Assembly: GCF_016889425.1 (NCBI RefSeq)
Contig: NZ_CP069513.1
Span: 1,488,001 to 1,552,000 of the forward strand
Length of the DNA stretch: 64,000 bases
Reading direction: 5' to 3'
From: Corynebacterium amycolatum
GTDB lineage: Bacteria > Actinomycetota > Actinomycetes > Mycobacteriales > Mycobacteriaceae
Shown here: piece by piece, positions 1 through 64,000 of the stretch
Position numbering within the stretch: the first letter of the stretch is position 1
How the letters are laid out: each line of letters starts with the position of its first letter
The notes under the pieces: generated by a model
Database searches by the model: none
What the model was told of the DNA's origin: nothing
The model's input: only the letters and a program-made list of their open reading frames with translations
Position numbers and translations under genes: made by a program

Positions 1-41
1 TATTGATACGACTCGATCCTCGACGGTTTAGGATGAAAGAC

Positions 42-1157
42 ATGTCTGCTTTGGAATTTGCAATCGAACGTAACCCGAATCCACTCTCTGATGTCGAGCG
101 CGAGGAGATTCTGGCCAACCCCGGTTTTGGTAAGCACTTCACCGACCACATGGTCCGAATTGACTGGACTGCAGACAAGGGCTGGCACGACGCCAAGCTG
201 CAGGCATATGGTTCGATTGAAATGCAGCCGTCTTCTTCGGTCCTGCATTACGGGCAGTCGATTTTTGAGGGGCTGAAGGCGTATCGCATGCCGGATGGTT
301 CCATTGTTACTTTCCGCCCGGAGCAGAACGCTCGTCGTTTCCAGCGCTCCGCTGACCGCATTGCGATGCCGCAGCTGCCGGAGGAGACCTTTCTCGAGGC
401 AATCCGTCTGCTGGTTGAGGCCGATGCGGCATGGGTGCCGCCAGCTGGTGGCGAAGAATCCCTGTACCTGCGTCCAATCATGTTCTCCACTGAGAGCACC
501 CTGGGTGTGCACCCGTCGAACTCTTACACCTTCCTGCTCATCGCTTCACCTGCTGGCGCGTACTTCTCCGGTGGTATTAACCCGGTGACCGTGTGGATCT
601 CCCACGAGTACGTGCGTGCCGCGCCGGGAGGCACCGGTGCTGCGAAGTTCGCAGGTAACTACGCAGCTTCGCTGGCGGCTCAGCAGCAGGCAGAGGAAAA
701 GGGCTGCGACCAGGTTGTGTGGCTGGATGCTGTCGAGCGTAGGTACATCGAGGAGATGGGCGGCATGAACCTGGCGTTCATCTACCCGGATAAGACCGCT
801 GACGCTGGTGTTCGCCTGGTGACTCCAGAGCTGTCCGGTTCGCTACTGCCGGGCATTACCCGGGCATCGTTGCTGCAGGCTGCTCAGGATCTGGGCATGA
901 ATGTCGAGGAGCGTCGCATTTCCACCGAGGAGTGGAAGAATGATGCCACTTCCGGTGTCATGAGCGAGGCATTCGCCTGTGGTACCGCTGCCGTCATCAC
1001 CCCGGTCGGTTTTGTGAAGTCCGCTGAGGGTGAGTTTGAGATTAATAACGGCAACACTGGTGAGTGGACTATGAAGCTGCGCGAGCGTCTGACTGGTATT
1101 CAGCACGGTGAGGTTGAGGACACCCACGGTTGGATTCACAAGCTCGTTGAGGCTTAA
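42..1157 (+). CDS. ilvE: Branched-chain amino acid aminotransferase
   Basis: This PLP-dependent class IV aminotransferase performs the last step of Ile, Leu and Val synthesis (2-oxo acid plus glutamate) in the cytoplasm. The 371-residue protein resembles corynebacterial IlvE throughout. The PLP lysine is expected at residue 202 in the KFAGNYA motif, and the family motif EEMGGMN lies downstream. ATG at 42 is preferred because AGGA at 30-33 is 8 nt upstream and the protein then begins MSALEF; ATG 33 and TTG 3 are in-frame alternatives. A strong terminator follows at 1214, so it is probably the end of its transcription unit. Upstream context is outside the window. Confidence 0.95.
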
Positions 1158-1213
1158 GTTTCGGCGTAAGTCGGAAAAGATAATTTAATAGTTGTTACGA
1201 GAATTAGTACTTT

Positions 1214-1256
1214 CGCAGCCCCTGATTAGTATTTGCTGGTCAGGGGCTGCGTTTTT
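1214..1256 (+). terminator. Rho-independent terminator of ilvE
   Basis: Perfect 12-bp inverted repeat (1214-1225 and 1240-1251, arms CGCAGCCCCTGA / TCAGGGGCTGCG) followed at once by five T. Confidence 0.9.
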
Positions 1257-1347
1257 GCTTCGCTGGTTCCCCAACAGCTGTGCGGTTTTCTCATGGTTCA
1301 TGAATTGTTCAGAGGGCATTTGTTTAGCCATTAAAAATACCTCTAGC

Positions 1348-1361
1348 GTGACCGGGGTCAC
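1348..1361. promoter_or_regulatory. GTGACC-GG-GGTCAC palindrome upstream of the VWA gene
   Basis: A perfect 14-bp dyad with 6-bp arms and a 2-nt centre lies 60 bp before the VWA start in an AT-rich promoter-like stretch. A dimeric repressor or activator site is an inference; I cannot name the factor. Confidence 0.35.
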
Positions 1362-1421
1362 TGTGAAAAACTACCAACACGATTGGTTTTTGTAGTTGGG
1401 AAAACAGTTTGAGGTGCTGTG

Positions 1422-3521
1422 ATGGTGGTAGTTCAAGACTTTTTTAAAGATAGTTTTTCGTCAAGTAGTTCAAAGCGCCTAAGGGTAGCCATCGTCGTCA
1501 CGCTGTTGTTGGCGGCGTGGACGATCGGGTTTAGCGCAATCCCGGCTCCTGTGGCGGCAGCTCAAGATACGCCGCCACCGTCCGGGGTGGAACAGCCCGC
1601 TCCTACGGGCGAAGGGGGCACGGGCGAAGCAAAAGCAGAGCTAATCATGGATCTGTCAGGCTCGATGCTTGCCGACGATGCCGGAGGCACCCGCCTCGAT
1701 GCGGCAAAGCGCGCATCCACGGAGCTGATTGACTCCCTCCCGGATGATGCGCTACTTGGCATGCTGGTTTATGGCCAGCGCGAATCCAGCGATGAATCCA
1801 ACCGCGAGCGAGGTTGCCAGGACATCGAGGTGCTGTCGCCGGTTCAAAAGGTCGACAAAGAAGGCCTGAAGAGCAGGATTGCCGGGTTGAAAGCTCAGGG
1901 CTACACGCCGATTGGCAATGCACTGCGTAAGGCGGCTGATGAGCTTGGTTCAGACGGTGAGCGATCAATCATCTTGGTTTCCGATGGAATTGACACCTGC
2001 GCACCGCCACCGGTGTGTGAGGTTGCGAAAGAACTGGCGGGGCAGGGCGTTGGCCTGACCATTCACACCGTGGGCTTCAAGGTTGATGAAGAAGCTCGCG
2101 CTGAGCTTGAGTGTGTTGCGCAGGCAACTGGCGGTCAAAGCATGACTGCTGATGATGCCACCCAGCTGGCAGACCACATGAAGTTCTTGGCTCAGCGGTC
2201 AGTGCAGGGCTACGAAACCACGGGCACTCCGTTCGAGTTCTCCGAGACTAAAGAAGGCGCGAAGTGGCTCGGCGAGGGCAAGTACCAAACGACGCTGGTG
2301 CCAGAGGTCGCCCAGCACGATCGCACCCCGCTCTACTACCGAATCGCAGTGCCGAAGGGGCACAACGCGATTGTTACCTCAAAGGTGTTGGCGAATATCG
2401 ATGCTGAGGGTAAGGGGCAGCAGGATGTCCGAACTGAAGTTGACGAAATCATCAATGAAACCGGCGGAAAATGCCAGGACGACGGTCGCATGAGGTCGCT
2501 GACAGGCGCCGAAGCTAGTGCCGATTCGTGGACTCCAACTTCGGCTGATGCAAGCATTCTTGAATGGGATAGCGACCGCATAGAATCCAGTTGTGATCAA
2601 ACCAAGTGGCTCGTCGCAAACAACGTGTGGGTCTATGACAGTGAATCAGTAGCAGATTATCGTGATGAACCCGTGAAGGTCGAGGTTAGCGTTCAGTTTG
2701 AGCCAGTGCTGAAGAAGCAGGATGCTGACAAGCTAAATGAAGGGCGGTCTTCCTCCGGCGACAAAGCCTACAAGAAGGCCACTTTTGGGGAAGCCAAGCC
2801 TGTAAGCGGTGGCAATAACGCAGCTCAAGCCCCGGAAGTCAAGTCTGGGGACACTATCTCCGACACAATCGTTCCCGGTGAGCAGAAGTTCTACAAGATC
2901 CCCGTCGAGTGGGGTCAGCGACCAGTGATTGCTGCCCGTACTGGAAATTCGGAGCGCGATAATGCCGATTCCATGGGAGTTGCTCTGTTGAATCCATTCG
3001 AGGTTTCCGTGGCGGATGGAACAATGCACTTTTATCAGGATTCCGAGGATCTGAATTTGTCAACAGATCGTCCGGTCGAATACAACAACCGAAGTACCAA
3101 TGTTGGCGGACAATCTATAGCCAACGCCGGCTATTACTACGCGACTGTCCGAATGGCTAACTATCGCCCGGATGAAGAGGTCAGTGGTATCGATCAGCCG
3201 TTCCAGCTCGCATTCCTCCTGGACAACAAGCCAACTAAGGGGCCTGACTGGCGACCGACCGACAAGAACGGCCCGACTTCATCCGATAAGCCGATTCTGG
3301 CCAAGGGAGAGTCGGAAAAGGATTCGTCGAAGGAATCTTCGGAAGATGCGTCGAAGGAATCTGACTCCCCGGATACGGATTCTCAGGCATCCGCATCCTC
3401 GTCGGACATGGAGGACGAGGGTATGAGCCCGCTGGTCATTGGCACCATTGTGGCAGTGGTCGCCGTGTTTATCGGCATCGCAGGCGCAATCGTCTACCAG
3501 AACAAGAAGCGCAAGGAGTAA
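1422..3521 (+). CDS. Secreted, C-terminally membrane-anchored VWA-domain protein
   Basis: This 699-residue exported protein has an N-terminal basic stretch and hydrophobic signal/anchor around residues 20-50 ending in an AxA-like region. A von Willebrand factor A domain follows, with the metal-binding MIDAS motif DLSGS at residues 77-81. A long beta-rich ectodomain comes next, then a Ser/Asp/Glu-rich spacer, and a final transmembrane helix with a basic KKRKE tail. The layout suggests a surface protein that binds ligands through the MIDAS metal. No catalytic motif is visible and the ligand is unknown. ATG 1422 is chosen over GTG 1419 because GAGG at 1411-1414 is 7 nt upstream. It stands alone between two terminators. 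Confidence 0.85.
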   Translation: MVVVQDFFKDSFSSSSSKRLRVAIVVTLLLAAWTIGFSAIPAPVAAAQDTPPPSGVEQPAPTGEGGTGEAKAELIMDLSGSMLADDAGGTRLDAAKRASTELIDSLPDDALLGMLVYGQRESSDESNRERGCQDIEVLSPVQKVDKEGLKSRIAGLKAQGYTPIGNALRKAADELGSDGERSIILVSDGIDTCAPPPVCEVAKELAGQGVGLTIHTVGFKVDEEARAELECVAQATGGQSMTADDATQLADHMKFLAQRSVQGYETTGTPFEFSETKEGAKWLGEGKYQTTLVPEVAQHDRTPLYYRIAVPKGHNAIVTSKVLANIDAEGKGQQDVRTEVDEIINETGGKCQDDGRMRSLTGAEASADSWTPTSADASILEWDSDRIESSCDQTKWLVANNVWVYDSESVADYRDEPVKVEVSVQFEPVLKKQDADKLNEGRSSSGDKAYKKATFGEAKPVSGGNNAAQAPEVKSGDTISDTIVPGEQKFYKIPVEWGQRPVIAARTGNSERDNADSMGVALLNPFEVSVADGTMHFYQDSEDLNLSTDRPVEYNNRSTNVGGQSIANAGYYYATVRMANYRPDEEVSGIDQPFQLAFLLDNKPTKGPDWRPTDKNGPTSSDKPILAKGESEKDSSKESSEDASKESDSPDTDSQASASSSDMEDEGMSPLVIGTIVAVVAVFIGIAGAIVYQNKKRKE

Positions 3522-3574
3522 GACAAACCGTAAGCTCAGGAAGCTCCTGAGCAGGAGGGGCTAACCCGCAAGAA

Positions 3575-3613
3575 TGTGTCCGCTCGGCATATCGCCGGGT
3601 GGGCACACTTTTT
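3575..3613 (+). terminator. Terminator downstream of the VWA gene
   Basis: Arms 3575-3588 and 3594-3607 pair over 14 bp if three G-U pairs are allowed, and a five-T run follows. A separate 8-bp hairpin (GCTCAGGA/TCCTGAGC, 3534-3552) precedes it without a T run. Confidence 0.75.
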
Positions 3614-4063
3614 CTGCTTAACCCCAAAACTGACAGGCCAAGCATGATACTTACAGGCCAAGAACGATGGGCTGCAGATGTGAAGCTGTGCGAGTTTATG
3701 ACACTTTCAGGCCATTTTTCGGACCATTTTCGCCATAAACGCAGTCAGTAACTCGCATCGGTCCGCCGTCGCTAACATAACCGCAGTCACTAGCCCCCCG
3801 CAGAACCCAAACCCCACAGAACCCAAACCTGGGAGTATTACCCCAACATAGAAAAGCACATCCCGTGCATTGCTGCGACGGGACGCGCTTTTTTTAATTA
3901 GCTGGGAGGCTAGAAGGTGTGCTCGTTCTTGGCGCCCCGGCAAACGGTCGGCGCAAAATAATTTGGGCGAGCCCCGAAACGAGCCTCCTGTACTCCGCCT
4001 TCCCGGCGGTGTGCCCTCAGAATACGTCCGCGTCAAAGTGACCGTCAATAGTTCTTTTTAAAG
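3614..4063. other. Intergenic region with short direct repeats, no convincing gene
   Basis: About 450 bp between the VWA terminator and cobS. ACAGGCCAAG occurs at 3633 and 3653, and a related TCAGGCCA lies near 3708. CAGAACCCAAAC is repeated near 3801 and 3817. An open frame on the minus strand (3707-4048) has no ribosome binding site or recognisable domain. The repeats could be decayed mobile-element ends, but nothing proves it. Confidence 0.4.
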
Positions 4064-4080
4064 AAAACCCCAACGGGGGC
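4064..4080 (-). terminator. Weak terminator after cobS
   Basis: Read on the minus strand, CCCC-GTT-GGGG is followed by TTTT 20 bp after the cobS stop codon. The stem is only 4-5 bp, so the call is tentative. Confidence 0.4.
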
Positions 4081-4099
4081 AATGCGTGCATTTTCCCTG

Positions 4100-4972
4100 C
4101 TAGAACCCTATGGCAAGTACCACGGCACAGACAGCGCATGTTACCTCAATGACCGCACCAAACACGTCGCCGTTGACTCCTCCAAACCTCTTCACGCAGT
4201 GCTGTGTCAGCAGCAGTGTAACGCCGAAGCTCAGCACACAAGCGGCTACGCCCACGAGCCCAATCAACCCGCCCGACACAGCTAGCAGCAGTGTCCACCA
4301 GCAGGCCACCGTCACGGTGGACTGTGTACCAGCCGTCAGGGAGCCGAAGCCGCTGTTCGAAAAAGGCGGAAAGCCACGCCAGCAGGCAGTCGTTGCCGCC
4401 GCGCGAGAGGCCACAAAAGGCAAGCACAGCACAACCACGCTCGGCCACATCTGACCAGCAGACCAATGTGACAGCACACTAGCCACAATCACGGCAAAAG
4501 CAGTCGTCGTCGTCAACATCGTCAGCACGATGGAGCCCACGCCCATTGGGCCGGTGCTCGGATCGCGCAGCACCTCGCGCGCCCCCTCCGGCGGTTTATA
4601 CGAGCCGAGGGCATCTGCCACATCCGCCAGCCCATCCAGGTGCATGGCGCGGGTCAACATCTGTGCCGCCACCATAATCAGGGCGCCGCCGAGGATCGGG
4701 GTGACGTCGTAAAGCGTGGGCGTGCGTGACGACGACGTTGCGAACAGCCCCGCCGTGATGAGAACTGCACCCGCGGCAGGAACGAGCCCAGCTACTGGCA
4801 GTGCAGCGATGGCGCGGCGGCCGGTAATGCGGTCGAACACGCTCGCGCCTTTGAAAGGCAGGACAGTGAGCCAGGACAGGGCAGTGGTGATGGCCTCAGC
4901 GACGGCATTGCCGTGAGCGGAGGGATCACCGTCGAGGTTGTCCTGGTGAGACGGGCCGGCTTTGTCGGACAA
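4100..4972 (-). CDS. cobS: Adenosylcobinamide-GDP ribazoletransferase (cobalamin synthase)
   Basis: This membrane enzyme joins adenosylcobinamide-GDP to alpha-ribazole (phosphate), the final assembly step of adenosylcobalamin. The 290-residue protein has several hydrophobic helices and the family's acidic motif in HLDGLADVADALG (about residues 112-124), expected to bind metal and substrate. The start is TTG at 4972, with AAGGA 9 nt upstream overlapping the end of cobT; only 5 bp separate the two genes, so they are co-transcribed. A CGTCGTAAAGC site (4706-4716) lies in the gene. With cobT and cobU it forms the nucleotide-loop assembly set, which supports cobinamide salvage. No corrin-ring genes are present in this window. 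Confidence 0.93.
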   Translation of the reverse strand: MSDKAGPSHQDNLDGDPSAHGNAVAEAITTALSWLTVLPFKGASVFDRITGRRAIAALPVAGLVPAAGAVLITAGLFATSSSRTPTLYDVTPILGGALIMVAAQMLTRAMHLDGLADVADALGSYKPPEGAREVLRDPSTGPMGVGSIVLTMLTTTTAFAVIVASVLSHWSAGQMWPSVVVLCLPFVASRAAATTACWRGFPPFSNSGFGSLTAGTQSTVTVACWWTLLLAVSGGLIGLVGVAACVLSFGVTLLLTQHCVKRFGGVNGDVFGAVIEVTCAVCAVVLAIGF

Positions 4973-4977
4973 GTCGA

Positions 4978-6015
4978 TTAGTCCTTGGTGCTTACGCCTG
5001 CGTCGGCGAAGGTAGCCATGTTGCGCAGGACGGATACGCCGGACTTGACCAGCGGTAGGGCAGCGACGGCGCCGGAGCCTTCGCCAAGACGCATCCCGTA
5101 TTCGAGAAGTGGTTCCTTATCCAGGTGTCGAAGGGCAAGCGCGTGCGCGGGCTCTGCCGACTTGTGGCCGGCGACCCACCAATCGCGCGCGCCCGGCGCG
5201 AGCTGGTCAGCTAGCAGAGCTGCGGATGTGACAACCACTCCGTCCAAAATCACAGGAGTGCGACGCACCGCTGCCTGAGCCAAGAATGCGGCCATCACAG
5301 TCATATCCGGCGAGGAAATACGACGGAGCACCTCAACCGGGTCATTGCGCAGGCGACGCACGCGGAACATGGCATCGCGCACGGCAGCGACCTTGAGCTT
5401 CCAGCCCTCGTCATCAATGCCAGTGCCTCGGCCGACGACGACAACTGGTTCGGAGTTGGTCACGGCACCGATCAGCGCTGCGGCTGGAGTGGTGTTTCCG
5501 ATGCCCAGGTCGCCGGCAATGAGCAGGTCAGCGCCTTCATCAACGGCGGCGTCGGCAATCGCGATACCCGTGCGGATGGCCTTATCGACCTCCTCCTCGC
5601 TCATCGCATCCTCGCGGTCGATAGAACCGCAGCTGCGACGGATACGGTATGGCCCTTCGGCATCGTGGTCGAGGGAAATGTCCACACCGGTAACTGTGGC
5701 TCCCGCGATGTCAGCGATAGCGTTCACGCCGGCGCCCTTTGCCTCGATGTTGGCAAGCATCTGGATAGACACCTCGGACGGGTACGCGGACACCCCGCCC
5801 TGGGCAACACCGTGGTCACCAGCGAAGACATAAACACGACAATCGTCTAGGTCACGCGGAGGGCATTCTCCCTGGCACGCCGAAATCCAAATGCCGAGTT
5901 CTTCCAACCGGCCGAGTGAGCCTGCGGGTTTAGTCAACTGCTCATGGCGCACGCGGGCGGCTTGTTCAGTCTCTTCGTCAGGGCGTGCTACCGGTCCAAA
6001 ATAATCCGCGTTCAT
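4978..6015 (-). CDS. cobT: Nicotinate-nucleotide--dimethylbenzimidazole phosphoribosyltransferase
   Basis: This cytoplasmic enzyme makes alpha-ribazole 5'-phosphate from nicotinate mononucleotide and 5,6-dimethylbenzimidazole, activating the lower ligand of cobalamin. The 345-residue protein shows the family motifs FAGDHGVAQGGVSAYP near residue 70, GDLGIGNTTPAA, and near the C terminus LEYGMRLGEGSGA, which carries the catalytic glutamate. Start ATG 6015 has a GAGAG sequence upstream. It is separated from cobU by 102 bp that holds a strong inverted repeat (6043-6065), so cobT-cobS may have their own regulated promoter. cobS follows 5 bp later. Confidence 0.95.
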   Translation of the reverse strand: MNADYFGPVARPDEETEQAARVRHEQLTKPAGSLGRLEELGIWISACQGECPPRDLDDCRVYVFAGDHGVAQGGVSAYPSEVSIQMLANIEAKGAGVNAIADIAGATVTGVDISLDHDAEGPYRIRRSCGSIDREDAMSEEEVDKAIRTGIAIADAAVDEGADLLIAGDLGIGNTTPAAALIGAVTNSEPVVVVGRGTGIDDEGWKLKVAAVRDAMFRVRRLRNDPVEVLRRISSPDMTVMAAFLAQAAVRRTPVILDGVVVTSAALLADQLAPGARDWWVAGHKSAEPAHALALRHLDKEPLLEYGMRLGEGSGAVAALPLVKSGVSVLRNMATFADAGVSTKD

Positions 6016-6042
6016 ACTCTCAAACGCTACCCGAAAACGATT

Positions 6043-6065
6043 TGTGTACCGACCATTGGTACACA
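6043..6065. promoter_or_regulatory. Inverted repeat upstream of cobT (possible operator)
   Basis: Arms TGTGTACC (6043-6050) and GGTACACA (6058-6065) are perfect 8-bp complements around 7 nt, 28 bp before the cobT start. No T run follows on either strand, so an operator is more likely than a terminator. No B12-riboswitch box is seen here. Confidence 0.45.
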
Positions 6066-6117
6066 GTTATTCGCATTGCTAGGAAGACCGTCATAGGAGG
6101 AGAGGCGTGGAGTGAAT

Positions 6118-6711
6118 CTAGCTCGCCGCCTTGACTTCCATAGGGCAGCCCGCCACAACTAAGACAACACGATCACAGACAGCTGCGAGCTGCTGGTTGA
6201 GAAGGCCAATTTCATCACGGAAAAGCCGCCCTGAGCGGTGCTCGGGAATGACACCGAAGCCCACTTCGGGCGACACAATGAACAGGTCGGAATCTGCGGG
6301 GAAGTTGCGCACGGCGTCGACAAGCGAGTGTGTCCACGGCGCGACGCTGCCCCTCGGCGCCTCCCACAGCCCCTGCGCGTCGAGGATGTGCGTCAGCCAG
6401 GTGCCGACATCGTCGAGCAACATGCGCCGCTTCGGCGACGCGAGAGCATCCACCGCATCGACGTCATCAACCGTGTACCAGACCACTCCGTGCTCTTGTG
6501 CCTGGGCTTGACGACGAATGCGGTGCTCCTTGACCCTGGAGTGAAAGTCACTATCACCGGGCCAGGGCCGTGCAGTTGCGATGTAGTGCAACACCGCTGA
6601 GGCTGCGGCATCTGAGGCACAGTCGGTTGAGGCTGCGGCGGTGGCCAGCAGCTCGTGCTCAGCCCATGAGGACTTGCCTGAGCGGGCGCCACCGAGAACC
6701 AGAGTGCGCAT
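6118..6711 (-). CDS. cobU: Adenosylcobinamide kinase / adenosylcobinamide-phosphate guanylyltransferase
   Basis: This bifunctional enzyme phosphorylates adenosylcobinamide and transfers GMP to give adenosylcobinamide-GDP, the substrate of CobS. The 197-residue protein starts with the Walker A sequence GGARSGKS (residues 7-14). It also carries the family signatures LLDDVGTWLTH and FIVSPEVGFGVIPEHRSGRLFRDE (split here only for description), typical of CobU/CobP. It lies 12 bp after the DUF3043 gene and 102 bp before cobT. A CGTCGACAAGC site lies at 6315-6325. The length is normal for the family. Confidence 0.93.
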   Translation of the reverse strand: MRTLVLGGARSGKSSWAEHELLATAAASTDCASDAAASAVLHYIATARPWPGDSDFHSRVKEHRIRRQAQAQEHGVVWYTVDDVDAVDALASPKRRMLLDDVGTWLTHILDAQGLWEAPRGSVAPWTHSLVDAVRNFPADSDLFIVSPEVGFGVIPEHRSGRLFRDEIGLLNQQLAAVCDRVVLVVAGCPMEVKAAS

Positions 6712-6723
6712 GGCAGATGGAGG

Positions 6724-7488
6724 CTACTTGATCTCGTCGCCGATGTTGACCTGCGGACGCGGAGTACGCAGACGACGCGGCTGAGAAGCGCGGGAGTAAG
6801 CGTAGAAGCCCAGCCCCCAGGCTCCCTCGGTGGTCTTCGGGAAGCGTTCGCGCGTCAGCTTGATGGCACGGCGGCCGATGTAGATACCTTCGATAATCAG
6901 GGCGATGATGAGAACCATCGCGATGAGAGATGCGATGTTGGCCAGCTTTGGCAGGGAAGTGCCAATCATCATAATCAGCAGCAGAATCAGCGCGAACGGG
7001 AGGAACACGTTAGCGAGGAAGCGACGGGAATCAACCCAGTCGCGGACAAACTTGCGCTCAGCGCCCTGGTCACGCGGCAGCATGTAGCGCGGATCGCCGG
7101 CGGCCATGCGCTCGTCGGCAATGCGGCGCTGCTCACGTCGCTCTGCTCGCTCGCGTGCCTTGGCGGCCTTGAGCTCTTCCTTGGACATGGAGGCCTTGAG
7201 CTCCTTGCGGCGCTGGCGAGCTTCCTTAGCGGTTAGCGGTGCCTCGACCGGGCCACGGCGGATGCCGCGTGCGCGCTCAACCTCGTTGCGCTTCGGGGTG
7301 GGGCGCCCCTTCTTGGGAGTAAAGGCACCGCTGTGCTTCTTCTCGGGCTGCTGAGACTCCGAAGCGGTGTCCTTGGCTCCGCTGGATGCGGTCGCGTCGG
7401 TGGTTACGTCTCCGGCGTTGGTTGCGTCAGCTTTAGTTGCGTCAGCTGCCTTGGACTTTTTGTCATTCTTTTTCCACGGTAGATTCAC
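6724..7488 (-). CDS. DUF3043 domain membrane protein
   Basis: This 254-residue protein of unknown function is conserved in actinobacteria. The N-terminal 90 residues are rich in Lys, Ala, Thr and Asp and probably disordered, followed by a strongly basic Arg/Lys/Glu segment. Two transmembrane helices then occur (about residues 160-178 and 186-204), with a basic cytoplasmic tail. It is the first gene of the leftward unit leading into cobU-cobT-cobS, though a cobalamin role is not implied by its sequence. Start GTG 7488 has no Shine-Dalgarno but sits 8 nt after a perfect TATAAT, implying a leaderless mRNA. Confidence 0.85.
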   Translation of the reverse strand: MNLPWKKNDKKSKAADATKADATNAGDVTTDATASSGAKDTASESQQPEKKHSGAFTPKKGRPTPKRNEVERARGIRRGPVEAPLTAKEARQRRKELKASMSKEELKAAKARERAERREQRRIADERMAAGDPRYMLPRDQGAERKFVRDWVDSRRFLANVFLPFALILLLIMMIGTSLPKLANIASLIAMVLIIALIIEGIYIGRRAIKLTRERFPKTTEGAWGLGFYAYSRASQPRRLRTPRPQVNIGDEIK

Positions 7489-7496
7489 GACCCCAG

Positions 7497-7502
7497 ATTA
7501 TA
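7497..7502 (-). promoter_or_regulatory. TATAAT -10 box, leaderless start of the DUF3043 operon
   Basis: On the minus strand TATAAT is followed by 8 nt and then the GTG start at 7488. The expected transcription start coincides with the start codon. The -35 region (TTAGGG) is weak. Confidence 0.7.
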
Positions 7503-7786
7503 AGGTCTTCAAGGTGCTTCCCTAATTTGGTTGCAGGTTGAGGGCCAGGGGCTGGGCAAGGGGCGTGGTTTTTGGCGTGGCCGCCGCGTGGGGTCGGAGG
7601 CGGAGAGAGCGCCGTTGGGGCGTCGGAGGCCGTGGTGCGGTTGCGAGGTGGCGGCAAGAAGAGACTTCAGAAAAAGAGAAAGAAAAAGAGAGCCCAGAAT
7701 TGGGAATTAAAGACTGGTCGGTATGGTTGTGATAAATAATGACGTAGCCGACCTTGGGGTCGACTCGCATACTTAAACACTTCAAC
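7503..7786. other. Divergent intergenic region between the DUF3043 gene and erpA
   Basis: No gene is supported. The left part is the upstream promoter region of the DUF3043 gene. A purine-rich AG/AAG tract lies near 7660-7692, and an AT-rich GATAAATAAT around 7730 may belong to the erpA promoter. Confidence 0.4.
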
Positions 7787-7802
7787 AAGGAGGACACGCG
7801 CT

Positions 7803-8144
7803 ATGACTACTGCTCAGAGCACTGGCGTTACCCTGACCGAAGCTGCGGCTGCCAAGGCAAAGGCACTTCTGGATCAAGAAGGTGCCACCGACCTGGCACT
7901 GCGTATTTCCGTGGCTCCGGGCGGCTGCGCCGGCCTGCGCTACCAGCTCTACTTCGATGATCGCAGCCTCGACGGCGATGTCGCCGAGGTTTTCGGTGGT
8001 GTCAAGCTGGTTGTTGATCGCCAGTCGGTTCCGTACCTGTCCGGCGCCACTATCGACTTCGCGGACACTATTGAGCAGCAGGGCTTCACCATCGATAACC
8101 CGAATGCCACCGGCTCCTGTGCTTGCGGTGACTCCTTCAACTAA
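7803..8144 (+). CDS. erpA: Iron-sulfur cluster insertion protein (HesB/IscA family)
   Basis: This A-type carrier delivers Fe-S clusters to apoproteins in the cytoplasm. The 113-residue protein contains the three conserved cysteines of the family: C42 in PGGCAGL and C106/C108 in the C-terminal SCACG. Start ATG 7803 has the strong site AAGGAGG at 7787-7793. The gene is single, ends at a strong terminator, and precedes the respiratory genes that need Fe-S proteins (the Rieske protein QcrA is 9 kb away); this link is only contextual. Confidence 0.93.
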   Translation: MTTAQSTGVTLTEAAAAKAKALLDQEGATDLALRISVAPGGCAGLRYQLYFDDRSLDGDVAEVFGGVKLVVDRQSVPYLSGATIDFADTIEQQGFTIDNPNATGSCACGDSFN

Positions 8145-8198
8145 GTCATTAGCTGAGCAGAGCTGTCAGCAGACGCTGTGAAAAGCGTCGGATAGTAC

Positions 8199-8249
8199 AA
8201 GGCTCGGACCTCACTCTTGTTAATTGAGTGAGGTCCGAGCCTTTTCTTT
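8199..8249 (+). terminator. Strong terminator of erpA
   Basis: Perfect 16-bp stem (8201-8216 / 8226-8241), extended by A-T pairs, with a 9-nt loop and a T-rich tail. It also separates erpA from the converging ltsA gene. Confidence 0.9.
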
Positions 8250-8325
8250 TGGTTGCGCCGGCTATGGTGGCAGCCTGCCGGGGCAGGATGGCAGCGCGGG
8301 GACCGTCGTAAAGCGAACTAGCGAA

Positions 8326-10251
8326 CTAGAGCTCGACGGGGTAGTCGCGCTGCTCGATGTCCGGAGTGATGCGGTCTTCGATGAAGATGCCGTGCCAGAC
8401 CATGAAGGCCAGGATGGTCCAGAGGCGGCGAGAGTGGTCGCGCTCGGTTGGGTGGTGCTCGGCGAGCATCTTGAGCACGGCGTCCTTATTAATGAACTCA
8501 TCAGTCTGGGACTCGCGGATGATGTCCTCGGCCCAGCCGTGCAGTTCGTCGCCCGCCAGCCAGTGGCGAATCGGCACCGGGAAGCCCAGTTTGCGGCGGT
8601 TGAGAACGTGCTCCGGAACAATCTGCTCCATGGCGCGACGCAGTGCGTACTTAGTGGTGCCGTGAGAAACCCGCATGTCCACCGGCAGCGTCTGTGCAAC
8701 GTCGAAGACCACACGGTCGAGGAACGGCACGCGCAGCTCCAGGGAGTTGGCCATGGTGATTTTGTCGGCCTTGACCAGAATGTCGCCACGCAACCAGGTG
8801 AACAGATCCAAGTGCTGCATCCGAGTCACCGGGTCCCAGCCTTCAGACTGCGCGTAAATCGGTGCCGTGACATCGCTGTGGTCCCATTCCTTCTTTGCCC
8901 ATGGCAGGACTTCCTGCAGCTGCTCGAAGTTAAAGGAACGAGCATTGCCGTAGTAGCGCTGCTCCAGCGGAGTAGTGCCTCGCTGCAGCAGTGACTTGCC
9001 GCGCATGCCTTCTGGCAGAGCTTCGCCGACCTTAGCCAGGCCGCGCAGCAGGGGAGAGGGAACCTTGTCGAACGGTTTCAGCGACAGCGGCTCCTTATAA
9101 ATGGTGTAACCACCAAAGAGCTCGTCTGCGCCCTCACCGGACAGTACGACCTTAACGTGCTTACGAGCCTCTGCGGCCACGAAGTACAGCGGTACCAGTG
9201 CAGGGTCAGCTACCGGGTCATCGAGGTACCACATAATCTTCGGAATCGCACCGGCGAACTCCTCCGGCGAGACGACCTTCACGATGTGCTCGACACCGAT
9301 GGCAGCGGCGGACTCCGCAGCCACATCGACCTCGGAGAAGCCCTCGCGCTCGAAGCCGGTGGTAAACGTCAGCAGGTTCGGGTTGTGGCGCTTAGCCAAA
9401 GTTGCAATCGCCGTGGAGTCGATACCGCCCGACAGGAACGAGCCCACCGTGACGTCGGCACGCATATGCTTCTCGACGCTGTCCTCCAGTGCGCGGGCAA
9501 TGCGGTCAAAAACATCCTGCTCAGCGCCCTTAGCTACTGGCTGAATCGGGAAACTCGGCTTGAAGTAGCGGGTCTGCTTAACTTCGCCGCCAGGCGTAAC
9601 GACGGCTGTGCAGCCCGACTCCAAGCGGACAATTTCGGTGTGCAGCGACTCCGGTTCCGGCACATACTGCAGATCGACGTAGTGCTCCAGTGCGCGCTTA
9701 TTCAGCTTCTTCGCATCGATGCCCATCTCCGGCGCAGCTTCGAGCAGGGACTTCTTCTCAGAACCGAAAATCGTGCCGCGCTCTGTGGTGGCGTAGTAGA
9801 GCGGCTTAATGCCGAACGGATCGCGCGCCAGGAAAAGCTTGCGTTCGACGCTGTCCCAGATAGCAATGCCGAACATGCCGCGCAGGTGCTTTACGACGTC
9901 CGCTCCCCAGTGGTGGAACCCAACGACGATGGGTTCACCATCGCCGGAGGTATTAAAGGCATAGCCTTCCTTCTGCAGCTGCTCGCGGAGTTCGACGAAA
10001 TTGTAGATTTCGCCGTTGAAGGTCATGGAGTAACGATTCGGCTGATTCTCCGGTCCCCACTGCAGCGGTTGGTGGCTGTGGGCAATATCAATAATGGATA
10101 GGCGGTTGAAGCCGAAAACTGCGTCCTCATCGTGCCACGTGCCTGCATCGTCAGGGCCGCGGTGCCGCATGCAGGGCAGGGCCCTTTCGACAACGGGAAC
10201 GAGCTCCGCTGCGTCAGAATTTGCAGTCAGGATTCCGAGAAGACCACACAT
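8326..10251 (-). CDS. ltsA: Glutamine-hydrolysing asparagine synthase-like amidotransferase (LtsA/AsnB)
   Basis: The protein has an N-terminal class II glutaminase domain and a C-terminal ATP-PPi synthetase domain. Start ATG 10251 is required because it places the nucleophile at Cys2 (MCGLLGIL); further motifs are RHRGPDD, the NGEIYNF loop, and the PP-loop SFLSGGIDST in the second half. The 641 residues match C. glutamicum LtsA closely in length. That homologue was found through lysozyme sensitivity and amidates meso-diaminopimelate of peptidoglycan rather than serving mainly as an asparagine synthetase. From family knowledge I infer the same wall-amidation role here; free asparagine synthesis remains possible. 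CGTCGTAAAGC sites lie inside (9888) and just downstream (8304). Confidence 0.92.
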   Translation of the reverse strand: MCGLLGILTANSDAAELVPVVERALPCMRHRGPDDAGTWHDEDAVFGFNRLSIIDIAHSHQPLQWGPENQPNRYSMTFNGEIYNFVELREQLQKEGYAFNTSGDGEPIVVGFHHWGADVVKHLRGMFGIAIWDSVERKLFLARDPFGIKPLYYATTERGTIFGSEKKSLLEAAPEMGIDAKKLNKRALEHYVDLQYVPEPESLHTEIVRLESGCTAVVTPGGEVKQTRYFKPSFPIQPVAKGAEQDVFDRIARALEDSVEKHMRADVTVGSFLSGGIDSTAIATLAKRHNPNLLTFTTGFEREGFSEVDVAAESAAAIGVEHIVKVVSPEEFAGAIPKIMWYLDDPVADPALVPLYFVAAEARKHVKVVLSGEGADELFGGYTIYKEPLSLKPFDKVPSPLLRGLAKVGEALPEGMRGKSLLQRGTTPLEQRYYGNARSFNFEQLQEVLPWAKKEWDHSDVTAPIYAQSEGWDPVTRMQHLDLFTWLRGDILVKADKITMANSLELRVPFLDRVVFDVAQTLPVDMRVSHGTTKYALRRAMEQIVPEHVLNRRKLGFPVPIRHWLAGDELHGWAEDIIRESQTDEFINKDAVLKMLAEHHPTERDHSRRLWTILAFMVWHGIFIEDRITPDIEQRDYPVEL

Positions 10252-10751
10252 GCTTCGTGCGCGCACCTTTCGCTTAGTGTCACTTAGTGGATTTTCGACG
10301 GCTTCGTAGCTAGGGGCTCAGTGCGACTGGCTGTCGCCTGAACCGGTGGCCGTGAAGGACCGCCGCGTGGCTGAGTAGCTGGGTTGAACCCCAGATTGGC
10401 ACCACATAGAAATGCTGCACCTACTTTAATGCCTTTTGGGGAAAAGCGAGAATGTCTGAGTTTGCCGTGTCTAGGGCTCGGGGCAAGGTTGTGCGGGACG
10501 GTGTGTGCGTCAGCGCGTGGCGCAAACACTAAAAAATTCATAGACTTGGGAGCGTCAACAGGGTGTAACTGGTGAGAATGCCACCCCCGATAGGCGGGTC
10601 TTTCTCAGTATTTTATTAGGGCAGATATACTCAAAGGCACCCCACAGCCATATTTATTGTGGAGAAAGCTTAAGAATCGACTACTCTGCTTGGGTAGGAC
10701 GAAACCTTAATCGGTTATCGAAAATTGTGTGGATCAGGAAGGCAGACACAC
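10252..10751. other. Divergent promoter region between ltsA and ctaC
   Basis: No gene is supported in these 500 bp. A good -10 candidate TATACT (10626-10631) would give ctaC a leader of about 115 nt. The region is AT-rich just downstream of it. Near 10567-10598 short GGTG/CACC complementary segments can pair, but no T run follows. Confidence 0.4.
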
Positions 10752-11927
10752 GTGAATCAGCGTAGAAAGTTCGGAGTCGCCCGTAAGCTCGGCGTCCTCG
10801 GCGTTGCCACCGGTAGCGCAGCCTTGCTTGCCGGCTGCGATGTTAATCCTCCGGAGAACGGCTTCTTCAAGCTGCTCCGCTTTGGTTGGCCGGAAGGTGT
10901 GACCCCGGAAGCACAGTCCATGGGTAACTTCTGGGTTTGGACCTGGGTTGCAGCTTGGATTATCGGCATCATCGTTTGGGGCGTTACCCTTTACTCGATG
11001 ACAAACTTCACAGCTAAGAAGGCTGAGAAGAAGGGCAAGGGCGAGTTCCCGCGCCAGACTGCATACAACGTTCCGGTTGAGTTGTCTCTGACCATTCTCC
11101 CGATTCTGATTGTGATGACTCTGTTCTTCTTCACGGTTCAGACTCAGGACGAGGTCACTGCTCTGGATAAGGATCCAGAGGTCACCGTCGACGTCACCGG
11201 TTTCCAGTGGAACTGGAAGTTCGGTTACGCCAACATCTCCGCTGACCTGATGGGCGGCCAGGAGTACAACGGTCGTATTGAGAAGCCGGCTGATGAGCAG
11301 TTCTTCACCGAGGGTGGCCACGAGGTTCCGTCCGACGAAGATCGCGCAAAGCAGAAGGAGTACCCGGTTCACGGTCGCTCCAAGGAGAGCCTCGACTACC
11401 TGCACTACGACGAGATTGAGACCCTCGGTACCACCGAAGAGGTTCCGGTCCTCGTTGTTCCGGAAGACACTGCAATTCAGTTCGACCTCGCGTCCGCTGA
11501 CGTGATTCACTCCTTCTGGGTTCCGGAGTTCCTCTTCAAGCGCGACGTGTTCCCGCACCCGGAGGCTAACAAGTCCAACCGTGTCTTCCAGATCGAAAAG
11601 ATTGACTCGGACAAGATTGCCAACCGACCAGAGGACAACCCGAGCGACAAGGTCAAGAACGCATTCGTTGGCCGTTGTGCCGAGATGTGTGGTACCTACC
11701 ACGCAATGATGAACTTCGAGATTCGTGCTGTCCCCCGTGAGGCATTCACCGAGTACATCAAGTTCCGCCAGGAGAACCCAGAAGCTACTAACGCTGATGC
11801 TCTGAAGCACATCGGTGAGCCGGCATTCGCAGTCTCCACTTCGCCGTTCAACTCCGGTCGTGTCGACACCCGCGACATGGGTGATCGTGGTGCTAACACC
11901 ATTGACCTGAACGCGACCGCCAAGTAA
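10752..11927 (+). CDS. ctaC: Cytochrome c oxidase (aa3) subunit II lipoprotein
   Basis: CtaC carries the CuA centre that receives electrons from the cytochrome c domain of QcrC in the bc1-aa3 supercomplex. The protein (391 residues from GTG 10752, AGGAAGG 9 nt upstream) begins with a lipoprotein signal peptide ending in LLAGC. It has two transmembrane helices (WVAAWIIGIIVWG and LSLTILPILIVMTLFFF) and an extracytoplasmic cupredoxin domain. CuA ligands are visible as the His of DVIHSFWVPEF and the CAEMCGTYHAMM motif. Acidic inserts near residues 185-225 and before the CuA loop are longer than in the C. glutamicum protein. ctaF follows 35 bp later. Confidence 0.96.
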   Translation: MNQRRKFGVARKLGVLGVATGSAALLAGCDVNPPENGFFKLLRFGWPEGVTPEAQSMGNFWVWTWVAAWIIGIIVWGVTLYSMTNFTAKKAEKKGKGEFPRQTAYNVPVELSLTILPILIVMTLFFFTVQTQDEVTALDKDPEVTVDVTGFQWNWKFGYANISADLMGGQEYNGRIEKPADEQFFTEGGHEVPSDEDRAKQKEYPVHGRSKESLDYLHYDEIETLGTTEEVPVLVVPEDTAIQFDLASADVIHSFWVPEFLFKRDVFPHPEANKSNRVFQIEKIDSDKIANRPEDNPSDKVKNAFVGRCAEMCGTYHAMMNFEIRAVPREAFTEYIKFRQENPEATNADALKHIGEPAFAVSTSPFNSGRVDTRDMGDRGANTIDLNATAK

Positions 11928-11962
11928 ACCCAGCAAGATTCTTACCTAAAGGAAGTTCTCAA

Positions 11963-12409
11963 ATGAAGTCTGCAGCAAAGCTCTTCTACGGACTTACCGT
12001 GTTCCTGGGGTTCATGGCTGTCGTCTACATCTTCGGCACTCAGTACCTCCAGGACACCGGTAACGTCATCAACGAAAGCCAGGGTCGCCTCGAGTGGGCC
12101 GGCGCAACCGGCCTGGTCCTCGCAGCTCTGATGACCCTGATGCTCGGTGGATACTTCCACTTCACTGAGCGCCGTTCCGACATCACCCCGGCCGACTTCG
12201 AAGAGGCAGAGGTTGCCGACGGTGCTGGAACCCTCGGTTTCTTCTCCGCTAGCTCGATTTGGCCGTTCGTGATGACCATGGGCATCCTGCTCATGGGCTA
12301 CGGCATCGCATTCATGGCCTACTGGCTGATTGTTCTTGGCGCGGTAATCCTGATCGTCGCCGGCACCAAGCTCAACACTCAGTACATCACTCCGCCGGAG
12401 AAGCACTAG
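11963..12409 (+). CDS. ctaF: Cytochrome c oxidase subunit IV (actinobacterial type)
   Basis: CtaF is the small actinobacterial subunit of the aa3 oxidase. The 148-residue protein has about four hydrophobic helices: two N-terminal (after MKSAAKLFYG and around GATGLVLAALMTLMLGG) and two C-terminal. A short acidic cytoplasmic stretch (DFEEAEVADG) separates the pairs. AAAGGAAG at about 11947 is the ribosome binding site. It forms an operon with ctaC and ends at a strong terminator. The catalytic subunit I gene (ctaD) is not in this window, as is usual in corynebacteria. Confidence 0.94.
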   Translation: MKSAAKLFYGLTVFLGFMAVVYIFGTQYLQDTGNVINESQGRLEWAGATGLVLAALMTLMLGGYFHFTERRSDITPADFEEAEVADGAGTLGFFSASSIWPFVMTMGILLMGYGIAFMAYWLIVLGAVILIVAGTKLNTQYITPPEKH

Positions 12410-12449
12410 TCCGAGTGCAAGCCGACTGAACCACAGTCGTAGATAACCG

Positions 12450-12495
12450 AAAAGTCTCTCCCACTAACAAGGGCGTTAGTGGGAGAGACTTTTTT
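12450..12495. terminator. Bidirectional terminator between ctaF and the ABC-F gene
   Basis: Perfect 16-bp stem (12453-12468 / 12475-12490, core AGTCTCTCCCACTAAC) with six T on the plus side and TTTT on the minus side. It serves both convergent genes. Confidence 0.9.
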
Positions 12496-12511
12496 GTTTT
12501 GCGATTCGGCA

Positions 12512-14239
12512 TTAAGCGAACTCGACAGGTTTTTGCCCCTTAGGTAACTCGACGACTTCGCCGTCGGTCACCTGCAAATGACGCGCCTCGAGCGAGTTGA
12601 TCATGCGATGATCGTGGGTAATTACAATAATTGTGCCTTCAGCAGATGCAATAGCGTCCTGGACCTGCTCGATTAGATCCACACTCAGATGGTTAGTAGG
12701 TTCGTCGAGAAGCAAAATCTCTGGTGGATTGGCCACAACGAGCGCCAATGCCACTCGACGCTGCTGTCCGATGGACAGGTCACCTACAGGTCGATTGGCG
12801 TCCTCGAGGCTAAGCAACCCAAAGTCGTCGAGAGGCACGCGGGCATTGGGAGCAAGGTCGTACAACTCACGGGCGGACTTCTTTGGGGTTTCCCAGTCTT
12901 GTTCCTGAGCCAGCATGGCTACTCGACAGTTCTCGCCGATACGCACCTCGCCAGCCTGCGTCTCAACTTGCCCCATGATGGCCTTGAACAAAGTAGATTT
13001 TCCGGCCCCATTAGGGCCTGTGATAACGACCTTGTCTCCGGGACGAATAGTCAGTGAACCAACCCGAATTCGATCTGGGACGACCACACCGCGCATCTTG
13101 ATGTGAAAATCCTCATCGCTTCCCGATGCAGCGCGCTTGGTCGGTAGGGGTGCGGTCAGCGGGGCATCAAAGCCCAGCAGAGCCGGCGGACGCTCCACAC
13201 CTTCCTCAATGAGCTCATCCAGTCGCTGCTTAGCCGAACGCACGCGGCGCGCGATTTGCCGCTCTACACGACCGCCACGGCGGTCATAAGCCATCTTGTT
13301 GTTGTCCGTCATTGCTCGGCCCGGTGAGACCTCACGGGCGCCATTGTCGATGGTGTCTTCCAACCGATTGCGTTCATGCTCCTCGGAGCGCCACTGGTGC
13401 TCCCATAGCTCACGCTGGTGGCGACGGTGCTTCGCGTAGTCGGAGTAATTGCCACGGAACAGCCCAATACCAGGGCGCCCCGGCACCAAGTCTCCAATTA
13501 CAGTACAAACGGCATCCAGGAAGTCGCGGTCATGCGTTGCCACCACAACCACTCCAGGGTGGTTCTGAATGGTGTCAATCACGAGCTGGCGACCGCGTTC
13601 ATCGAGATGGTTGGTGGGCTCGTCGAGAAGCAAAATCTCTGGCTTTCGAATGAGCGTAATCGCGAGCCCCAGCCGCGCCCGCTGCCCGCCGGAAATCTCC
13701 GTGGTTAGTTGCTCTACCAGGGGAGCGCCGTCGGGAGCAGTGCCGGTCAGGCCGAGATGGTCGAGTACAATTTCCGCGTTATGTTCGGCGTTCCAGTCAT
13801 CGTGAGCCATGACATCCGAGAAGACCTTCGAATACGCTTTCTCTGCCGCCTCAGACTCATCTGGGGTCTCTGCTAAGGACATCGCCTCAGCTGCCTCTTC
13901 CAACTCCGCTAGACGACGTTTCGAGGGGCCGAGAGCCTCATCGATAAGCATTTGCACCGTGGAGTCGAAAGGCGCTTCTAACTCCTGAGAGCCGAGCACA
14001 CGCGTGCCAATATGAGTCACCGTACCGCTCGTGGGTCGACGACGACCCGACAGCAGCCAAAGAAGAGTGGATTTGCCGGCTCCGTTGTCTCCGACCAATC
14101 CGAGGACATCGCCGTCGGAAAGCGTGAGCGAGACATCGCGCAGAACAGGCGTGGCCTCGTAGTCGAAGTTGACACCGTTGGCGACAAGCTGTGTGGCGTT
14201 GTTCGAAAGGTCGGTGGTGGGGGAGTGACTGGTAGACAT
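12512..14239 (-). CDS. ABC-F family ATPase (ribosome-associated type)
   Basis: This 575-residue soluble protein has two ATP-binding cassettes in tandem and no membrane segments. Walker A motifs are GDNGAGKST and GPNGAGKST, the signatures are SGGQRARLGLA and SIGQQRRVALA, and both Walker B motifs read LLLDEPTNHL. A charged linker of Arg/Glu-rich helices joins the cassettes. ABC-F proteins act on the ribosome as translation factors or antibiotic-resistance proteins. Which applies here cannot be decided from sequence alone. It sits between the two halves of the respiratory cluster, converging with ctaF. Its terminal PLT repeats and length are ordinary. Confidence 0.9.
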   Translation of the reverse strand: MSTSHSPTTDLSNNATQLVANGVNFDYEATPVLRDVSLTLSDGDVLGLVGDNGAGKSTLLWLLSGRRRPTSGTVTHIGTRVLGSQELEAPFDSTVQMLIDEALGPSKRRLAELEEAAEAMSLAETPDESEAAEKAYSKVFSDVMAHDDWNAEHNAEIVLDHLGLTGTAPDGAPLVEQLTTEISGGQRARLGLAITLIRKPEILLLDEPTNHLDERGRQLVIDTIQNHPGVVVVATHDRDFLDAVCTVIGDLVPGRPGIGLFRGNYSDYAKHRRHQRELWEHQWRSEEHERNRLEDTIDNGAREVSPGRAMTDNNKMAYDRRGGRVERQIARRVRSAKQRLDELIEEGVERPPALLGFDAPLTAPLPTKRAASGSDEDFHIKMRGVVVPDRIRVGSLTIRPGDKVVITGPNGAGKSTLFKAIMGQVETQAGEVRIGENCRVAMLAQEQDWETPKKSARELYDLAPNARVPLDDFGLLSLEDANRPVGDLSIGQQRRVALALVVANPPEILLLDEPTNHLSVDLIEQVQDAIASAEGTIIVITHDHRMINSLEARHLQVTDGEVVELPKGQKPVEFA

Positions 14240-14323
14240 ATGTCCATTTTAGTACTGGTAAACAGCAGATTTGGTATCTGACATATGTGGGAGTCAAGGC
14301 GAGCTCGAAAGAATCTGGGGAAC

Positions 14324-14371
14324 AAAAAACCACCCCGGTCGACATCCGAAGTGGATGCGGACCGGGATGGT
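14324..14371 (-). terminator. Terminator of the ctaE-qcrCAB operon
   Basis: On the minus strand an interrupted stem of about 18 bp (ACCATCCCGGTC paired with GACCGGGGTGGT, inner GCATCC/GGATG) is followed by six T at 14329-14324. It lies 37 bp after the qcrB stop. Confidence 0.85.
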
Positions 14372-14407
14372 CTTATTTGAGCGCAGTAGAAAATCTACCG
14401 CGGAGTT

Positions 14408-16036
14408 TTAGTGCTCGAGCTGGCGACGCTCTTCAGCGTTCTGAGCTTCGAGGTCACGGAACATCTGAGCCTGCTGCTCGTGGTTCTCGTGCTCGATGCG
14501 AGCTGCCTCTTCGGCGATCTCCGGGGAGTCCGGGCTGAAGAAGCTACCGCGACCCGGGTTACCAGCGGCGCCCAGTTCGTTCATGGTCTTCGGGACGTAA
14601 GCTCCCTGGTACTCGAGCGGAACGGCGTGGCCGTGCTCGTCGACCGGGCCTAGCGGCTGGTGGACCTCGATGAAGGAACCATCAGGCAGCTGGTTGATGA
14701 TGCCCGTCTCAATGCCGTGCTCCAGGACAGCGCGGTCAGAGCGCTGCAGGCCGATGCAGATTCGGTAAGTGACGAAGTAAGCGATCGGCGGCAGGATAAT
14801 CAGACCGATACGACCAACCCAGGTCATCACGTTCAGCGAGATCTGGAAGTGGTATGCAATCAGGTCGTTACCACCGGACAGAGTCAGCAGGGTGTAGAAG
14901 ACCAGAGCCATGGCACCAAGGCCGGAGCGAACCGGCACGTCGCGCGGACGCTGCAGCAGGTTGTGGTGGGCGTTGTCGCCGGTGATCTTCGCCTCGATGA
15001 ACGGGTAGGCGAAGAGCAGGACGACCAAAATACCACAGAGCAGGGCGACCCAGAAGACTGCCGGGATCGTGTAGGAGCCCAGGTAGAGCTCCCACGGCGG
15101 CATGACACGGGCAGCACCGTCAGTCCACAGCATGTAGATATCCGGCTGGGAACCGGCGGAAACCTGCGCTGGGTTGTACGGTCCAAGGTTCCAAATTGCG
15201 TTGATCTGGAAGATACCAGCGAACAGCGCCAGGAAGCCGAAGGTAATCAGACCGAAGGAAACGGACTTGACCGCGAAGATCGGGAGGATACGAACGCCGA
15301 CGACGTTGTTCTCGGTACGACCTGCGCCGGGGAACTGGGTGTGCTTCTGGTACCAGACCAGAGCCAGGTGAGCGGCGATCAGGCCCAGCAGCAGAGCAGG
15401 GAGAATCAGCACGTGTGCAATGTACAGGCGTGGGATGATCATGTCACCCGGGAAGTCGCCGTTGAACATCATCCAGTGCAGCCAGGTGCCGATAATCGGC
15501 AGACCGATGATGATTGCGGACATAATACGCAGACCAACGCCGGAAAGCAGGTCGTCCGGCAGGGAGTAACCCATGAAGCCCTCTGCCACGGACAGCAGCA
15601 GGAGGATGGAACCGATGACCCAGTTAGCTTCACGCGGCTTGCGGAATGCGCCGGTGAAGAAGATGCGGAACATGTGCGCCATGATGGACACGGCGAACAG
15701 AAGAGCACCCCAGTGGTGGATCTGGCGAATGAACAGACCACCGCGAACCTCGAAGGAGATCTGCAGGGCGGTCTCGTAGGCGCGAGACATCTCGACACCG
15801 TTGAGTGGCGCGTAGGCACCGTCGTAAATGACCTTCGACATCGACGGGTCGAAGAACAGAGTCAGGTAAACACCCGAGAAGAGCAGGACTACGAAGGAGT
15901 AGAGTGCAATCTCACCCAGCAGGAAGGACCAGTGGGTAGGGAATACCTTATTGAGCTGCTTACGCATGCCGCCAGACAGGGTGTAGCGGTCATCCATATT
16001 CTTAGCAGCGGTTGCTAGTTTCGTTGGATTACTCAT
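14408..16036 (-). CDS. qcrB: Cytochrome bc1 complex cytochrome b subunit
   Basis: QcrB holds the two b hemes and the quinol sites of the menaquinol:cytochrome c oxidoreductase in the plasma membrane. The 542-residue protein aligns along its length with actinobacterial QcrB. It has a first hydrophobic block with conserved histidines ([15 protein letters not shown]), the [11 protein letters not shown] and GPYNP regions, and a hydrophilic C-terminal extension of about 120 residues ending in a Glu-rich tail. The extension is characteristic of the actinobacterial supercomplex. Its ATG overlaps the qcrA stop by 4 bp, implying translational coupling. It is the last gene of the operon. Confidence 0.97.
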
Positions 16037-17244
16037 GATTGACGCTCCCAGAATGCCGGACCGACGGGCTCAACGAAGTTGCCCTCTGCGTACATGTAGC
16101 CTTCTTCATCAACGCTGATCGGCAGCTGCGGAAGAGCGCGAGCAGCTGGACCGAAGACCGGCTTGCCGTAGTGCAGTGCATCGAACTGCGACTGGTGGCA
16201 TGGGCAGAGAATACGGTTCGTCTGCTGTTCGTACAGAGAAGTCGGGCAACCAATGTGTGTACAAATCTTCGAGTAGGCGAAGTAGTCGCCGTAGTGGAAG
16301 TCTTCCTGATCCTTGCGCAGGATTGCCTTTTCAGCGTCCTGGGAACGCAGACGAATCAGCATGACCGAGTTGCGGGAGCCGTGAATCGAGTGCATGTGTG
16401 CCTCGTAGACATCGGCATCCTTGGAGTACTTGTCGCCGTCGTTGACGTCCTCTTCCGGAAGCGGGAAGACAGTCTCCATAGAACCTGCGGACAGATCCTC
16501 TGGGCGGAGGCGAACCAGGCGGGAAACGCCCTTGGTGGTGTAGCCGTGTGCACCCTCTTCAGCGATAGCACCGGTGTCGCGGCCGAGGTAAACCTTGTGG
16601 CCCTGCTCGACAAGAGTCCAACCGGTGGTCCACAGAGTTCCGTCACCAGTGACGTCAACGTCGTGGCGTGGCTTCCACGGGTTCTTAATCATGCCGCCAA
16701 GCGGAAGAATCATGCCGATACCAGCCAGGACGGCACCGGTACCAAGGAGACCCTTGATGGCGGAGCGACGGCCCAGGGTGGAAGTCTGCCAAGAATCGTT
16801 CAGCAGGGCAACGATGGTCTTCTGGTCGACCTCTTCGGACGGACCATCGTGGCGGCGCTGAACCGAAATCTCTTCCGGGATGAAGCGCTTGGTGAACTTA
16901 ACTGCACCAATACCCAGGGTGACGATACAGCCACCGATGGTGATACCCAGCAGCGGGGTGTACATGGTGTACAGCCACAGCCCCTCTTCGCCGTGACCCT
17001 TGTAGTGCCACGGGTAGAACAGGTAGATGGCGATGAATGCCAGGCCAAGAATGACCGACAGAGCCAGCCAGATGGCGACGCCACGGGCCGCGCGCTTTTC
17101 AGCCGGGTCGTTGGCAATCGGGAAGCGTTCCTTGCGGTAGGCAATGGTCACGTCGTCGAGTTCAGCGCCCAGACGAGCGAGATCCGCATTGCTCATCTTT
17201 GACAGCTCTTCGGAGCTGTACTTCTTGTTTTCGTTATTACTCAT
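16033..17244 (-). CDS. qcrA: Cytochrome bc1 complex Rieske iron-sulfur subunit
   Basis: QcrA transfers electrons from menaquinol to the c hemes of QcrC. The 403-residue protein has the actinobacterial form: a hydrophilic N terminus, three transmembrane helices (about residues 55-75, 85-110 and 165-190), and a C-terminal Rieske fold. The [2Fe-2S] ligands are in CTHIGC and CPCHQSQF. The start is set at ATG 17244, giving [10 protein letters not shown], because it overlaps the qcrC stop in an ATGA tetranucleotide; an upstream in-frame extension lies inside qcrC and is rejected. Confidence 0.96.
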
Positions 17245-18131
17245 CGGCGGGATCCAATCCAAAGAGCGGCCGCTACGAGAGCGACGATGCCTACAATCCA
17301 CATGACAAGGCCTTCAGCAACCGGGCCGATGCCACCAATACCCCAACCACCCTGGGTCGGAGTTTCCTTGGAGTTCTTGATGTAGGCGATGATGTCCTTC
17401 TTCTCGTCAGCAGATAGCTGGCGGTCAGAGAACTTCGGCATGTTCTGCGGGCCGGTCAGCATGGCCTGGTAAATTTCCTGCTCATTTGCAGGATCCAGGA
17501 CTGGTGCGTACTTACCGCTGGACAGTGCACCGCCACGACCGGTGAAGTTGTGGCAGGATGCACAGTTCAGGCGGAACAGTTCGGAACCGCGAGCAACGTC
17601 AGCCTGGTCAAGCTCACCGTTCGGGCCGGCGTTCTTACCGCGCAGCGACTCCATAGCAATGGAGCCGTCTTCGTCGCGGACAATGCCTGCGCCGCCACCA
17701 TTAGCCCGGACGTAGGCTGCGATAGCCAGCGTCTGCTCTTCGGAGTAACGCGGGGTCTTACGTGCTGCCTGAGCCTCATTGCGAAGCATCGGCATACGAC
17801 CGGAGTGAACCTGGAAGTAAACCGAACCCTCGCCGACGCCAATCAGTGACTTACCGCGGTCCTTAACGCCCTGGAGGTTGGCGCCGTGGCAAGTAATACA
17901 AGCAACGTCATAAAGCTCCTTACCCTGCTGAATGATTGCGGCTTCATCCTGCTGAGCAGTAGCCGTCTGTGCATCAGGGGTCAGAGCATTAGCGAGGAAG
18001 CCCGCGCCGGTGAGGGCGAGAGCCATAGCCATAATACCGGAGGCAGTACGGCGCATCTTGCGGCGGCCCTTTGACTTCGGGGCCGCAGCCAAGGACGTGG
18101 TGTCCTTGGTTTCGGAGGTAGTGTTTTCCAT
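17241..18131 (-). CDS. qcrC: Cytochrome bc1 complex diheme cytochrome c subunit
   Basis: QcrC replaces soluble cytochrome c by carrying two covalent c hemes and passing electrons directly to CtaC. The 296-residue protein shows both CxxCH sites, CITCH in the first domain and CASCH in the second, with distal methionines plausible in GRMPMLR and QNMPKF. It has an N-terminal signal/anchor ([19 protein letters not shown]) and a C-terminal transmembrane helix ([18 protein letters not shown]). Start ATG 18131 follows AAAGGGAAAAAG. The preceding gene ctaE ends 75 bp upstream. Confidence 0.96.
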
Positions 18132-18206
18132 CTTTTTCCCTTTAAGACTGTTCGTGGAAAGTGGATGGGCTGTAGGCCGTACTAAACAAAGAACGGCCAA
18201 TACGGC

Positions 18207-18821
18207 CTACTGGATGAAGTAGATGGTGATGAACAGGCCAATCCACACGACGTCGACGAAGTGCCAGTAGTACGAGACCACAATGGCAGCAGTGGCCTGT
18301 GCCGGGGTGAACTTCGCCTTGGAGGTACGGATAAGCACCACAACGAAAGCCAGCACACCCGCGAGAACGTGGGCTGCGTGGAATCCGGTGGTGATGAAGA
18401 AGACCGAACCGTAAATGGAGTTCTGAATGGTCAGACCGTGGCTAACCAGGGTGAAGTACTCGTAAGCCTGGCCAACGAGGAAGATTGCACCCAGGGCGGT
18501 AGACAGTGCGTACCACTTACGGAGTGCGAAAACGTCGCCACGCTCGGCCGCGAACACGCCCCACTGGGCAGTGAACGAAGACGACACTAGGATCACGGTG
18601 ATCACTAGTGCGTACGGGACGTTGAGGTGGCCGGTACCCCAATCCCACGAATCGCCCTGGCCGTTCGCGCGTGACACGAAGTACATCGCGAACAGACCGG
18701 CGAAGAACATTAATTCCTGAGACAGGAACACAATCGTGCCGACACTGACCATATTCGGTCGGTTCAGTGTCGCAGCACGACGTGGTGCTGTCATACCTTG
18801 ATTTTCAACTGCGCTCGTCAC
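18207..18821 (-). CDS. ctaE: Cytochrome c oxidase subunit III
   Basis: CtaE is the five-helix subunit III of the aa3 oxidase and the first gene of the ctaE-qcrC-qcrA-qcrB operon. The 204-residue protein is nearly colinear with C. glutamicum CtaE, including [20 protein letters not shown] split across the first helix and a C-terminal helix [19 protein letters not shown]. Start GTG 18821 lacks a Shine-Dalgarno sequence but lies 7 nt after a -10-like CATACT (minus strand, 18829-18834), so the mRNA is probably leaderless. trpD is divergent, an arrangement of neighbours also seen in mycobacteria. Confidence 0.96.
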
Positions 18822-18834
18822 ATCTAACAGTATG

Positions 18835-19224
18835 TACTGTTCTTAAGGAGTAGTCACGTTGCAACCCCCATTTTTGTATATAAATTCCTAAAATCCCAGG
18901 TCGCAAGGAAAGGTTTCTGAGAATTTCACTAATTTTTCCCCCTGTTGGGAACTTTCCAGTGTCTTTATCCGACGCGGGTGAATTCGAGGGTTTTGTTGTG
19001 CCGCGGTGCGCGGAGTCCATCCCCCTGGACTGCCAGGTTCACCTTCGGCGAACCTGGGTTAGCGATACTGCGGCATCGGCTGTCGGTTAGTTTATCGCAG
19101 GTTCGGCTCTATTTAATATCGTATTTTTCCAGTTGCCCCAATGGGGGTGAGATTTTCGGCGAACGCAAAAGGCGGACCTGGTGATGCGCTGGATATATGG
19201 GGGAGGTATCTTGTCTTATTACGT
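18835..19224. other. Divergent intergenic region ctaE/trpD with a UUCG-capped hairpin
   Basis: No gene is supported. The left edge holds the ctaE promoter. A hairpin at 19033-19057 pairs CCAGGTTC with GAACCTGG, with an inner CC/GG pair closing a TTCG loop. It has no T run. AT-rich TATTTAATAT near 19110 is a possible trpD promoter, which would leave a leader of over 200 nt. Confidence 0.4.
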
Positions 19225-19261
19225 ACATCACGGTGGGATTTTCCAGAAAGCCCCGTGATGT
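19225..19261 (+). promoter_or_regulatory. trpD leader hairpin I
   Basis: Arms ACATCACGG (19225-19233) and CCGTGATGT (19253-19261) pair perfectly over 9 bp. The right arm contains the ATG of the proposed leader peptide, so this stem could hide its start. Confidence 0.45.
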
Positions 19262-19284
19262 GGTGCATCTGGTGGGCGGAATAA
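19258..19284 (+). CDS. Possible Trp-rich leader peptide upstream of trpD
   Basis: ATG 19258 opens an eight-codon frame, MWCIWWAE, ending at TAA 19284, 75 bp before trpD. Three of eight codons are TGG, including a tandem pair, which is the hallmark of attenuator peptides for tryptophan genes. No strong Shine-Dalgarno is visible; GTG 19255 is an alternative start. The frame lies in a structured leader with alternative pairings. Function is inferred from composition and position only. Confidence 0.42.
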   Translation: MWCIWWAE

Positions 19285-19303
19285 CCAGCAGCACCTAGGT
19301 GCA
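19262..19303 (+). promoter_or_regulatory. Alternative hairpins in the trpD leader (possible attenuator)
   Basis: GTGC and CTGGT (19263-19273) pair with ACCAG and GCAC (19284-19294), covering the Trp codons. The same GCACC (19291-19295) can instead pair with the downstream AGGTGC (19297-19302). Because GGTGCAT is repeated at 19262 and 19298, the pairings exclude each other, as in ribosome-sensing attenuators. Only a short T-rich stretch follows, so the off-switch mechanism is unclear. Confidence 0.4.
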
Positions 19304-19358
19304 TTTGTATTAATAAAGTACGAGTACAGACTTGACTATCTAGTGGAAGGGAGTGGCG

Positions 19359-20426
19359 ATGAGCGAGATCGGCGATAAGAGGGCGGTCGAAAACTGGCGC
19401 CATGTTCTTTCCACGATTGGCGCTGGCCGCGAAGTTTCCGGTGAGGGCATTCGATTCGCCATGGATCAGATCATGTCAGGTGCTTCCGGAGACATCCAGA
19501 CCGCAACGTTTGCTTTCGGTCTCCTCGCCAAGGGGATTACGGCTGCCGAGCTCGATGCTGCGGCTGAGGGCATGCTTTCGTTTGCCCGCCCAGTTCATGA
19601 TCCACAGCTCGCCGGTGTTATTGAGCGCGGTGCAGTCGATATCGTCGGCACCGGTGGTGATGGCGCAAATACCGTCAACATCTCCACGATGTCCATGATT
19701 GTTATCGCGGCCAGTGGTGTGCCGGTGCTCAAGCACGGTAACCGCGCGGCTTCCTCGAAGTCGGGCGGAGCTGACATGCTAGAGGCCTTTGGCATCGACA
19801 TTGAGAACGGTCTCGTTACTTCTCCGGAACATCCGGACTTCTACGTGCGCTTCCTCTTTGCCGCTCGCTTTCATCCGGCCATGCGCTTCGCTGGACCGGT
19901 GCGTAAGGAGCTAGCGGTTCCGACAGTCTTCAACCTGTTGGGGCCGCTGACGAATCCAGCACGCCCGCAGGCAAGCTTGATTGGCTGTGCCTTCGAAGAT
20001 CAGATGGAGACGATGGCGGACACCTTCGCCCGCCGTGGTCAGCGCGCGTTGGTGGTACGCGGAAGCGATGGTCTCGACGAGATTACTGTTACTGGCCCCA
20101 CCAAGGTCTTTATTGTGGAAAACGGTGAAGTTGCCGAAGATGTCATCGATCCACATGACTATGGCATGGAGTACTCCGAAATTGACGCGCTGCGTGGCGG
20201 TGACCCCGCGTACAACGCTGATGTTGCACGTCGCATTTGGGCTGGCGAACTCGAAGGTTCGATTCGCGATGCAGTCATCCTTAACTCCGCCGCCGCAATC
20301 GCCATTTCGCGTGGTCTGGGTGGCCGTCCGCTAAAGGAAGCTATGGCCGACTCCATTGAAGAGGTCAAGGAAACGCTCCAGTCGGGGCTGTGCCTGGACA
20401 TCGTTACCGCGGCGATGAAGGGTTAA
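19359..20426 (+). CDS. trpD: Anthranilate phosphoribosyltransferase
   Basis: TrpD transfers phosphoribose from PRPP to anthranilate, the second committed step of tryptophan synthesis. The 355-residue protein has the GTGGDGANTVNIST motif (PRPP/metal loop), KHGNRAASSKSGGADMLEAFG and the NLLGPLTNPA motif of the family. ATG 19359 is chosen since AAGGGAG (19347-19353) lies 5 nt before it; GTG 19353 is an alternative. It stands alone rather than in a trp operon, next to ctaE as in mycobacteria, and converges with the nuclease gene, overlapping it by 4 bp. A structured leader with a Trp-rich frame precedes it. Confidence 0.95.
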   Translation: MSEIGDKRAVENWRHVLSTIGAGREVSGEGIRFAMDQIMSGASGDIQTATFAFGLLAKGITAAELDAAAEGMLSFARPVHDPQLAGVIERGAVDIVGTGGDGANTVNISTMSMIVIAASGVPVLKHGNRAASSKSGGADMLEAFGIDIENGLVTSPEHPDFYVRFLFAARFHPAMRFAGPVRKELAVPTVFNLLGPLTNPARPQASLIGCAFEDQMETMADTFARRGQRALVVRGSDGLDEITVTGPTKVFIVENGEVAEDVIDPHDYGMEYSEIDALRGGDPAYNADVARRIWAGELEGSIRDAVILNSAAAIAISRGLGGRPLKEAMADSIEEVKETLQSGLCLDIVTAAMKG

Positions 20427-22012
20427 GGTTCGCGTCGCGCTTCACGACGTGCTTGCTGCGCGTCAATTGCCCACTGAAGGTATTTTCCTGCGCCCAACCT
20501 GGGGTAGGAAAACTCGCCTCCGGTGGGCTTTATTCGTACCTCCGGGCGCTGCAGCCATTTCCAGACAATACTGAGTTCATCAATTGATGCTCCTTTATAT
20601 AAGGAGTCATCTGGAGTGACTGTTTGGGCTGAACTCTCCATGAGGTCGATGATGTAGCTCATATCCGCGCCACGCGGTGCGGTGCTGGCGCCGGCCAGCC
20701 TGCCATAGCGAATTTCCGCTAGGTGCCAGCCACCATTGCCATCGGGGAAAGCGGCTTGCAGAGATGGGATGGCGGCAAGCATGCTCAGGCGCTGCTGCTT
20801 ATCCAAGCTGATAATGAACTCCGCAGTGCGGTCACGCTGCACTGCCGTGCGTTGGAAGCGGTGTGCTTTGGCAAGTGCTGATATCTCAGCAATCATGTCT
20901 GCGATCTCGTCTGCGCCGGTGGTGGAGATCTGGGCGGTTGTTATCGCAAAGTCGTCGTTAAGTGCGGAGAACCTGTCGCGGATGGCAGTAGCGGTGTCGC
21001 GCGTGCGGAAAGGACCTAGGCTGCGGGCGTCGGTGACTGTTCGGCTAATCTTGGCAGGCCGACCGGGGCTAGCGGGGATGATGTACCAGCCGCGGGTCGG
21101 TTCGGTACGTTGTCGGTTGTAGGGCGGACGGAGTGCAGAGATCAGACGAGCCTCGCGGATTTCTGCTGCGAAGCCGTGCAGGCATTCGATGATCTCGACG
21201 CGTTCGGCTAGAGAGACCATTTCCGTAATCTTGCGACGAGAATCAGTGCCGTTGAAATACTGCAGAAGTCTACGTCGCAAATCGAGAGCTGTACCTATAT
21301 ATAAGGGGTCGTCATTTCTTGACCGAAAAACATAGACACCAGGGGTGTGCGGAGCTCGATCGGCAAGATGCCGTTTAGCACGAACCTCCGGAGCGACGGT
21401 CGGCGAGTAATGCACTAGCTCGGACGCTGTTTGTACTTCATCGCCGACTAGTCTCTCCATGAGGTAGTGAAGGACGTCGACGGTTGCGATTGCGTCGTCA
21501 AGCGCCCGGTGGGTGGGGCGATTCGGAGAACCGACGTACCGTGCGAGCTGTGAGAGCTTGAAACTGCCAACTTGTGAGCGGTCAAGGACGCGACGCGCCA
21601 ACGTGAGAGTGTCTACGACGCTGGGGCTTGGCCAATCTAGGCCCAAATCTGTGCAAGCCTGGCGGAGGAATCCAATATCGAACTTGGCATTATGCGCAAC
21701 CCAGACGCTTCCCCGAGCAAATTCGAGGAACTGAGTAATAACTGTGCCGAGCTGTGGGGCAGTTTCAACATCGGCGGTAGTGATGCCGGTGAGAGATGTG
21801 ATGTGGTCGGGAATCTCCATGCCGGGGTCGATGAAGCTGGAAAAGGTGCCAATTGTCTTGCCGCCACGGGTTTTGATGGCCCCAATTTCAATGATGTGGT
21901 CGTTCTTGGCCTTTAGTCCAGTCGTTTCTAGGTCTACGACGACAAAGGTGGTGTTGAAAAGAGAATCATCGACGGAGCCTTCGAGAGGGAAGTGCTGTTG
22001 TCCTGAATTCAC
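20423..22012 (-). CDS. DEDDh 3'-5' exonuclease fused to a GIY-YIG (UvrC/Cho-like) domain
   Basis: This 529-residue protein joins a DnaQ-like exonuclease to a GIY-YIG endonuclease-like module. The first 200 residues show the exonuclease motifs VVDLETTG (ExoI), VAHNAKFD (ExoII) and the HRALDDAIATVD (ExoIII, DEDDh). From about residue 215 the protein contains GVYVFRSRNDDPLYIGTALDLRRRL in pieces typical of GIY-YIG domains. A nuclease of this composition is a conserved neighbour of trpD and the NlpC/P60 gene in mycobacteria. A DNA-repair or replication-fidelity role is inferred. GTG 22012 has AGGA at 22021-22024 (8 nt). CGTCGTCAAGC (21493) and CGTCGTGAAGC (20439) sites lie within it. Confidence 0.88.
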   Translation of the reverse strand: MNSGQQHFPLEGSVDDSLFNTTFVVVDLETTGLKAKNDHIIEIGAIKTRGGKTIGTFSSFIDPGMEIPDHITSLTGITTADVETAPQLGTVITQFLEFARGSVWVAHNAKFDIGFLRQACTDLGLDWPSPSVVDTLTLARRVLDRSQVGSFKLSQLARYVGSPNRPTHRALDDAIATVDVLHYLMERLVGDEVQTASELVHYSPTVAPEVRAKRHLADRAPHTPGVYVFRSRNDDPLYIGTALDLRRRLLQYFNGTDSRRKITEMVSLAERVEIIECLHGFAAEIREARLISALRPPYNRQRTEPTRGWYIIPASPGRPAKISRTVTDARSLGPFRTRDTATAIRDRFSALNDDFAITTAQISTTGADEIADMIAEISALAKAHRFQRTAVQRDRTAEFIISLDKQQRLSMLAAIPSLQAAFPDGNGGWHLAEIRYGRLAGASTAPRGADMSYIIDLMESSAQTVTPDDSLYKGASIDELSIVWKWLQRPEVRIKPTGGEFSYPRLGAGKYLQWAIDAQQARREARREP

Positions 22013-22404
22013 GTCAATAATCCTATTCTGAGCGCTCCTAGTAGTGTTAAAACTGTGAAACTTGAGCAAATTGAGCTGCTACAAGCTGGAGTGTGACATA
22101 AAACACGTTTTGAGTTCGCGATAAAAATGTTCCGACCTTAAGGCGTTAAGTGTAAAGTTCTCGGCGGACTTCAAAATGCCAGGTAGTGACACGTTTATCA
22201 AACTGTTATTATTCCGCAATAGGGGGAGTGTCTAGTTGTAACAGCTTGGTAACGGTTTAGTTCTATCGATGGTAACAACCGGGCCTTGAGCGGTTTTCTT
22301 GGCAAGTGGCTAGACAAAACTTGATGCCATTTCGTAACCTTATCGAGACATTGAAACGGGGCCACTGAGTTGGTGCCGGTCATTGATAAGAAAACACAGA
22401 GCCT
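22013..22404. other. Promoter region of the riboswitch-controlled nlpC gene
   Basis: No gene is supported. The stretch contains four GTAAC words at 22238, 22249, 22272 and 22334, the first two as a clean direct repeat (see 22237). The nlpC promoter must lie between this repeat and the riboswitch at about 22405, but no convincing -35/-10 pair stands out. Confidence 0.4.
22237..22255 (+). promoter_or_regulatory. Direct repeat resembling an MtrA site upstream of nlpC
   Basis: TGTAACAG-CTT-GGTAACGG: two 8-bp half sites with GTAAC in register, spaced by 3 bp. This architecture fits sites described for the response regulator MtrA, which controls NlpC/P60 and Rpf-type wall genes in C. glutamicum. 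A further GTAAC follows at 22272. Confidence 0.45.
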
Positions 22405-22552
22405 TATCGAAGGTCCTGAGGGGCTAGGTAGTGAGAACCTCAGGGGATTCGAGCCGGGGACCCACCTCGAACCATGGGGTGAATCCCAAAGGGAAATCCC
22501 GGAGGGTAGGAAGTCTTCCATTCTTCCGAACCCGTCAGCTAACCCGGTCGGC
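22405..22552 (+). promoter_or_regulatory. c-di-AMP riboswitch (ydaO/yuaA class)
   Basis: The leader carries the class's conserved blocks: GGGGTGAATCCC near 22478-22489, and at the 3' end CCGAACCCGTCAGCTAACC (22526-22544) followed by GGTCGGC. The aptamer ends 30 nt before the nlpC ATG. No terminator hairpin with a T run lies in between, so control of translation, or a mechanism inside the aptamer, is more likely than attenuation. The class is known upstream of actinobacterial wall hydrolases. The 5' boundary is approximate. Confidence 0.85.
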
Positions 22553-22582
22553 TAAACAGGAAGATTTTGGAGTTTCAAAACA

Positions 22583-23161
22583 ATGGGCAAGCACCACCGC
22601 CGTTCTAACTTTGCACGCAACGCAGTCGCATTTGGCGCAACCGTCGCCGGCGTTACCGCTCTCGCAGTTCCGACCGCTAACGCTAACCCGCTGAACGACA
22701 TCCAGGGCGCACTGAACGGCTTCGATACCCCGCAGGTTGCAGGTCTGCAGGATGTTGTTGGCAAGTTCAATGATGTCGCAGGTGAGGTTACCTCCGGCAG
22801 CGTTGCAAACGTTGCAGCACCGTCCACTGGTTCGGCTATCGTCTCCGCCGCACGTTCCAAGATCGGTTCCCCGTACGTGTGGGGTGCCACCGGTCCGAAC
22901 TCTTTCGACTGCTCCGGTCTGACCTCCTGGGCATACCAGCAGGTCGGTAAGTCGATCCCGCGCACCTCCCAGGCGCAGGCTTCCCAGGGCACCGCGGTCT
23001 CCAGCCCGGCACTGGGTGACATCGTTTCCTTCTACTCTGGCGCTACCCACGTCGGCATCTTCTCCGGTAACGGCAATGTGATTCACGCTCCGCAGTCCGG
23101 CGATGTCGTCAAGGAAGCTCCGATGAACTACATGCCGGTTCACAACTTCGTCCGCTTCTAA
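22583..23161 (+). CDS. nlpC: Secreted NlpC/P60 peptidoglycan endopeptidase
   Basis: This small exported hydrolase cuts peptide stems of peptidoglycan (NlpC/P60, typically D-Glu-mDAP bonds). The 192-residue protein has a signal peptide (basic start, hydrophobic AVAFGATVAGVTALAV, cleavage near ANA), a linker of about 60 residues, then a C-terminal catalytic domain. The nucleophile is C110 in FDCSG, with H156 (THVGIF) and H168 (VIHAP). Start ATG 22583 follows GGAG by about 11 nt, and the gene is headed by a c-di-AMP riboswitch. It is followed by a second NlpC/P60 gene whose catalytic domain is very similar (SIPRTSQAQ is shared), suggesting duplication. Confidence 0.94.
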   Translation: MGKHHRRSNFARNAVAFGATVAGVTALAVPTANANPLNDIQGALNGFDTPQVAGLQDVVGKFNDVAGEVTSGSVANVAAPSTGSAIVSAARSKIGSPYVWGATGPNSFDCSGLTSWAYQQVGKSIPRTSQAQASQGTAVSSPALGDIVSFYSGATHVGIFSGNGNVIHAPQSGDVVKEAPMNYMPVHNFVRF

Positions 23162-23204
23162 TCTGTTTGAACGGATGACAAACTGCGGGGCTTAGATGCC
23201 CAGC

Positions 23205-23223
23205 AGAGCCTTGGCTCTTTTTT
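23205..23223 (+). terminator. First terminator of nlpC
   Basis: Stem AGAGC/GCTCT around a 4-nt loop with a run of six T. The stem is short but well placed 44 bp after the stop. Confidence 0.6.
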
Positions 23224-23237
23224 AATGAGGGGGGCAC

Positions 23238-23312
23238 TGAGGCGAGCGCCCGGGTGCTGACGCTATGTGCGTCGTAAAGCACTATGGGGGGCGCTCGCCT
23301 CATTTTTGTTTT
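23238..23312 (+). terminator. Large second terminator of nlpC with a CGTCGTAAAGC copy in its loop
   Basis: Perfect 14-bp outer stem (23238-23251 / 23289-23302, TGAGGCGAGCGCCC) followed by TTTTTGTTTTT. The 37-nt interior can fold again (GTGCT/AGCAC and GACG/CGTC) and contains CGTCGTAAAGC at 23270-23280. The elaborate interior is unusual for a plain terminator. Confidence 0.8.
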
Positions 23313-23477
23313 TGCCCTGTGGTTACGCAATGCGTGGAGTCGAAGGGCTATCCTGATTACTCCCTTTGGATACCCCTTTGTGCTGGCGGTTTGTCGGTGT
23401 GTTGTTCCGCGGCAAGACTGCTACAATTTGCTCGAATGCGTCAAGTGGTTTGATGTTTTGTTTTTCGGGGAAGAAAT

Positions 23478-24578
23478 TTGAATACACAATTTGAAAAGGG
23501 TTTGGATTTGTCGCGTCACCGTGCCTCTCGCCGTCGCCACAACTCTCGTCGCGGTGTAGTCGGGCTGACGGTCGTGGCTGGGCTAACCTTTGGCTCCGTA
23601 GGTTTGGCGCCGATTGCGTCTGCGCAGGATGAACAGCCAGCCCCGGATCTGGCTACTGCAGACGGCATTATTGCAGAGCTGGAGAAGATTTCTCGGGATA
23701 CCGAAGCGATTTCGGAGGAAGTTACCGAGCTGGATTCTCAGGTTCAGGCCAAGGAAGAGGAACTCCGGCACGCCGAGGGGGAGCTGAAGCGCTCTGAGGA
23801 TCAGGTTCTCCGAGCACAGGATGACCTCAAGGCGCTCTCTGGCGAGATTTCCTACTTCGCGAAGAAGCGGATGCGTGGTGAAATCGTCGACCCGTTGTCG
23901 GCCGCACTGGGATCTGCCAGTGCTCAGGACGCTATCGACCGTACCGGTTACATCAATAAGATGTTCCGCGACAACGATGAAGTCGTCAGCCGTGCGGTGC
24001 AAGCCCGTAAGGATGCCGAGGAGGGTAAGGTCAATGCGCTGCGTCTGCAGGGAGATATCCGCAAGCAGCTCGATGGTCTGGCTAAGCGTCGCGATGATTT
24101 GGACAAGCGCAGCGCTGAATTTGATGAGCGCGCCGAGCATGTCAAGTCCATGGTTGATGCGCTGAGCCCCGAACAGCGGGAAATCTGGATTTCCAAGAAC
24201 AACCCAATTACCGAAGGGCTGGATAAACTGCTCGGATCTTCCGCCGCAGTTGATGCCGCGATGTCGAAGCTGGGTTCCCCGTACTCGTGGGGAGCTGCTG
24301 GTCCCTCCGCATTCGACTGTTCCGGTCTGATGTACTGGGCGTACCAGCAGATTGGTAAGTCCATTCCGCGTACTTCGCAGGCACAGCTCGCCGGTGGCAC
24401 CCCGGTAAGCCGTGACCAGCTGCAGCCAGGTGACATCATCGGTTACTACCCGGGCATTACCCACGTAGGCATGTACATCGGCAATGGTCAGATTGTCCAT
24501 GCTTCCGACTACGGCATTCCGGTCCAGGTCGTTTCCATCGACCAGGGCGGCCCGTACCAAGGCGCTGTCCGCTTCTAA
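23478..24578 (+). CDS. Secreted coiled-coil NlpC/P60 endopeptidase (RipA/RipC-like)
   Basis: This 366-residue wall hydrolase has a signal peptide (LTVVAGLTFGSVGLAPIASAQ split near residues 30-50). A long alpha-helical coiled coil follows (about residues 65-235, rich in Glu/Lys/Arg heptads), then a C-terminal NlpC/P60 domain with C281 (FDCSG), H329 (THVGMY) and H341 (IVHAS). Coiled-coil P60 enzymes of this kind are controlled by division proteins in actinobacteria; here that is inferred. Start TTG 23478 follows GGGGAAG closely and no better ATG exists in frame upstream of the signal sequence. It lies just before pimB', matching the conserved mycobacterial order. Confidence 0.92.
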   Translation: MNTQFEKGLDLSRHRASRRRHNSRRGVVGLTVVAGLTFGSVGLAPIASAQDEQPAPDLATADGIIAELEKISRDTEAISEEVTELDSQVQAKEEELRHAEGELKRSEDQVLRAQDDLKALSGEISYFAKKRMRGEIVDPLSAALGSASAQDAIDRTGYINKMFRDNDEVVSRAVQARKDAEEGKVNALRLQGDIRKQLDGLAKRRDDLDKRSAEFDERAEHVKSMVDALSPEQREIWISKNNPITEGLDKLLGSSAAVDAAMSKLGSPYSWGAAGPSAFDCSGLMYWAYQQIGKSIPRTSQAQLAGGTPVSRDQLQPGDIIGYYPGITHVGMYIGNGQIVHASDYGIPVQVVSIDQGGPYQGAVRF

Positions 24579-24631
24579 CTAGCGGCAGGTGACTTCGCGT
24601 CTTTTTAGTCAAGGTAGATAAACTCGACTCC

Positions 24632-25786
24632 ATGTCTGCGCGCGTACTGCTCATTACGAATGACTTCCCGCCTCGCGATGGTGGAATCGAGTCCTACCTG
24701 CGCGATTTCTGTGCTCGTTTGGATCCAGAGAACCTCGTAGTCCTCGCATCCTCGCGAGCTTCCAAAGAAAAGCTCCGCGCCTACGACGAGTCGCTACCGT
24801 ACCGTGTTTACCGCATGCGTGATTCCGTGCTGCTGCCACTGCCGCACGTAGCTCGTCGCGCCGCTCAGATCATTCGCGCCGAACGCATTGACACCGTCTG
24901 GTTTGGTGCCGCCGCGCCACTTGGTTTGCTTGCCGACGCATGTCGTCGCGCAGGTGCTACCCGCATCGTTGCTACCACTCACGGACATGAAGTGGGCTGG
25001 TCGATGCTGCCATTGGCTCGCCAGATGCTGGGGCGAATTGGTAAGAACTCCGATGTTGTGACCTATATTTCCCGCTACACCCGTGGTCGTTTTGCGACAG
25101 CCTTTGGCCCGCAAACAGCGTTTGAACACCTGCCTTCTGGTGTCGATATCGAGAGGTTTTCCCCGGACCCCGAGGCGGGACAGAAGATCCGGCAGCACCA
25201 CGGAATTGGTGAGTCCCAGCCGCTTATCGTCTGTATTTCTCGGCTAGTGCGCCGCAAAGGGCAAGATATGCTGATTCGCAGCATGCCTAAGGTTCTTGAG
25301 CAGCACCCAGGTGCCAGATTGCTGATTGTGGGCGTCGGTCCGTTGAATCGAGAGTTGGAAAAGCTGGCAGCAAAGCTTGGGGTCTCCGAGCAGGTCATTT
25401 TTGTCGGCAAGGTCTCCTATGATGATCTCCCCGCCTATTACAATGCAGCCAGCGTTTTCGCCATGCCCGCCCGAACCCGAGGCCGTGGCCTCGATGTAGA
25501 AGGCCTCGGCATTGTCTACTTGGAAGCACAGGCCTGCGGTGTCCCTGTCATAGCTGGCAAGTCTGGTGGCGCCCCGGAGACAGTTATCGATGGTGAAACT
25601 GGCATCGTTGTCGACGGGGTCTCGCAGCGCAGCGTCGCCACCGGACTGGTTGAAATTTTGGATGATCCGGAGCGCGCGGCGGCGATGGGAGCCTGTGGTC
25701 GGGAGCATGTTGTGCAGTCGTGGACCTGGGAGGTCATGGCTGCTCGGGCTCGCCGAATTCTCCGAACCTGCGCAATCCCTTTATAA
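24632..25786 (+). CDS. pimB: GDP-mannose-dependent phosphatidylinositol monomannoside mannosyltransferase (PimB')
   Basis: PimB' adds the second mannose in phosphatidylinositol mannoside synthesis on the cytoplasmic face, feeding lipomannan and lipoarabinomannan. The 384-residue GT4 enzyme has the N-terminal glycine-rich loop (PPRDGGIESYL), the acceptor-side THGHEVGW, and the nucleotide-sugar motif around LGIVYLEAQACGVPV with the conserved E residues. ATG 24632 has no Shine-Dalgarno; TAAACT (24619-24624) lies 7 nt upstream, suggesting a leaderless mRNA. Its stop codon overlaps the -10 box of glk. It works upstream of MptA, which is encoded 8 kb away. Confidence 0.93.
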   Translation: MSARVLLITNDFPPRDGGIESYLRDFCARLDPENLVVLASSRASKEKLRAYDESLPYRVYRMRDSVLLPLPHVARRAAQIIRAERIDTVWFGAAAPLGLLADACRRAGATRIVATTHGHEVGWSMLPLARQMLGRIGKNSDVVTYISRYTRGRFATAFGPQTAFEHLPSGVDIERFSPDPEAGQKIRQHHGIGESQPLIVCISRLVRRKGQDMLIRSMPKVLEQHPGARLLIVGVGPLNRELEKLAAKLGVSEQVIFVGKVSYDDLPAYYNAASVFAMPARTRGRGLDVEGLGIVYLEAQACGVPVIAGKSGGAPETVIDGETGIVVDGVSQRSVATGLVEILDDPERAAAMGACGREHVVQSWTWEVMAARARRILRTCAIPL

Positions 25787-25787
25787 T
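25782..25787 (+). promoter_or_regulatory. TATAAT -10 box of glk overlapping the pimB' stop codon
   Basis: A perfect TATAAT contains the pimB' TAA (25784-25786) and is followed by 8 nt and the glk ATG. Transcription should start at or next to the A of ATG. Confidence 0.7.
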
Positions 25788-25795
25788 CAACTGTT

Positions 25796-26809
25796 ATGTC
25801 CACCGATATTCCGATTCATCCGAGCTCAGACGAGTCCGCCGCCGCTGATTGCCCGGCTATCGGTTTTGATATTGGTGGAACAAACCTGCGCGCTGCAGTT
25901 ATCAGCGCTGATGGGCAGGTGTTGTATCGAGTTCAGACTAGTTCTGACGGCAGTGTGGATGCCATTGAACGTGGCATTGTTCAGACATCCGAGCGCTTGG
26001 TTGAACGTTTTCCAGATGTCAGCGCCATCGGTTTAGCTGTAGCTGGTTTTTTGGATTCTGACCGCCAGACGGTTCGGTTCGCCCCGCATCTGCCGTGGCG
26101 CGATGCGAATGTCGTCAAGCGTTTATCCTTGCTTCTCCCGTGCCCTCTGCAGCTTGAGCACGATGCCAACTCGGCCGCCTGGGGCGAGTATCGCTTTGGT
26201 GCGGCTCGCGGTGCGGATAATTGGGTGCTGTTTGCGCTGGGTACGGGAATCGGTGGCGCGATGATGCGGGGTGGTGAGATTTACCGGGGCGCGTACGGCA
26301 CGGCGCCGGAATTCGGCCACCTCACCGTTGTGCCGGAGGGTCGTCCCTGCTCCTGCGGAAAGCGTGGTTGCTTGGAGCGTTACTGCTCGGGTACGGCGCT
26401 GGTTACCACAGCTCAGGAGCTCTCTGAATCCGGCCGCTACTTCTCGCGGCTTACCGACGGGCTCGTGGCCGGCTCGGTAACTGGTACCGATGTCGTCTCG
26501 GCTGCTAGGCAGGGGGATGAATTGGCTCTGGCTGCGATTGATGACTTTGCTACCTGGCTCGGGCGTGGTTTGTCGATGGTGGGCGATGTCTTTGATCCGG
26601 AATTGATTGTCATCGGTGGCGGTGTTGCCTCGGCGTCTGATTTATACCTGGACAAGGCCAAGGCCGAGTTTGCCCGCAATCTCACCGGTGCTGGCTATCG
26701 TCCGGTAGCGGATGTGCGGGTCGCTGAACTGGGTGCCGATGCCGGGTTGATTGGTGCAGCGGATATTGCGCGCAGCGTCGTGGCTGCCGAGGGTGCGGCA
26801 TCGTCGTAA
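25796..26809 (+). CDS. glk: ROK-family glucokinase
   Basis: This 337-residue cytoplasmic kinase phosphorylates glucose (ATP-dependent glucokinase of the ROK family). It has the N-terminal phosphate loop GFDIGGTNLRA, the GTGIGGAMM loop, and the ROK signature with EFGHLTV followed by zinc ligands CSCGKRGCLE. ATG 25796 follows a TATAAT by 8 nt and has no Shine-Dalgarno, so it is probably translated from a leaderless mRNA. The last codons (Ser-Ser-stop) form part of a CGTCGTAAAGC site at 26802-26812. The neighbours (pimB', an acyltransferase) are those of the corynebacterial glk locus. Confidence 0.92.
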   Translation: MSTDIPIHPSSDESAAADCPAIGFDIGGTNLRAAVISADGQVLYRVQTSSDGSVDAIERGIVQTSERLVERFPDVSAIGLAVAGFLDSDRQTVRFAPHLPWRDANVVKRLSLLLPCPLQLEHDANSAAWGEYRFGAARGADNWVLFALGTGIGGAMMRGGEIYRGAYGTAPEFGHLTVVPEGRPCSCGKRGCLERYCSGTALVTTAQELSESGRYFSRLTDGLVAGSVTGTDVVSAARQGDELALAAIDDFATWLGRGLSMVGDVFDPELIVIGGGVASASDLYLDKAKAEFARNLTGAGYRPVADVRVAELGADAGLIGAADIARSVVAAEGAASS

Positions 26810-26896
26810 AGCGTCAATTGGGGGATTGTAGGGGAATTCGCCCGCGAAAAGGTGGGGAATGGCTGCGGAGATGGATCGCCGGGCCACGTGAACCTG

Positions 26897-26902
26897 TATA
26901 GT
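26897..26902 (+). promoter_or_regulatory. TATAGT -10 box of plsC (leaderless start)
   Basis: TATAGT lies 8 nt before GTG 26911, and no Shine-Dalgarno is present. Confidence 0.65.
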
Positions 26903-26910
26903 TTTAAACT

Positions 26911-27702
26911 GTGAATAATCGCTGGTACAAGTTCTTTAAGTACATCCTCATTGGCCCTTGGCTGCGGATCTATAATCGCCCGTATTACATCGGTGGTGAG
27001 AAGATTCCTCAGGAAGGTCCAGCGCTGATGGCGTCGAACCACCTTGCTGTGATGGATCACTTTTTCTTCCCACTGGTCTGCCGCCGTCAGCTGACGTTCC
27101 TGGCGAAGGCAGAGTACTTCACCACGCCGGGCTTTGTCGGCGGTATTCAGAAGTTCTTCTTCTCCTCGGTGGGGCAGGTGCCGATTGACCGTACCTCTGG
27201 TGATGCAGCCCGCGATGCGCTGAATGCAGGCTTGAAGGTGCTGTCACGCGGTGATCTGCTGGGCATTTCTTTGGAGGGCACTCGTAGTCCGGATGGTCGA
27301 CTGTACCGCGGGAAAACCGGTGCGGCACGTGTAGCACTGGAGGCCGGTGTGCCGGTGTTCCCAATGGCGATGATTGATACGGAGAAGGCCAACCCGATTG
27401 GCTCGTGGATTCCTCGTCCGGTGAAGGTGGGCACGATTATCGGCGATCCGATTGATCCGTCGGAGTACAAAGCCAAGTACAGCGATGAGTATGAAGCGGC
27501 CAGGGCACTGACGGATGACCTGATTAAGGAAATTCAGAAGCTTTCGGGTCAGGAATATGTCGATGCCTATGCGACTGATGTGAAGAAGTCCTTGGAGGCC
27601 GGCAACGGCTATCCAGCGGGAACCGAGCCGGGGGGAGAGCTGACTTTTCCGGCTCCGGGGCCGAAGCCGACCCCTCGTCGCTGGTTCCGACGCGCTCGCT
27701 AG
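26911..27702 (+). CDS. plsC: 1-acyl-sn-glycerol-3-phosphate acyltransferase family protein
   Basis: This PlsC-type acyltransferase is expected to acylate lysophosphatidic acid or a related glycerolipid at the inner face of the membrane. The 263-residue protein has the HX4D catalytic motif at residues 44-49 (NHLAVMD). Block III is SLEGTRSPDG and block IV VPVFPMAMI. The C terminus is Pro/Gly/Arg-rich (PGPKPTPRRWFRRAR) and basic. GTG 26911 is 8 nt after TATAGT, so a leaderless mRNA is likely. Its location beside pimB' fits membrane glycolipid synthesis; the exact acceptor is unknown. Confidence 0.88.
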   Translation: MNNRWYKFFKYILIGPWLRIYNRPYYIGGEKIPQEGPALMASNHLAVMDHFFFPLVCRRQLTFLAKAEYFTTPGFVGGIQKFFFSSVGQVPIDRTSGDAARDALNAGLKVLSRGDLLGISLEGTRSPDGRLYRGKTGAARVALEAGVPVFPMAMIDTEKANPIGSWIPRPVKVGTIIGDPIDPSEYKAKYSDEYEAARALTDDLIKEIQKLSGQEYVDAYATDVKKSLEAGNGYPAGTEPGGELTFPAPGPKPTPRRWFRRAR

Positions 27703-27853
27703 AATAATAAGGCGCAGATAGTTTTCGCGACAGTGGGGCTGCACACTTCCTAAGGCGATTCGGTGCATGGGGAAGATTTGCTCGGTAGGGCTCCGCGGTC
27801 TTTTGGTCGCGAGGTAGCCGACGCGAGGCCGAGGCTGGAGAGGATTCCACACC

Positions 27854-28345
27854 GTGCGTTATTTTTATGACACCGAGTTTATTGAAGACGGCAAGACTAT
27901 TGATCTTGTCTCCATCGGTGTCGTAGCTGAGGACGGCCGCGAGTACTACGCGGTGTCTACCGAGTTCAACGAGAGCAAGGCTGGGCCGTGGGTGCGGGCC
28001 AATGTGCTCAATCAGCTGCCCAATCCCTCATCTCCGCTGTGGAAGAACCGGGACACGATCCGCGAGGAACTGCTGGCATTTTTCACCGAACCCGGTACGG
28101 GCAGTCCAGAGCTGTGGGCCTGGGTAGGCGCCTACGACCATATTGCGTTGGTGCAGCTTTGGGGCGATATGACCAAGCTGCCGCAGTTCATGCCGCGCTA
28201 TACCCGTGAACTCAAGCAGTACTGGGAGATGGCGGGCAAGCCACGGTTACCAAAACAGACTGCAGGTAAGCACGATGCGCTGGCAGATGCCCAGCACAAT
28301 CTGCTGAAGTTTCAAAAGATTGCCCAGAAGTTGCCGCTTGATTAA
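27854..28345 (+). CDS. Polyadenylate-specific 3'-exoribonuclease AS-like protein
   Basis: This short DEDD-family exonuclease resembles mycobacterial RNase AS (Rv2179c family), which degrades poly(A)-containing RNA. The 163-residue protein begins directly with the ExoI motif (D6, E8 in YFYDTEF). It has the ExoII aspartate in WAWVGAYDHIA, and ends with HDALADAQHN giving the ExoIII His and Asp. GTG 27854 has GAGAGGA upstream at a fitting distance. It lies between plsC and aroG in the same order as in mycobacteria. Confidence 0.87.
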   Translation: MRYFYDTEFIEDGKTIDLVSIGVVAEDGREYYAVSTEFNESKAGPWVRANVLNQLPNPSSPLWKNRDTIREELLAFFTEPGTGSPELWAWVGAYDHIALVQLWGDMTKLPQFMPRYTRELKQYWEMAGKPRLPKQTAGKHDALADAQHNLLKFQKIAQKLPLD

Positions 28346-28399
28346 GCAGCGGAATGCGAATATTTGGTGACCTGACTAACACCCTTCTGGCAGGGGCAC

Positions 28400-28405
28400 T
28401 ACAAT
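28400..28405 (+). promoter_or_regulatory. TACAAT -10 box of aroG (leaderless start)
   Basis: TACAAT is followed by 8 nt and GTG 28414. The -35 region is not obvious. Confidence 0.6.
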
Positions 28406-28407
28406 GA

Positions 28408-29799
<1,392 letters not shown>

Positions 29800-29836
29800 T
29801 TGCAACCAGCTCAGCTAGGTACAACTAGCCCAGCTA

Positions 29837-29876
29837 GTGCAGCACCGCACTCAGTAGAGCGCCGCACTTTTTTACA
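29837..29876 (+). terminator. Possible terminator of aroG
   Basis: GC-rich AGTGC/GCACT pairing and a related GTGCGG-type stem precede six T at 29870-29875, overlapping the pknL stop. Folding is imperfect. Confidence 0.45.
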
Positions 29877-32244
29877 GAGTGCTGACCGAAATGCTGTCAC
29901 CCGCCGTGGCCTTAGCGCCCGGTCGGGGTGACTGCAATACGATGCGATCGTCATCGTTCGCAGAGCCGTCGATGTCGAGCTGAAGATGCTGTTTCTCCGC
30001 TTCACGACGTGCCTGCGCAACAGTTTTACCCAGCAGCTGCGGAACCTTCACTGCTCTGGACACGGTCAGCGTGACAGTCGCATCATTGGGGTTAACCAGA
30101 CGACCTGCACTTGGTGAGACTGCGTCAACACGGCCGTAGTCGCGCGAGGAGGAGGACGCGTCCTTTACTTCGCTTACCTCAATGCCCTCGCGCTGCAGAA
30201 TTTGACGAGCAGTATCCTCCGACTTGCCCACTACATTGGGCACTTCGATGCCGTTGTTAATGGTCAACGTCACAGAACTACCGCGTTCGAGGCCAGTGCC
30301 TTCCTCAGGAGACACGGAAAGAACCTCTTCCGGCTCAGCAGAGGAGGAAAACTCCGCCGATACCTCCCGGACTTCCAGCCCGGCCTTGCTCAACAGCTCA
30401 CGAGCTTCATCCTCTTGAAGCCCCACGATCTTTGGCACCTTCACCGGTGCTGGACCCTGGGAGTAATGCACAGTCACAACTGAGCCAACTTCGACGGTCT
30501 GTCCTGGAGCAGGAACCGCAAAGACCAAGCCGCCCGTGGAGACATCATCGGAAAAGACGGGGTCTCCGACCTCTTCTTTCAACGTCCGCTTAGCTAGGGC
30601 AGCGCTGAACACTTCCTTTGAGTGGTTCGCGGGATATGCGGGCACAGTCGGGCGGCCAAGGCTGACCAGTACGCGAACATCATCACCGCGGACAACCCGC
30701 GCTCCAGCCAGAGGGTCCGAGCCAATAATCTGGGACACTGCGACATCGTTGTCGTAGCGCTCATCAACCACCGGTTCAAAGCCCGCCTCACTGATTGCGG
30801 TCATCGCCTGTGGTTGTGACAGCCCAGCGATAGAAGGCACTTCGCCGTAACGGCCAGAGCCCAGCCACCATGCGCCAAGCCCCATGCCCAACGTGGCAAC
30901 CAGGGCGATAATCAGCCACAATGCACATCCACGGCGCGTCCGCTGTCGGGTAGCTCGACGGCTCTTCGGCGTCTGAGTCTGAGCAGATCGCGGCTGCGGA
31001 TGCTGCGGGTGCTGTGCGCCCTGAGTGTCCGGCGGCAGCGGATATTCCGGAGCACCCGGGACGTCGGCTGGTACGAGAGCTCCACCAGACGGCTCCGGGG
31101 ATTCCCAGCCAGTGGGGTTGTACCCGTCATGGCGATTGAAAGTGCGTGTCCGCCCCGCATTCGGGTCGTCGAAATCATCGAAAATATTCGGTGGTCCCGG
31201 TGGTCGGGAAGAAACGGGGTTACCGGGTACGTCCGTCGAGAAGCCATAGCCGTCGTGACCGAAGCGCTCGGGTGCCGTCTCTGCGGTGCCGTGTCGGTCA
31301 TCGAAATGGTCGTTGCGCGGTCGGTGGAAGTCCTCTGTGAGCCCCTCCATGGCGGCAGCGTTGGCGGCTGCTGAATTTACGGGCGACGGCACGCGGAATG
31401 GGGGCAGCGCGAGCTTGTCCGCAATGTCTTCGAGGGCGTCACCGAATTCCTCGGCCGTCTCAAACCGATCCTCCGGCCTGCGGGAACAAGCGTGGGCGAC
31501 CAACTCGTCGAACTCCTCGGGAACGCCGTCGATGAGCTCCGAAGGTGGCGGGACATCTTCGTTCAATCGCTTCATGGCAACGCCCAGTGAGGAATCGGCG
31601 ATGAATGGAGTGGTGCCGGTAAGTAGCTCAAAGAGCAAAATACCCGCCGCATACACATCGGAGGCAGGGGAGATGGATTCACCCGTGACCTGCTCCGGAG
31701 CCAGATAAGCGACGGTGCCGACGATGACCGAGTTAGAGGTCACCTTGGCATCAGCGGCCGCGCGCACTAGACCGAAATCCGCCAGCTTCACCCGCCCGTC
31801 CGAAGCAATCAGCACATTTTCCGGCTTGATATCTCGGTGCACCATGCCGCGAGAATGCGCCACCGATAGAGCGCGCAGAACCGAGCGCATCACGACGGCA
31901 GCTGCATGCGGAGGCATCGGACCGCGCTGACGGAGCAGCTCGCGGAGGGTCCCCCCGTCGACGAATTCCATAATGAGGAACACATGTCCCGCCGGATCCG
32001 TGCCCTGGTCGTAGACGTTGACGAGCGACTCGTCATTGAGGTGCGCGACCGCGCGGGCCTCACGTTCGAAGCGGATGCGGAAAGATTCGTCGTCGACAAA
32101 ACGCGGATCCATGACCTTTGCGGCCACCCTGCGATCGAGCCGCAAATCGGTGGCGCAGTACACGGTGCTCATCCCACCGTGTGCGATGGTGGCTCCAATA
32201 CGGTAGCGACCATCGAGAATCTGCCCCTCGACAAGCTGCGACAT
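29872..32244 (-). CDS. pknL: Membrane Ser/Thr protein kinase with PASTA repeats (PknL)
   Basis: This is a one-pass receptor-type kinase of 790 residues. The cytoplasmic Hanks-type domain shows the glycine loop around residue 22, K43 (AAK), HRDIKPEN (136-143), DFG (156-158) and APEQ. A Pro/Gly-rich juxtamembrane region follows, then one transmembrane helix (LWLIIALVATLGMGLGAWW), and about five extracellular PASTA repeats that likely sense wall fragments. ATG 32244 with GGAAGG upstream is chosen; a 61-codon upstream extension is rejected. It is divergent from a homologue of Rv2175c, a known PknL substrate in M. tuberculosis, so the kinase-substrate pair is probably conserved. Confidence 0.94.
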   Translation of the reverse strand: MSQLVEGQILDGRYRIGATIAHGGMSTVYCATDLRLDRRVAAKVMDPRFVDDESFRIRFEREARAVAHLNDESLVNVYDQGTDPAGHVFLIMEFVDGGTLRELLRQRGPMPPHAAAVVMRSVLRALSVAHSRGMVHRDIKPENVLIASDGRVKLADFGLVRAAADAKVTSNSVIVGTVAYLAPEQVTGESISPASDVYAAGILLFELLTGTTPFIADSSLGVAMKRLNEDVPPPSELIDGVPEEFDELVAHACSRRPEDRFETAEEFGDALEDIADKLALPPFRVPSPVNSAAANAAAMEGLTEDFHRPRNDHFDDRHGTAETAPERFGHDGYGFSTDVPGNPVSSRPPGPPNIFDDFDDPNAGRTRTFNRHDGYNPTGWESPEPSGGALVPADVPGAPEYPLPPDTQGAQHPQHPQPRSAQTQTPKSRRATRQRTRRGCALWLIIALVATLGMGLGAWWLGSGRYGEVPSIAGLSQPQAMTAISEAGFEPVVDERYDNDVAVSQIIGSDPLAGARVVRGDDVRVLVSLGRPTVPAYPANHSKEVFSAALAKRTLKEEVGDPVFSDDVSTGGLVFAVPAPGQTVEVGSVVTVHYSQGPAPVKVPKIVGLQEDEARELLSKAGLEVREVSAEFSSSAEPEEVLSVSPEEGTGLERGSSVTLTINNGIEVPNVVGKSEDTARQILQREGIEVSEVKDASSSSRDYGRVDAVSPSAGRLVNPNDATVTLTVSRAVKVPQLLGKTVAQARREAEKQHLQLDIDGSANDDDRIVLQSPRPGAKATAGDSISVSTL

Positions 32245-32332
32245 AAACCAGCCTTCCCTATTCCAATCAGTTGCTTCCAACAAGTATATGGGGACGTACC
32301 TACCGCGAAGCCAACGCGCTAAAGTGACCAGT

Positions 32333-32698
32333 GTGAGAAAGATTCCAACTTGCCACGATGTCCTCAGCACCGACGAACCCACTCTTGCGCTGCCCGATGC
32401 CGCCGACCTCATTGGTGTCGCTGTCACCCGTATTCACGCATTGCTGCAGGAGGGGCGCCTTATTGCAGTCAACCGCGATGGCATCCCACAAATTCCCGCT
32501 CGCTTCTTCGAGGGCGACGAAGTCGCTCGTTTTGTTCCCGGCGCACTCGCTTTGCTTGCCGACGGAGGCTACTCGCGAGAGGAAGCGCTGGAGTGGCTGT
32601 TTTCCGAAGATGATTCTCTGCCTGGGCGTCCGGTGGATGCCCTGCACGGTCACCTCGCTCGCGAAGTGATGCGCCGCGCACAGGCTATGGCGTTGTAA
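32333..32698 (+). CDS. Rv2175c-like DNA-binding protein, likely PknL partner
   Basis: This 121-residue protein has a winged/helix-turn-helix N-terminal part (LPDAADLIGVAVTRIHALLQ) and a C-terminal helical domain with GGYSREEALEWLF, matching the Rv2175c family. In M. tuberculosis the homologue binds DNA and is phosphorylated by PknL on an N-terminal Thr. Here the N terminus has Thr residues (PTCHD, STDEPT) that could serve. GTG 32333 lies 7 nt after TAAAGT and lacks a Shine-Dalgarno. It is divergent from pknL, and the short 88-bp gap holds both promoters. A CGTCGGCAAGC site lies at 32554. Confidence 0.85.
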   Translation: MRKIPTCHDVLSTDEPTLALPDAADLIGVAVTRIHALLQEGRLIAVNRDGIPQIPARFFEGDEVARFVPGALALLADGGYSREEALEWLFSEDDSLPGRPVDALHGHLAREVMRRAQAMAL

Positions 32699-32726
32699 AA
32701 CCCGGACGGCGTCCCACGCCCGCGTC

Positions 32727-33713
32727 CTACGTCCCCGATAGCTCCTGTCGTAATCGCCCGGCCACTGCTGTGAAAAGCAGTGGGAGGGCGATTTTTGCTT
32801 TTCGAGCGCGTCCTACGTGAGCGCGTTGCGCAAAGACGTTGTAGTTCATGCGCTCAATTTCGCCGAGAATATCAGAGTAGAGAATCTCCGCGGCACGGAT
32901 AGCCTGACGCCCTGGCACCCCCAACATGTCCACGCCGCTGCTGGCTTCGGCATAGAGCGCGCGGTTGCGAGCGATGAAGTAGGCCAATGCCTGACGTACC
33001 GCCGGGGTCGTCTGTCCCGTGGCGGCGCAGTAGCCGATTTCCTCGGTACCCACTCCGAAGGCCTCCCACTCATTCAGCGGTAGGTAAATACGGTCACGGC
33101 GAAAATCCTCGGCGATGTCGCGGAGGAAATTTGTCACCTGAAAGGCTTTTCCCAGGCACTCTGCGTAGGGGGTGGCTTCCTCACAGGAGACCCCTGTGCG
33201 GGTGCCTAGGATGGGCATCATCTCAAGGCCGATGACTGCTGCGGAGCCCCACATATACGAGTCGAGCTGCTCCCATGTTTCAAAATGTGCAATATGGCAG
33301 GATGTGTCGGGCACGTCCATCAGCATGGAGTGAACAAAGTCCGCAGAGAGCTGTGGATCGATGTCGTAGTCGCGAAAAGTCTGTGCGGCCGCCGAGATGA
33401 CGGCACGGTCGCGGTCGCGGTGGACGTCGTCAAGCGAACCGATGACGACAGCTGAGTGGAAAAGCTCGCTCAAGCGTGTGACCGTGGCTTCGATGTGCGT
33501 GGGCGAGCGGTCGGCATCGGCGGGGCAGTCGACGTAGTCATCGACAATGCGCGCCCAGGCGTAGAGAGACCACACCGCACGCTGTTGGCGGGGTGTCAAA
33601 AGCCTCGTGGCCAGGGAATACGTGCGGCCGTGGGAGGCCATAATATCGCGGCAGAGCTCGTAGGACTGTGGCAGCGCGATGGTTGAGAGAGGCTGTGGGG
33701 TGGGCATGGACAA
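32727..33713 (-). CDS. crtB: Phytoene/squalene synthase family protein
   Basis: This trans-isoprenyl diphosphate synthase is expected to join two C20 (GGPP) units into phytoene. The 328-residue protein has both aspartate-rich motifs: DDYVD (residues about 57-61) and DIAED in NFLRDIAEDFRRDRIYLP, with the YALARIVDD-like context SLYAWARIVDD. It is the last gene of the idsA-crtI-mptA-crtB run and starts directly after the mptA stop. TTG 33713 is 8 nt from GAGG; ATG 33707 is the alternative. Whether the product is phytoene or a C30 compound cannot be told from sequence, but GGPP from IdsA makes phytoene likely. Confidence 0.88.
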   Translation of the reverse strand: MSMPTPQPLSTIALPQSYELCRDIMASHGRTYSLATRLLTPRQQRAVWSLYAWARIVDDYVDCPADADRSPTHIEATVTRLSELFHSAVVIGSLDDVHRDRDRAVISAAAQTFRDYDIDPQLSADFVHSMLMDVPDTSCHIAHFETWEQLDSYMWGSAAVIGLEMMPILGTRTGVSCEEATPYAECLGKAFQVTNFLRDIAEDFRRDRIYLPLNEWEAFGVGTEEIGYCAATGQTTPAVRQALAYFIARNRALYAEASSGVDMLGVPGRQAIRAAEILYSDILGEIERMNYNVFAQRAHVGRARKAKIALPLLFTAVAGRLRQELSGT

Positions 33714-35330
33714 CTATGTGACCTCGGTCGACCGCGGCAGGGGCGCCGCCGTGGAATCCGTGTCTGCGGCGGTTTTATCGTCGCGCCACGGGTACTTCCA
33801 GCTGAATTTTCCAGTGGTCAGCCAGCTGACGGCCAACCAGCCGAGAACGGTGATGATAACCATCCAGGGCACGTCGTAGAAGCGGTGATTGCCGCCGCCG
33901 GCGAACGACAGTGACAGGATGAATGTGAACAACACGGTGCCTTGAATCACCCATCGTGGCGGGCGAATTGTTCCCATGGGAGTCAACAAGCTGGCGTAGT
34001 ACCAGGGCAGTGCCACGGCATTAAAGACGCAGGCCACCACATAGGCGGCAATCATGCCAGCGACATTGTTACGAGGGGTGGATCGGAAGTAGAACCAGGA
34101 AATCACGAGCCCCACCAGCATGATGACAGAGGAGACCACGCGTGTGTGGCTGACGATGATGTTGAAACCGATGTCGTCGTTGAACCACGCCATGACGCCG
34201 GAGGTCACACCAGCGACCGCTGACGGTGCTGCCAGTGGGTTAATCACCTTGGTATTGCCACTGATTTCGGAGATCCAGCCCCAGCTTGAACCGGTCAGCC
34301 AGGTCACCACCGCAAGCGTGCCGACGCAGACTGCGACCAACACGATGCCAACACCGGCAATCGCCGGAATCTTCCGCAGCATCTTATGAAGCGTGGTGAT
34401 GGGCTCGCTCCTAGTCAGCACGATCCACACGACGAAGGGCAGCGCCAAGACAGCGGTGGCTTTCAGAGCGACGCCGATTCCGATGAGGACAGCAGCGATC
34501 AGACCACCCGGCAACCGCTCCATGCACAGTGCGGCGACGAGCGCCAAGCTGACCAAGCCGACCATCAGTGCTTCGTTGTGCATACCCGCAATCAGATGCA
34601 GTAGCACCAGTGGATTGAGCACTCCGAGCCACTGTGCGAAAGCCGGATTTGCTCCAAGCTCCCGGGCGATTCGCGGGATCGACCAGACAATGGCGGCGAA
34701 GCCCAGCAGGCACACCATGCGGTATAGAATCACACCGACGGTGATGTTGTCGCCGACAATCCGCGTGATGACCTCGCCAATTCCCAGATGCAGCGGGCCA
34801 TATGGGGTGGTGGTGTTCCGCCAGTCTGCGGATACCTCCAGCAGCATTGGCCCTGGATTGGCTGCAGCTCCCTCGGTGTAGGGATCAAACCCATCGCGGA
34901 CCATCGCGCCCTGCATGAGATACGAATAGACATCGCGAGAGAACAGCGGTGCGGCCAGCGCGAGGGGGATTGCCCAGGCCAACAGGATTGAATTAAACCG
35001 GCGCAACGTGGACTCATCGCCGCCAGTGCTCGCTATCGCCATAGCATCTGCTGTGGCTCCAGAAGGGGCAGAACCAGCCACAATGTCCCGGATAGTCCCC
35101 TTCGAGAACAGCAGTTCCCGCCCGATGCGCAGCCACGAGATAAGCAGCAGGGCGATACCTACCCAAATCACAATCTCACAGAAAATCTGACCGTGACCGT
35201 AGGTAATCCAGTCAAGTCCCAGAGCGTGGACAAGGCCGCCACGGTAGCGGTTCGCACCGGAACCGTAGGAGCCCAGAGCAATGAGGATGCCACCGTAGAC
35301 ACCCAGCTGAGCACTCCGCGATAAATTCAT
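33714..35330 (-). CDS. mptA: Polyprenyl-phosphomannose-dependent alpha-(1->6)-mannosyltransferase (MptA)
   Basis: This GT-C membrane glycosyltransferase extends the mannan core of lipomannan/lipoarabinomannan on the outer face using polyprenyl-phosphate mannose. The 538-residue protein has 12 or more hydrophobic helices. The first extracytoplasmic loop carries the usual GT-C acidic motif (FSRDVYSYLMQG). Position beside idsA, pknL and crtB follows mycobacterial Rv2174, which supports MptA rather than MptB. ATG 35330 has AGG only 5 nt away. Its stop codon abuts the crtB start, so they are co-translated. Confidence 0.88.
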   Translation of the reverse strand: MNLSRSAQLGVYGGILIALGSYGSGANRYRGGLVHALGLDWITYGHGQIFCEIVIWVGIALLLISWLRIGRELLFSKGTIRDIVAGSAPSGATADAMAIASTGGDESTLRRFNSILLAWAIPLALAAPLFSRDVYSYLMQGAMVRDGFDPYTEGAAANPGPMLLEVSADWRNTTTPYGPLHLGIGEVITRIVGDNITVGVILYRMVCLLGFAAIVWSIPRIARELGANPAFAQWLGVLNPLVLLHLIAGMHNEALMVGLVSLALVAALCMERLPGGLIAAVLIGIGVALKATAVLALPFVVWIVLTRSEPITTLHKMLRKIPAIAGVGIVLVAVCVGTLAVVTWLTGSSWGWISEISGNTKVINPLAAPSAVAGVTSGVMAWFNDDIGFNIIVSHTRVVSSVIMLVGLVISWFYFRSTPRNNVAGMIAAYVVACVFNAVALPWYYASLLTPMGTIRPPRWVIQGTVLFTFILSLSFAGGGNHRFYDVPWMVIITVLGWLAVSWLTTGKFSWKYPWRDDKTAADTDSTAAPLPRSTEVT

Positions 35331-35416
35331 GTCAACCTAAACAATCGATACATTGCTGATGCATTAATCCTAGTTGGTCAGTGACCACCGGCAGACATCC
35401 GGGAGACATTCAGGAG

Positions 35417-37117
35417 CTAAGGCGTTTCAAACCGCTGTGCCGCAAGTCGTCCAGAAATCATGACCGTCGGCACGCCAACTCCCGGTACCGTCGTCGATCC
35501 TGCCAGCGTCAGATTCTTTGGCATCTTCGGAGAGAAGTTGCGGGGGCGGAATGGCCCCGTCTGTCGGAACAGATGCGCCAGCCCAAACGGCGAGCCAACG
35601 CCCATGTCACGTTCTTGCCACTGTTGAGGGGTATCGATCCGACCGACTCGCCACTTCGTAGAGATCCCGGTCAGTCCGCGCCGCTCCAGCTCAGCGGTTA
35701 TGTTCGCGACGTAGTTCCCACCGATTCGCGACCAAATCAGATTGGCCGACTGCAAGTTGGGGCACGGCGCGAGCACGCTGACGGGCTCCCACTGCACGCC
35801 GTTCGCATCTGTGACGATACGCTCCGGCGCGCTCACCGCAGGCCGGGTGACCAGCAATGACGGGTCCGACATTAGCTTTCCATGACGCGGTGACGAGATT
35901 TCTTCAAAGGTCTCGTTCCACTTTTCGCCAAAGGAAATCAGGTGATGCCGTTTCGGCCACGTCGTCGTCTCCGAAACCGGAATCAGTCCGTGCGCCACCA
36001 CCGCCGATGGGGAAAATCGAACCGGGAACAGCCGCCGCGCTCCTGTCCGCTTTACGACGCTCCGAAGGCCTCGCCGCTTCGATGAGCTACTGGCGGCAGA
36101 GGTAGTCGCGTCGTGAAGCCAGCTCTGCACCACAGGTAAATCGGTAGTAGCGATGACGGCATCGGCGGGACGCTCGCCAGTTGATGTGGTGATGGCGGAG
36201 ACAAAGCCTGCCTCGTCGACTTTCAGTCCAGTGACTTCAACGCCGAAGTCGATGGTTCCGCCAGCTCGGCGGACGGCCTCGGCGAGCAGTTCGCTGACGG
36301 CGCCTATACCCGACCCGAATGCGGGGGAGTGTGGATAGTAAACCCCCATCGAGGTATCCATGTGGGAAATGCAGCCGTAGACCGCACGGGCCTTAGCAGG
36401 AGGTACACCTGCGTAAAGCGCCTGGAAGCTGAAAACGCGAGCGAGATCATTATCTCCGAGGAAGGCACGAATCTTAGGTTCGAGGGCGCCGAAGGCACCG
36501 AGTCGGAGGAGCGTAGTGAGGTCGCGAAGCGCGCCGGGCCCGGTGAATAGGTCCGTAACGCGGTCAAAGCTGCGGGACATGAAGTTGTCGAAGCAGGCAT
36601 TGAAGAGACTTTGCAGCCACGTGCGGAGTTTGCGGTAGCCGGTGACGGTGGAGTCAGAGGCGCCGAAGCGGGCGAGCTCATCGGCCATCATGTCTTCGTT
36701 GGAAAACACGTCGAGCCCGCCGCGGGTGGCAAATTCCGCACGGTAGGTGGGCGTGATTGGGGAGGCCGAAAAACCCGGGTCGATATCGCGCGCGTAGAGG
36801 CCGACGGCGGCGAGGGCATCGTCGACAAGCGAGGGCATGGTCCATACAGTTGCGCCAGTGTCGAAGACTGCGGTGAGCGATTGCTCGTCGATGTCGACGG
36901 TGACGGGTTCACTGGCGCAGCGTCCGCCGACGAAACTTTCCCGCTCGACAACGGTGACATCGTAGCCATCGGCGATGGCGTAGAGCGCGGCGGTAAGTCC
37001 AGACAGACCTGCGCCGATAATCGTCAGTCGTGGTTTGGTGCCCTTATGAGGACGAGTGACCGCACGTCGCAGGCGCGGGGAATTACTGGGGGCACGAGTG
37101 GGGGAAGCAGCGGGCAT
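35417..37117 (-). CDS. crtI: CrtI-type FAD-dependent phytoene desaturase
   Basis: This FAD-dependent carotenoid desaturase/oxidoreductase of 566 residues has the N-terminal dinucleotide-binding motif GAGLSGLTAALYA, the VVERESFVGGRC element, and the C-terminal LAGSTTVPGVGVPTVMISG motif of CrtI enzymes. The N-terminal 28 residues are basic and rich in Pro/Ser. It sits 18 bp after idsA and 86 bp before mptA on the same strand. The desaturation number, and thus the product colour, cannot be predicted. No cyclase, elongase or glycosyltransferase for carotenoids is present in this window. Confidence 0.86.
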   Translation of the reverse strand: MPAASPTRAPSNSPRLRRAVTRPHKGTKPRLTIIGAGLSGLTAALYAIADGYDVTVVERESFVGGRCASEPVTVDIDEQSLTAVFDTGATVWTMPSLVDDALAAVGLYARDIDPGFSASPITPTYRAEFATRGGLDVFSNEDMMADELARFGASDSTVTGYRKLRTWLQSLFNACFDNFMSRSFDRVTDLFTGPGALRDLTTLLRLGAFGALEPKIRAFLGDNDLARVFSFQALYAGVPPAKARAVYGCISHMDTSMGVYYPHSPAFGSGIGAVSELLAEAVRRAGGTIDFGVEVTGLKVDEAGFVSAITTSTGERPADAVIATTDLPVVQSWLHDATTSAASSSSKRRGLRSVVKRTGARRLFPVRFSPSAVVAHGLIPVSETTTWPKRHHLISFGEKWNETFEEISSPRHGKLMSDPSLLVTRPAVSAPERIVTDANGVQWEPVSVLAPCPNLQSANLIWSRIGGNYVANITAELERRGLTGISTKWRVGRIDTPQQWQERDMGVGSPFGLAHLFRQTGPFRPRNFSPKMPKNLTLAGSTTVPGVGVPTVMISGRLAAQRFETP

Positions 37118-37135
37118 GACTACGCAACACCTGGC

Positions 37136-38248
37136 CTAATGCTGACGAGCGGTGGCGCGAAGGCCCATAGCAATGAGGTTTTCGCGCGAGGTTGCAGGCA
37201 GGTCGGCATTCTCGATAGTGGTGAAAGCGCGGCTGGTCAGGCGGTCAATTTCACGTTCGACGGCATCGGCAGCGCCGGATTCAGCGATGAGATTGCGTAG
37301 CTCATCGATTTCTGCAGCAGACGAGACTGTTCCCAGGCGTTCATCGATAAAGCGGGCCTTTTCAGGTGCGGAATCTCGGTAGAGGCTTAAGGCCTGGCCG
37401 ACTAGGACAGTTCGCTTGCCCTCGCGGAGGTCATCGCCGGCGGGCTTGCCCGTGACTTCGGGATCGCCGAAAACGCCCAGCTGATCGTCGCGGAGCTGGA
37501 ATGCCACACCGATGTCGCGGCCGAAGCTGCGGTAGGCCTCAACCAATTCCGCTGGCGCGCCGGCAATCGCGGCACCAATGTGGAGAGGCCGCTCGATCGT
37601 GTAGGCGGCGGTCTTGAACAGATTGATTTTCTCAGCGGTCTCGACGCGACTGTCCCGGCTGGCTTCGGCCGTGATATCGAGCAGTTGGCCGCCAAGTACT
37701 TCAGTGCGCATCGCCCGCCAGGGGACAAGTGCGCGGGTTAGTGCCTCCGAGCTGAGGCCTGACGAGTGCATCATGTCATCAGCCCAGGTCAAAGCGACAT
37801 CGCCAATGAGAATCGCGGCGGAAATACCGAAGCGGTCGGCGGCTCCATTCCAGCTATTGGCCTCGTGCTTGGCCTCGAATACCTTGTGGATAGTCGGTGC
37901 GCCACGGCGCGTATCAGCGTCATCGATGATGTCGTCATGAATGAGTGCGCAGGCTTGAATGAGTTCCAGGGCACTCACCGCCTTCATCACAGCCTGGGAA
38001 TCCTCGGCTGGGGAGAAACGGCCTTCGAGGCCGCCTGCTCCCAACCATCCCTGCCAGGCGAAGGCTGGACGCACGCGCTTGCCCCCATTGAGGACGAAGG
38101 AGTGGAGCGAATCTATGGCCTCGGTGTACCCCGCATCGACCGACGCGACATCGTCACCACGGCTTTTAAGGTAATTCTCCAGCGTTTTGGTAACAGCAGT
38201 TGGTACTTCGTGGGGCTGCAGCGCGGCCAAATCCAGTTCTTCGCTCAT
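37136..38248 (-). CDS. idsA: Polyprenyl diphosphate synthase (GGPP synthase)
   Basis: This trans-prenyltransferase condenses IPP with allylic diphosphates in the cytoplasm, giving geranylgeranyl diphosphate. The 370-residue protein has the first aspartate-rich motif DDIIDDADTRRG, GGKRVRP near residue 56, and the second motif LRDDQLGVFGD. It heads the leftward operon to crtI, mptA and crtB, so it likely supplies GGPP for carotenoids as well as longer prenyl chains. ATG 38248 is preceded by GAGAGG. metF is divergent 66 bp away. Confidence 0.92.
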   Translation of the reverse strand: MSEELDLAALQPHEVPTAVTKTLENYLKSRGDDVASVDAGYTEAIDSLHSFVLNGGKRVRPAFAWQGWLGAGGLEGRFSPAEDSQAVMKAVSALELIQACALIHDDIIDDADTRRGAPTIHKVFEAKHEANSWNGAADRFGISAAILIGDVALTWADDMMHSSGLSSEALTRALVPWRAMRTEVLGGQLLDITAEASRDSRVETAEKINLFKTAAYTIERPLHIGAAIAGAPAELVEAYRSFGRDIGVAFQLRDDQLGVFGDPEVTGKPAGDDLREGKRTVLVGQALSLYRDSAPEKARFIDERLGTVSSAAEIDELRNLIAESGAADAVEREIDRLTSRAFTTIENADLPATSRENLIAMGLRATARQH

Positions 38249-38300
38249 GTGAGCCTCTCGTCGATGACGGGTAATGCTGACTCAAGAATAGGACACCGCT

Positions 38301-38306
38301 TAGTAT
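38301..38306 (+). promoter_or_regulatory. TAGTAT -10 box of metF (leaderless start)
   Basis: TAGTAT is followed by 8 nt and ATG 38315. GTG 38309 is too close to the -10 to be transcribed with a full codon context. Confidence 0.55.
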
Positions 38307-38314
38307 GAGTGACT

Positions 38315-39301
38315 ATGTCCTCAACAATGCCACTGTCGCCAGGCCGCCAAGTGACGATCCGCCAGGCGCTTTCAATGCCGAGCGCGGGCAGTATTCCCTT
38401 CTCGGTCGAGTTCATGCCCCCGCGTGACGACGCCGCCGAGGAACGTCTTCTCCGAGCAGCTGAGGCTTTCCACGATCTTGGCGCCTCCTTTGCATCGGTG
38501 ACCTACGGCGCCGGTGGTTCTAGCCGCGACCGCACCCTGCGAATCGCCCAGCGCGTTTCGAAGCAGCCGCTTACAACGCTTGTGCACCTGACATTGGTAG
38601 AGCACACCGTCGACGAGCTGCGAGAAATCCTCCGTTCTTACCTCAGCGCGGGGCTGACGAATCTGCTCGTTCTGCGTGGTGATCCGCCGGGAGACCCCCT
38701 TGGTCCTTGGGTGGAGACCGAGGGCGGTCTGCACTACGCCAGCGAGCTGATTGAGCTGATTAAGGCCGAGCCGGAGTTCGAAAAATTTGAAATCGGCATT
38801 GCGTCGTTCCCGGAAGGACACTACCGCTCGCCAGATTTGGACCATGACACGCAGTACACGCTTGCCAAGCTGCGCGCGGGAGCCGAATACTCGATTACTC
38901 AGATGTTCTTCGATATTGAGCACTACTTGCGCCTTCGAGACCGCCTGGTGGAAGCCGACCCAGTGCACGGTGCCAAGCCCATCATTCCGGGGCTGATGCC
39001 GATTACGTCGCTGCGCTCAGTGCGCAGGCAGGTTGAGCTCTCAGGGGCTCAGTTGCCATCCGATTTGGAGGAACGCCTGATTAAGGCAGCAGATGGTGAC
39101 GAGCAGGCCAATAAGGATGAGATTCGCAAGATTGGTATCGAGTTTTCGACCAACATGGCAGAGCGTCTCATCGCCGAAGGCGTGCCGGGGCTGCACTTTA
39201 TGACTATGAACTTCGCCCGCGCCTCCCAGGAGGTTTTGCACAACCTCGGCATGGCACCCGCATGGGGCACCGGCCAGGATATGCTGCGCGGCGGTTTTTA
39301 A
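38315..39301 (+). CDS. metF: Methylenetetrahydrofolate reductase
   Basis: MetF reduces 5,10-methylene-THF to 5-methyl-THF with FAD, supplying methyl groups for methionine synthesis. The 328-residue TIM-barrel protein has FSVEFMPPRD at the start of the barrel (catalytic Glu), SVTYGAGGSSRDRT, LVLRGDPPGDP, and ITQMFFD, all standard. The length is normal. ATG 38315 fits a leaderless transcript (-10 at 38301). It ends 3 bp before the end of lppM on the opposite strand. Confidence 0.95.
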   Translation: MSSTMPLSPGRQVTIRQALSMPSAGSIPFSVEFMPPRDDAAEERLLRAAEAFHDLGASFASVTYGAGGSSRDRTLRIAQRVSKQPLTTLVHLTLVEHTVDELREILRSYLSAGLTNLLVLRGDPPGDPLGPWVETEGGLHYASELIELIKAEPEFEKFEIGIASFPEGHYRSPDLDHDTQYTLAKLRAGAEYSITQMFFDIEHYLRLRDRLVEADPVHGAKPIIPGLMPITSLRSVRRQVELSGAQLPSDLEERLIKAADGDEQANKDEIRKIGIEFSTNMAERLIAEGVPGLHFMTMNFARASQEVLHNLGMAPAWGTGQDMLRGGF

Positions 39302-39304
39302 TTG

Positions 39305-39979
39305 CTAAAAGTCCTGCATGTCGCGGATTCTTCGCGCCCACAGGACACCTAGTACTGAGGCCAGGACACCGGCGGCTGTGGTCACACCGGCAAACAATAG
39401 GAATTGATTCCGCTTGGTGGATCCAGCCGGCGACGAAGCCCATACATTATGGTTCTCGCCACTGGCGAGCTGCCACTCCACCTTGTTCGGTTCGGTCTGG
39501 CGGCCATTGGAGTCAGTAACCTGCTCCGGGAACGCGACGACGAAATCAACCTTCGCACCGGGCAGGTGAGTCAAATCCATGTGACCGTTCATCGAAATCT
39601 TGCCGCCACCGGTACGGTCTAGGTCGATGTCTATGCGATCGTCGGAAAGCTGTCGGAGCGTATCGGTGAGTTCAATGAAGTGCAGCTCGTTGAACGAGAC
39701 TTCCATCTTTCCTGTGGAGGAGTCGATTTCTCCCTGTGAGATGCGGTCGGAGAGATCTTCCGGCACTTGCCACTGCTCAAATTGGGAACGGACTTCCTCC
39801 GTGGGCGTTACGTGAATTGTGCCCGAGACCCTGTCGTCGCCGGAAATGGTAATGCCAGCCTGCGCGTCAAAGCAGCCGCTGAGCGGCAAGATGGCGGCAA
39901 TCCCTGCCATTGCTGTGGTAATGCGCAGAGGCGAAAGCCGTCGACGTGGTGTGGAAGGTTCACTCGGTGATGATGTCAC
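39305..39979 (-). CDS. lppM: LppM-family lipoprotein (DUF3153)
   Basis: This 224-residue exported protein has a twin-Arg-like basic start and a lipoprotein signal peptide ending in LPLSGC (Cys about residue 36). A beta-rich extracytoplasmic domain follows, with a C-terminal transmembrane helix (FLLFAGVTTAAGVLASVLGVLWA) and a short basic tail. LppM homologues in mycobacteria act in envelope biology and infection; a specific reaction is not known. GTG 39979 overlaps the end of the GNAT gene by 20 bp, implying translational coupling. Confidence 0.87.
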   Translation of the reverse strand: MTSSPSEPSTPRRRLSPLRITTAMAGIAAILPLSGCFDAQAGITISGDDRVSGTIHVTPTEEVRSQFEQWQVPEDLSDRISQGEIDSSTGKMEVSFNELHFIELTDTLRQLSDDRIDIDLDRTGGGKISMNGHMDLTHLPGAKVDFVVAFPEQVTDSNGRQTEPNKVEWQLASGENHNVWASSPAGSTKRNQFLLFAGVTTAAGVLASVLGVLWARRIRDMQDF

Positions 39980-40571
39980 GGGGAAGATCTACTCCTAGAA
40001 CTGCAAAGGGACGGGAGTCCCCTGTGAAATAAAAGTTCCTTAAAACATCCTTGAAACCAAATTGGCGGTAGAGCTGCCATGCCCTATTGGCCTCATTCGG
40101 GTATTCCGGCGTTGACAACAGAACTCGCGTCTCTGGGCGGGAATCGACCAACTCGCGGAGCAGCCGTTTACCGAGTCCCCGTCCCTGAAAGCTGGGGTGT
40201 ATGTGAATCTCAGACAGTTCGGCGTAGTTTCCCAAGAGCTTGACGACGTCCGGTAGCGAGCGCCCGTCCATGAGCAGTCCATCTCTTACCTGGCGATACC
40301 ACCAGTGCGTGTCCAATCCTGTGCGGCAGTAGCCGATGCCAACCAACCTGCAGCGCGGGTCGCGGAGAGCCTGGGCAGGGGAGAGCTCTTCGGGGTGAGC
40401 TATGGCTGCAGCAGCCATGAAGCCGGGTTGAGTGGTTTGCTTCTGCCATTCATGGAGACGACCGGGCAAGATTGCGGGGTTGTACTGCATCGCGGTGATG
40501 TAGAGAGCCACTGCTTCTTGCAGGCGGAGATTGAAGTCCCCTGCTGTCATCGGAACCACGCTGTATTTCAC
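39960..40571 (-). CDS. GNAT-family N-acetyltransferase
   Basis: This 203-residue protein is a GCN5-type acetyltransferase of the Rv2170 family. The acetyl-CoA loop is visible in HPSFQGRGLGKRLLREL, after the LSEIHIH strand; the C-terminal GFKDVLRNFYF region completes the fold. The substrate is unknown. GTG 40571 lies 7 nt after TAATCT (minus strand, 40579-40584) and lacks a Shine-Dalgarno, so it is probably leaderless. lppM follows with a 20-bp overlap. Confidence 0.85.
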   Translation of the reverse strand: MKYSVVPMTAGDFNLRLQEAVALYITAMQYNPAILPGRLHEWQKQTTQPGFMAAAAIAHPEELSPAQALRDPRCRLVGIGYCRTGLDTHWWYRQVRDGLLMDGRSLPDVVKLLGNYAELSEIHIHPSFQGRGLGKRLLRELVDSRPETRVLLSTPEYPNEANRAWQLYRQFGFKDVLRNFYFTGDSRPFAVLGVDLPRDIITE

Positions 40572-40753
40572 AGTGACCAGATTAGCGACTTAGACGAACT
40601 TAGTTGTGAGATTACTGCAATAACATCGGGTCGAACAGGTGTGCGAAACTATGCCTGGCGTAGTCCGGGGTTGGGGATAAATTGCAGTCAATCCCGCTAA
40701 GGGGAAGCGGAAAATCTGTGCTCATGTGAATGCTGTGTGAAAGGAGAAGCAGG

Positions 40754-41245
40754 GTGGTGGCAAGGTCGAACGTGGTGGAGTTTAGGGCGATTTCGCAGTC
40801 GGGTTCGGTCGCCCCGGTCGGTGTCTCAAAGCAATCGCTGGAGTTGCTGGGGCGGGCAGAGGCTCTGCTAGCGAATGCTCGGAATGCCGGCTCTGATGAG
40901 ATGCTGGAGCTTTCCTACTGTGCGGCACTGCGCTGCGCAGGCGCGCTGTTGAATCGCGACGATGCATCGGCGGCTGGGGGTTCTGGCTCGGGCTCTCGTT
41001 CGGGCTCAGCAGTTAAGCGTCGTCGTTCGGCAACACAGAGTGCCTGGTTGCGTTTAAGGAAAGAGCAGCCCGAATTTGATAGCTGGGTCACCAAATTCGA
41101 GCAGTTCACCGCACTGCGTGAGGAAGTCCGGTTGGGTATTTCGCGTCGCATTGACTCGCAGCGGGCACAGGAGTTGTGGGATTTAAGTTGTGCATTCTTG
41201 GGGGCTGTCCGGGCCGAGCTGGGTGTTCTGCCCGCGGCTGCGTAA
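40754..41245 (+). CDS. SAV_6107-type HEPN domain protein
   Basis: This 163-residue helical protein is conserved near the mraZ cluster of actinobacteria. It shows two helical blocks, SKQSLELLGRAEALLANARNAG (in parts) and ELSYCAALRCAGALL, typical of the SAV_6107 HEPN family. A Gly/Ser-rich insert of about 20 residues splits it, and a final helix with WVTKFEQFTALREEV ends it. Function is unknown; the canonical RNase HEPN motif (RX4-6H) is not evident. GTG 40754 is 7 nt from AAGGAG (40741-40746). Confidence 0.78.
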   Translation: MVARSNVVEFRAISQSGSVAPVGVSKQSLELLGRAEALLANARNAGSDEMLELSYCAALRCAGALLNRDDASAAGGSGSGSRSGSAVKRRRSATQSAWLRLRKEQPEFDSWVTKFEQFTALREEVRLGISRRIDSQRAQELWDLSCAFLGAVRAELGVLPAAA

Positions 41246-41475
41246 GCCGGTGGGAGCGTGTTAGAGCGTTGCTTTCCTAAATAAATGGGGGATTGTTGGG
41301 ATTCATGGAACAATAGAGGTGAGTCGCCCGTTGAAGGGGTAAGAATGAAGCTAACGGACGCCGCGTTAGCAGCAGGTGGCCTGTGATTAACTTTGTTGTA
41401 TCGGCACTGTTAGTTGAGGGGTCGAGGCTCGCCAGTATCGCGGTGGGTAATGCTCAAGTAGGCGATGGAGGAATT

Positions 41476-41919
41476 GTGGGACTATCTGAGCACGAACAGC
41501 GGATGCTCGACGAAATCGAGTCTGCACTCTACGCTGAGGATCCTAAATTTAGTTCGACGATGGCCGGAAATGCGTTCAGCTTTCCGGAGGAAAATAGCGC
41601 ACGCCGTGGGTTTTCGATCCAGGTTTTTGCGCTCATGCTCCTTGGTCTGCTGATGCTGATTGGCGGCGTCGCTCTTTTCTCTGTGAGCAATTGGTTCATT
41701 GTGTTGTCGGTAGCCGGCTTTGGTCTTATGTTCGGTTCCGGCGTTTGGGCTCTGACCGGCGCCGGTAAGCAGGAGAAGTCTAGTTCTGCTTCGGGGCTGA
41801 ACTTTGGAAAGTCTAAGTCTGGAGCGGCAAAGAGTCGTCGAGGAGCCTCGGGTGGTCGTGGTTCCTCTGGTGATTCCACGTTGGAATCACGTTTCCGTGG
41901 CCGCTTCGAGGGGCGTTAG
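41476..41919 (+). CDS. DUF3040 membrane protein
   Basis: This 147-residue actinobacterial protein of unknown function starts with the family signature LSEHEQRMLDEIESALYAEDPKF. Two adjacent transmembrane helices (residues about 54-72 and 76-97) follow, then a basic, Ser/Gly/Arg-rich cytoplasmic tail. GTG 41476 after GGAGG (41467-41471) gives the exact family start; a longer in-frame form from 41383 is not supported. It lies just upstream of the mraZ control region, as in relatives, and ends at a strong terminator. Confidence 0.88.
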   Translation: MGLSEHEQRMLDEIESALYAEDPKFSSTMAGNAFSFPEENSARRGFSIQVFALMLLGLLMLIGGVALFSVSNWFIVLSVAGFGLMFGSGVWALTGAGKQEKSSSASGLNFGKSKSGAAKSRRGASGGRGSSGDSTLESRFRGRFEGR

Positions 41920-41940
41920 GGGGACAGGCCTCAAAGATAA

Positions 41941-41981
41941 AAAGTGAGGGCAAGCCTGTGGTGGCTTGCCCTCACTTTTTT
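41941..41981 (+). terminator. Terminator of the DUF3040 gene
   Basis: Perfect 16-bp stem (41941-41956 / 41963-41978, AAAGTGAGGGCAAGCC) with a 6-nt loop and a T run. Confidence 0.92.
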
Positions 41982-42017
41982 GTTTTTCTAGACGCGAATC
42001 GTCTCCACAAGATCTCA

Positions 42018-42055
42018 CCCACTTTGCCCCACCGCGATCCCCCACTTTCCCCCAC
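42018..42055 (-). promoter_or_regulatory. Distal cluster of GTGGG boxes (MraZ-type), minus orientation
   Basis: CCCAC occurs at 42018, 42028, 42041 and 42051, that is, GTGGG on the minus strand in two pairs with exact 10-bp period (…GTGGGNNNNNGTGGG…). This matches the MraZ operator format (TGGGN plus 5-nt spacers) but lies about 600 bp upstream of mraZ in reverse orientation. Confidence 0.5.
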
Positions 42056-42407
42056 TTAGCCATTGGGGTGGAGGAATTCTTGTCTGCAGTCGTTGCTGGC
42101 ATTCCTGAAAGTTTGGCTCCGGCGATACAAAGTTGCAGTTCAGCGGGCTAACTCCGGCGACCAGGTTGAATCTGGATAGTTTTTAGTAGGTAAGTGGTGT
42201 GTATTGAGGTGCAGGCCTCCTGTTGTTAACTATGTGGTTGGTGTGGCGTCGTTATCTGTGGGGTTGCGGGTGGGTGCCCCACTTTTTGTTCGCACTTTAA
42301 TTGTCGAGGAGTTTCTTTAAAAGCCCATGTCAAGTGGGTTAAATCAGATGTCGCGGCGGTGGGGTTGCGCTGATATTGCGGCTATTTTTCTCCTTCTTGT
42401 GTTGATA
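42056..42407. other. Long mraZ upstream region
   Basis: About 350 bp without a supported gene. It contains further GTGGGG/CCCCAC words near 42258-42282 that could pair as a hairpin, and AT-rich stretches that may hold distal mra promoters. Confidence 0.4.
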
Positions 42408-42432
42408 GTGGCAGATAGTGGGGTAAAGTGGG
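42408..42432 (+). promoter_or_regulatory. MraZ operator: three direct repeats upstream of mraZ
   Basis: GTGGC (42408), GTGGG (42418) and GTGGG (42428) recur with a strict 10-bp period. MraZ is known to bind tandem TGGGN boxes with 5-nt spacers in its own promoter, so autoregulation of the division cluster is likely. Confidence 0.7.
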
Positions 42433-42628
42433 GCGTGATGTTGATTGAGGTTGGTCAACATTGCAGAAGTGAATATCCGATTTGCGCTTAAAGTTTGGCG
42501 AGATTTTGGCACGGCGGGAAAAGCACGGCCCTCCGGCTCTGCTTGAAGGCAATGCCTAAATCCCTTAATTCGGTAAGCGTTTGTGCGTTGACATTGAGGT
42601 TGACACGGGGATAGGAGGCCAGTGACGC

Positions 42629-43060
42629 ATGTTTCTGGGCACCTATACTCCGAAGCTTGATGACAAAGGGCGCCTGACGTTGCCGGCGAAGTTCCGCGAG
42701 GATCTCGCAGGTGGCCTGATGGTCACTAAAGGGCAGGATCATTCTCTGGCGGTGTATCCGAAAGAGGAGTTCGTCAAACTAGCTCAGCGGGCCACTAAGG
42801 CCTCTCGTACGAATGCCAAGGCGCGAGCTTTCATCCGAAATCTTGCGGCGAGCACCGATGAGCAGCGCCCCGATGGTTCCGGGCGAATCACGTTATCGAT
42901 GGATCACCGTCGGTACGCGAATCTCTCCAAAGAGTGTGTGGTTATCGGTTCTATTGACTTTCTGGAGATCTGGGACAAAGAGTCCTGGGAGGCCTACCAA
43001 GCGGAGCATGAAGCTGATTTCTCCGAAGGTGAGGATGACTCGCTGTTCGGCGTTTTATAA
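42629..43060 (+). CDS. mraZ: Transcriptional regulator MraZ
   Basis: MraZ is the AbrB-like ring-forming DNA-binding repressor of the dcw cluster. The 143-residue protein has two SpoVT/AbrB repeats: [24 protein letters not shown] at the N terminus (in parts DDKGRLTLP) and the second with [12 protein letters not shown] 42629 follows AGGAGG (42614-42619). Tandem GTGGG boxes 200 bp upstream are its expected operator. It starts the division cluster and is separated from rsmH by a 259-bp leader containing an mraW-type RNA. Confidence 0.96.
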
Positions 43061-43099
43061 ACCGCTTGGAATAACCGAAAAGAGGGAATGTCCGCATGG

Positions 43100-43152
43100 A
43101 CTCTGCCTGATAGCCCCTGGTGTACTTCCCCGATACCAGGTTCTGTCAGGCG
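43100..43152 (+). promoter_or_regulatory. mraW-type leader RNA hairpin
   Basis: Outer CCTGA/TCAGG (43105-43149) and inner CCTGGT/ACCAGG around GTACTTCCCCGAT form a two-tier stem-loop. A conserved structure (the mraW RNA motif) is known in actinobacteria at this position, upstream of mraW/rsmH. Identification rests on position and the nested hairpin. Confidence 0.6.
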
Positions 43153-43319
43153 GGGCCCTGTGAACATCCCCGCTTTTTGTTTAAGCACCGATAGCAGCAT
43201 TCCCAGTAGTGCACATGAGGTGCGGTCTGGTTGCTGGCGCGGCACTCGTCGTCAAGCAAACCGGGAATACACTCGATAGATTCTCTGACCAGTGCAAACA
43301 TACCCGGTGAGGAGGGGAA

Positions 43320-44360
43320 ATGAACGGATCGGCGCCTGCGGATGATCGCAAGTCCGGCGAGTTTGGTCATGTCCCCGTTTTGCTTCATCGAGTAACTGAT
43401 TTGTTGCGCCCGGGCATCGAGGCGCTGGGTGATGACGCAGTAGTTGTCGACGGCACTCTTGGTGCCGGTGGGCACACGGAATATCTGTTGGAGCAGTTCC
43501 CGAAGCTCTGCGTTGTTGGGCTCGATCGCGATGACAATGCATTGCGCGGGGCAGAAGAGCGTCTCGCGCGTTTCGGTGATCGCTTTGTAGGGTTCAGTGT
43601 GCGTTTCGATTCGCTCGCCGAGGTCCTCAGTGGTGAGATTCCTGCAGCCGCTGGTGGAAGCGGCGCGGAGAACATTCTTGCCCGCGCCGCTGAGAAGGGT
43701 ATCGCCGGTGCGCTTTTCGATCTCGGTGTTTCCTCGATGCAGCTTGATCAGGTCAATCGTGGGTTCGCCTACCGAGTCGACGCCCCGTTGGACATGCGCA
43801 TGGATGCAAGCCAGGGGATTACCGCAGCGGATGTGCTCAATACCTATTCGCACGGTGATATCGCGCGCATCCTTTCGACTTACGGCGACGAGCGCTTCGC
43901 CGGCAAGATTGCCTCGGCAATCCTGCGTGAGCGGGAAAAGGAACCGTTTACCACCTCCGGCCGTCTGGTTGAGCTGCTCTACGAAACCATTCCGGCGGCA
44001 TCTCGCCGTAAGGGCGGACACCCGGCCAAACGTACGTTCCAGGCTCTTCGTATCGAGGTAAATCGTGAGCTTGAAGCTCTAGAAAATGTGCTGCCGCAGG
44101 TCTGCGATGCACTCGCAGTCGATGGGCGTGCAGTGTTCATGAGCTACCAGAGTCTGGAAGACCGCATCGTTAAGAAGGACTTTGCGGAGCGTGTGAAGTC
44201 GACAACCCCACCGGGGCTCCCGATGGAGCTTCCGGGGCATGAACCGCACTTTGCTCTCATCACGAGAGGTGCGGAGAAGGCGTCGGCAAGCGAGATCGAA
44301 GACAACCCCCGAGCCGCACCGGTGCGAGTTCGCTGTATCGAGCGAATTCGAGCCGATTGA
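43320..44360 (+). CDS. rsmH: 16S rRNA (cytosine(1402)-N4)-methyltransferase
   Basis: RsmH (MraW) methylates C1402 of 16S rRNA in the ribosomal P site using S-adenosylmethionine. The 346-residue protein has HVPVLLHRV at the N terminus, the SAM motif [12 protein letters not shown], the [15 protein letters not shown] motif, and [14 protein letters not shown] near the C terminus. ATG 43320 follows GGAGGGG. Just upstream (43247) is a CGTCGTCAAGC site; another, CGTCGGCAAGC, lies at 44281 near the 3' end. ftsL follows 65 bp later. Confidence 0.96.
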
Positions 44361-44425
44361 CCCAACCCTTTTCAACCGCACCAAACGAACCCTTCACAAT
44401 CTAAGTACTGGGAGAACTTTCGAGC

Positions 44426-45220
44426 ATGGCAACGACAATCACGGAGCACGCCCCCACCCGGCGCACCTCCCGCGGCGCGTCTGCAACCGTCGCCGGTGCC
44501 AAGACGAAGACTCGTCAGCGCGGTCGCAGCGCCCGCACGGAAAAGGATCTTTATCAGCGTCGGCGGTTTGGGCGCACAGGTTCTCAGCAGGTTATCTCGG
44601 TGCGGGGGCGTCGCGTTACGACGTCCTCGAGGGATAGCCACAAGTTTGCCGGTGCGGCTCTAATGATTTTTCTCGTTGTCGCGGGCATCGTGATGGCGAT
44701 GTTCCTGTCTGGTATTTCGACCTCGACATCCTTGCAGCTGGATGCTGCGCAGACCAAGGAAAAGGAGCTGCGTAACCAGCTGGAGGTGCTCGAGCGGGAT
44801 GTTGCTTACATGAAGTCAACCGGCGCTATCGCGCAGCGTGCTGTGGAAGAGGGCATGGTCAATCCGGAGCAACCTGCCGTTTTAACTACTGATCCGGAAG
44901 GCAAGGTCGTGGAAGTGCGACCGGGCGATGAGAAGCAGCAGGAGATTATCGACCTCAACAGTGAGTCGCCGAATAATCCGCATGCGCCGTCGTCGAACCC
45001 GAAGGACACCGAGAATGTTCCGGGGATGCAGGCACCGGCTATTGAGGAAGCGCACCCACGTCCGAACGGGTTGCCGGCAACTGCTCCGTATGCGCCGCAG
45101 AACCACGCACCAGCACCTGCGCCGGCTCCGGCACCGGCACCCGCGCCTGAGGCTGAAGCGCCAGCGCCAGCTCCGGAAGCGCCGGAAGTGCCGGCGCCCG
45201 AGCCAGCGCCAGCACCGTAG
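44426..45220 (+). CDS. ftsL: FtsL-like cell division protein with Pro/Ala-rich tail
   Basis: This single-pass protein sits in the position of ftsL between rsmH and ftsI. The 264 residues comprise a basic cytoplasmic region (about 75 residues), one transmembrane helix (GAALMIFLVVAGIVMAMFLSG), and a short coiled coil (DAAQTKEKELRNQLEVLERDVAYM, in parts). A long extracytoplasmic Asp/Glu/Pro region ends in AP repeats (about residues 225-264). The coiled coil should pair with the FtsB-like partner of the divisome, which is encoded elsewhere. The Pro-Ala tail may span or bind the wall; this is inferred. Confidence 0.85.
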   Translation: MATTITEHAPTRRTSRGASATVAGAKTKTRQRGRSARTEKDLYQRRRFGRTGSQQVISVRGRRVTTSSRDSHKFAGAALMIFLVVAGIVMAMFLSGISTSTSLQLDAAQTKEKELRNQLEVLERDVAYMKSTGAIAQRAVEEGMVNPEQPAVLTTDPEGKVVEVRPGDEKQQEIIDLNSESPNNPHAPSSNPKDTENVPGMQAPAIEEAHPRPNGLPATAPYAPQNHAPAPAPAPAPAPAPEAEAPAPAPEAPEVPAPEPAPAP

Positions 45221-45299
45221 GAACTGAGAAACTAAACACGGCCAAACTGGCCAACTGTCCGATATTCTGGCGGTTCCACTGTTTCTGGTCAGGCGACTG

Positions 45300-45305
45300 T
45301 AGACT
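45300..45305 (+). promoter_or_regulatory. Possible internal promoter before ftsI
   Basis: TAGACT occurs in the 170-bp ftsL-ftsI gap in an AT-rich context, without a clear -35. An internal dcw promoter is plausible. Confidence 0.3.
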
Positions 45306-45390
45306 AATTAATTCAGTACTCGCGATGGCAGGGAATACCGCCTAACGTTATCGCGCGCGGGAGAATCGACTTAGTAGAAAGCACTAGCGC

Positions 45391-47472
45391 ATGATTCGAT
45401 CTGAAGACGACTACCCCAACCGTGGAGGGGGGTATGACTTCGGCGAACGTGCTTACCGAATTACATCCCGTGAGCGCAGAGACCAAAGTCGAGTTCGGGA
45501 TGGTCAGCGCAGCCGGAGGCTCGATGCTAATACCAACCGAAGCGTGCCCCCGCGCGAAAAAATGCGCATTAGTAATAAGGACTTCATCCGGCGTCGCAAC
45601 TGGCTGCAGTTTATAGGCGCTATCGCAGTCGTAGTGCTGGTCTCCCGTTTGGCTTGGGTGCAGCTCGTCGCAGGTCCTGACCTTTCTGCGGCGGCACAGA
45701 ATCAGCGCACGGTGGAAGTTGTTGATGCAGCTCGGCGCGGTGCGATTCTCGACCGTAATGGAGCTCAGCTTGCCTTCACGATGGAGGCACGCAGTATTAC
45801 CGTGCACCCGAACACTTTGCGCAAGTGGATTGGGGACGCACATAAGCAGCGCCCGGATGATGTCGCTGCCTACGACGAACGCCTCGAGCAGATCGCCAAG
45901 GATTTGCCGAAGCTACTCGAGGTGGCCGACATCGACGCGGAGAAGTCGGGAAGCAGTCGCCGTCGTCAAGCGGAACCCGAAACCGAGGAGAACTCGGTGA
46001 TGAGCGCGCCGTCCCGGGTGAGCTCGAAGGACATTCTGGAGAAGCTGCGCAATGAGGACAGCACCTACGAGGTGCTCGTGCGTAATGTCGATCCGGACAA
46101 GGCCGCTGCCATCGTGGAAAAGTATCCGGAACTGGTGGCGGAGCGTCAGGATATTCGCCAGTACCCGAATGGGGCGACGGCGGCTAACGTCATCGGCAAG
46201 ATTGGCATGGATGGCGTCGGCCAGTTCGGCTTTGAAGCCTCTCGTGATGCCACTTTGCAGGGTATTAACGGTGGCAAGACCATTGATATCGCCTCCAACG
46301 GTGTGGCAATCCCGGGATCCACGCGCGATGTTCACGCGGCTGTGGACGGTACGACATACGAGCTGACCCTGGACCTAGACATGCAGTACTTTGTCCAACA
46401 GCAGGTCAACCAGGCGAAGGCCAACTCGGGAGCGAAAGATGCGTCGGCAGTTGTACTCGACGCGAAGACCGGCGAAGTGCTAGCAATGGCGCAGGCGGAC
46501 ACGGCTAACCCGAATAAGGATATGGGGGCCGAGCTCGAAGAGGGGCGCACTATCGGAAACTCCGCTGTATCGAACCCATTTGAGCCGGGCTCTGTAGCAA
46601 AGATCATTACCGCCGCGGCCGCCATCGAAGACGGCAAGACCACACCGGATGAGGTTCTGCAGGTCCCGGGCACTATTGATATGGCGGGTGTCACTGTGCG
46701 CGATGCATGGGACCACGGCACGGAAGCTTTCACGACGACCGGTGTATTCGGCAAGTCCTCCAATGTCGGCACCCTAATGCTGGCAGAGCGTTTGGGGCAG
46801 GACCGCTTCGCGGAGATGCTGCACCTCTTCGGGCTGGGGCAGTCCACGGGTATCGAGTTGCCCAGTGAATCGTCCGGCCTGGTGCCGCAGCGTCCGCAGT
46901 GGTCTGGCGGTACGTTTGCGAACCTGCCCATTGGTCAGGGTATGGCCATGACACTGCTGCAGATGACAGGAGTTTTCCAGGCAATTGCCAACGATGGCGA
47001 GCGCATCCCGCCGCGTATGATTCGCTCGACAATTTCCCCGGACGGCACGAAGACGGCAACGGAGCGCCCGGAAACAGTGCGTGTGGTTAGTCCGGAGACC
47101 GCCCAAACTGTGCGCGCCATGTTTGAAGGCGTTATGCAGTCTGATCCCACGGGGCAGCAGTCGGGTACCGCTGCCGGCAATAGTATTGAGGGATACTCGC
47201 TCACAGGCAAGACAGGTACGGCGCAGAAGGTCGACCCCGACACCGGCGCGTACTCGAATTCCAAGTACTACATCACGTTTGCAGGCATCGCGCCTGCCGA
47301 CGATCCCCGTTTCGTCATTGGCATCATGCTTGACGAACCCCAGCGTGGTGTCCATGGTGACGGCGGCCAGTCAGCGGCCCCACTGTTTAAGGACATCGCC
47401 GCTTGGGCGCTTAACCGCTACAACGTACCGCCGTCGCCACCCCGCGAGGGCAAGTTGTTGCTGCAGCCGTAA
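45391..47472 (+). CDS. ftsI: Penicillin-binding protein, septal transpeptidase (class B)
   Basis: FtsI cross-links septal peptidoglycan. The 693-residue protein has a basic cytoplasmic region of about 70 residues, one transmembrane helix (WLQFIGAIAVVVLVSRLAWVQL, in part), a PBP dimerisation domain, and the transpeptidase domain. The catalytic SVAK is at Ser401, SSN at 456-458, and KTG at 607-609. A hydrophilic insert rich in Arg/Glu/Ser (about residues 185-215) interrupts the dimerisation domain. ATG 45391 has a weak ribosome binding site. It precedes murE. Confidence 0.95.
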   Translation: MIRSEDDYPNRGGGYDFGERAYRITSRERRDQSRVRDGQRSRRLDANTNRSVPPREKMRISNKDFIRRRNWLQFIGAIAVVVLVSRLAWVQLVAGPDLSAAAQNQRTVEVVDAARRGAILDRNGAQLAFTMEARSITVHPNTLRKWIGDAHKQRPDDVAAYDERLEQIAKDLPKLLEVADIDAEKSGSSRRRQAEPETEENSVMSAPSRVSSKDILEKLRNEDSTYEVLVRNVDPDKAAAIVEKYPELVAERQDIRQYPNGATAANVIGKIGMDGVGQFGFEASRDATLQGINGGKTIDIASNGVAIPGSTRDVHAAVDGTTYELTLDLDMQYFVQQQVNQAKANSGAKDASAVVLDAKTGEVLAMAQADTANPNKDMGAELEEGRTIGNSAVSNPFEPGSVAKIITAAAAIEDGKTTPDEVLQVPGTIDMAGVTVRDAWDHGTEAFTTTGVFGKSSNVGTLMLAERLGQDRFAEMLHLFGLGQSTGIELPSESSGLVPQRPQWSGGTFANLPIGQGMAMTLLQMTGVFQAIANDGERIPPRMIRSTISPDGTKTATERPETVRVVSPETAQTVRAMFEGVMQSDPTGQQSGTAAGNSIEGYSLTGKTGTAQKVDPDTGAYSNSKYYITFAGIAPADDPRFVIGIMLDEPQRGVHGDGGQSAAPLFKDIAAWALNRYNVPPSPPREGKLLLQP

Positions 47473-47610
47473 CGAGGTCACCACCACAATGAAGTTACCG
47501 CGGCAGCACTAATACACAGACTTTTATTACTTTGGTTTCTGCAAAGTGAATCTCTTGAATTTTTCCAACCTGTTGTACACCAACGACTGACTTGAAAGAG
47601 GGAACAGCCA

Positions 47611-49185
47611 ATGACCGCCACCCTTGCGAAATTGTGTAACCTCGCCCATGGCCGACTTGACGGCATTACCGAATCCGCGGCGGCAGGAGCGGATATCGCC
47701 GCAATCGAACTCAACGCTGCCGACGTACCTGAAGGCGGAATGTTTGCTGCCGTCCCAGGTACTCGCACGCACGGTGCGCGCTACGCGCAGCAGTCGGCTG
47801 CTACAGCGATCCTGACTGATGAGGAAGGTCTGAAAATCCTGCGGGAAGCAGGGGAGGCTCGCCCAGTCCTGGTTGTCGACGATGTCCGGGCTGTCATGGG
47901 GCACGTTGCTGCAGAAATCTACGATCACCCCTCGGATTCACTGACCATCATTGGGGTGACAGGCACCTCTGGCAAGACCACCACGACCTACATGCTGGAG
48001 GGCGCGCTGCTGGCAGCTGGATGCTCGACAGGCATCATTGGTACTACCGGCACGCGCATCAATGGCCGTGCCGTTCCGTCGAGCCTGACTACCCCAGAGG
48101 CTCCGGCCCTCCAGCGCCTGTTCCACCAGATGCTCTCCGAAGGCGTGACGCATGTTGTCATGGAGGTTTCTTCTCACGCACTGTCGCTGGGGCGTGTAGA
48201 CGGAGTCAGTTTCAACGTCGGATGTTTCCTCAATCTCTCGCAGGATCACCTGGACTTCCACAAGACCTTGGAAGAGTATTTCCAAGCCAAGGCCAAGCTC
48301 TTTGATCCCGCAGGTTCGACGCATGCACCGAAAGCTGTCGTGTGCATTGACGACGACTGGGGTGTCCGCATGGCGGATATCGCTGCCGGCGACCCGGATG
48401 TCCAAGTCACCACTGTCCACACTCAGCATCGCGTAACCGACAAGACACCAGCTGCCGAGGTTTTTGCAGAATGGCACGCTGCTGCAGCGACCGTCACCAC
48501 TAATGGTGTCCAGCATGTGGAGCTAACGCGAAATAACACTCACACAGTTGAGGTGGAAGTTCCTCTGCCGGGTGCTTTCAACGTTGCCAATGCCACAGTT
48601 GCCTGGGCTGTGCTCGATGCGGTTAGGCATGCCAATGACGCGGCCAAGAGCGGTCTGGCACAGGTACGTGTGCCGGGTCGGATGGAGCGCATCGATCGCG
48701 GACAGGACTTCCTGGCTGTGGTGGACTATGCCCACAAGCCAGCCGCAGTAGCTGAGGTGTTGGCCACATTGCGTGCACAGACCGAAGGTCGCGTGTTGGT
48801 TGTCGTCGGCGCCGGTGGCGACCGCGATAGTGCCAAGCGTCCAATTATGGGAGCTGAGGCTGCTTGCGGTGCCGATGTCGTCATCATCACTGATGACAAT
48901 CCACGCTCTGAGGTGCCCTCTGAAATCCGTGCGGCCGTGGTCGCTGGTGCGAAGGAAGCCGTTGCCAGCGGCAAGGCCAGTTCTGACACGGTTGTTGAGG
49001 AAATCGGCGATCGTGGCCAGGCAATTCGCCGTGTCGTCGAGCTTGCCCGCAGCGGCGACAGCATCGTGGTGGCAGGCAAAGGGCACGAAACCGGCCAGGA
49101 TATCGGTGGCGTGATTCACCCGTTCGATGACCGTGAACAGCTGGCTGAAGCACTCACACAGCGACTGGAAGGATTCGCTGATTGA
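47611..49185 (+). CDS. murE: UDP-MurNAc-tripeptide synthetase (meso-DAP adding)
   Basis: MurE adds the third stem residue to UDP-MurNAc-L-Ala-D-Glu. The 524-residue ligase has the ATP-binding GVTGTSGKTTTT, the HxxxEVSSHAL motif (VMEVSSHALSLGRVDG in parts), and DDNPR near residue 430. DNPR is the recognition motif for meso-diaminopimelate, so the wall is meso-DAP type. The start ATG 47611 has GAGGGAA upstream. It is separated from murF by 132 bp with a hairpin. Confidence 0.96.
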   Translation: MTATLAKLCNLAHGRLDGITESAAAGADIAAIELNAADVPEGGMFAAVPGTRTHGARYAQQSAATAILTDEEGLKILREAGEARPVLVVDDVRAVMGHVAAEIYDHPSDSLTIIGVTGTSGKTTTTYMLEGALLAAGCSTGIIGTTGTRINGRAVPSSLTTPEAPALQRLFHQMLSEGVTHVVMEVSSHALSLGRVDGVSFNVGCFLNLSQDHLDFHKTLEEYFQAKAKLFDPAGSTHAPKAVVCIDDDWGVRMADIAAGDPDVQVTTVHTQHRVTDKTPAAEVFAEWHAAAATVTTNGVQHVELTRNNTHTVEVEVPLPGAFNVANATVAWAVLDAVRHANDAAKSGLAQVRVPGRMERIDRGQDFLAVVDYAHKPAAVAEVLATLRAQTEGRVLVVVGAGGDRDSAKRPIMGAEAACGADVVIITDDNPRSEVPSEIRAAVVAGAKEAVASGKASSDTVVEEIGDRGQAIRRVVELARSGDSIVVAGKGHETGQDIGGVIHPFDDREQLAEALTQRLEGFAD

Positions 49186-49226
49186 GATTGCCGAAATCGC
49201 TGAGGAAGCACACCACCTGACATGCC

Positions 49227-49247
49227 TACCGCGAACCACTCGCGGTA
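49227..49247 (+). other. Hairpin in the murE-murF spacer
   Basis: TACCGCGA-ACCAC-TCGCGGTA: perfect 8-bp stem with a 5-nt loop and no T run. It may stabilise or process the mRNA, or weaken read-through into murF. Confidence 0.35.
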
Positions 49248-49317
49248 AGCGAATAAAATCAAGAAATCATCCTTTACTAGGCGCCTGGAACTCTAACCAA
49301 CAAGGACTATAGACATC

Positions 49318-50844
49318 ATGATTGCCCTGACCGCCGCGGAAATCGCTCACATCGTGGGAGGTGAACTCGTCCACGTCGATGATGACGCCACAGTGACTCA
49401 ACCCGCAGAATTCGACTCCCGAAAGATCCGCGAAGGCTCGCTCTTCCTAGCCCTGCCGGGCGCGCGGGTCGACGGTCACGACTTCATCGATCAGGCTATG
49501 GCAGCTGGAGCGACGATGGCACTGGCGGCACGAGATGTTGGGCAACCTGCGGTCGTCGTCAAGCCCCTTGGTAAGCAGGACTCCAATGCTGACGCATTTG
49601 CACACGATCCGGATGGGTCCGGGGCGGCGGTGCTGGAAGCGCTTGGTAAGTTGGCGCGTTACGTCGTCGACGAGCTGAAGAAGGATCAGCTGCATGTCGT
49701 CGGTGTGACGGGTTCGGCGGGAAAGACGTCGACGAAGGACATGATGGCGACGCTGCTTCGTACCGACGGTCCGACGGTGGCTCCGAAGGGGTCGTTTAAC
49801 AACGAAATTGGGCATCCGTACACGGTGCTGCAGTGCACTCCGGAGACGAAGTACCTAGTTGCGGAGATGAGTGCGCGCGGAATTGGGCATGTGGCCCACC
49901 TTGCGCGCATCGCACCACCGACGATCGGTGCGGTGCTCAATGTTGGTACGGCGCACCTTGGTGAGTTTGGCTCGCGCGAGGCAATCGCGCAGGCTAAGGG
50001 CGAGCTCGTGGAAGCGCTGCCGGCTGCGGAGCAGGGCGGTGTGGCCGTACTCAATGCCGACGATGACTATGTCACTGGCATGGCTCCACGTACCCAGGCG
50101 AAGGTGGTGTTCTTCTCTGCCGATGAGAACTCCGAACGCCACGCAACTGCGGATTACCGCGCCACGAATGTGCAGCTCGACGATTTTGCTCGTGCGTCCT
50201 TTGACCTGCATATACCGGATGGGCGTACATTCCCGATCCAACTGCAGGTCTATGGTGCGCACCAAGTGGCCAATGCCCTGGCGGCGATTGCGGTGGCAGT
50301 GGAGTCCGGTATTGATGCTGAGCAAGTCGCAAAGGCGATGGCCGCGCATGTGGCAGCGTCGGAGCGGCGCATGGATGTCCAGCAGCTCACTGGCAATATC
50401 GTCGTTATTAACGACTCCTACAATGCCAACCCTGATTCGATGCGTGCGGGGATTGATGCTCTGGCTTGTACAGCAGCTGGCCCAACGCACCAGGACGCCT
50501 CATCGTGGGCGGTGCTGGGACAGATGGGGGAGCTTGGCGATTCCGCTGAGAATGAGCACTCGTCACTGGGCGAGTACCTTGTGGGCCGCGGCATCAATCG
50601 ACTAATTGCAGTCGGAGAGAGTTCTAATGTGCATGCCTTGGCCGACAAAGCGGAAGAGTTGGGGTTAAATACTTCTAGGGTGCCGGATACATCCGCTGCC
50701 GCGGATTTGGTGGCGGCTGAGGTGCGTCCGAACGATGTTGTGTTAGTCAAGGCCTCCTACGCGGACGGTATGTGGCGGGTCGCGGACTCGCTAGCTGCCA
50801 AGGTTGGAACTGCGCCCGAAGGTGAAAGCGGAGAGGAAAAGTAA
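49318..50844 (+). CDS. murF: UDP-MurNAc-tripeptide--D-Ala-D-Ala ligase
   Basis: MurF completes the UDP-MurNAc pentapeptide. The 508-residue protein has the Mur ligase ATP loop VTGSAGKTSTKDM, NNEIGHPYTVL, the central EMSARGIGHV and the C-terminal NDSYNANPDSM motifs. ATG 49318 is preceded by AAGGAC. mraY begins immediately after its stop codon, so they are translationally coupled. A CGTCGTCAAGC site lies at 49554. Confidence 0.96.
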   Translation: MIALTAAEIAHIVGGELVHVDDDATVTQPAEFDSRKIREGSLFLALPGARVDGHDFIDQAMAAGATMALAARDVGQPAVVVKPLGKQDSNADAFAHDPDGSGAAVLEALGKLARYVVDELKKDQLHVVGVTGSAGKTSTKDMMATLLRTDGPTVAPKGSFNNEIGHPYTVLQCTPETKYLVAEMSARGIGHVAHLARIAPPTIGAVLNVGTAHLGEFGSREAIAQAKGELVEALPAAEQGGVAVLNADDDYVTGMAPRTQAKVVFFSADENSERHATADYRATNVQLDDFARASFDLHIPDGRTFPIQLQVYGAHQVANALAAIAVAVESGIDAEQVAKAMAAHVAASERRMDVQQLTGNIVVINDSYNANPDSMRAGIDALACTAAGPTHQDASSWAVLGQMGELGDSAENEHSSLGEYLVGRGINRLIAVGESSNVHALADKAEELGLNTSRVPDTSAAADLVAAEVRPNDVVLVKASYADGMWRVADSLAAKVGTAPEGESGEEK

Positions 50845-51951
50845 GTGATTCAACTTATTCTCAGTGGTGCGATTGCATTCCTGGTGAGTGTCTTTTTAAC
50901 ACCAGTGCTTATTCGCAAATTCTCTGCTGAAGGTCTTGGCCAGGAGATTCGTGAAGAAGGGCCAAAGAGCCACCTGCGCAAGCGGGGAACTCCGACCATG
51001 GGCGGCATCGCCATCATCGCCGCAATCGTCGCTGGTTATTTCCTCTCTCACCTCGTTACGTATATCCAGACTGGCGTGGGGCCGTCCGCCTCCGGACTGT
51101 TGGTCATGTTCCTGGTTCTGGCGATGGGCGCATTGGGTTTTGCCGATGACTTCATCAAACTCTACAAAGGACGCAACCTGGGGCTGAACAAGACAGCGAA
51201 GCTGGTTGGGCAGCTGGCGGCAGCGCTGATTTTCGGCGTGTTGTTGCTGCAGTTCCCGGATGCGTCAGGCTTGACGCCGGGTACGACGAACTTGTCGCTG
51301 ATTCGAGATATTCCGTTCCTGAATCTGGCTCCGGGGCCGGTGTGGTTCGGTATGATTGTCTTCCTGGTTTTTGTCTTCATCGTCATTGCCGCGTGGACGA
51401 ATGCCGTCAATCTCACTGATGGCCTTGACGGCCTGGCTGCCGGTGCCACCGCGCTGTTGTTGGCCACCTACACACTGATTTCCTTCTGGCAGTTCCGTAA
51501 CTCCTGCGAGGCTTCGCTGGGTAGCGGCTGCTATGACGTCCGCGATCCACTGGATATCGCCGTTATTTCCGTCGCGGGTCTGGGCGCATGCTTGGGCTTC
51601 CTGTGGTGGAATGCAGCGCCGGCAAAGATTTTCATGGGAGATACCGGTTCGTTGGCTCTTGGCGGTTTGGTAGCGGGTCTGTCATTTGTCACCAAGACTG
51701 AGCTGTTGATGGTTATCATTGGCTTCATCTTCGTGATGGAAGTTGCTTCCGTGGCAATCCAAATCGCGGTTTTCCAGACGACTGGCAAGCGCGTATTCCG
51801 CATGGCTCCTCTCCATCACCACTTCGAAAACGGAGGTTGGGCGGAGACAACTGTTGTCGTTCGCTTCTGGCTACTCGCAGGCATTTTCAACATGATTGGC
51901 GCAGCCATCTTCTACAGTGACTGGCTTTCTCAGGTAGGCGTATTTCAATGA
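50845..51951 (+). CDS. mraY: Phospho-N-acetylmuramoyl-pentapeptide-transferase
   Basis: MraY transfers phospho-MurNAc-pentapeptide to undecaprenyl phosphate, forming lipid I in the plasma membrane. The 368-residue protein has about ten transmembrane helices and the family's catalytic blocks: [18 protein letters not shown] (in parts), the Asp-rich [12 protein letters not shown], and the C-terminal PLHHHFE histidine motif. GTG 50845 abuts the murF stop. murD starts inside its final codons (ATGA overlap). Confidence 0.97.
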
Positions 51952-53426
51952 TTAACTCACCAGACCCGACCAACCTCACCGAAATCCGAAATCTCGACTT
52001 AGTCGCTACGGTGCGCTCTGGTCGAGTTCTGGTGGCAGGAGCCGGGGTTTCCGGTCGCGGTGCCATCGTGATGCTCACGGACATCGGCTGTCCGGAAGTT
52101 GTCGTCGTGGACGACTCCGCCCTCGGCGCACTGGTTGCCGCTGACTTTTCGGTTCGGCATGTCACCACCGCAGACGCTCGCGACGAGCTTGCCGACGCGG
52201 TTGCGATTGTGACCTCCCCGGGATGGCGTCCGACCAGTCCGCTGTTCGACGCAGCCGCTGAGGCCGGTGTCCCGGTATTCGGCGATGTGGCGCTGGCTTT
52301 CGCTGGGGACTGTGCCCAGCTGTGGGGGCCGAAACGTACCTGGTTGGTAGTCACCGGCACTAACGGCAAGACCACAACTACCTCCATGCTGGCCGCCATG
52401 CTCGGGGAGCAGGGCGCAGCTGTGGGCAACATTGGCGTGGCTCTGTACGATGCACTGACTGCTGAGCCTCGTATCGAAGTGTTGGCCGCAGAGCTGTCCA
52501 GCTTCCAATTGCACTGGGCGCCGAATATTCGCCCAGATGCGGGAGTACTGCTGAACCTGGCGGAAGACCACATCGACTGGCACGGTTCTTACGAAAACTA
52601 CGGTCTGGACAAGACCCGTGCGCTGCGTGGTGCTGTCGCAATCTACGGCGCGGATGACGCCGATGTCGTCGAGCACGTGGAAAAGATGCTGAAAAACGAT
52701 GAGCTCGGCAACTCCGTCGTGGGCTTCACCGATGGTCCTCCGGAGGCACACCAGGTCGGAGTTCGCGATAGCATGATTGTCGACCGCGCTTTTGGCGGTG
52801 GCGAGGCCGCAGATGACGACTCTGAGCCGGGCATTGTCATCGCACCGGTAGCGGGAATTTCTCCTCCCGGCCGGGCAGGTGTTCTCGATGCGGTGGCCGC
52901 CACTGCGATGGCGCGCAGCATCGGTACTTCACCGGAGCAAATTGCAGCGGCGCTGGAGACTTTCGAAGTTCGCGCACACCGCGGTCAGATCGTCCATAAG
53001 ACAAATGATGTCGTGTGGATTGATGACTCCAAGGCCACTAATCCCCACGCTGCCGACGCGGCACTGTCCGGCCATGAGCGTGTTGTTTGGATTGTCGGTG
53101 GCCAGCTCAAGGGCGCGGAAATCTCGCCGCTAGTGGCGAAGCATGCTCATCGCCTGCAGGCCGCCGTGGTTCTGGGCGTCGATAGGCAACTAGTCAGCGA
53201 TGCGCTCTCCCGCATCGCACCTGCTGTGCCGGTCGTTGTCATCGATGACACCGACAAGGTCGATGCCATGGCGAAGGTCTGTATGGCAGCTAGTGAATAT
53301 GCCAATCCGGGGGACGTGGTGCTGTTGGCACCAGCTGCCGCCAGCTTGGACATGTACTCCGGTATGGCTGAACGCGGCGACTTGTTCGCGCAATGGGCGC
53401 AGAAGGTGACGTCAACTGATGGATAA
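51948..53426 (+). CDS. murD: UDP-MurNAc-L-Ala--D-Glu ligase
   Basis: MurD adds D-glutamate to UDP-MurNAc-L-Ala. The 492-residue protein has a Rossmann N terminus ([14 protein letters not shown]), the ATP loop [25 protein letters not shown], and the C-terminal [12 protein letters not shown] motif. The start overlaps mraY by 4 bp; ftsW overlaps its end by 8 bp. An extra acidic segment with ADDDSEPG lies around residue 285. A CGTCGGCAAGC site is at 52187. Confidence 0.96.
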
Positions 53427-55227
53427 CTCCCGCAAGGCTCGTAATTTAAGCGCTAGCGCCGAGACAGCACAAAAGGGGACGAAGGCTACCAAGTCACAAC
53501 AGCCCTCGTCGTCAAGCACTAGTGCTCGAGAGCGGCCTGCGTGGGTGGAGCGTTTTAACGACTGGAAGTCGCGCCCGCTGTTCGACTACCACCTGCTGAT
53601 GATTATCGTCGCACTGCTGACGTCTATCGGCCTGGTGATGGTGCTGTCGGCATCCATGGCCAGTGCGGGTAACGACTCGGGCAGCGTGTGGTCGGTGTTT
53701 ATCCGCCAGCTGGTCATGGTGGTGGCGGGTCTGATCTCCATGTGGATCGTGCTGCGAATGCGGGTGGAGCTGATTCGCTCGCTATCGACGGCAGCGCTGA
53801 TTCTGTCCTTTGTGCTTCTGGTTTTGGTGATTATTCCTGGCATCGGCATTGGTCTGGAGGAAACCGGTGCGCGTTCGTGGCTGAGTATTGGTGGGATCAC
53901 CATGCAGCCATCAGAAATCGCGAAGATTGCGCTGGCATTGTGGGGCTCGAAGCTACTGGCTGAGAAGGTCCGCACTGCTGTGTCCTACACCGATTTGTTT
54001 GGGCTGTTTGGCGCGGTCAGCTTCGTGATATTGGCACTGGTGATGCTACAGCGTGACCTTGGCATGGTTGCTTCCATGGCGTTCGTCGTGGTGGCGTTGG
54101 CGTGGTTTGCTGGCCTGCCGCGAGTCTTTATCACCGGGCTTCTTGCTGCAGCGGCTTTTGCCATGGTGATTTTCACCGTCACCGCGGGTTTCCGTTCGGC
54201 GCGAATCAGGGTCTACTTGGACTCGCTGCTCGGTAACTTCAACGACGTGCAGGGCGATGCCTACCAGTCCTACCAGGGCTTTCTTTCGCTTGCCGACGGA
54301 TCTCTCACCGGTGTCGGTCTCGGTCAGTCGAGCGCGAAGTGGGGATACCTACCGGAGGCGAAGAATGACTTCATTTTTGCCATTATCGGTGAGGAAACTG
54401 GTTTCCTCGGCGCGCTGATGGTTATTTTGCTCTACGCAGCGCTTGGCTGGGTGGGACTTCGTATCGCCGGTCGCCAGAACGATCCGTTTCTCCGTCTGCT
54501 CGCGGGCACGATTACTGCTGCAACCGTGGTCCAGGCTTTCATCAACATCGGCTACGTCGTCGGTGCGTTGCCGGTGACTGGTCTGCAGCTGCCGCTGATT
54601 TCCGCCGGTGGTACATCGGCGATGGTGACGTTGTTCTCGATGGGCCTGCTGGCCACGTGTGCTCGCCACGAATCGGAAGCAGTCTCTGCAATGCAGACTT
54701 CGGGACGTCCGGCGCTCGATAGGTTCCTGGGTATTCCGGAGCCGATCCCGTATGACGAATCGCGTCGCCACGCGCCGAAGGTGCGTGCCCATCGCGATCC
54801 GCAGCGTTTCGGTCCTCCCGTGGTGACCAGTGGAGCGCGTACTCCACGCGGCGAGGGGGCGCAGGTGCGGGAAACCTACAGTGGACGAGCTGACCGATTC
54901 AATCGGGCTGGCCGTAGTGGAGGCAGCCGCAGCGGTCGAGGTGCCGCCCCGCAGCGTGGCTCCCGAACCTCCGGCAGCTCCGGAAACTTGGGCAGCGTTC
55001 GTGGCCGCGAAGTGGATTATTCCCCTCGTAGTGACAACGGACGGACGCGGGGTTTTTCAGCGAAGTCGCCGCGGACTGGACGGTCACAGGGCTCCTGGTC
55101 GTCGTCAAGCTCAGGTCGGGGCAGTAGGATTCGGGGCGAAGGCCGTGGCGGACAGTCGCGTTCGCGCCAGCGCCCGGGCCGAAACAATAGGAATGGCGGT
55201 TCAGCACCGCGGAGGAGGAATCGATAA
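53419..55227 (+). CDS. ftsW: FtsW lipid II polymerase (SEDS family) with long basic tail
   Basis: FtsW is the SEDS glycosyltransferase working with FtsI at the septum. The core (residues about 55-430) has ten membrane segments and the SEDS signatures: [39 protein letters not shown] and [12 protein letters not shown]. It is flanked by a Ser/Gln/Lys-rich N-terminal tail and by an unusual cytoplasmic tail of about 165 residues dominated by Arg, Gly and Ser (RG and RS dipeptides). The whole protein has 602 residues. ATG 53419 overlaps murD, and murG follows 4 bp after its stop. Two CGTCGTCAAGC sites encode Ser-Ser-Ser-Ser in the tails. Confidence 0.95.
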
Positions 55228-55231
55228 CACC

Positions 55232-56404
55232 ATGGCAGACAAGAATCTGGGCGCAGCCGCTGGGGCGAAAGGCGCTTCGGAGTCTGAGCAGTTTCTCAAG
55301 GACGATGGCTCTGCTCCGACCATTGTGGTGGCCGGCGGTGGTACGGCTGGCCATATCGAACCCGCACTGGCAGTGGCGGATGCGATTTTGAACCTGCAGC
55401 CGGAGGCCCGCGTCATTGCACTCGGTACGAATCGGGGGTTGGAGTCGACCCTTGTACCGGCGCGAGGCTATGACCTGGAGCTGATTCCGCCAGTGCCGGT
55501 GCCGCGCAAGCCGACTGCGGATTTGTTCAAGCTGCCTCTCAACGTCGCTCGTGCGGTGCGTGAGACCCGCAAGGTTTTCAAGCGTATTGACGCTGATGCG
55601 GTCATCGGTTTTGGCGGCTACGTATCGGCACCTGCCTACATGGCGTGTCGTGCGGGGAAGAAGATTCCGTTCCTGGTTCACGAGGCCAACGCCCGTGCGG
55701 GTCTGGCCAATAAGCTCGGTGTCGCACTCGGTGGCGTCGGCCTGGCCGCTGTGACAGGTTCAGGTCTGAAGGCCGAGGTCGTCGGCAATCCCGTGCGTGC
55801 CAGCCTCGCGGCGCTGGACCGCGACACCAAGCGTGCCGAAGCCCGCGAGTTCTTCGGTTTACCGCAGGAGGGACCGGTACTCTTTGTCACCGGTGGTTCG
55901 CAGGGGGCGCGTTCCATCAACGAAGCTGTCAGCGGTGCAGCCGCAGAGCTCGCCCAGGCCGGTGTATCCGTACTGCATGCCTACGGAAAGAAGAATCACG
56001 TCGAGGTCGAGTCCATCCGCGAGGACGCCCCCTATGTCGCTGTGCCGTACATCGACCGGATGGATCTGGCGTACTCCGCCGCTGACCTGATTTTGTGCCG
56101 TTCCGGTGCGATGACGGTAGCTGAAGTCTCAGCTGTCGGCCTGCCTGCGGTGTATGTACCGCTGCCACACGGAAATGGGGAACAGGCACTCAACGCCACC
56201 GATGTCATCGATGCTGGCGGCGGCATTCTCATCGCCGACGAGTCGCTGACTGCGGCATCAGTTTCGGATATCGTAATTCCGCTGGTCACGTCCCCTGAAA
56301 AGCTTGCCGACGGACGCCGCGCCCTGGCCAACATCGGACATGGTAACGCTGCGGAGAACATCGCCCGTCGGGTGCTGTCTGCGGCTGTGAACTCTAAGAA
56401 GTAA
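55232..56404 (+). CDS. murG: Lipid II synthase (GlcNAc transferase)
   Basis: MurG transfers GlcNAc from UDP-GlcNAc to lipid I at the membrane's inner face. The 390-residue protein has the [13 protein letters not shown] loop, [35 protein letters not shown] and the donor-site [20 protein letters not shown] (in parts). ATG 55232 with GGAGGAGG (55211-55218) is used. The frame stays open upstream for about 400 nt, but that is the shadow of the Arg-rich ftsW tail. N-terminal 30 residues precede the canonical start of the fold. Confidence 0.96.
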
Positions 56405-56417
56405 AGCGAGCATAAAC

Positions 56418-57911
56418 ATGAACGTTAATTTCGATGGCTTTCAGCCGGTAACGGGAGAGCTGCCCGCAAGTGTCCACATGATTGGCATTGGCGGTGCTGG
56501 CATGTCCGGTATCGCTCGCATCCTGTTGGCGCGTGGCATTCGTGTTACCGGTTCCGATGTCAAGGAGTCCCGCGCGGTGGTGGGACTGCGTGCGATGGGA
56601 GCCACCATCGCCATTGGCCATGACCGTGCGAATCTCGAGCTGGCCGGCGAGGGAGAGCTGCCGGAGGCAGTGGTCATTTCCTTCGCAGCTATTCCGAAGA
56701 CGAATCCGGAGCTGGCCGGTGCACATGAGCTGGACATTCCGGTGCTCAAGCGCTCCGATGTGCTAGCGCTGTTGATGCAGGACTCCAGGGCCCTTCTGAT
56801 TGCCGGTACTCACGGCAAAACCTCGACTACGTCGATGACCGTCGCCGCTTTGCAGGCTGCTGGTTTGGATCCGTCTTTTGCTGTTGGCGGTCTAATGAGC
56901 AAGGCCGGCGTCAATGCTCACCAGGGCAGCGGTGACGTCTTTGTTGCTGAGGCCGATGAGTCGGATGCCTCGTTGTTGACTTACCAGCCGGAAGTGGCCG
57001 TAATTACCAACATCGAGCCCGATCACCTGGACTTTTTCGGGGACGAGGAGACCTACTACGCCGTCTTTGACGCTTTTGCAGAGCGCATTAAAGATGGCGG
57101 TCATCTGGTCGTCTGTGCTGAGGATCCGCATGCGGCCGCATTGGGCGAGCGCGCGGTGGAACGGGGCATTAACGTGCTGGCTTATGGTGGGGAAGAAGCC
57201 TTGGCTGAACACCCGACGCTGCCAGTCGGTGCCGTTTTGCACGGCTGGACTCCCGTCGGTGGTAGCGCCCGCGTGGAGGCCACCGTTGGCTCGACATCGA
57301 TGAGGTTTGAACTGCATCAGCCCGGCCGTCACATGGCGCTCAACGCGCTGGCCGCAATGGTTGGTGGCGACTGCGTCGGGGCAGATTTGGGGCGTATGGC
57401 GCGCGGTCTTGGTGAATTCACCGGTGTCCGTCGTCGCTTCGACTACCACGGCACTATCGGCGAGGGGCCATTTGTTGGCGCTCGTATCTACGACGACTAC
57501 GCGCATCACCCGACCGAGGTCTCCGCAGTTCTCGGCGCAGCTCGGGAATTGGTCACCGAGGCCGGTCGTGGCAATGTCATCGCTGTTTTCCAACCTCACT
57601 TGTACTCGCGTACTCGCAACTTTGCCGACGAGTTCGCGGCCGCCCTGTCGCTGGCGGACAAGGCCGTTTTGCTCGATGTCTTCGGTGCCCGCGAGGAGCC
57701 ACTGCCGGGTGTCGACGGTGCGCTCATCGCCAACAAAATGACCATCCCTGTGACGTACGAGCCGCATTTCACCAGCGTTCCGGCTCGCGTCCGCGAAATC
57801 GCCGAACCGCACGATGTCATCTTGACCATCGGCGCTGGCTCTGTGACGATGCTTGCCGACGAAATCGTGCGCGAGCTCAGCGGAGACAACGACGAACAGG
57901 TGGAGTCGTAG
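56418..57911 (+). CDS. murC: UDP-MurNAc--L-alanine ligase
   Basis: MurC adds the first stem amino acid to UDP-MurNAc. The 497-residue protein has HMIGIGGAGMSGIA near the N terminus, the ATP loop IAGTHGKTSTTSM, EADESDASLLTY, NIEPDHLDFF and DDYAHHPTEV, all diagnostic for MurC. It is separated from murG by 13 bp, and ftsQ starts 4 bp after its stop. A CGTCGGCAAGC-type site lies at 57851 near its end. Confidence 0.97.
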   Translation: MNVNFDGFQPVTGELPASVHMIGIGGAGMSGIARILLARGIRVTGSDVKESRAVVGLRAMGATIAIGHDRANLELAGEGELPEAVVISFAAIPKTNPELAGAHELDIPVLKRSDVLALLMQDSRALLIAGTHGKTSTTSMTVAALQAAGLDPSFAVGGLMSKAGVNAHQGSGDVFVAEADESDASLLTYQPEVAVITNIEPDHLDFFGDEETYYAVFDAFAERIKDGGHLVVCAEDPHAAALGERAVERGINVLAYGGEEALAEHPTLPVGAVLHGWTPVGGSARVEATVGSTSMRFELHQPGRHMALNALAAMVGGDCVGADLGRMARGLGEFTGVRRRFDYHGTIGEGPFVGARIYDDYAHHPTEVSAVLGAARELVTEAGRGNVIAVFQPHLYSRTRNFADEFAAALSLADKAVLLDVFGAREEPLPGVDGALIANKMTIPVTYEPHFTSVPARVREIAEPHDVILTIGAGSVTMLADEIVRELSGDNDEQVES

Positions 57912-57915
57912 CACT

Positions 57916-58692
57916 GTGAAAACCAGCCGAAAGCAATCTCAGCAGACCGACGGTGCAGACCAGGGCACAGCCGTGTCGCGGCGACAGCGTTCAGCGCGCG
58001 CCCCGCGACGCGGCTGGCTCGTCGGCGGTGGTCTGGTCGCGATTATCGCCATCGTTGCAGCGGTGGTGTGGTTTTCGCCGTGGCTGGTTGTGAAGAACAT
58101 CGATGTTGAAGGCGTCGTCCACGGGGATAAAGACGCGATTGTCGAGGCCAGTGGTATCTCCGAGAATCAAAAGCTCATTCGCTTGGACACGGATGCCTCA
58201 GCGCGCTCCGTGGCGGGGCAGCCGTGGGTCGATAGCGTGACCGTCAGTCGTTCGTGGCCGCAGGGCGTGACTATTTCGGTACGGGAATTCACCCCGGTGG
58301 TGTTTGTCCGTGCCACTGACGGAGAGCACCTGTTTTCTGCAAATGGTCAGGAGTTCGTCACGGCAGCCCCGCCTCCGGGTGTCATCGAGGTTGTCGATGC
58401 ACCACGCGTGGATGAGCCAACAGACGGCAAAGTTGACCCCGAACCGCGCGTTATCAAGGCGGTTTTGAACGTCGTCAAGGCGTTGCCGGAGCCCGTCGCA
58501 CACCGTGTGGAGCGGATTAGCGCGCCTTCCGAGGCAGAAATCAAGCTATTTCTGACCGATGGATACGAGGTGTACTTCGGGTCCTCGGATAATGCGGCAG
58601 AAAAGGCCCGTGCGACGGAAATTGTGCTGAACCGTGGCGAGAAGATCTGGAATGTCTCCAACCCCCGACTACCCGCCGCTAAGGGAGAGTAG
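57916..58692 (+). CDS. ftsQ: Cell division protein FtsQ
   Basis: FtsQ bridges the early and late divisome. The 258-residue protein has a basic cytoplasmic N terminus, one transmembrane helix (LVGGGLVAIIAIVAAVVWFSP, about residues 36-56), a POTRA domain (VVKNIDVEGV onward) and the FtsQ beta domain. GTG 57916 with AGGTGGAG is chosen because it lies 4 bp after the murC stop and gives the ordinary N terminus. ftsZ follows after a 269-bp gap. Confidence 0.93.
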   Translation: MKTSRKQSQQTDGADQGTAVSRRQRSARAPRRGWLVGGGLVAIIAIVAAVVWFSPWLVVKNIDVEGVVHGDKDAIVEASGISENQKLIRLDTDASARSVAGQPWVDSVTVSRSWPQGVTISVREFTPVVFVRATDGEHLFSANGQEFVTAAPPPGVIEVVDAPRVDEPTDGKVDPEPRVIKAVLNVVKALPEPVAHRVERISAPSEAEIKLFLTDGYEVYFGSSDNAAEKARATEIVLNRGEKIWNVSNPRLPAAKGE

Positions 58693-58961
58693 AGAATGGT
58701 GGTGTCTGGAGTGATTTCTGTGGCTAAACACTATCCCTCAAGTGCAGGTTTAAGGTAGCGACACGCGCTAAAAGGTCGCTGAATTATTTGCAGTTTTCGA
58801 CCACAATGGGGTCAACAGCTTTTCGGCCATGATGCACTTCTTCCGTGCGGTGTCATGGAGAGCTGTACTGCCCGGCGGTGCCAATGCTGTCGTGCGGCCC
58901 ATATGCAACGTGGCTAGATGAAATTAATTTAGGACCTATAGGAAAGGGCGAGAAACGCGCA

Positions 58962-60281
58962 ATGACCTCCCCGAATAACTACCTCGCCGTTATCAAAGTC
59001 GTCGGTGTCGGCGGCGGTGGCGTCAATGCTGTCAACCGCATGATCGAGGAGGGGCTGAAGGGTGTCGAATTTATCGCAGTAAACACCGACTCGCAGGCCC
59101 TGATGTTCTCCGACGCTGATGTCAAGCTCGACATCGGACGTGAGGCAACTCGTGGTCTGGGAGCTGGCGCTAACCCCGAGGTTGGCCGCACTTCTGCGGA
59201 AGATCACAAGGATGAGATTGAAGAGACCCTCAAGGGCGCCGATATGGTCTTCGTTACCGCAGGTGAGGGCGGTGGAACCGGTACCGGTGCAGCTCCGGTT
59301 GTCGCGAGCATTGCCAAGAAGTCCGGTGCGCTGACCGTCGGCGTAGTAACCAAGCCGTTCGACTTCGAGGGCAAGCGCCGTGCGCGCCAGGCCGCTGAGG
59401 GTATTGAAACCCTCAAGGAGGTCTGTGACACCCTTATCACCATTCCGAACCAGCGTCTGCTGCAGATTGGTGAGCAGGATCTGTCCATGATGGACGCGTT
59501 CCGCTTTGCCGACGAGATTCTTTACAACGGTGTCCAGGGTATTACTGACCTGATTACCATTCCGGGCATGATTAACGTCGACTTCGCCGACGTCCGCTCG
59601 GTAATGGCGGAGGCTGGCTCGGCTCTGATGGGCGTTGGTTCCGCACGCGGCGACGACCGTGTGATGAACGCCGCTACTCAGGCCATTAACTCCCCGCTGC
59701 TGGAGTCCACCATGGATGGTGCACAGGGTGTGCTTATTTCCGTCGCCGGTGGCTCCGACCTCGGTCTGATGGAGGTCAACGCCGCCGCGTCCATCGTGGA
59801 GGAAAAGGCTGACCCGGATGCCAACATCATCTTCGGTACCATCATCGACGACAACCTCGGTGACGAAGTTCGTGTCACTGTGATTGCTACCGGTTTTGAG
59901 CAGGGTAACGGCAACCCGCTGGACAAGCCAGCCGCAGGTGCCGCTGCACGACCGGCTGCACAGGATGTCGAGGCGCGTCCGGCCGCTGAGCAGGCGCCGC
60001 GCCAGGGCAGCGCACTGCCGGGCGGTGACAACCTCGGCACTCCGGCTCCGCGTGCGGAGGAAGAGCGTCCGGTCGCACAGCCGCGCGAGCGTGAGGACCG
60101 CGACCGCTTTGTCCCGCGCACCAATCCGAACAGCGGTGGTCTGTTCACCGACAACCCGACACCGCGTACGCAGGAAAACCGCAACTACCGTGGTGCTCAC
60201 CGTTACAAGGATCGCGATGACCGCGATGATCGTCGTGGTGGCTACCAGGCCTCCAGTGACCTGCCGGAGTGGGGCTTCTAA
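58962..60281 (+). CDS. ftsZ: Cell division GTPase FtsZ
   Basis: FtsZ polymerises into the Z ring. The 439-residue protein begins [20 protein letters not shown] and contains the tubulin signature GGGTGTG and the T7 loop [12 protein letters not shown] disordered Arg/Glu/Pro linker (about residues 320-430) joins a C-terminal peptide ending SSDLPEWGF. This end differs from the usual actinobacterial D-V/I-P-x-F-L pattern. The start ATG 58962 follows GGAAAGGG; an upstream in-frame extension lacks homology. The 269-bp gap upstream probably contains ftsZ promoters, none clearly recognisable. Confidence 0.97.
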
Positions 60282-60287
60282 GAAATC

Positions 60288-61010
60288 ATGACTGAATCCC
60301 GCCGCAGCCGAAAAATTCTGACGAATCGGCGCGGCGGGTTTTCGCTGCCACCATATGATTCTTTCAATCTTGGAGATCATGTCGGCGATGACCCGTCCGC
60401 AGTCGAACGCAACCGCCAGCGCTTGGCCGATTCTCTGGGAATCGACCGCGCCCGCTTCGTCTATATGGAGCAGCTTCACACCAACACGGTCACCGTCGTC
60501 AACGAACCACAAACTGAGCCTGTCCCGGCTACTGACGCCATCGTCACGACCACGCCGGGTCTCGCGCTGGTAGTGCTCGTTGCCGATTGCGTTCCCGTCT
60601 TGCTTTCCGACGATCATGCGGGTGTCGCCGCTGCGGTACACGCGGGGCGGACCGGTGCCCGCAACGGAATCGTTCATAAATCTGTCGAAAAGATGATTGA
60701 GCTCGGTGCCACGCCCGAGAATATCCATGCGCTTCTCGGTGCGGCGGCTTCTGGGCACAATTACGAGGTGCCTGAGTCGATGGCCGATGACGTCGATAAG
60801 CACTTGCCCGGAGCGAAGACGCGAACGAAGCAGGGGACTGCCGGTGTCGACGTGCGCGCCGGCCTGTTGCGTCAGCTCTATGACCTCGGCGTGCGGCATC
60901 TCAACGTCGAGCCCAGCTGCACTATTGACAATGAGCAGTACTTTTCCTACCGGCGGGAGGGAAAAACTGGCCGTCAGGCGGGCATCGTGATCCTGCCTGA
61001 GCAGGACTAA
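60288..61010 (+). CDS. pgeF: PgeF/YfiH-family (laccase-domain) purine nucleoside phosphorylase-like protein
   Basis: This 240-residue protein belongs to the multicopper-polyphenol-oxidase-like family, whose members act as purine nucleoside enzymes or peptidoglycan editing factor. Metal ligands are visible as the His of MEQLHTN, the Cys of VADCVPVL, and the His of AAVHAGR. The usual Cys-containing GPxIGxCCYEV segment reads GAAASGHNYEVP here, so one family Cys is replaced. It starts 6 bp after ftsZ. In relatives a PLP protein (ylmE/yggS) lies between this gene and sepF; here only 122 bp intervene. Confidence 0.86.
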   Translation: MTESRRSRKILTNRRGGFSLPPYDSFNLGDHVGDDPSAVERNRQRLADSLGIDRARFVYMEQLHTNTVTVVNEPQTEPVPATDAIVTTTPGLALVVLVADCVPVLLSDDHAGVAAAVHAGRTGARNGIVHKSVEKMIELGATPENIHALLGAAASGHNYEVPESMADDVDKHLPGAKTRTKQGTAGVDVRAGLLRQLYDLGVRHLNVEPSCTIDNEQYFSYRREGKTGRQAGIVILPEQD

Positions 61011-61132
61011 GTTTCAAAGTTGTAATTTTGGCTCGCCAAATTTGCGCGTGTCTATGCGATATTGCTGACCCAGCCGGTAGGTTGTGGGTAGCACAGACTT
61101 AAATTCGCACACTAAGAAGGACGTAGCAGAAG

Positions 61133-61654
61133 ATGGCTGATTTCTTCCGTGGGGTTTCAAATTTCTTCGGTCTTACCCCGACTGATGACGCGGCTTACGA
61201 CGAGCACTACGACGAGTTTGACCGCCGTGACGAGGAGCGTTTTGATGACTCCTATGCCGACTCGCGTCGTGCGGAGCGCCACCGCTACGAGCTGCGCGAA
61301 GAGGCTCCAGGTGAGGCTGCAAGTGTGAACTCCCGTGAGGAGGACTACCGCTACGGCAACCTGCACTCCCTTGCTGAGACCAAGGAACCAGAGCAGGTCT
61401 TTATCAAGCCGGAAAGTGGTTTCCAGGACAAGTACTCCAAGGCTCCGGACATCGGTTCACACTTCCGCGACGGTGACATCGTCACCTTCGATCTGAGTGA
61501 GCTCGACCCATCTGAGGCTAAGCGCTACGTCGACTTCGTTGCTGGACTGGTTTTCGGTCTGCGCGGCCGGATCAAGGCTGACGGCTCCGTGTTTACCCTG
61601 TACCCGCACGGCTGCGATGTCAACGAGGGGCAGTTCGACCGGATGTCCGGCTAG
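61133..61654 (+). CDS. sepF: Cell division protein SepF
   Basis: SepF anchors FtsZ to the membrane in actinobacteria, which lack FtsA. The 173-residue protein has an N-terminal amphipathic membrane-targeting helix (MADFFRGVSNFFGL), a long acidic/Arg-rich linker, and a C-terminal DUF552 fold (IGSHFRDGDIVTFDLSEL onward, with FVAGLVFGLRG). ATG 61133 follows AAGAAGGAC at a suitable distance. The order ftsZ-pgeF-sepF-yggT-wag31 is conserved in corynebacteria except for the absent ylmE. Confidence 0.95.
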   Translation: MADFFRGVSNFFGLTPTDDAAYDEHYDEFDRRDEERFDDSYADSRRAERHRYELREEAPGEAASVNSREEDYRYGNLHSLAETKEPEQVFIKPESGFQDKYSKAPDIGSHFRDGDIVTFDLSELDPSEAKRYVDFVAGLVFGLRGRIKADGSVFTLYPHGCDVNEGQFDRMSG

Positions 61655-61703
61655 TCAGCCGGCTCGCATGACTTGTTAGTATTTCGTATTTCGATTAATT
61701 AGC

Positions 61704-61709
61704 TAGACT
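61704..61709 (+). promoter_or_regulatory. TAGACT -10 box of yggT (leaderless start)
   Basis: TAGACT is followed by 8 nt and GTG 61718. AT-rich sequence (TTAATTAG) lies just upstream. Confidence 0.6.
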
Positions 61710-61717
61710 GTTTATTC

Positions 61718-62017
61718 GTGTCTTCACTACTGCTAGTTCTGCTAATCCTGCTGAAGCTTTTCACCTATCTGCTGTTGGCTCGCATCGTGATTGAAATGAT
61801 TCAGTCATTTTCTCGATCCTGGCGACCGGGCAGGGTGTTTTCGTCGATTGGCGAAATTGTTTTTGTCATCACCGACCCGCCGGTGAAGCTGTTGCGCCGA
61901 CTCATCCCGCCTATGCCGATGGGCAACGTGATGGTGGACATGTCTGTGCTTGTTTTGTTCTTCATCCTTATGATTCTGCGAATGGTGCTGCAGGTAGCTC
62001 TCGGTGCGGTGGCGTAA
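61718..62017 (+). CDS. YggT-family small membrane protein
   Basis: This 99-residue integral membrane protein has two YggT-type hydrophobic segments (residues about 1-27 and 73-97). The short linker contains the family's DPPVKLLRRLIPP motif. Members are conserved next to sepF and wag31; a role in division or osmotic tolerance is assumed but the function is not established. GTG 61718 lacks a Shine-Dalgarno and lies 8 nt after TAGACT, so it likely has its own leaderless transcript. Confidence 0.87.
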   Translation: MSSLLLVLLILLKLFTYLLLARIVIEMIQSFSRSWRPGRVFSSIGEIVFVITDPPVKLLRRLIPPMPMGNVMVDMSVLVLFFILMILRMVLQVALGAVA

Positions 62018-62147
62018 ATATCGCTAACTGTTTGCTTGGGGTCCACAATGTGGATTTCGGTGGAGCTGTGTTGTTTTGACTGTCCCGAATGTGATGTTCT
62101 CGGGCATTGAATTGCTGCCGGGGGTGTTAATCGGGGGCAATAATAGG

Positions 62148-62182
62148 AACCCGTTGGGGAATGTAATCCCCAACGGGTTTTT
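62148..62182 (+). terminator. Terminator of yggT
   Basis: Perfect 13-bp stem AACCCGTTGGGGA (62148-62160) / TCCCCAACGGGTT (62167-62179) with a 6-nt loop and a T run. Confidence 0.9.
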
Positions 62183-62415
62183 GTTGTGTCGGGGGTAAAG
62201 CTCTGTGGCTAAAGGTGCAGGGTAAGGGCGAGGTTTAACGTTTTACTAGAACTTTGCCACTGGTTAGAACGTGGGAGATAGAGTCCTGCCCAAAATAAAT
62301 GGGGTGAGGACTGTGACTAGAGCAGGTAGGATTGGCCGGGTAAACAGTACTACTGGAAATAATTCTCTTAAGATTTCTTAAGAACTGTCCGCTCAAAGTG
62401 TTAGGGGAACTCACC
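62183..62415. promoter_or_regulatory. wag31 promoter region with CTTAAG inverted repeat
   Basis: The 230-bp region upstream of wag31 is AT-rich. At 62367-62382 it holds CTTAAGA-TT-TCTTAAG, a 7-bp inverted repeat without a T run, 34 bp before the ATG. It could be an operator or hairpin near the start of the mRNA. No clear -35/-10 pair is assigned. Confidence 0.4.
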
Positions 62416-63429
62416 ATGCCGTTGACTCCGGCTGATGTGCATAATGTGGCTTTCAGCAAGCCTCCGATTGGCAAGCGTGGTTACAACGAGGATGAGGTCG
62501 ACCAGTTCCTCGACCTCGTGGAGGACGCACTGGGTGAGCTCCAGGATGAAAACGCTGAGCTGCGCCAGCGCGTTGAGGACCTTGAAGGTCAGCTAGAGCA
62601 GGGTGGTGACGCAGACTACGCCGCTTCTGGTGCTGTCGCTGCGACGCCGGCTGTCGATGAAGACAAGCTGCGCAAGGAAATTGAGCAGGAGCTGCGCGCT
62701 GAGTACAACGAGCGCCTGAACGCTCAGCAGCAGGAGATTGAGGCTCGCTACCAGGATCGTCTGGATGCTCTTGAGAAGCGTGCTTCTGAGGCAGAGGCTT
62801 CTGCACAGCAGGCTTCCTCCGCATCTGCGGCGCAGTCGCAGACAGTTGCAGCAAGCACCGGCACTGAGTCGCAGGAAGTTAGCCTCCGTGCTGCTCGTAT
62901 CCTGCAGGCTGCTCAGGACACCGCCGATCGCGTCACCACTGACGCCGACGCTGAGGCGAACAAGCTTGTCACCGAGGCTCGTGAGAACGCTGACCGCACC
63001 GTGGCAGAGGCCAATGAAGAGGCCGAGCGCACTGTCACCAACGCTCGCAACGAGGCAGACGCAACTTTGGCTGATGCCAAGGAGCGCAGTGAGCAGTTGC
63101 TGGCTGATGCCCGCAACGAGTCTGAGTCGACCCTCACCGACGCTCGCCAGCGCAGCGAGCAAATGATTAGCGACGCAGACGCTCGTTCCAACGCCACCAT
63201 CACCGCAGCGCAGCAGAAGGCAACCGCGCTGCAGGAGGATGCAGAGCGCAAGCACCACGAGATTATGACCACTGTCAAGGAGCAGCAGACCGCTCTGGAG
63301 GGTCGCATCGAGGAACTGCACATCTTCGAGCGCGAGTATCGCACCCGCCTGAAGACCTTCCTGGAGTCTCAGCTGGACGACCTGAACTCTCGCGAGTCGG
63401 CTGCCCCGGCCGACGGCTACAACAACTAA
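62416..63429 (+). CDS. wag31: Polar growth organiser Wag31/DivIVA
   Basis: Wag31 assembles at cell poles and recruits elongation enzymes. The 337-residue protein has the N-terminal DivIVA domain ([27 protein letters not shown] in parts; the FxKP-like segment with [12 protein letters not shown]) that senses curved membrane. An acidic coiled coil follows, then an Ala/Ser/Gln spacer, and nine consecutive 11-residue repeats (178-276, such as [22 protein letters not shown]). A final coiled coil and short tail complete it. ATG 62416 follows AGGGGA. Expression is presumably high. Confidence 0.96.
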
Positions 63430-63450
63430 TTACGTAGCCAATACGTAGAA

Positions 63451-63505
63451 AACCACCACGCTCGGCTCCCCAGGAAGGGGAGGCAGAGCGCGGTGGTTTT
63501 TGTTA
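63451..63505. terminator. Terminator after wag31
   Basis: Long stem ACCACCACGCTC / GAGCGCGGTGGT with an inner TCCCC/GGGGA, one internal mismatch, and T runs on both sides. Confidence 0.88.
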
Positions 63506-63572
63506 TCTTTCCCTGCGACCCAAGCGCATTCTTTGTTTCGGTCAGGGTTGTAGTAGTTGCCTGAGACACTGC

Positions 63573-63578
63573 TATACT
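63573..63578 (+). promoter_or_regulatory. TATACT -10 box of the ileS leader
   Basis: TATACT lies just before the T-box element, placing the transcript start near 63585. Confidence 0.5.
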
Positions 63579-63579
63579 G

Positions 63580-63848
63580 ACACCCATACACGCAATGAGC
63601 CGGCCATCACCGGGGAGCGTTTCGGAAGAACAGTCCAGCAATAAATGGGCCCAGTAGAACCGAACGGTTTGGCACCGTTACAAAGCCGTATTAAATAAGC
63701 GGGCTATCGCGTGAAACCGCATGGTTCTTGTTCGCAAGAACCGTCGTAAAGCGTGATGCCAAGCGGGGTGGTACCGCGCGAGACTCCTTTTCAGTGTCAC
63801 CAGTAACAACGCTGAAGGGGCTAGGCACGCGTCCCCGTGGTGAGTATT
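63580..63848 (+). promoter_or_regulatory. Translational isoleucine T-box riboswitch
   Basis: The leader binds uncharged tRNA-Ile and controls ileS translation. The actinobacterial ultrashort stem I contains GCCGGCCATCACCGG with the Ile specifier ATC at 63606-63608. The T-box AGCGGGGTGGTACCGCG (63762-63778) holds the TGG that pairs with the tRNA acceptor end. Downstream, TCACCA (63797-63802) can pair with TGGTGA (63838-63843), which covers the Shine-Dalgarno GGTGAG, with an inner GGGG/CCCC. There is no T run, so control is translational. A CGTCGTAAAGC copy lies at 63742-63752. Confidence 0.88.
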
Positions 63849-63849
63849 A

Positions 63850-64000
63850 ATGATGTTCGACCACGGAAGTGACGTAAAAACGGTGTCTAATTCGAACGAT
63901 GTAAATGCCTCTGCTGAGGCCACTCCGGCAGGCGGCGCGTATCCGCGCACTGCTGACTTTGGTAAGTACACGTCGAGCCCGAAGTTCCCGGAGCTGGAGG
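63850..64000 (+). CDS. ileS: Isoleucyl-tRNA synthetase, N-terminal fragment (cut by window end)
   Basis: Fifty codons of a frame open to the edge read MMFDHGSDVK then, after an Ala/Ser/Asp-rich stretch, GAYPRTADFGKYTSSPKFPELE. The last part fits the start of actinobacterial IleS (P-x-F-P-x-L-E). GGTGAG (63838-63843) lies 6 nt before ATG 63850, within the T-box sequester stem. The isoleucine T-box just upstream and the position after wag31, as in C. glutamicum relatives, support the call. GTG 63883 is an alternative start. Confidence 0.85.
   Translation, partial: MMFDHGSDVKTVSNSNDVNASAEATPAGGAYPRTADFGKYTSSPKFPELE

Follow-up and report, generated by a model that had tools for sequence, protein, structure and literature searches.

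An over-represented gapped word in Corynebacterium and its candidate role as a DNA self-recognition signal

The word CGTCGNNAAGC is strongly over-represented in the window (the whole stretch of 64,000 nt that was analysed, C1:1488001-1552000 of its own genome, G000) and is under selection as DNA. It is best read as a self-recognition word of the DNA-uptake-sequence kind, of competence type, a reading that we hold tentatively and a little short of an even chance.

Abundance and dialects

The window contains 39 exact copies, 22 on the plus and 17 on the minus strand (Table 1), while 100 dinucleotide shuffles of the window gave a mean of 0.96 and a maximum of 4. An earlier note on this DNA had reported at least 29 copies (15 plus, 14 minus); over-representation was thus rightly recognised, and the number was an undercount. 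Its span of 1667 to 63752 agrees with the start of the first copy and with the last copy, at 63742-63752. The complete genome (2,474,943 bp) holds 1,539 copies (802 plus and 737 minus; 0.62/kb), and the reversed pattern, taken as a control, has 68 matches. Markov, codon, frame and skew counts were made on a 464-kb sample of the own genome with 280 copies, for which a third-order Markov model, the comparison proposed in the earlier note, predicts 8.7, far from the observed number. The central dinucleotides GC, TC and TA, already described as favoured, account for 74, 56 and 35 of the 280. All 21 sampled stretches of G000 carry copies (3-18 per 20 kb), genic and intergenic and on both strands.

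Table 1. Copies of the word in the window, all exact pattern matches.
Word copy	Position in window	Strand
CGTCGGCAAGC	1667..1677	-
CGTCGTAAAGC	4705..4715	+
CGTCGACAAGC	6315..6325	+
CGTCGTCAAGC	6506..6516	-
CGTCGTAAAGC	8304..8314	+
CGTCGAGAAGC	9468..9478	-
CGTCGTAAAGC	9888..9898	-
CGTCGAGAAGC	12703..12713	+
CGTCGAGAAGC	13621..13631	+
CGTCGGAAAGC	14113..14123	+
CGTCGTGAAGC	20439..20449	-
CGTCGTCAAGC	21493..21503	+
CGTCGTAAAGC	23270..23280	+
CGTCGGCAAGC	24928..24938	-
CGTCGGTAAGC	26449..26459	-
CGTCGTAAAGC	26802..26812	+
CGTCGGCAAGC	28623..28633	-
CGTCGTGAAGC	29999..30009	-
CGTCGAGAAGC	31234..31244	+
CGTCGGCAAGC	32554..32564	-
CGTCGTCAAGC	33425..33435	+
CGTCGTAAAGC	36049..36059	-
CGTCGTGAAGC	36109..36119	+
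CGTCGACAAGC	36820..36830	+
CGTCGGAAAGC	39640..39650	+
CGTCGTCAAGC	40238..40248	-
CGTCGTCAAGC	43247..43257	+
CGTCGGCAAGC	44281..44291	+
CGTCGTCAAGC	45961..45971	+
CGTCGTCAAGC	49554..49564	+
CGTCGGCAAGC	52187..52197	-
CGTCGTCAAGC	53507..53517	+
CGTCGGCAAGC	54288..54298	-
CGTCGTCAAGC	55100..55110	+
CGTCGGCAAGC	56302..56312	-
CGTCGGCAAGC	57851..57861	-
CGTCGGAAAGC	60602..60612	-
CGTCGATAAGC	60791..60801	+
CGTCGTAAAGC	63742..63752	+

Across the genus the distribution is bimodal, with 300-1,964 copies in 166 of 242 Corynebacterium genomes; 140 genomes from other genera of the family are near background. A one-base dialect, CATCGNNAAGC (the CATCG word), reaches at least 490 copies in 14 of the 242. 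Both CGTCGNNAAGC and CATCGNNAAGC occur in G023 (352 and 1,337 copies), which resembles Simonsiella muelleri with its two dialects of the DNA uptake sequence (DUS), as described in an excerpt of PMC3630211. An unrelated third word, TGACGNCGCG, has 1,144 copies in G011, which lacks the first two words, whereas each of 63 further genomes examined has 7-143. None of the three is present at high number in 53 of the 242 genomes. Clade-specific dialects, a hallmark of DUS and of the uptake signal sequence (USS), are therefore present here as CGTCG, CATCG and TGACGNCGCG words.

CGTCGNNGAGC also exceeds its control, in G123 (1,137 vs 445), G020 (850 vs 235) and G232 (669 vs 208), with similar ratios elsewhere, e.g., G119 (395 vs 120) and G139 (417 vs 127); we suspect GC-rich codon usage instead of a further dialect. 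De novo word searches in samples of 23-64 kb from each of the word-poor genomes G131, G232, G007, G241, G006, G028, G207 and G017 yielded nothing comparable, an absence that is weak at the level of a sample, as the method missed the CATCG word in G026 (736 copies genome-wide). In G042 the search returned weak words only, such as GGCGNTGAGC (19 vs 3.9). No report of the CGTCGNNAAGC word was found in the open-licence literature of PubMed Central; what a survey of spaced motifs names for Corynebacterium, in the portion consulted, is CRISPR pairs (PMC5217627).

Selection on DNA and strand balance

Genes in the 464-kb sample contain 247 copies, compared with 17.7 ± 3.8 (maximum 30) in 100 codon shuffles. 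Coding copies occupy all six frames in 183 distinct frame/peptide combinations, in agreement with the earlier observation of unrelated peptides and at odds with a single protein motif in one frame. The commonest frame (138 of the 247) reads CTT-NNC-GAC, or Leu-x-Asp, which accounts for the tendency towards CTT for leucine that had been noted before. Open reading frames hold a fraction of 0.882 of the copies and 0.883 of the bases, and there is no intergenic excess. Between G000 and G082, which are 96% identical, 94% of word copies are retained in a two-way comparison, while control words reach 65% and 71%; in one direction the figures are 68/69 for the word and 24/37 for the control. The two genomes have 68 copies in common, out of 69 and 75, with 7 copies of G082 broken in G000 and 1 broken in the opposite direction. 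We conclude from the codon shuffles and the retention that selection acts on the DNA rather than on protein, as had been proposed.

By GC-skew sign, 136 of the 280 copies lie on the G-rich strand and 144 on the other; with the strand counts of the window, this absence of polarity bears out the view that the word is not a KOPS-like guide. Actinobacterial architecture imparting sequences (AIMS) and KOPS are likewise words spread over the chromosome, and AIMS are plotted in C. ulcerans in the available text of PMC3164646. Unlike these G-rich octamers, which are over-represented on leading strands, CGTCGNNAAGC is strand-balanced and shows no polarity towards dif.

The uptake reading and competence genes

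The word is missing from foreign DNA. In G064, a 200-kb prophage-like region with phage-type genes has 0 copies, whereas 160 kb of core hold 66. Phage BFK20 carries 1 copy in 43 kb, phage phi673 none in 44.5 kb and plasmid pCGR1 2 in 49 kb, together 3 copies in 137 kb. Among the 20 records retrieved for plasmids that carry an IS481 element, no Corynebacterium was listed. A long word-free stretch in a word-rich genome is thus a candidate recent arrival, and the word may serve to mark foreign DNA.

The earlier note had offered three candidates for a chromosomal signal, and the uptake word is the best supported of these, by the dialects and by the absence from prophage-like and phage DNA. In a transformation machine built of a Tad pilus, ComEA and ComEC, a DNA receptor at the cell surface would bind the word in double-stranded DNA, and kin DNA would in this way be preferentially taken up and recombined. 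Such biased uptake followed by recombination would spread the word and keep it in shared chromosomal DNA, the same process would leave prophages, phages and plasmids without it, and a change of receptor would let the word drift into dialects. We infer that these species may be transformable, and that the word would act during uptake and be read by a receptor of the pilin type.

The known systems offer both likenesses and differences. The Neisseriaceae DUS, whose reader is the minor pilin ComP, is also a short word with many copies and dialects by clade; excerpts of PMC3630211 and PMC5031613 give a 12-nt consensus, thousands of copies, clade dialects and five relatives without it. CGTCGNNAAGC differs in its unrelated sequence, its degenerate 2-bp gap and its strand-specific spacing in G000, and it occurs in Gram-positive Actinobacteria, whose pilus locus is of the Tad type, the reader being a putative receptor only. 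The USS of Pasteurellaceae, as in Haemophilus, likewise marks self DNA across the genome, and an excerpt of PMC1939737 reports that its orientation does not matter for uptake. The excerpt also gives earlier counts of known uptake sequences, 1,471 for H. influenzae and 1,965 for the Neisseria species N. gonorrhoeae, to be compared with the 1,539 copies in G000. USS are in deficit within genes, with 47-70% of Pasteurellaceae copies genic according to an excerpt of PMC2346458, whereas the coding share of CGTCGNNAAGC equals that of the genome, which speaks against uptake. As for DUS and USS, copy number is far above expectation and both orientations occur without replichore bias.

Components of such a machine are encoded in the own genome. 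Locus L145 contains TadA and a DUF4244 (Flp-type pilin) frame, locus L203 contains ComEA and ComEC open frames, and DprA lies at G000:C1:2103268-2103909. TadB, TadC, Ssd, TadE and TadF are assigned by place and look only, and the TadE and TadF candidates have no Pfam match. In Micrococcus luteus, also an actinobacterium, tad clusters and comEA/comEC matter for transformation, as stated in an excerpt of PMC8467076.

Competence genes are, yet, found in word-poor genomes too. Family searches detected ComEC in 241 of 242 genomes, and TadA and DprA each in all 80 genomes of a contrast set, 39 of which have few CGTCG and few CATCG words; being near universal, these genes were rejected as presence/absence discriminators. 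HHH_3 was matched in 80/80, a count to which both Tex and ComEA contribute. Word-poor genomes, too, have ComEA-type matches; among the matches listed, the ComEA-type (second HHH_3) match is absent in G185 and in the CATCG-rich G128. Among the matches listed for word-poor genomes, G185 has no ComEC, G123 has a stop in ComEC, G006 has a stop in ComEA, and DprA is weak in G028 and G112. We claim no association between damaged com genes and word poverty, since G013, G090 and G229 have two ComEC matches each among those listed, perhaps a broken gene, although they are word-rich. Flp-like matches were present at all 29 tad loci viewed and TadE/TadF-like frames at most, word-poor genomes included; a comparison of these 29 loci by eye, on a crude ORF listing in which some frames displaced others, revealed no feature that separates the word classes. 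The tree of loci has one suspect long row, G120. No protein among ComEC, TadA, DprA, the ComEA-type matches and the tad pilin-like frames tracks the word, and this counts against the uptake reading. To our knowledge no Corynebacterium is naturally transformable, and none was found in the open-licence literature of PubMed Central.

The wider claim is held with somewhat less assurance than the uptake reading itself: Corynebacterium, C. glutamicum included, may have DNA self-recognition words of its own, which would be the first words of uptake type beyond Proteobacteria. They would number at least three, two being dialects and the third unrelated, and a Tad-pilus-based uptake machine would probably read them directionally; the bacteria would be, or would recently have been, naturally transformable with kin DNA. 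Sequence-specific uptake is placed in two families, Pasteurellaceae and Neisseriaceae, in excerpts of PMC7811141 and PMC5031613. By appearance, the word looks like a tag by which the bacteria may recognise their own DNA; in a Gram-positive genus that is large and includes an industrial model species, it would mean either hidden natural transformation, which if true is readily testable and a possible genetic tool, or a new signal for recombination or on the chromosome. In both cases, the word is a handle for finding its reader.

Spacing and rival readings

The main rival of the uptake word is a repair-type reader, as for Chi (RecBCD/AddAB): a helicase-nuclease, with AdnAB as candidate, would degrade from a double-strand break, read one strand and so lead to recombination. 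We regard this as possible, if rather unlikely. Such a reader would need evenly spaced copies on each strand separately, and the spacing in G000 is consistent with it. Pairs of copies 20-1000 bp apart comprise 22 in the same orientation and 85 in opposite orientation; label permutation gave a mean of 53.6 same-orientation pairs, with 0 of 2000 permutations as low as 22, and the coefficient of variation of same-strand gaps is 0.75 (null 0.96 ± 0.06), compared with 1.00 for all gaps. This same-strand repulsion within 1 kb hints at a directional, perhaps Chi-like, reader and suggests that the orientation of the word counts; it would not be caused by an orientation-blind receptor and stands against the uptake reading. 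The effect is weaker in G064 (7 same vs 18 opposite), six named species (8 vs 18), G021 (25 vs 35) and G035 (32 vs 39), and in the small samples of the CATCG word (21 vs 27) and TGACGNCGCG (11 vs 11) it is not significant.

The nuclease family PDDEXK_1 is present in 80/80 genomes, with many of the matches located in frames about 1000-1240 aa long, which may be AdnA/AdnB, but its presence in all 80 includes the 39 that are word-poor. RecC, the E. coli Chi reader, was matched in 0/80 by family search. With its nine fixed bases around a 2-bp gap, the word is also longer than known Chi words, which have 5-8 bases. Enrichment in core over foreign DNA, as in G064, is a hallmark of Chi; an excerpt of PMC8022716 describes Chi as core-enriched and, in E. 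coli, as polarised, whereas CGTCGNNAAGC has no leading-strand polarity.

Doubtful to a greater degree is a role as binding site of a nucleoid or chromosome-organising protein that reads a specific sequence and would require one copy about every 1.6 kb. The occurrence of copies in every sampled stretch of G000, on both strands and in and out of genes, and the strong retention per site relative to G082 would fit such a role, but 200 kb of the G064 chromosome lack any copy, 53 of 242 species lack a high number of any of the three words, and orientation-specific spacing is not expected of a compaction site.

A self-marking or defence word, by which a modification or plasmid/phage-restriction system would spare word-bearing DNA, is improbable: it agrees with the lack of the word in foreign DNA and with its patchy occurrence in dialects, but enrichment is not expected for ordinary restriction sites. 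The weight of the single Leu-x-Asp frame notwithstanding, an origin of the word in codon usage or in a common peptide has practically no likelihood, being ruled out by the codon shuffles and opposed by the spread over frames and peptides, by a coding share equal to that of the genome and by the exchange of dialects between species.

Abundance of the word and selection on it

In the window, CGTCGNNAAGC has 39 exact matches, of which 22 are on the plus strand and 17 on the minus; dinucleotide shuffles gave 0.96. The single contig of the window's genome, C. amycolatum G000 (2,474,943 bp), holds 1,539 copies (802 + 737), versus 68 for a control, the pattern read backwards. A 464-kb sample, comprising the window and twenty 20-kb stretches scattered along the contig, contained 280 copies versus 8.7 expected from a third-order Markov model. 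The form of the word is sharp: gap lengths of 0, 1, 3, 4 or 5 instead of 2 gave just 2-17 copies each, and the 27 one-substitution neighbours summed to 295 observed versus 199 expected. The biggest neighbour excesses in this sample were both at position 9, A>C (CGTCGNNACGC, 59 versus 10.4 expected) and then A>G (25 versus 8.9). CGTCGNNACGC, unbroken in the compared genome G082 at 14 of 17 aligned copies, is perhaps a tolerated weaker form of the word.

The word is under selection as DNA. Copies lying entirely inside ORFs, predicted by a simple longest-first rule with no gene finder, number 247 of 280 (0.882), and ORF coverage of the sample is 0.883. Synonymous-codon shuffles of the same genes gave 17.7 +- 3.8 copies (maximum 30 over 100 shuffles) versus the 247 real ones. 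These use all six frames, antisense frame 2 (CTT-NNC-GAC) the most (138), in 183 distinct frame/peptide combinations. G000 and G082 are 95.7% identical across 103.7 kb aligned and have 68 copies in common, out of 69 and 75, a retention of 0.944; retention was 0.654 for 47 look-alike words with two CpGs and 0.710 for 400 letter permutations. In one direction of this comparison, divergence was 0.2% at the nine fixed bases versus 4.5% in the flanks.

Two window copies share one gene with two ABC_tran matches; they lie 918 bp apart in similar sequence. At both, Leu-Leu-Leu-Asp-Glu-Pro is encoded in the gene's own frame, resembling a Walker B motif; the word can thus sit within a conserved protein motif.

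Distribution and dialects

Counts over 242 Corynebacterium genomes found at least 300 copies of CGTCGNNAAGC in 166 (median 16.6x the reversed control; maximum 1,964) and 150-299 in five. A motif-free search ranked a one-base dialect, CATCGNNAAGC, or its form CATCGNCAAGC, top in G001, G004 and G106. This CATCG word reaches 490-1,337 copies in 14 genomes, one of which (G023) additionally has 352 of CGTCGNNAAGC, and 159-223 in four others. Fewer than 150 copies of each word were present in 54 genomes. One of these, G011, has a third word, TGACGNCGCG, found de novo (563 + 581 = 1,144; control 50). Among the other 63 genomes searched for it, including the other 53 poor ones, counts were 7-143, the highest in G020 (control 30), and 53 of the 242 genomes thus have none of the three words at high number. 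In a Tex tree of 30 genomes, CATCG genomes adjoin CGTCG genomes, and the word-free G042 groups as sister of CATCG genome G128 (support 95/90), indicating that words change and get lost. In other genera of the family (140 genomes, 30 genera), CGTCGNNAAGC stood at or near its control, with a top ratio, by eye, of 2.6 (G338). Between 6 and 19 copies were present in each of the 21-kb loci examined from C. amycolatum, C. lactis, C. sputi, C. pseudodiphtheriticum and C. propinquum.

CGTCGNNGAGC occurs at 2.6-3.6x its control in G123 (1,137), G020 (850) and G232 (669), perhaps as a further dialect or through GC-rich codon usage. A palindrome, CAATATTG, was counted eight times on both strands, hence at four places, in 44 kb of G026 (L033, L034, L107) and was absent from 12 codon shuffles.

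Foreign DNA and strand placement

Foreign DNA lacks the word. G064, which we take to match C. glutamicum ATCC 13032, has 1,183 copies of CGTCGNNAAGC, 66 of them across eight core stretches (160 kb). Ten consecutive stretches, presumably the place of prophage CGP3, contained none, and eight of ten long ORFs from them match phage-protein families, including tail, primase, helicase and endonuclease. GC there is lower (0.46-0.50), but a Markov model predicts 0.1-0.24 copies per 20 kb in prophage-like stretch and core alike, and composition therefore does not explain the contrast. Corynephage BFK20 has one copy in 43 kb and phage phi673 (host C. glutamicum) none in 44.5 kb. The plasmid pCGR1, which also carries phage genes, has two in 49 kb.

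By the sign of GC skew, 136 of the 280 sampled copies lie on the G-rich strand versus 144 on the opposite one, so polarity of the KOPS or Chi type is absent. In G000, same-orientation copies keep apart within about 1 kb, and opposite-orientation placement is about random. Pairs 20-1000 bp apart (504 kb, 304 copies) were 22 in the same versus 85 in opposite orientation; strand-label shuffles gave 53.6 same-orientation pairs, and as few as 22 in 0/2000 trials. The CV of same-strand gaps was 0.75 (Poisson null 0.96 +- 0.06) and of all gaps 1.00. A partly independent list, of forward copies genome-wide, gave a CV of 0.71, with 11% of gaps below 1 kb versus 28% expected. Elsewhere the lean is the same but weak or absent: 7 v 18 pairs in G064 (34/2000), 8 v 18 in six named species (60/2000), 25 v 35 in G021 (250/2000), 32 v 39 in G035 (545/2000), 21 v 27 in CATCG genomes (514/2000) and 11 v 11 in G011. 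The spacing suggests that the reader of the word works directionally. For uptake sequences we know of no report of same-strand avoidance; passages of PMC1939737 mention, and contest, an earlier view that USS are evenly spaced.

Candidate readers of the word

The word's strand balance, density and dialects, its absence from some lineages through loss and its exclusion from mobile DNA are hallmarks of DNA uptake sequences, the class of the DUS of Neisseriaceae and USS of Pasteurellaceae. Such sequences are thought to spread through more frequent uptake and recombination of the DNA that bears them. By this resemblance CGTCGNNAAGC is a candidate uptake sequence, preferred uptake being what defines the class, and we tentatively read it as a DNA-uptake word. 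The directional spacing in G000 would fit a receptor that imports DNA starting on a given side of the word. G000 encodes components that uptake in an actinobacterium would require: a locus of tad type, with TadA and a DUF4244 Flp-type pilin confirmed by Pfam, and with TadB, TadC, Ssd and a pair of small genes resembling pilins putatively assigned from position and appearance; comEA adjoining comEC (L203); and dprA. Counting against uptake, to our knowledge no transformation is known in the genus. The tad, com and dprA genes do not name the reader, since they occur in word-free genomes too and G128, with 625 CATCG words, has no ComEA-type HHH_3 match apart from the Tex match. In excerpts of PMC8467076, tad clusters and comEA/comEC matter for Micrococcus luteus transformation.

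That the word is instead Chi-like, read by a helicase-nuclease, is rather unlikely. The directional spacing in G000 would fit. The PDDEXK_1 nuclease family was found in 80/80 genomes tested, RecC in 0/80. Against Chi, the word is unpolarised between strands and has a 9-base gapped form, and many species have no word of this kind at all. A chromosome-architecture word is improbable.

In passages of PMC7811141 and PMC5031613, sequence-specific uptake is assigned to two families, both Gram-negative. In searches of open-licence PubMed Central, no description of the word turned up, nor of any Corynebacterium uptake sequence. The words plotted for C. ulcerans in passages of PMC3164646 are different octamers, polar where CGTCGNNAAGC is strand-balanced.

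DprA matches are far weaker in G028 (60 bits) and G112 (129 bits) than in the remaining 78 genomes, whose top matches score about 190-221 bits. The TadA of G000 shares 98% identity with its C. amycolatum SK46 counterpart and 99% with that of NZ_JVVM01000024.1 (titled C. vitaeruminis 1285_CVIT), whose species label may be wrong.

Coordinates of features in the window and compared loci
Feature	Location	Strand	Match
Gene with two ABC_tran matches	window 12512-14239	-	ABC_tran
Word copy in this gene	window 12703-12713		
Word copy in this gene	window 13621-13631		
c-di-AMP riboswitch	window 22426-22568	+	RF00379, 68.4 bits
mraW leader RNA	window 43081-43178	+	RF01746, 63.2 bits
G000 tad-type locus	L145:6551-11890		
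G064 prophage-like stretches	C1:1776001-1976000
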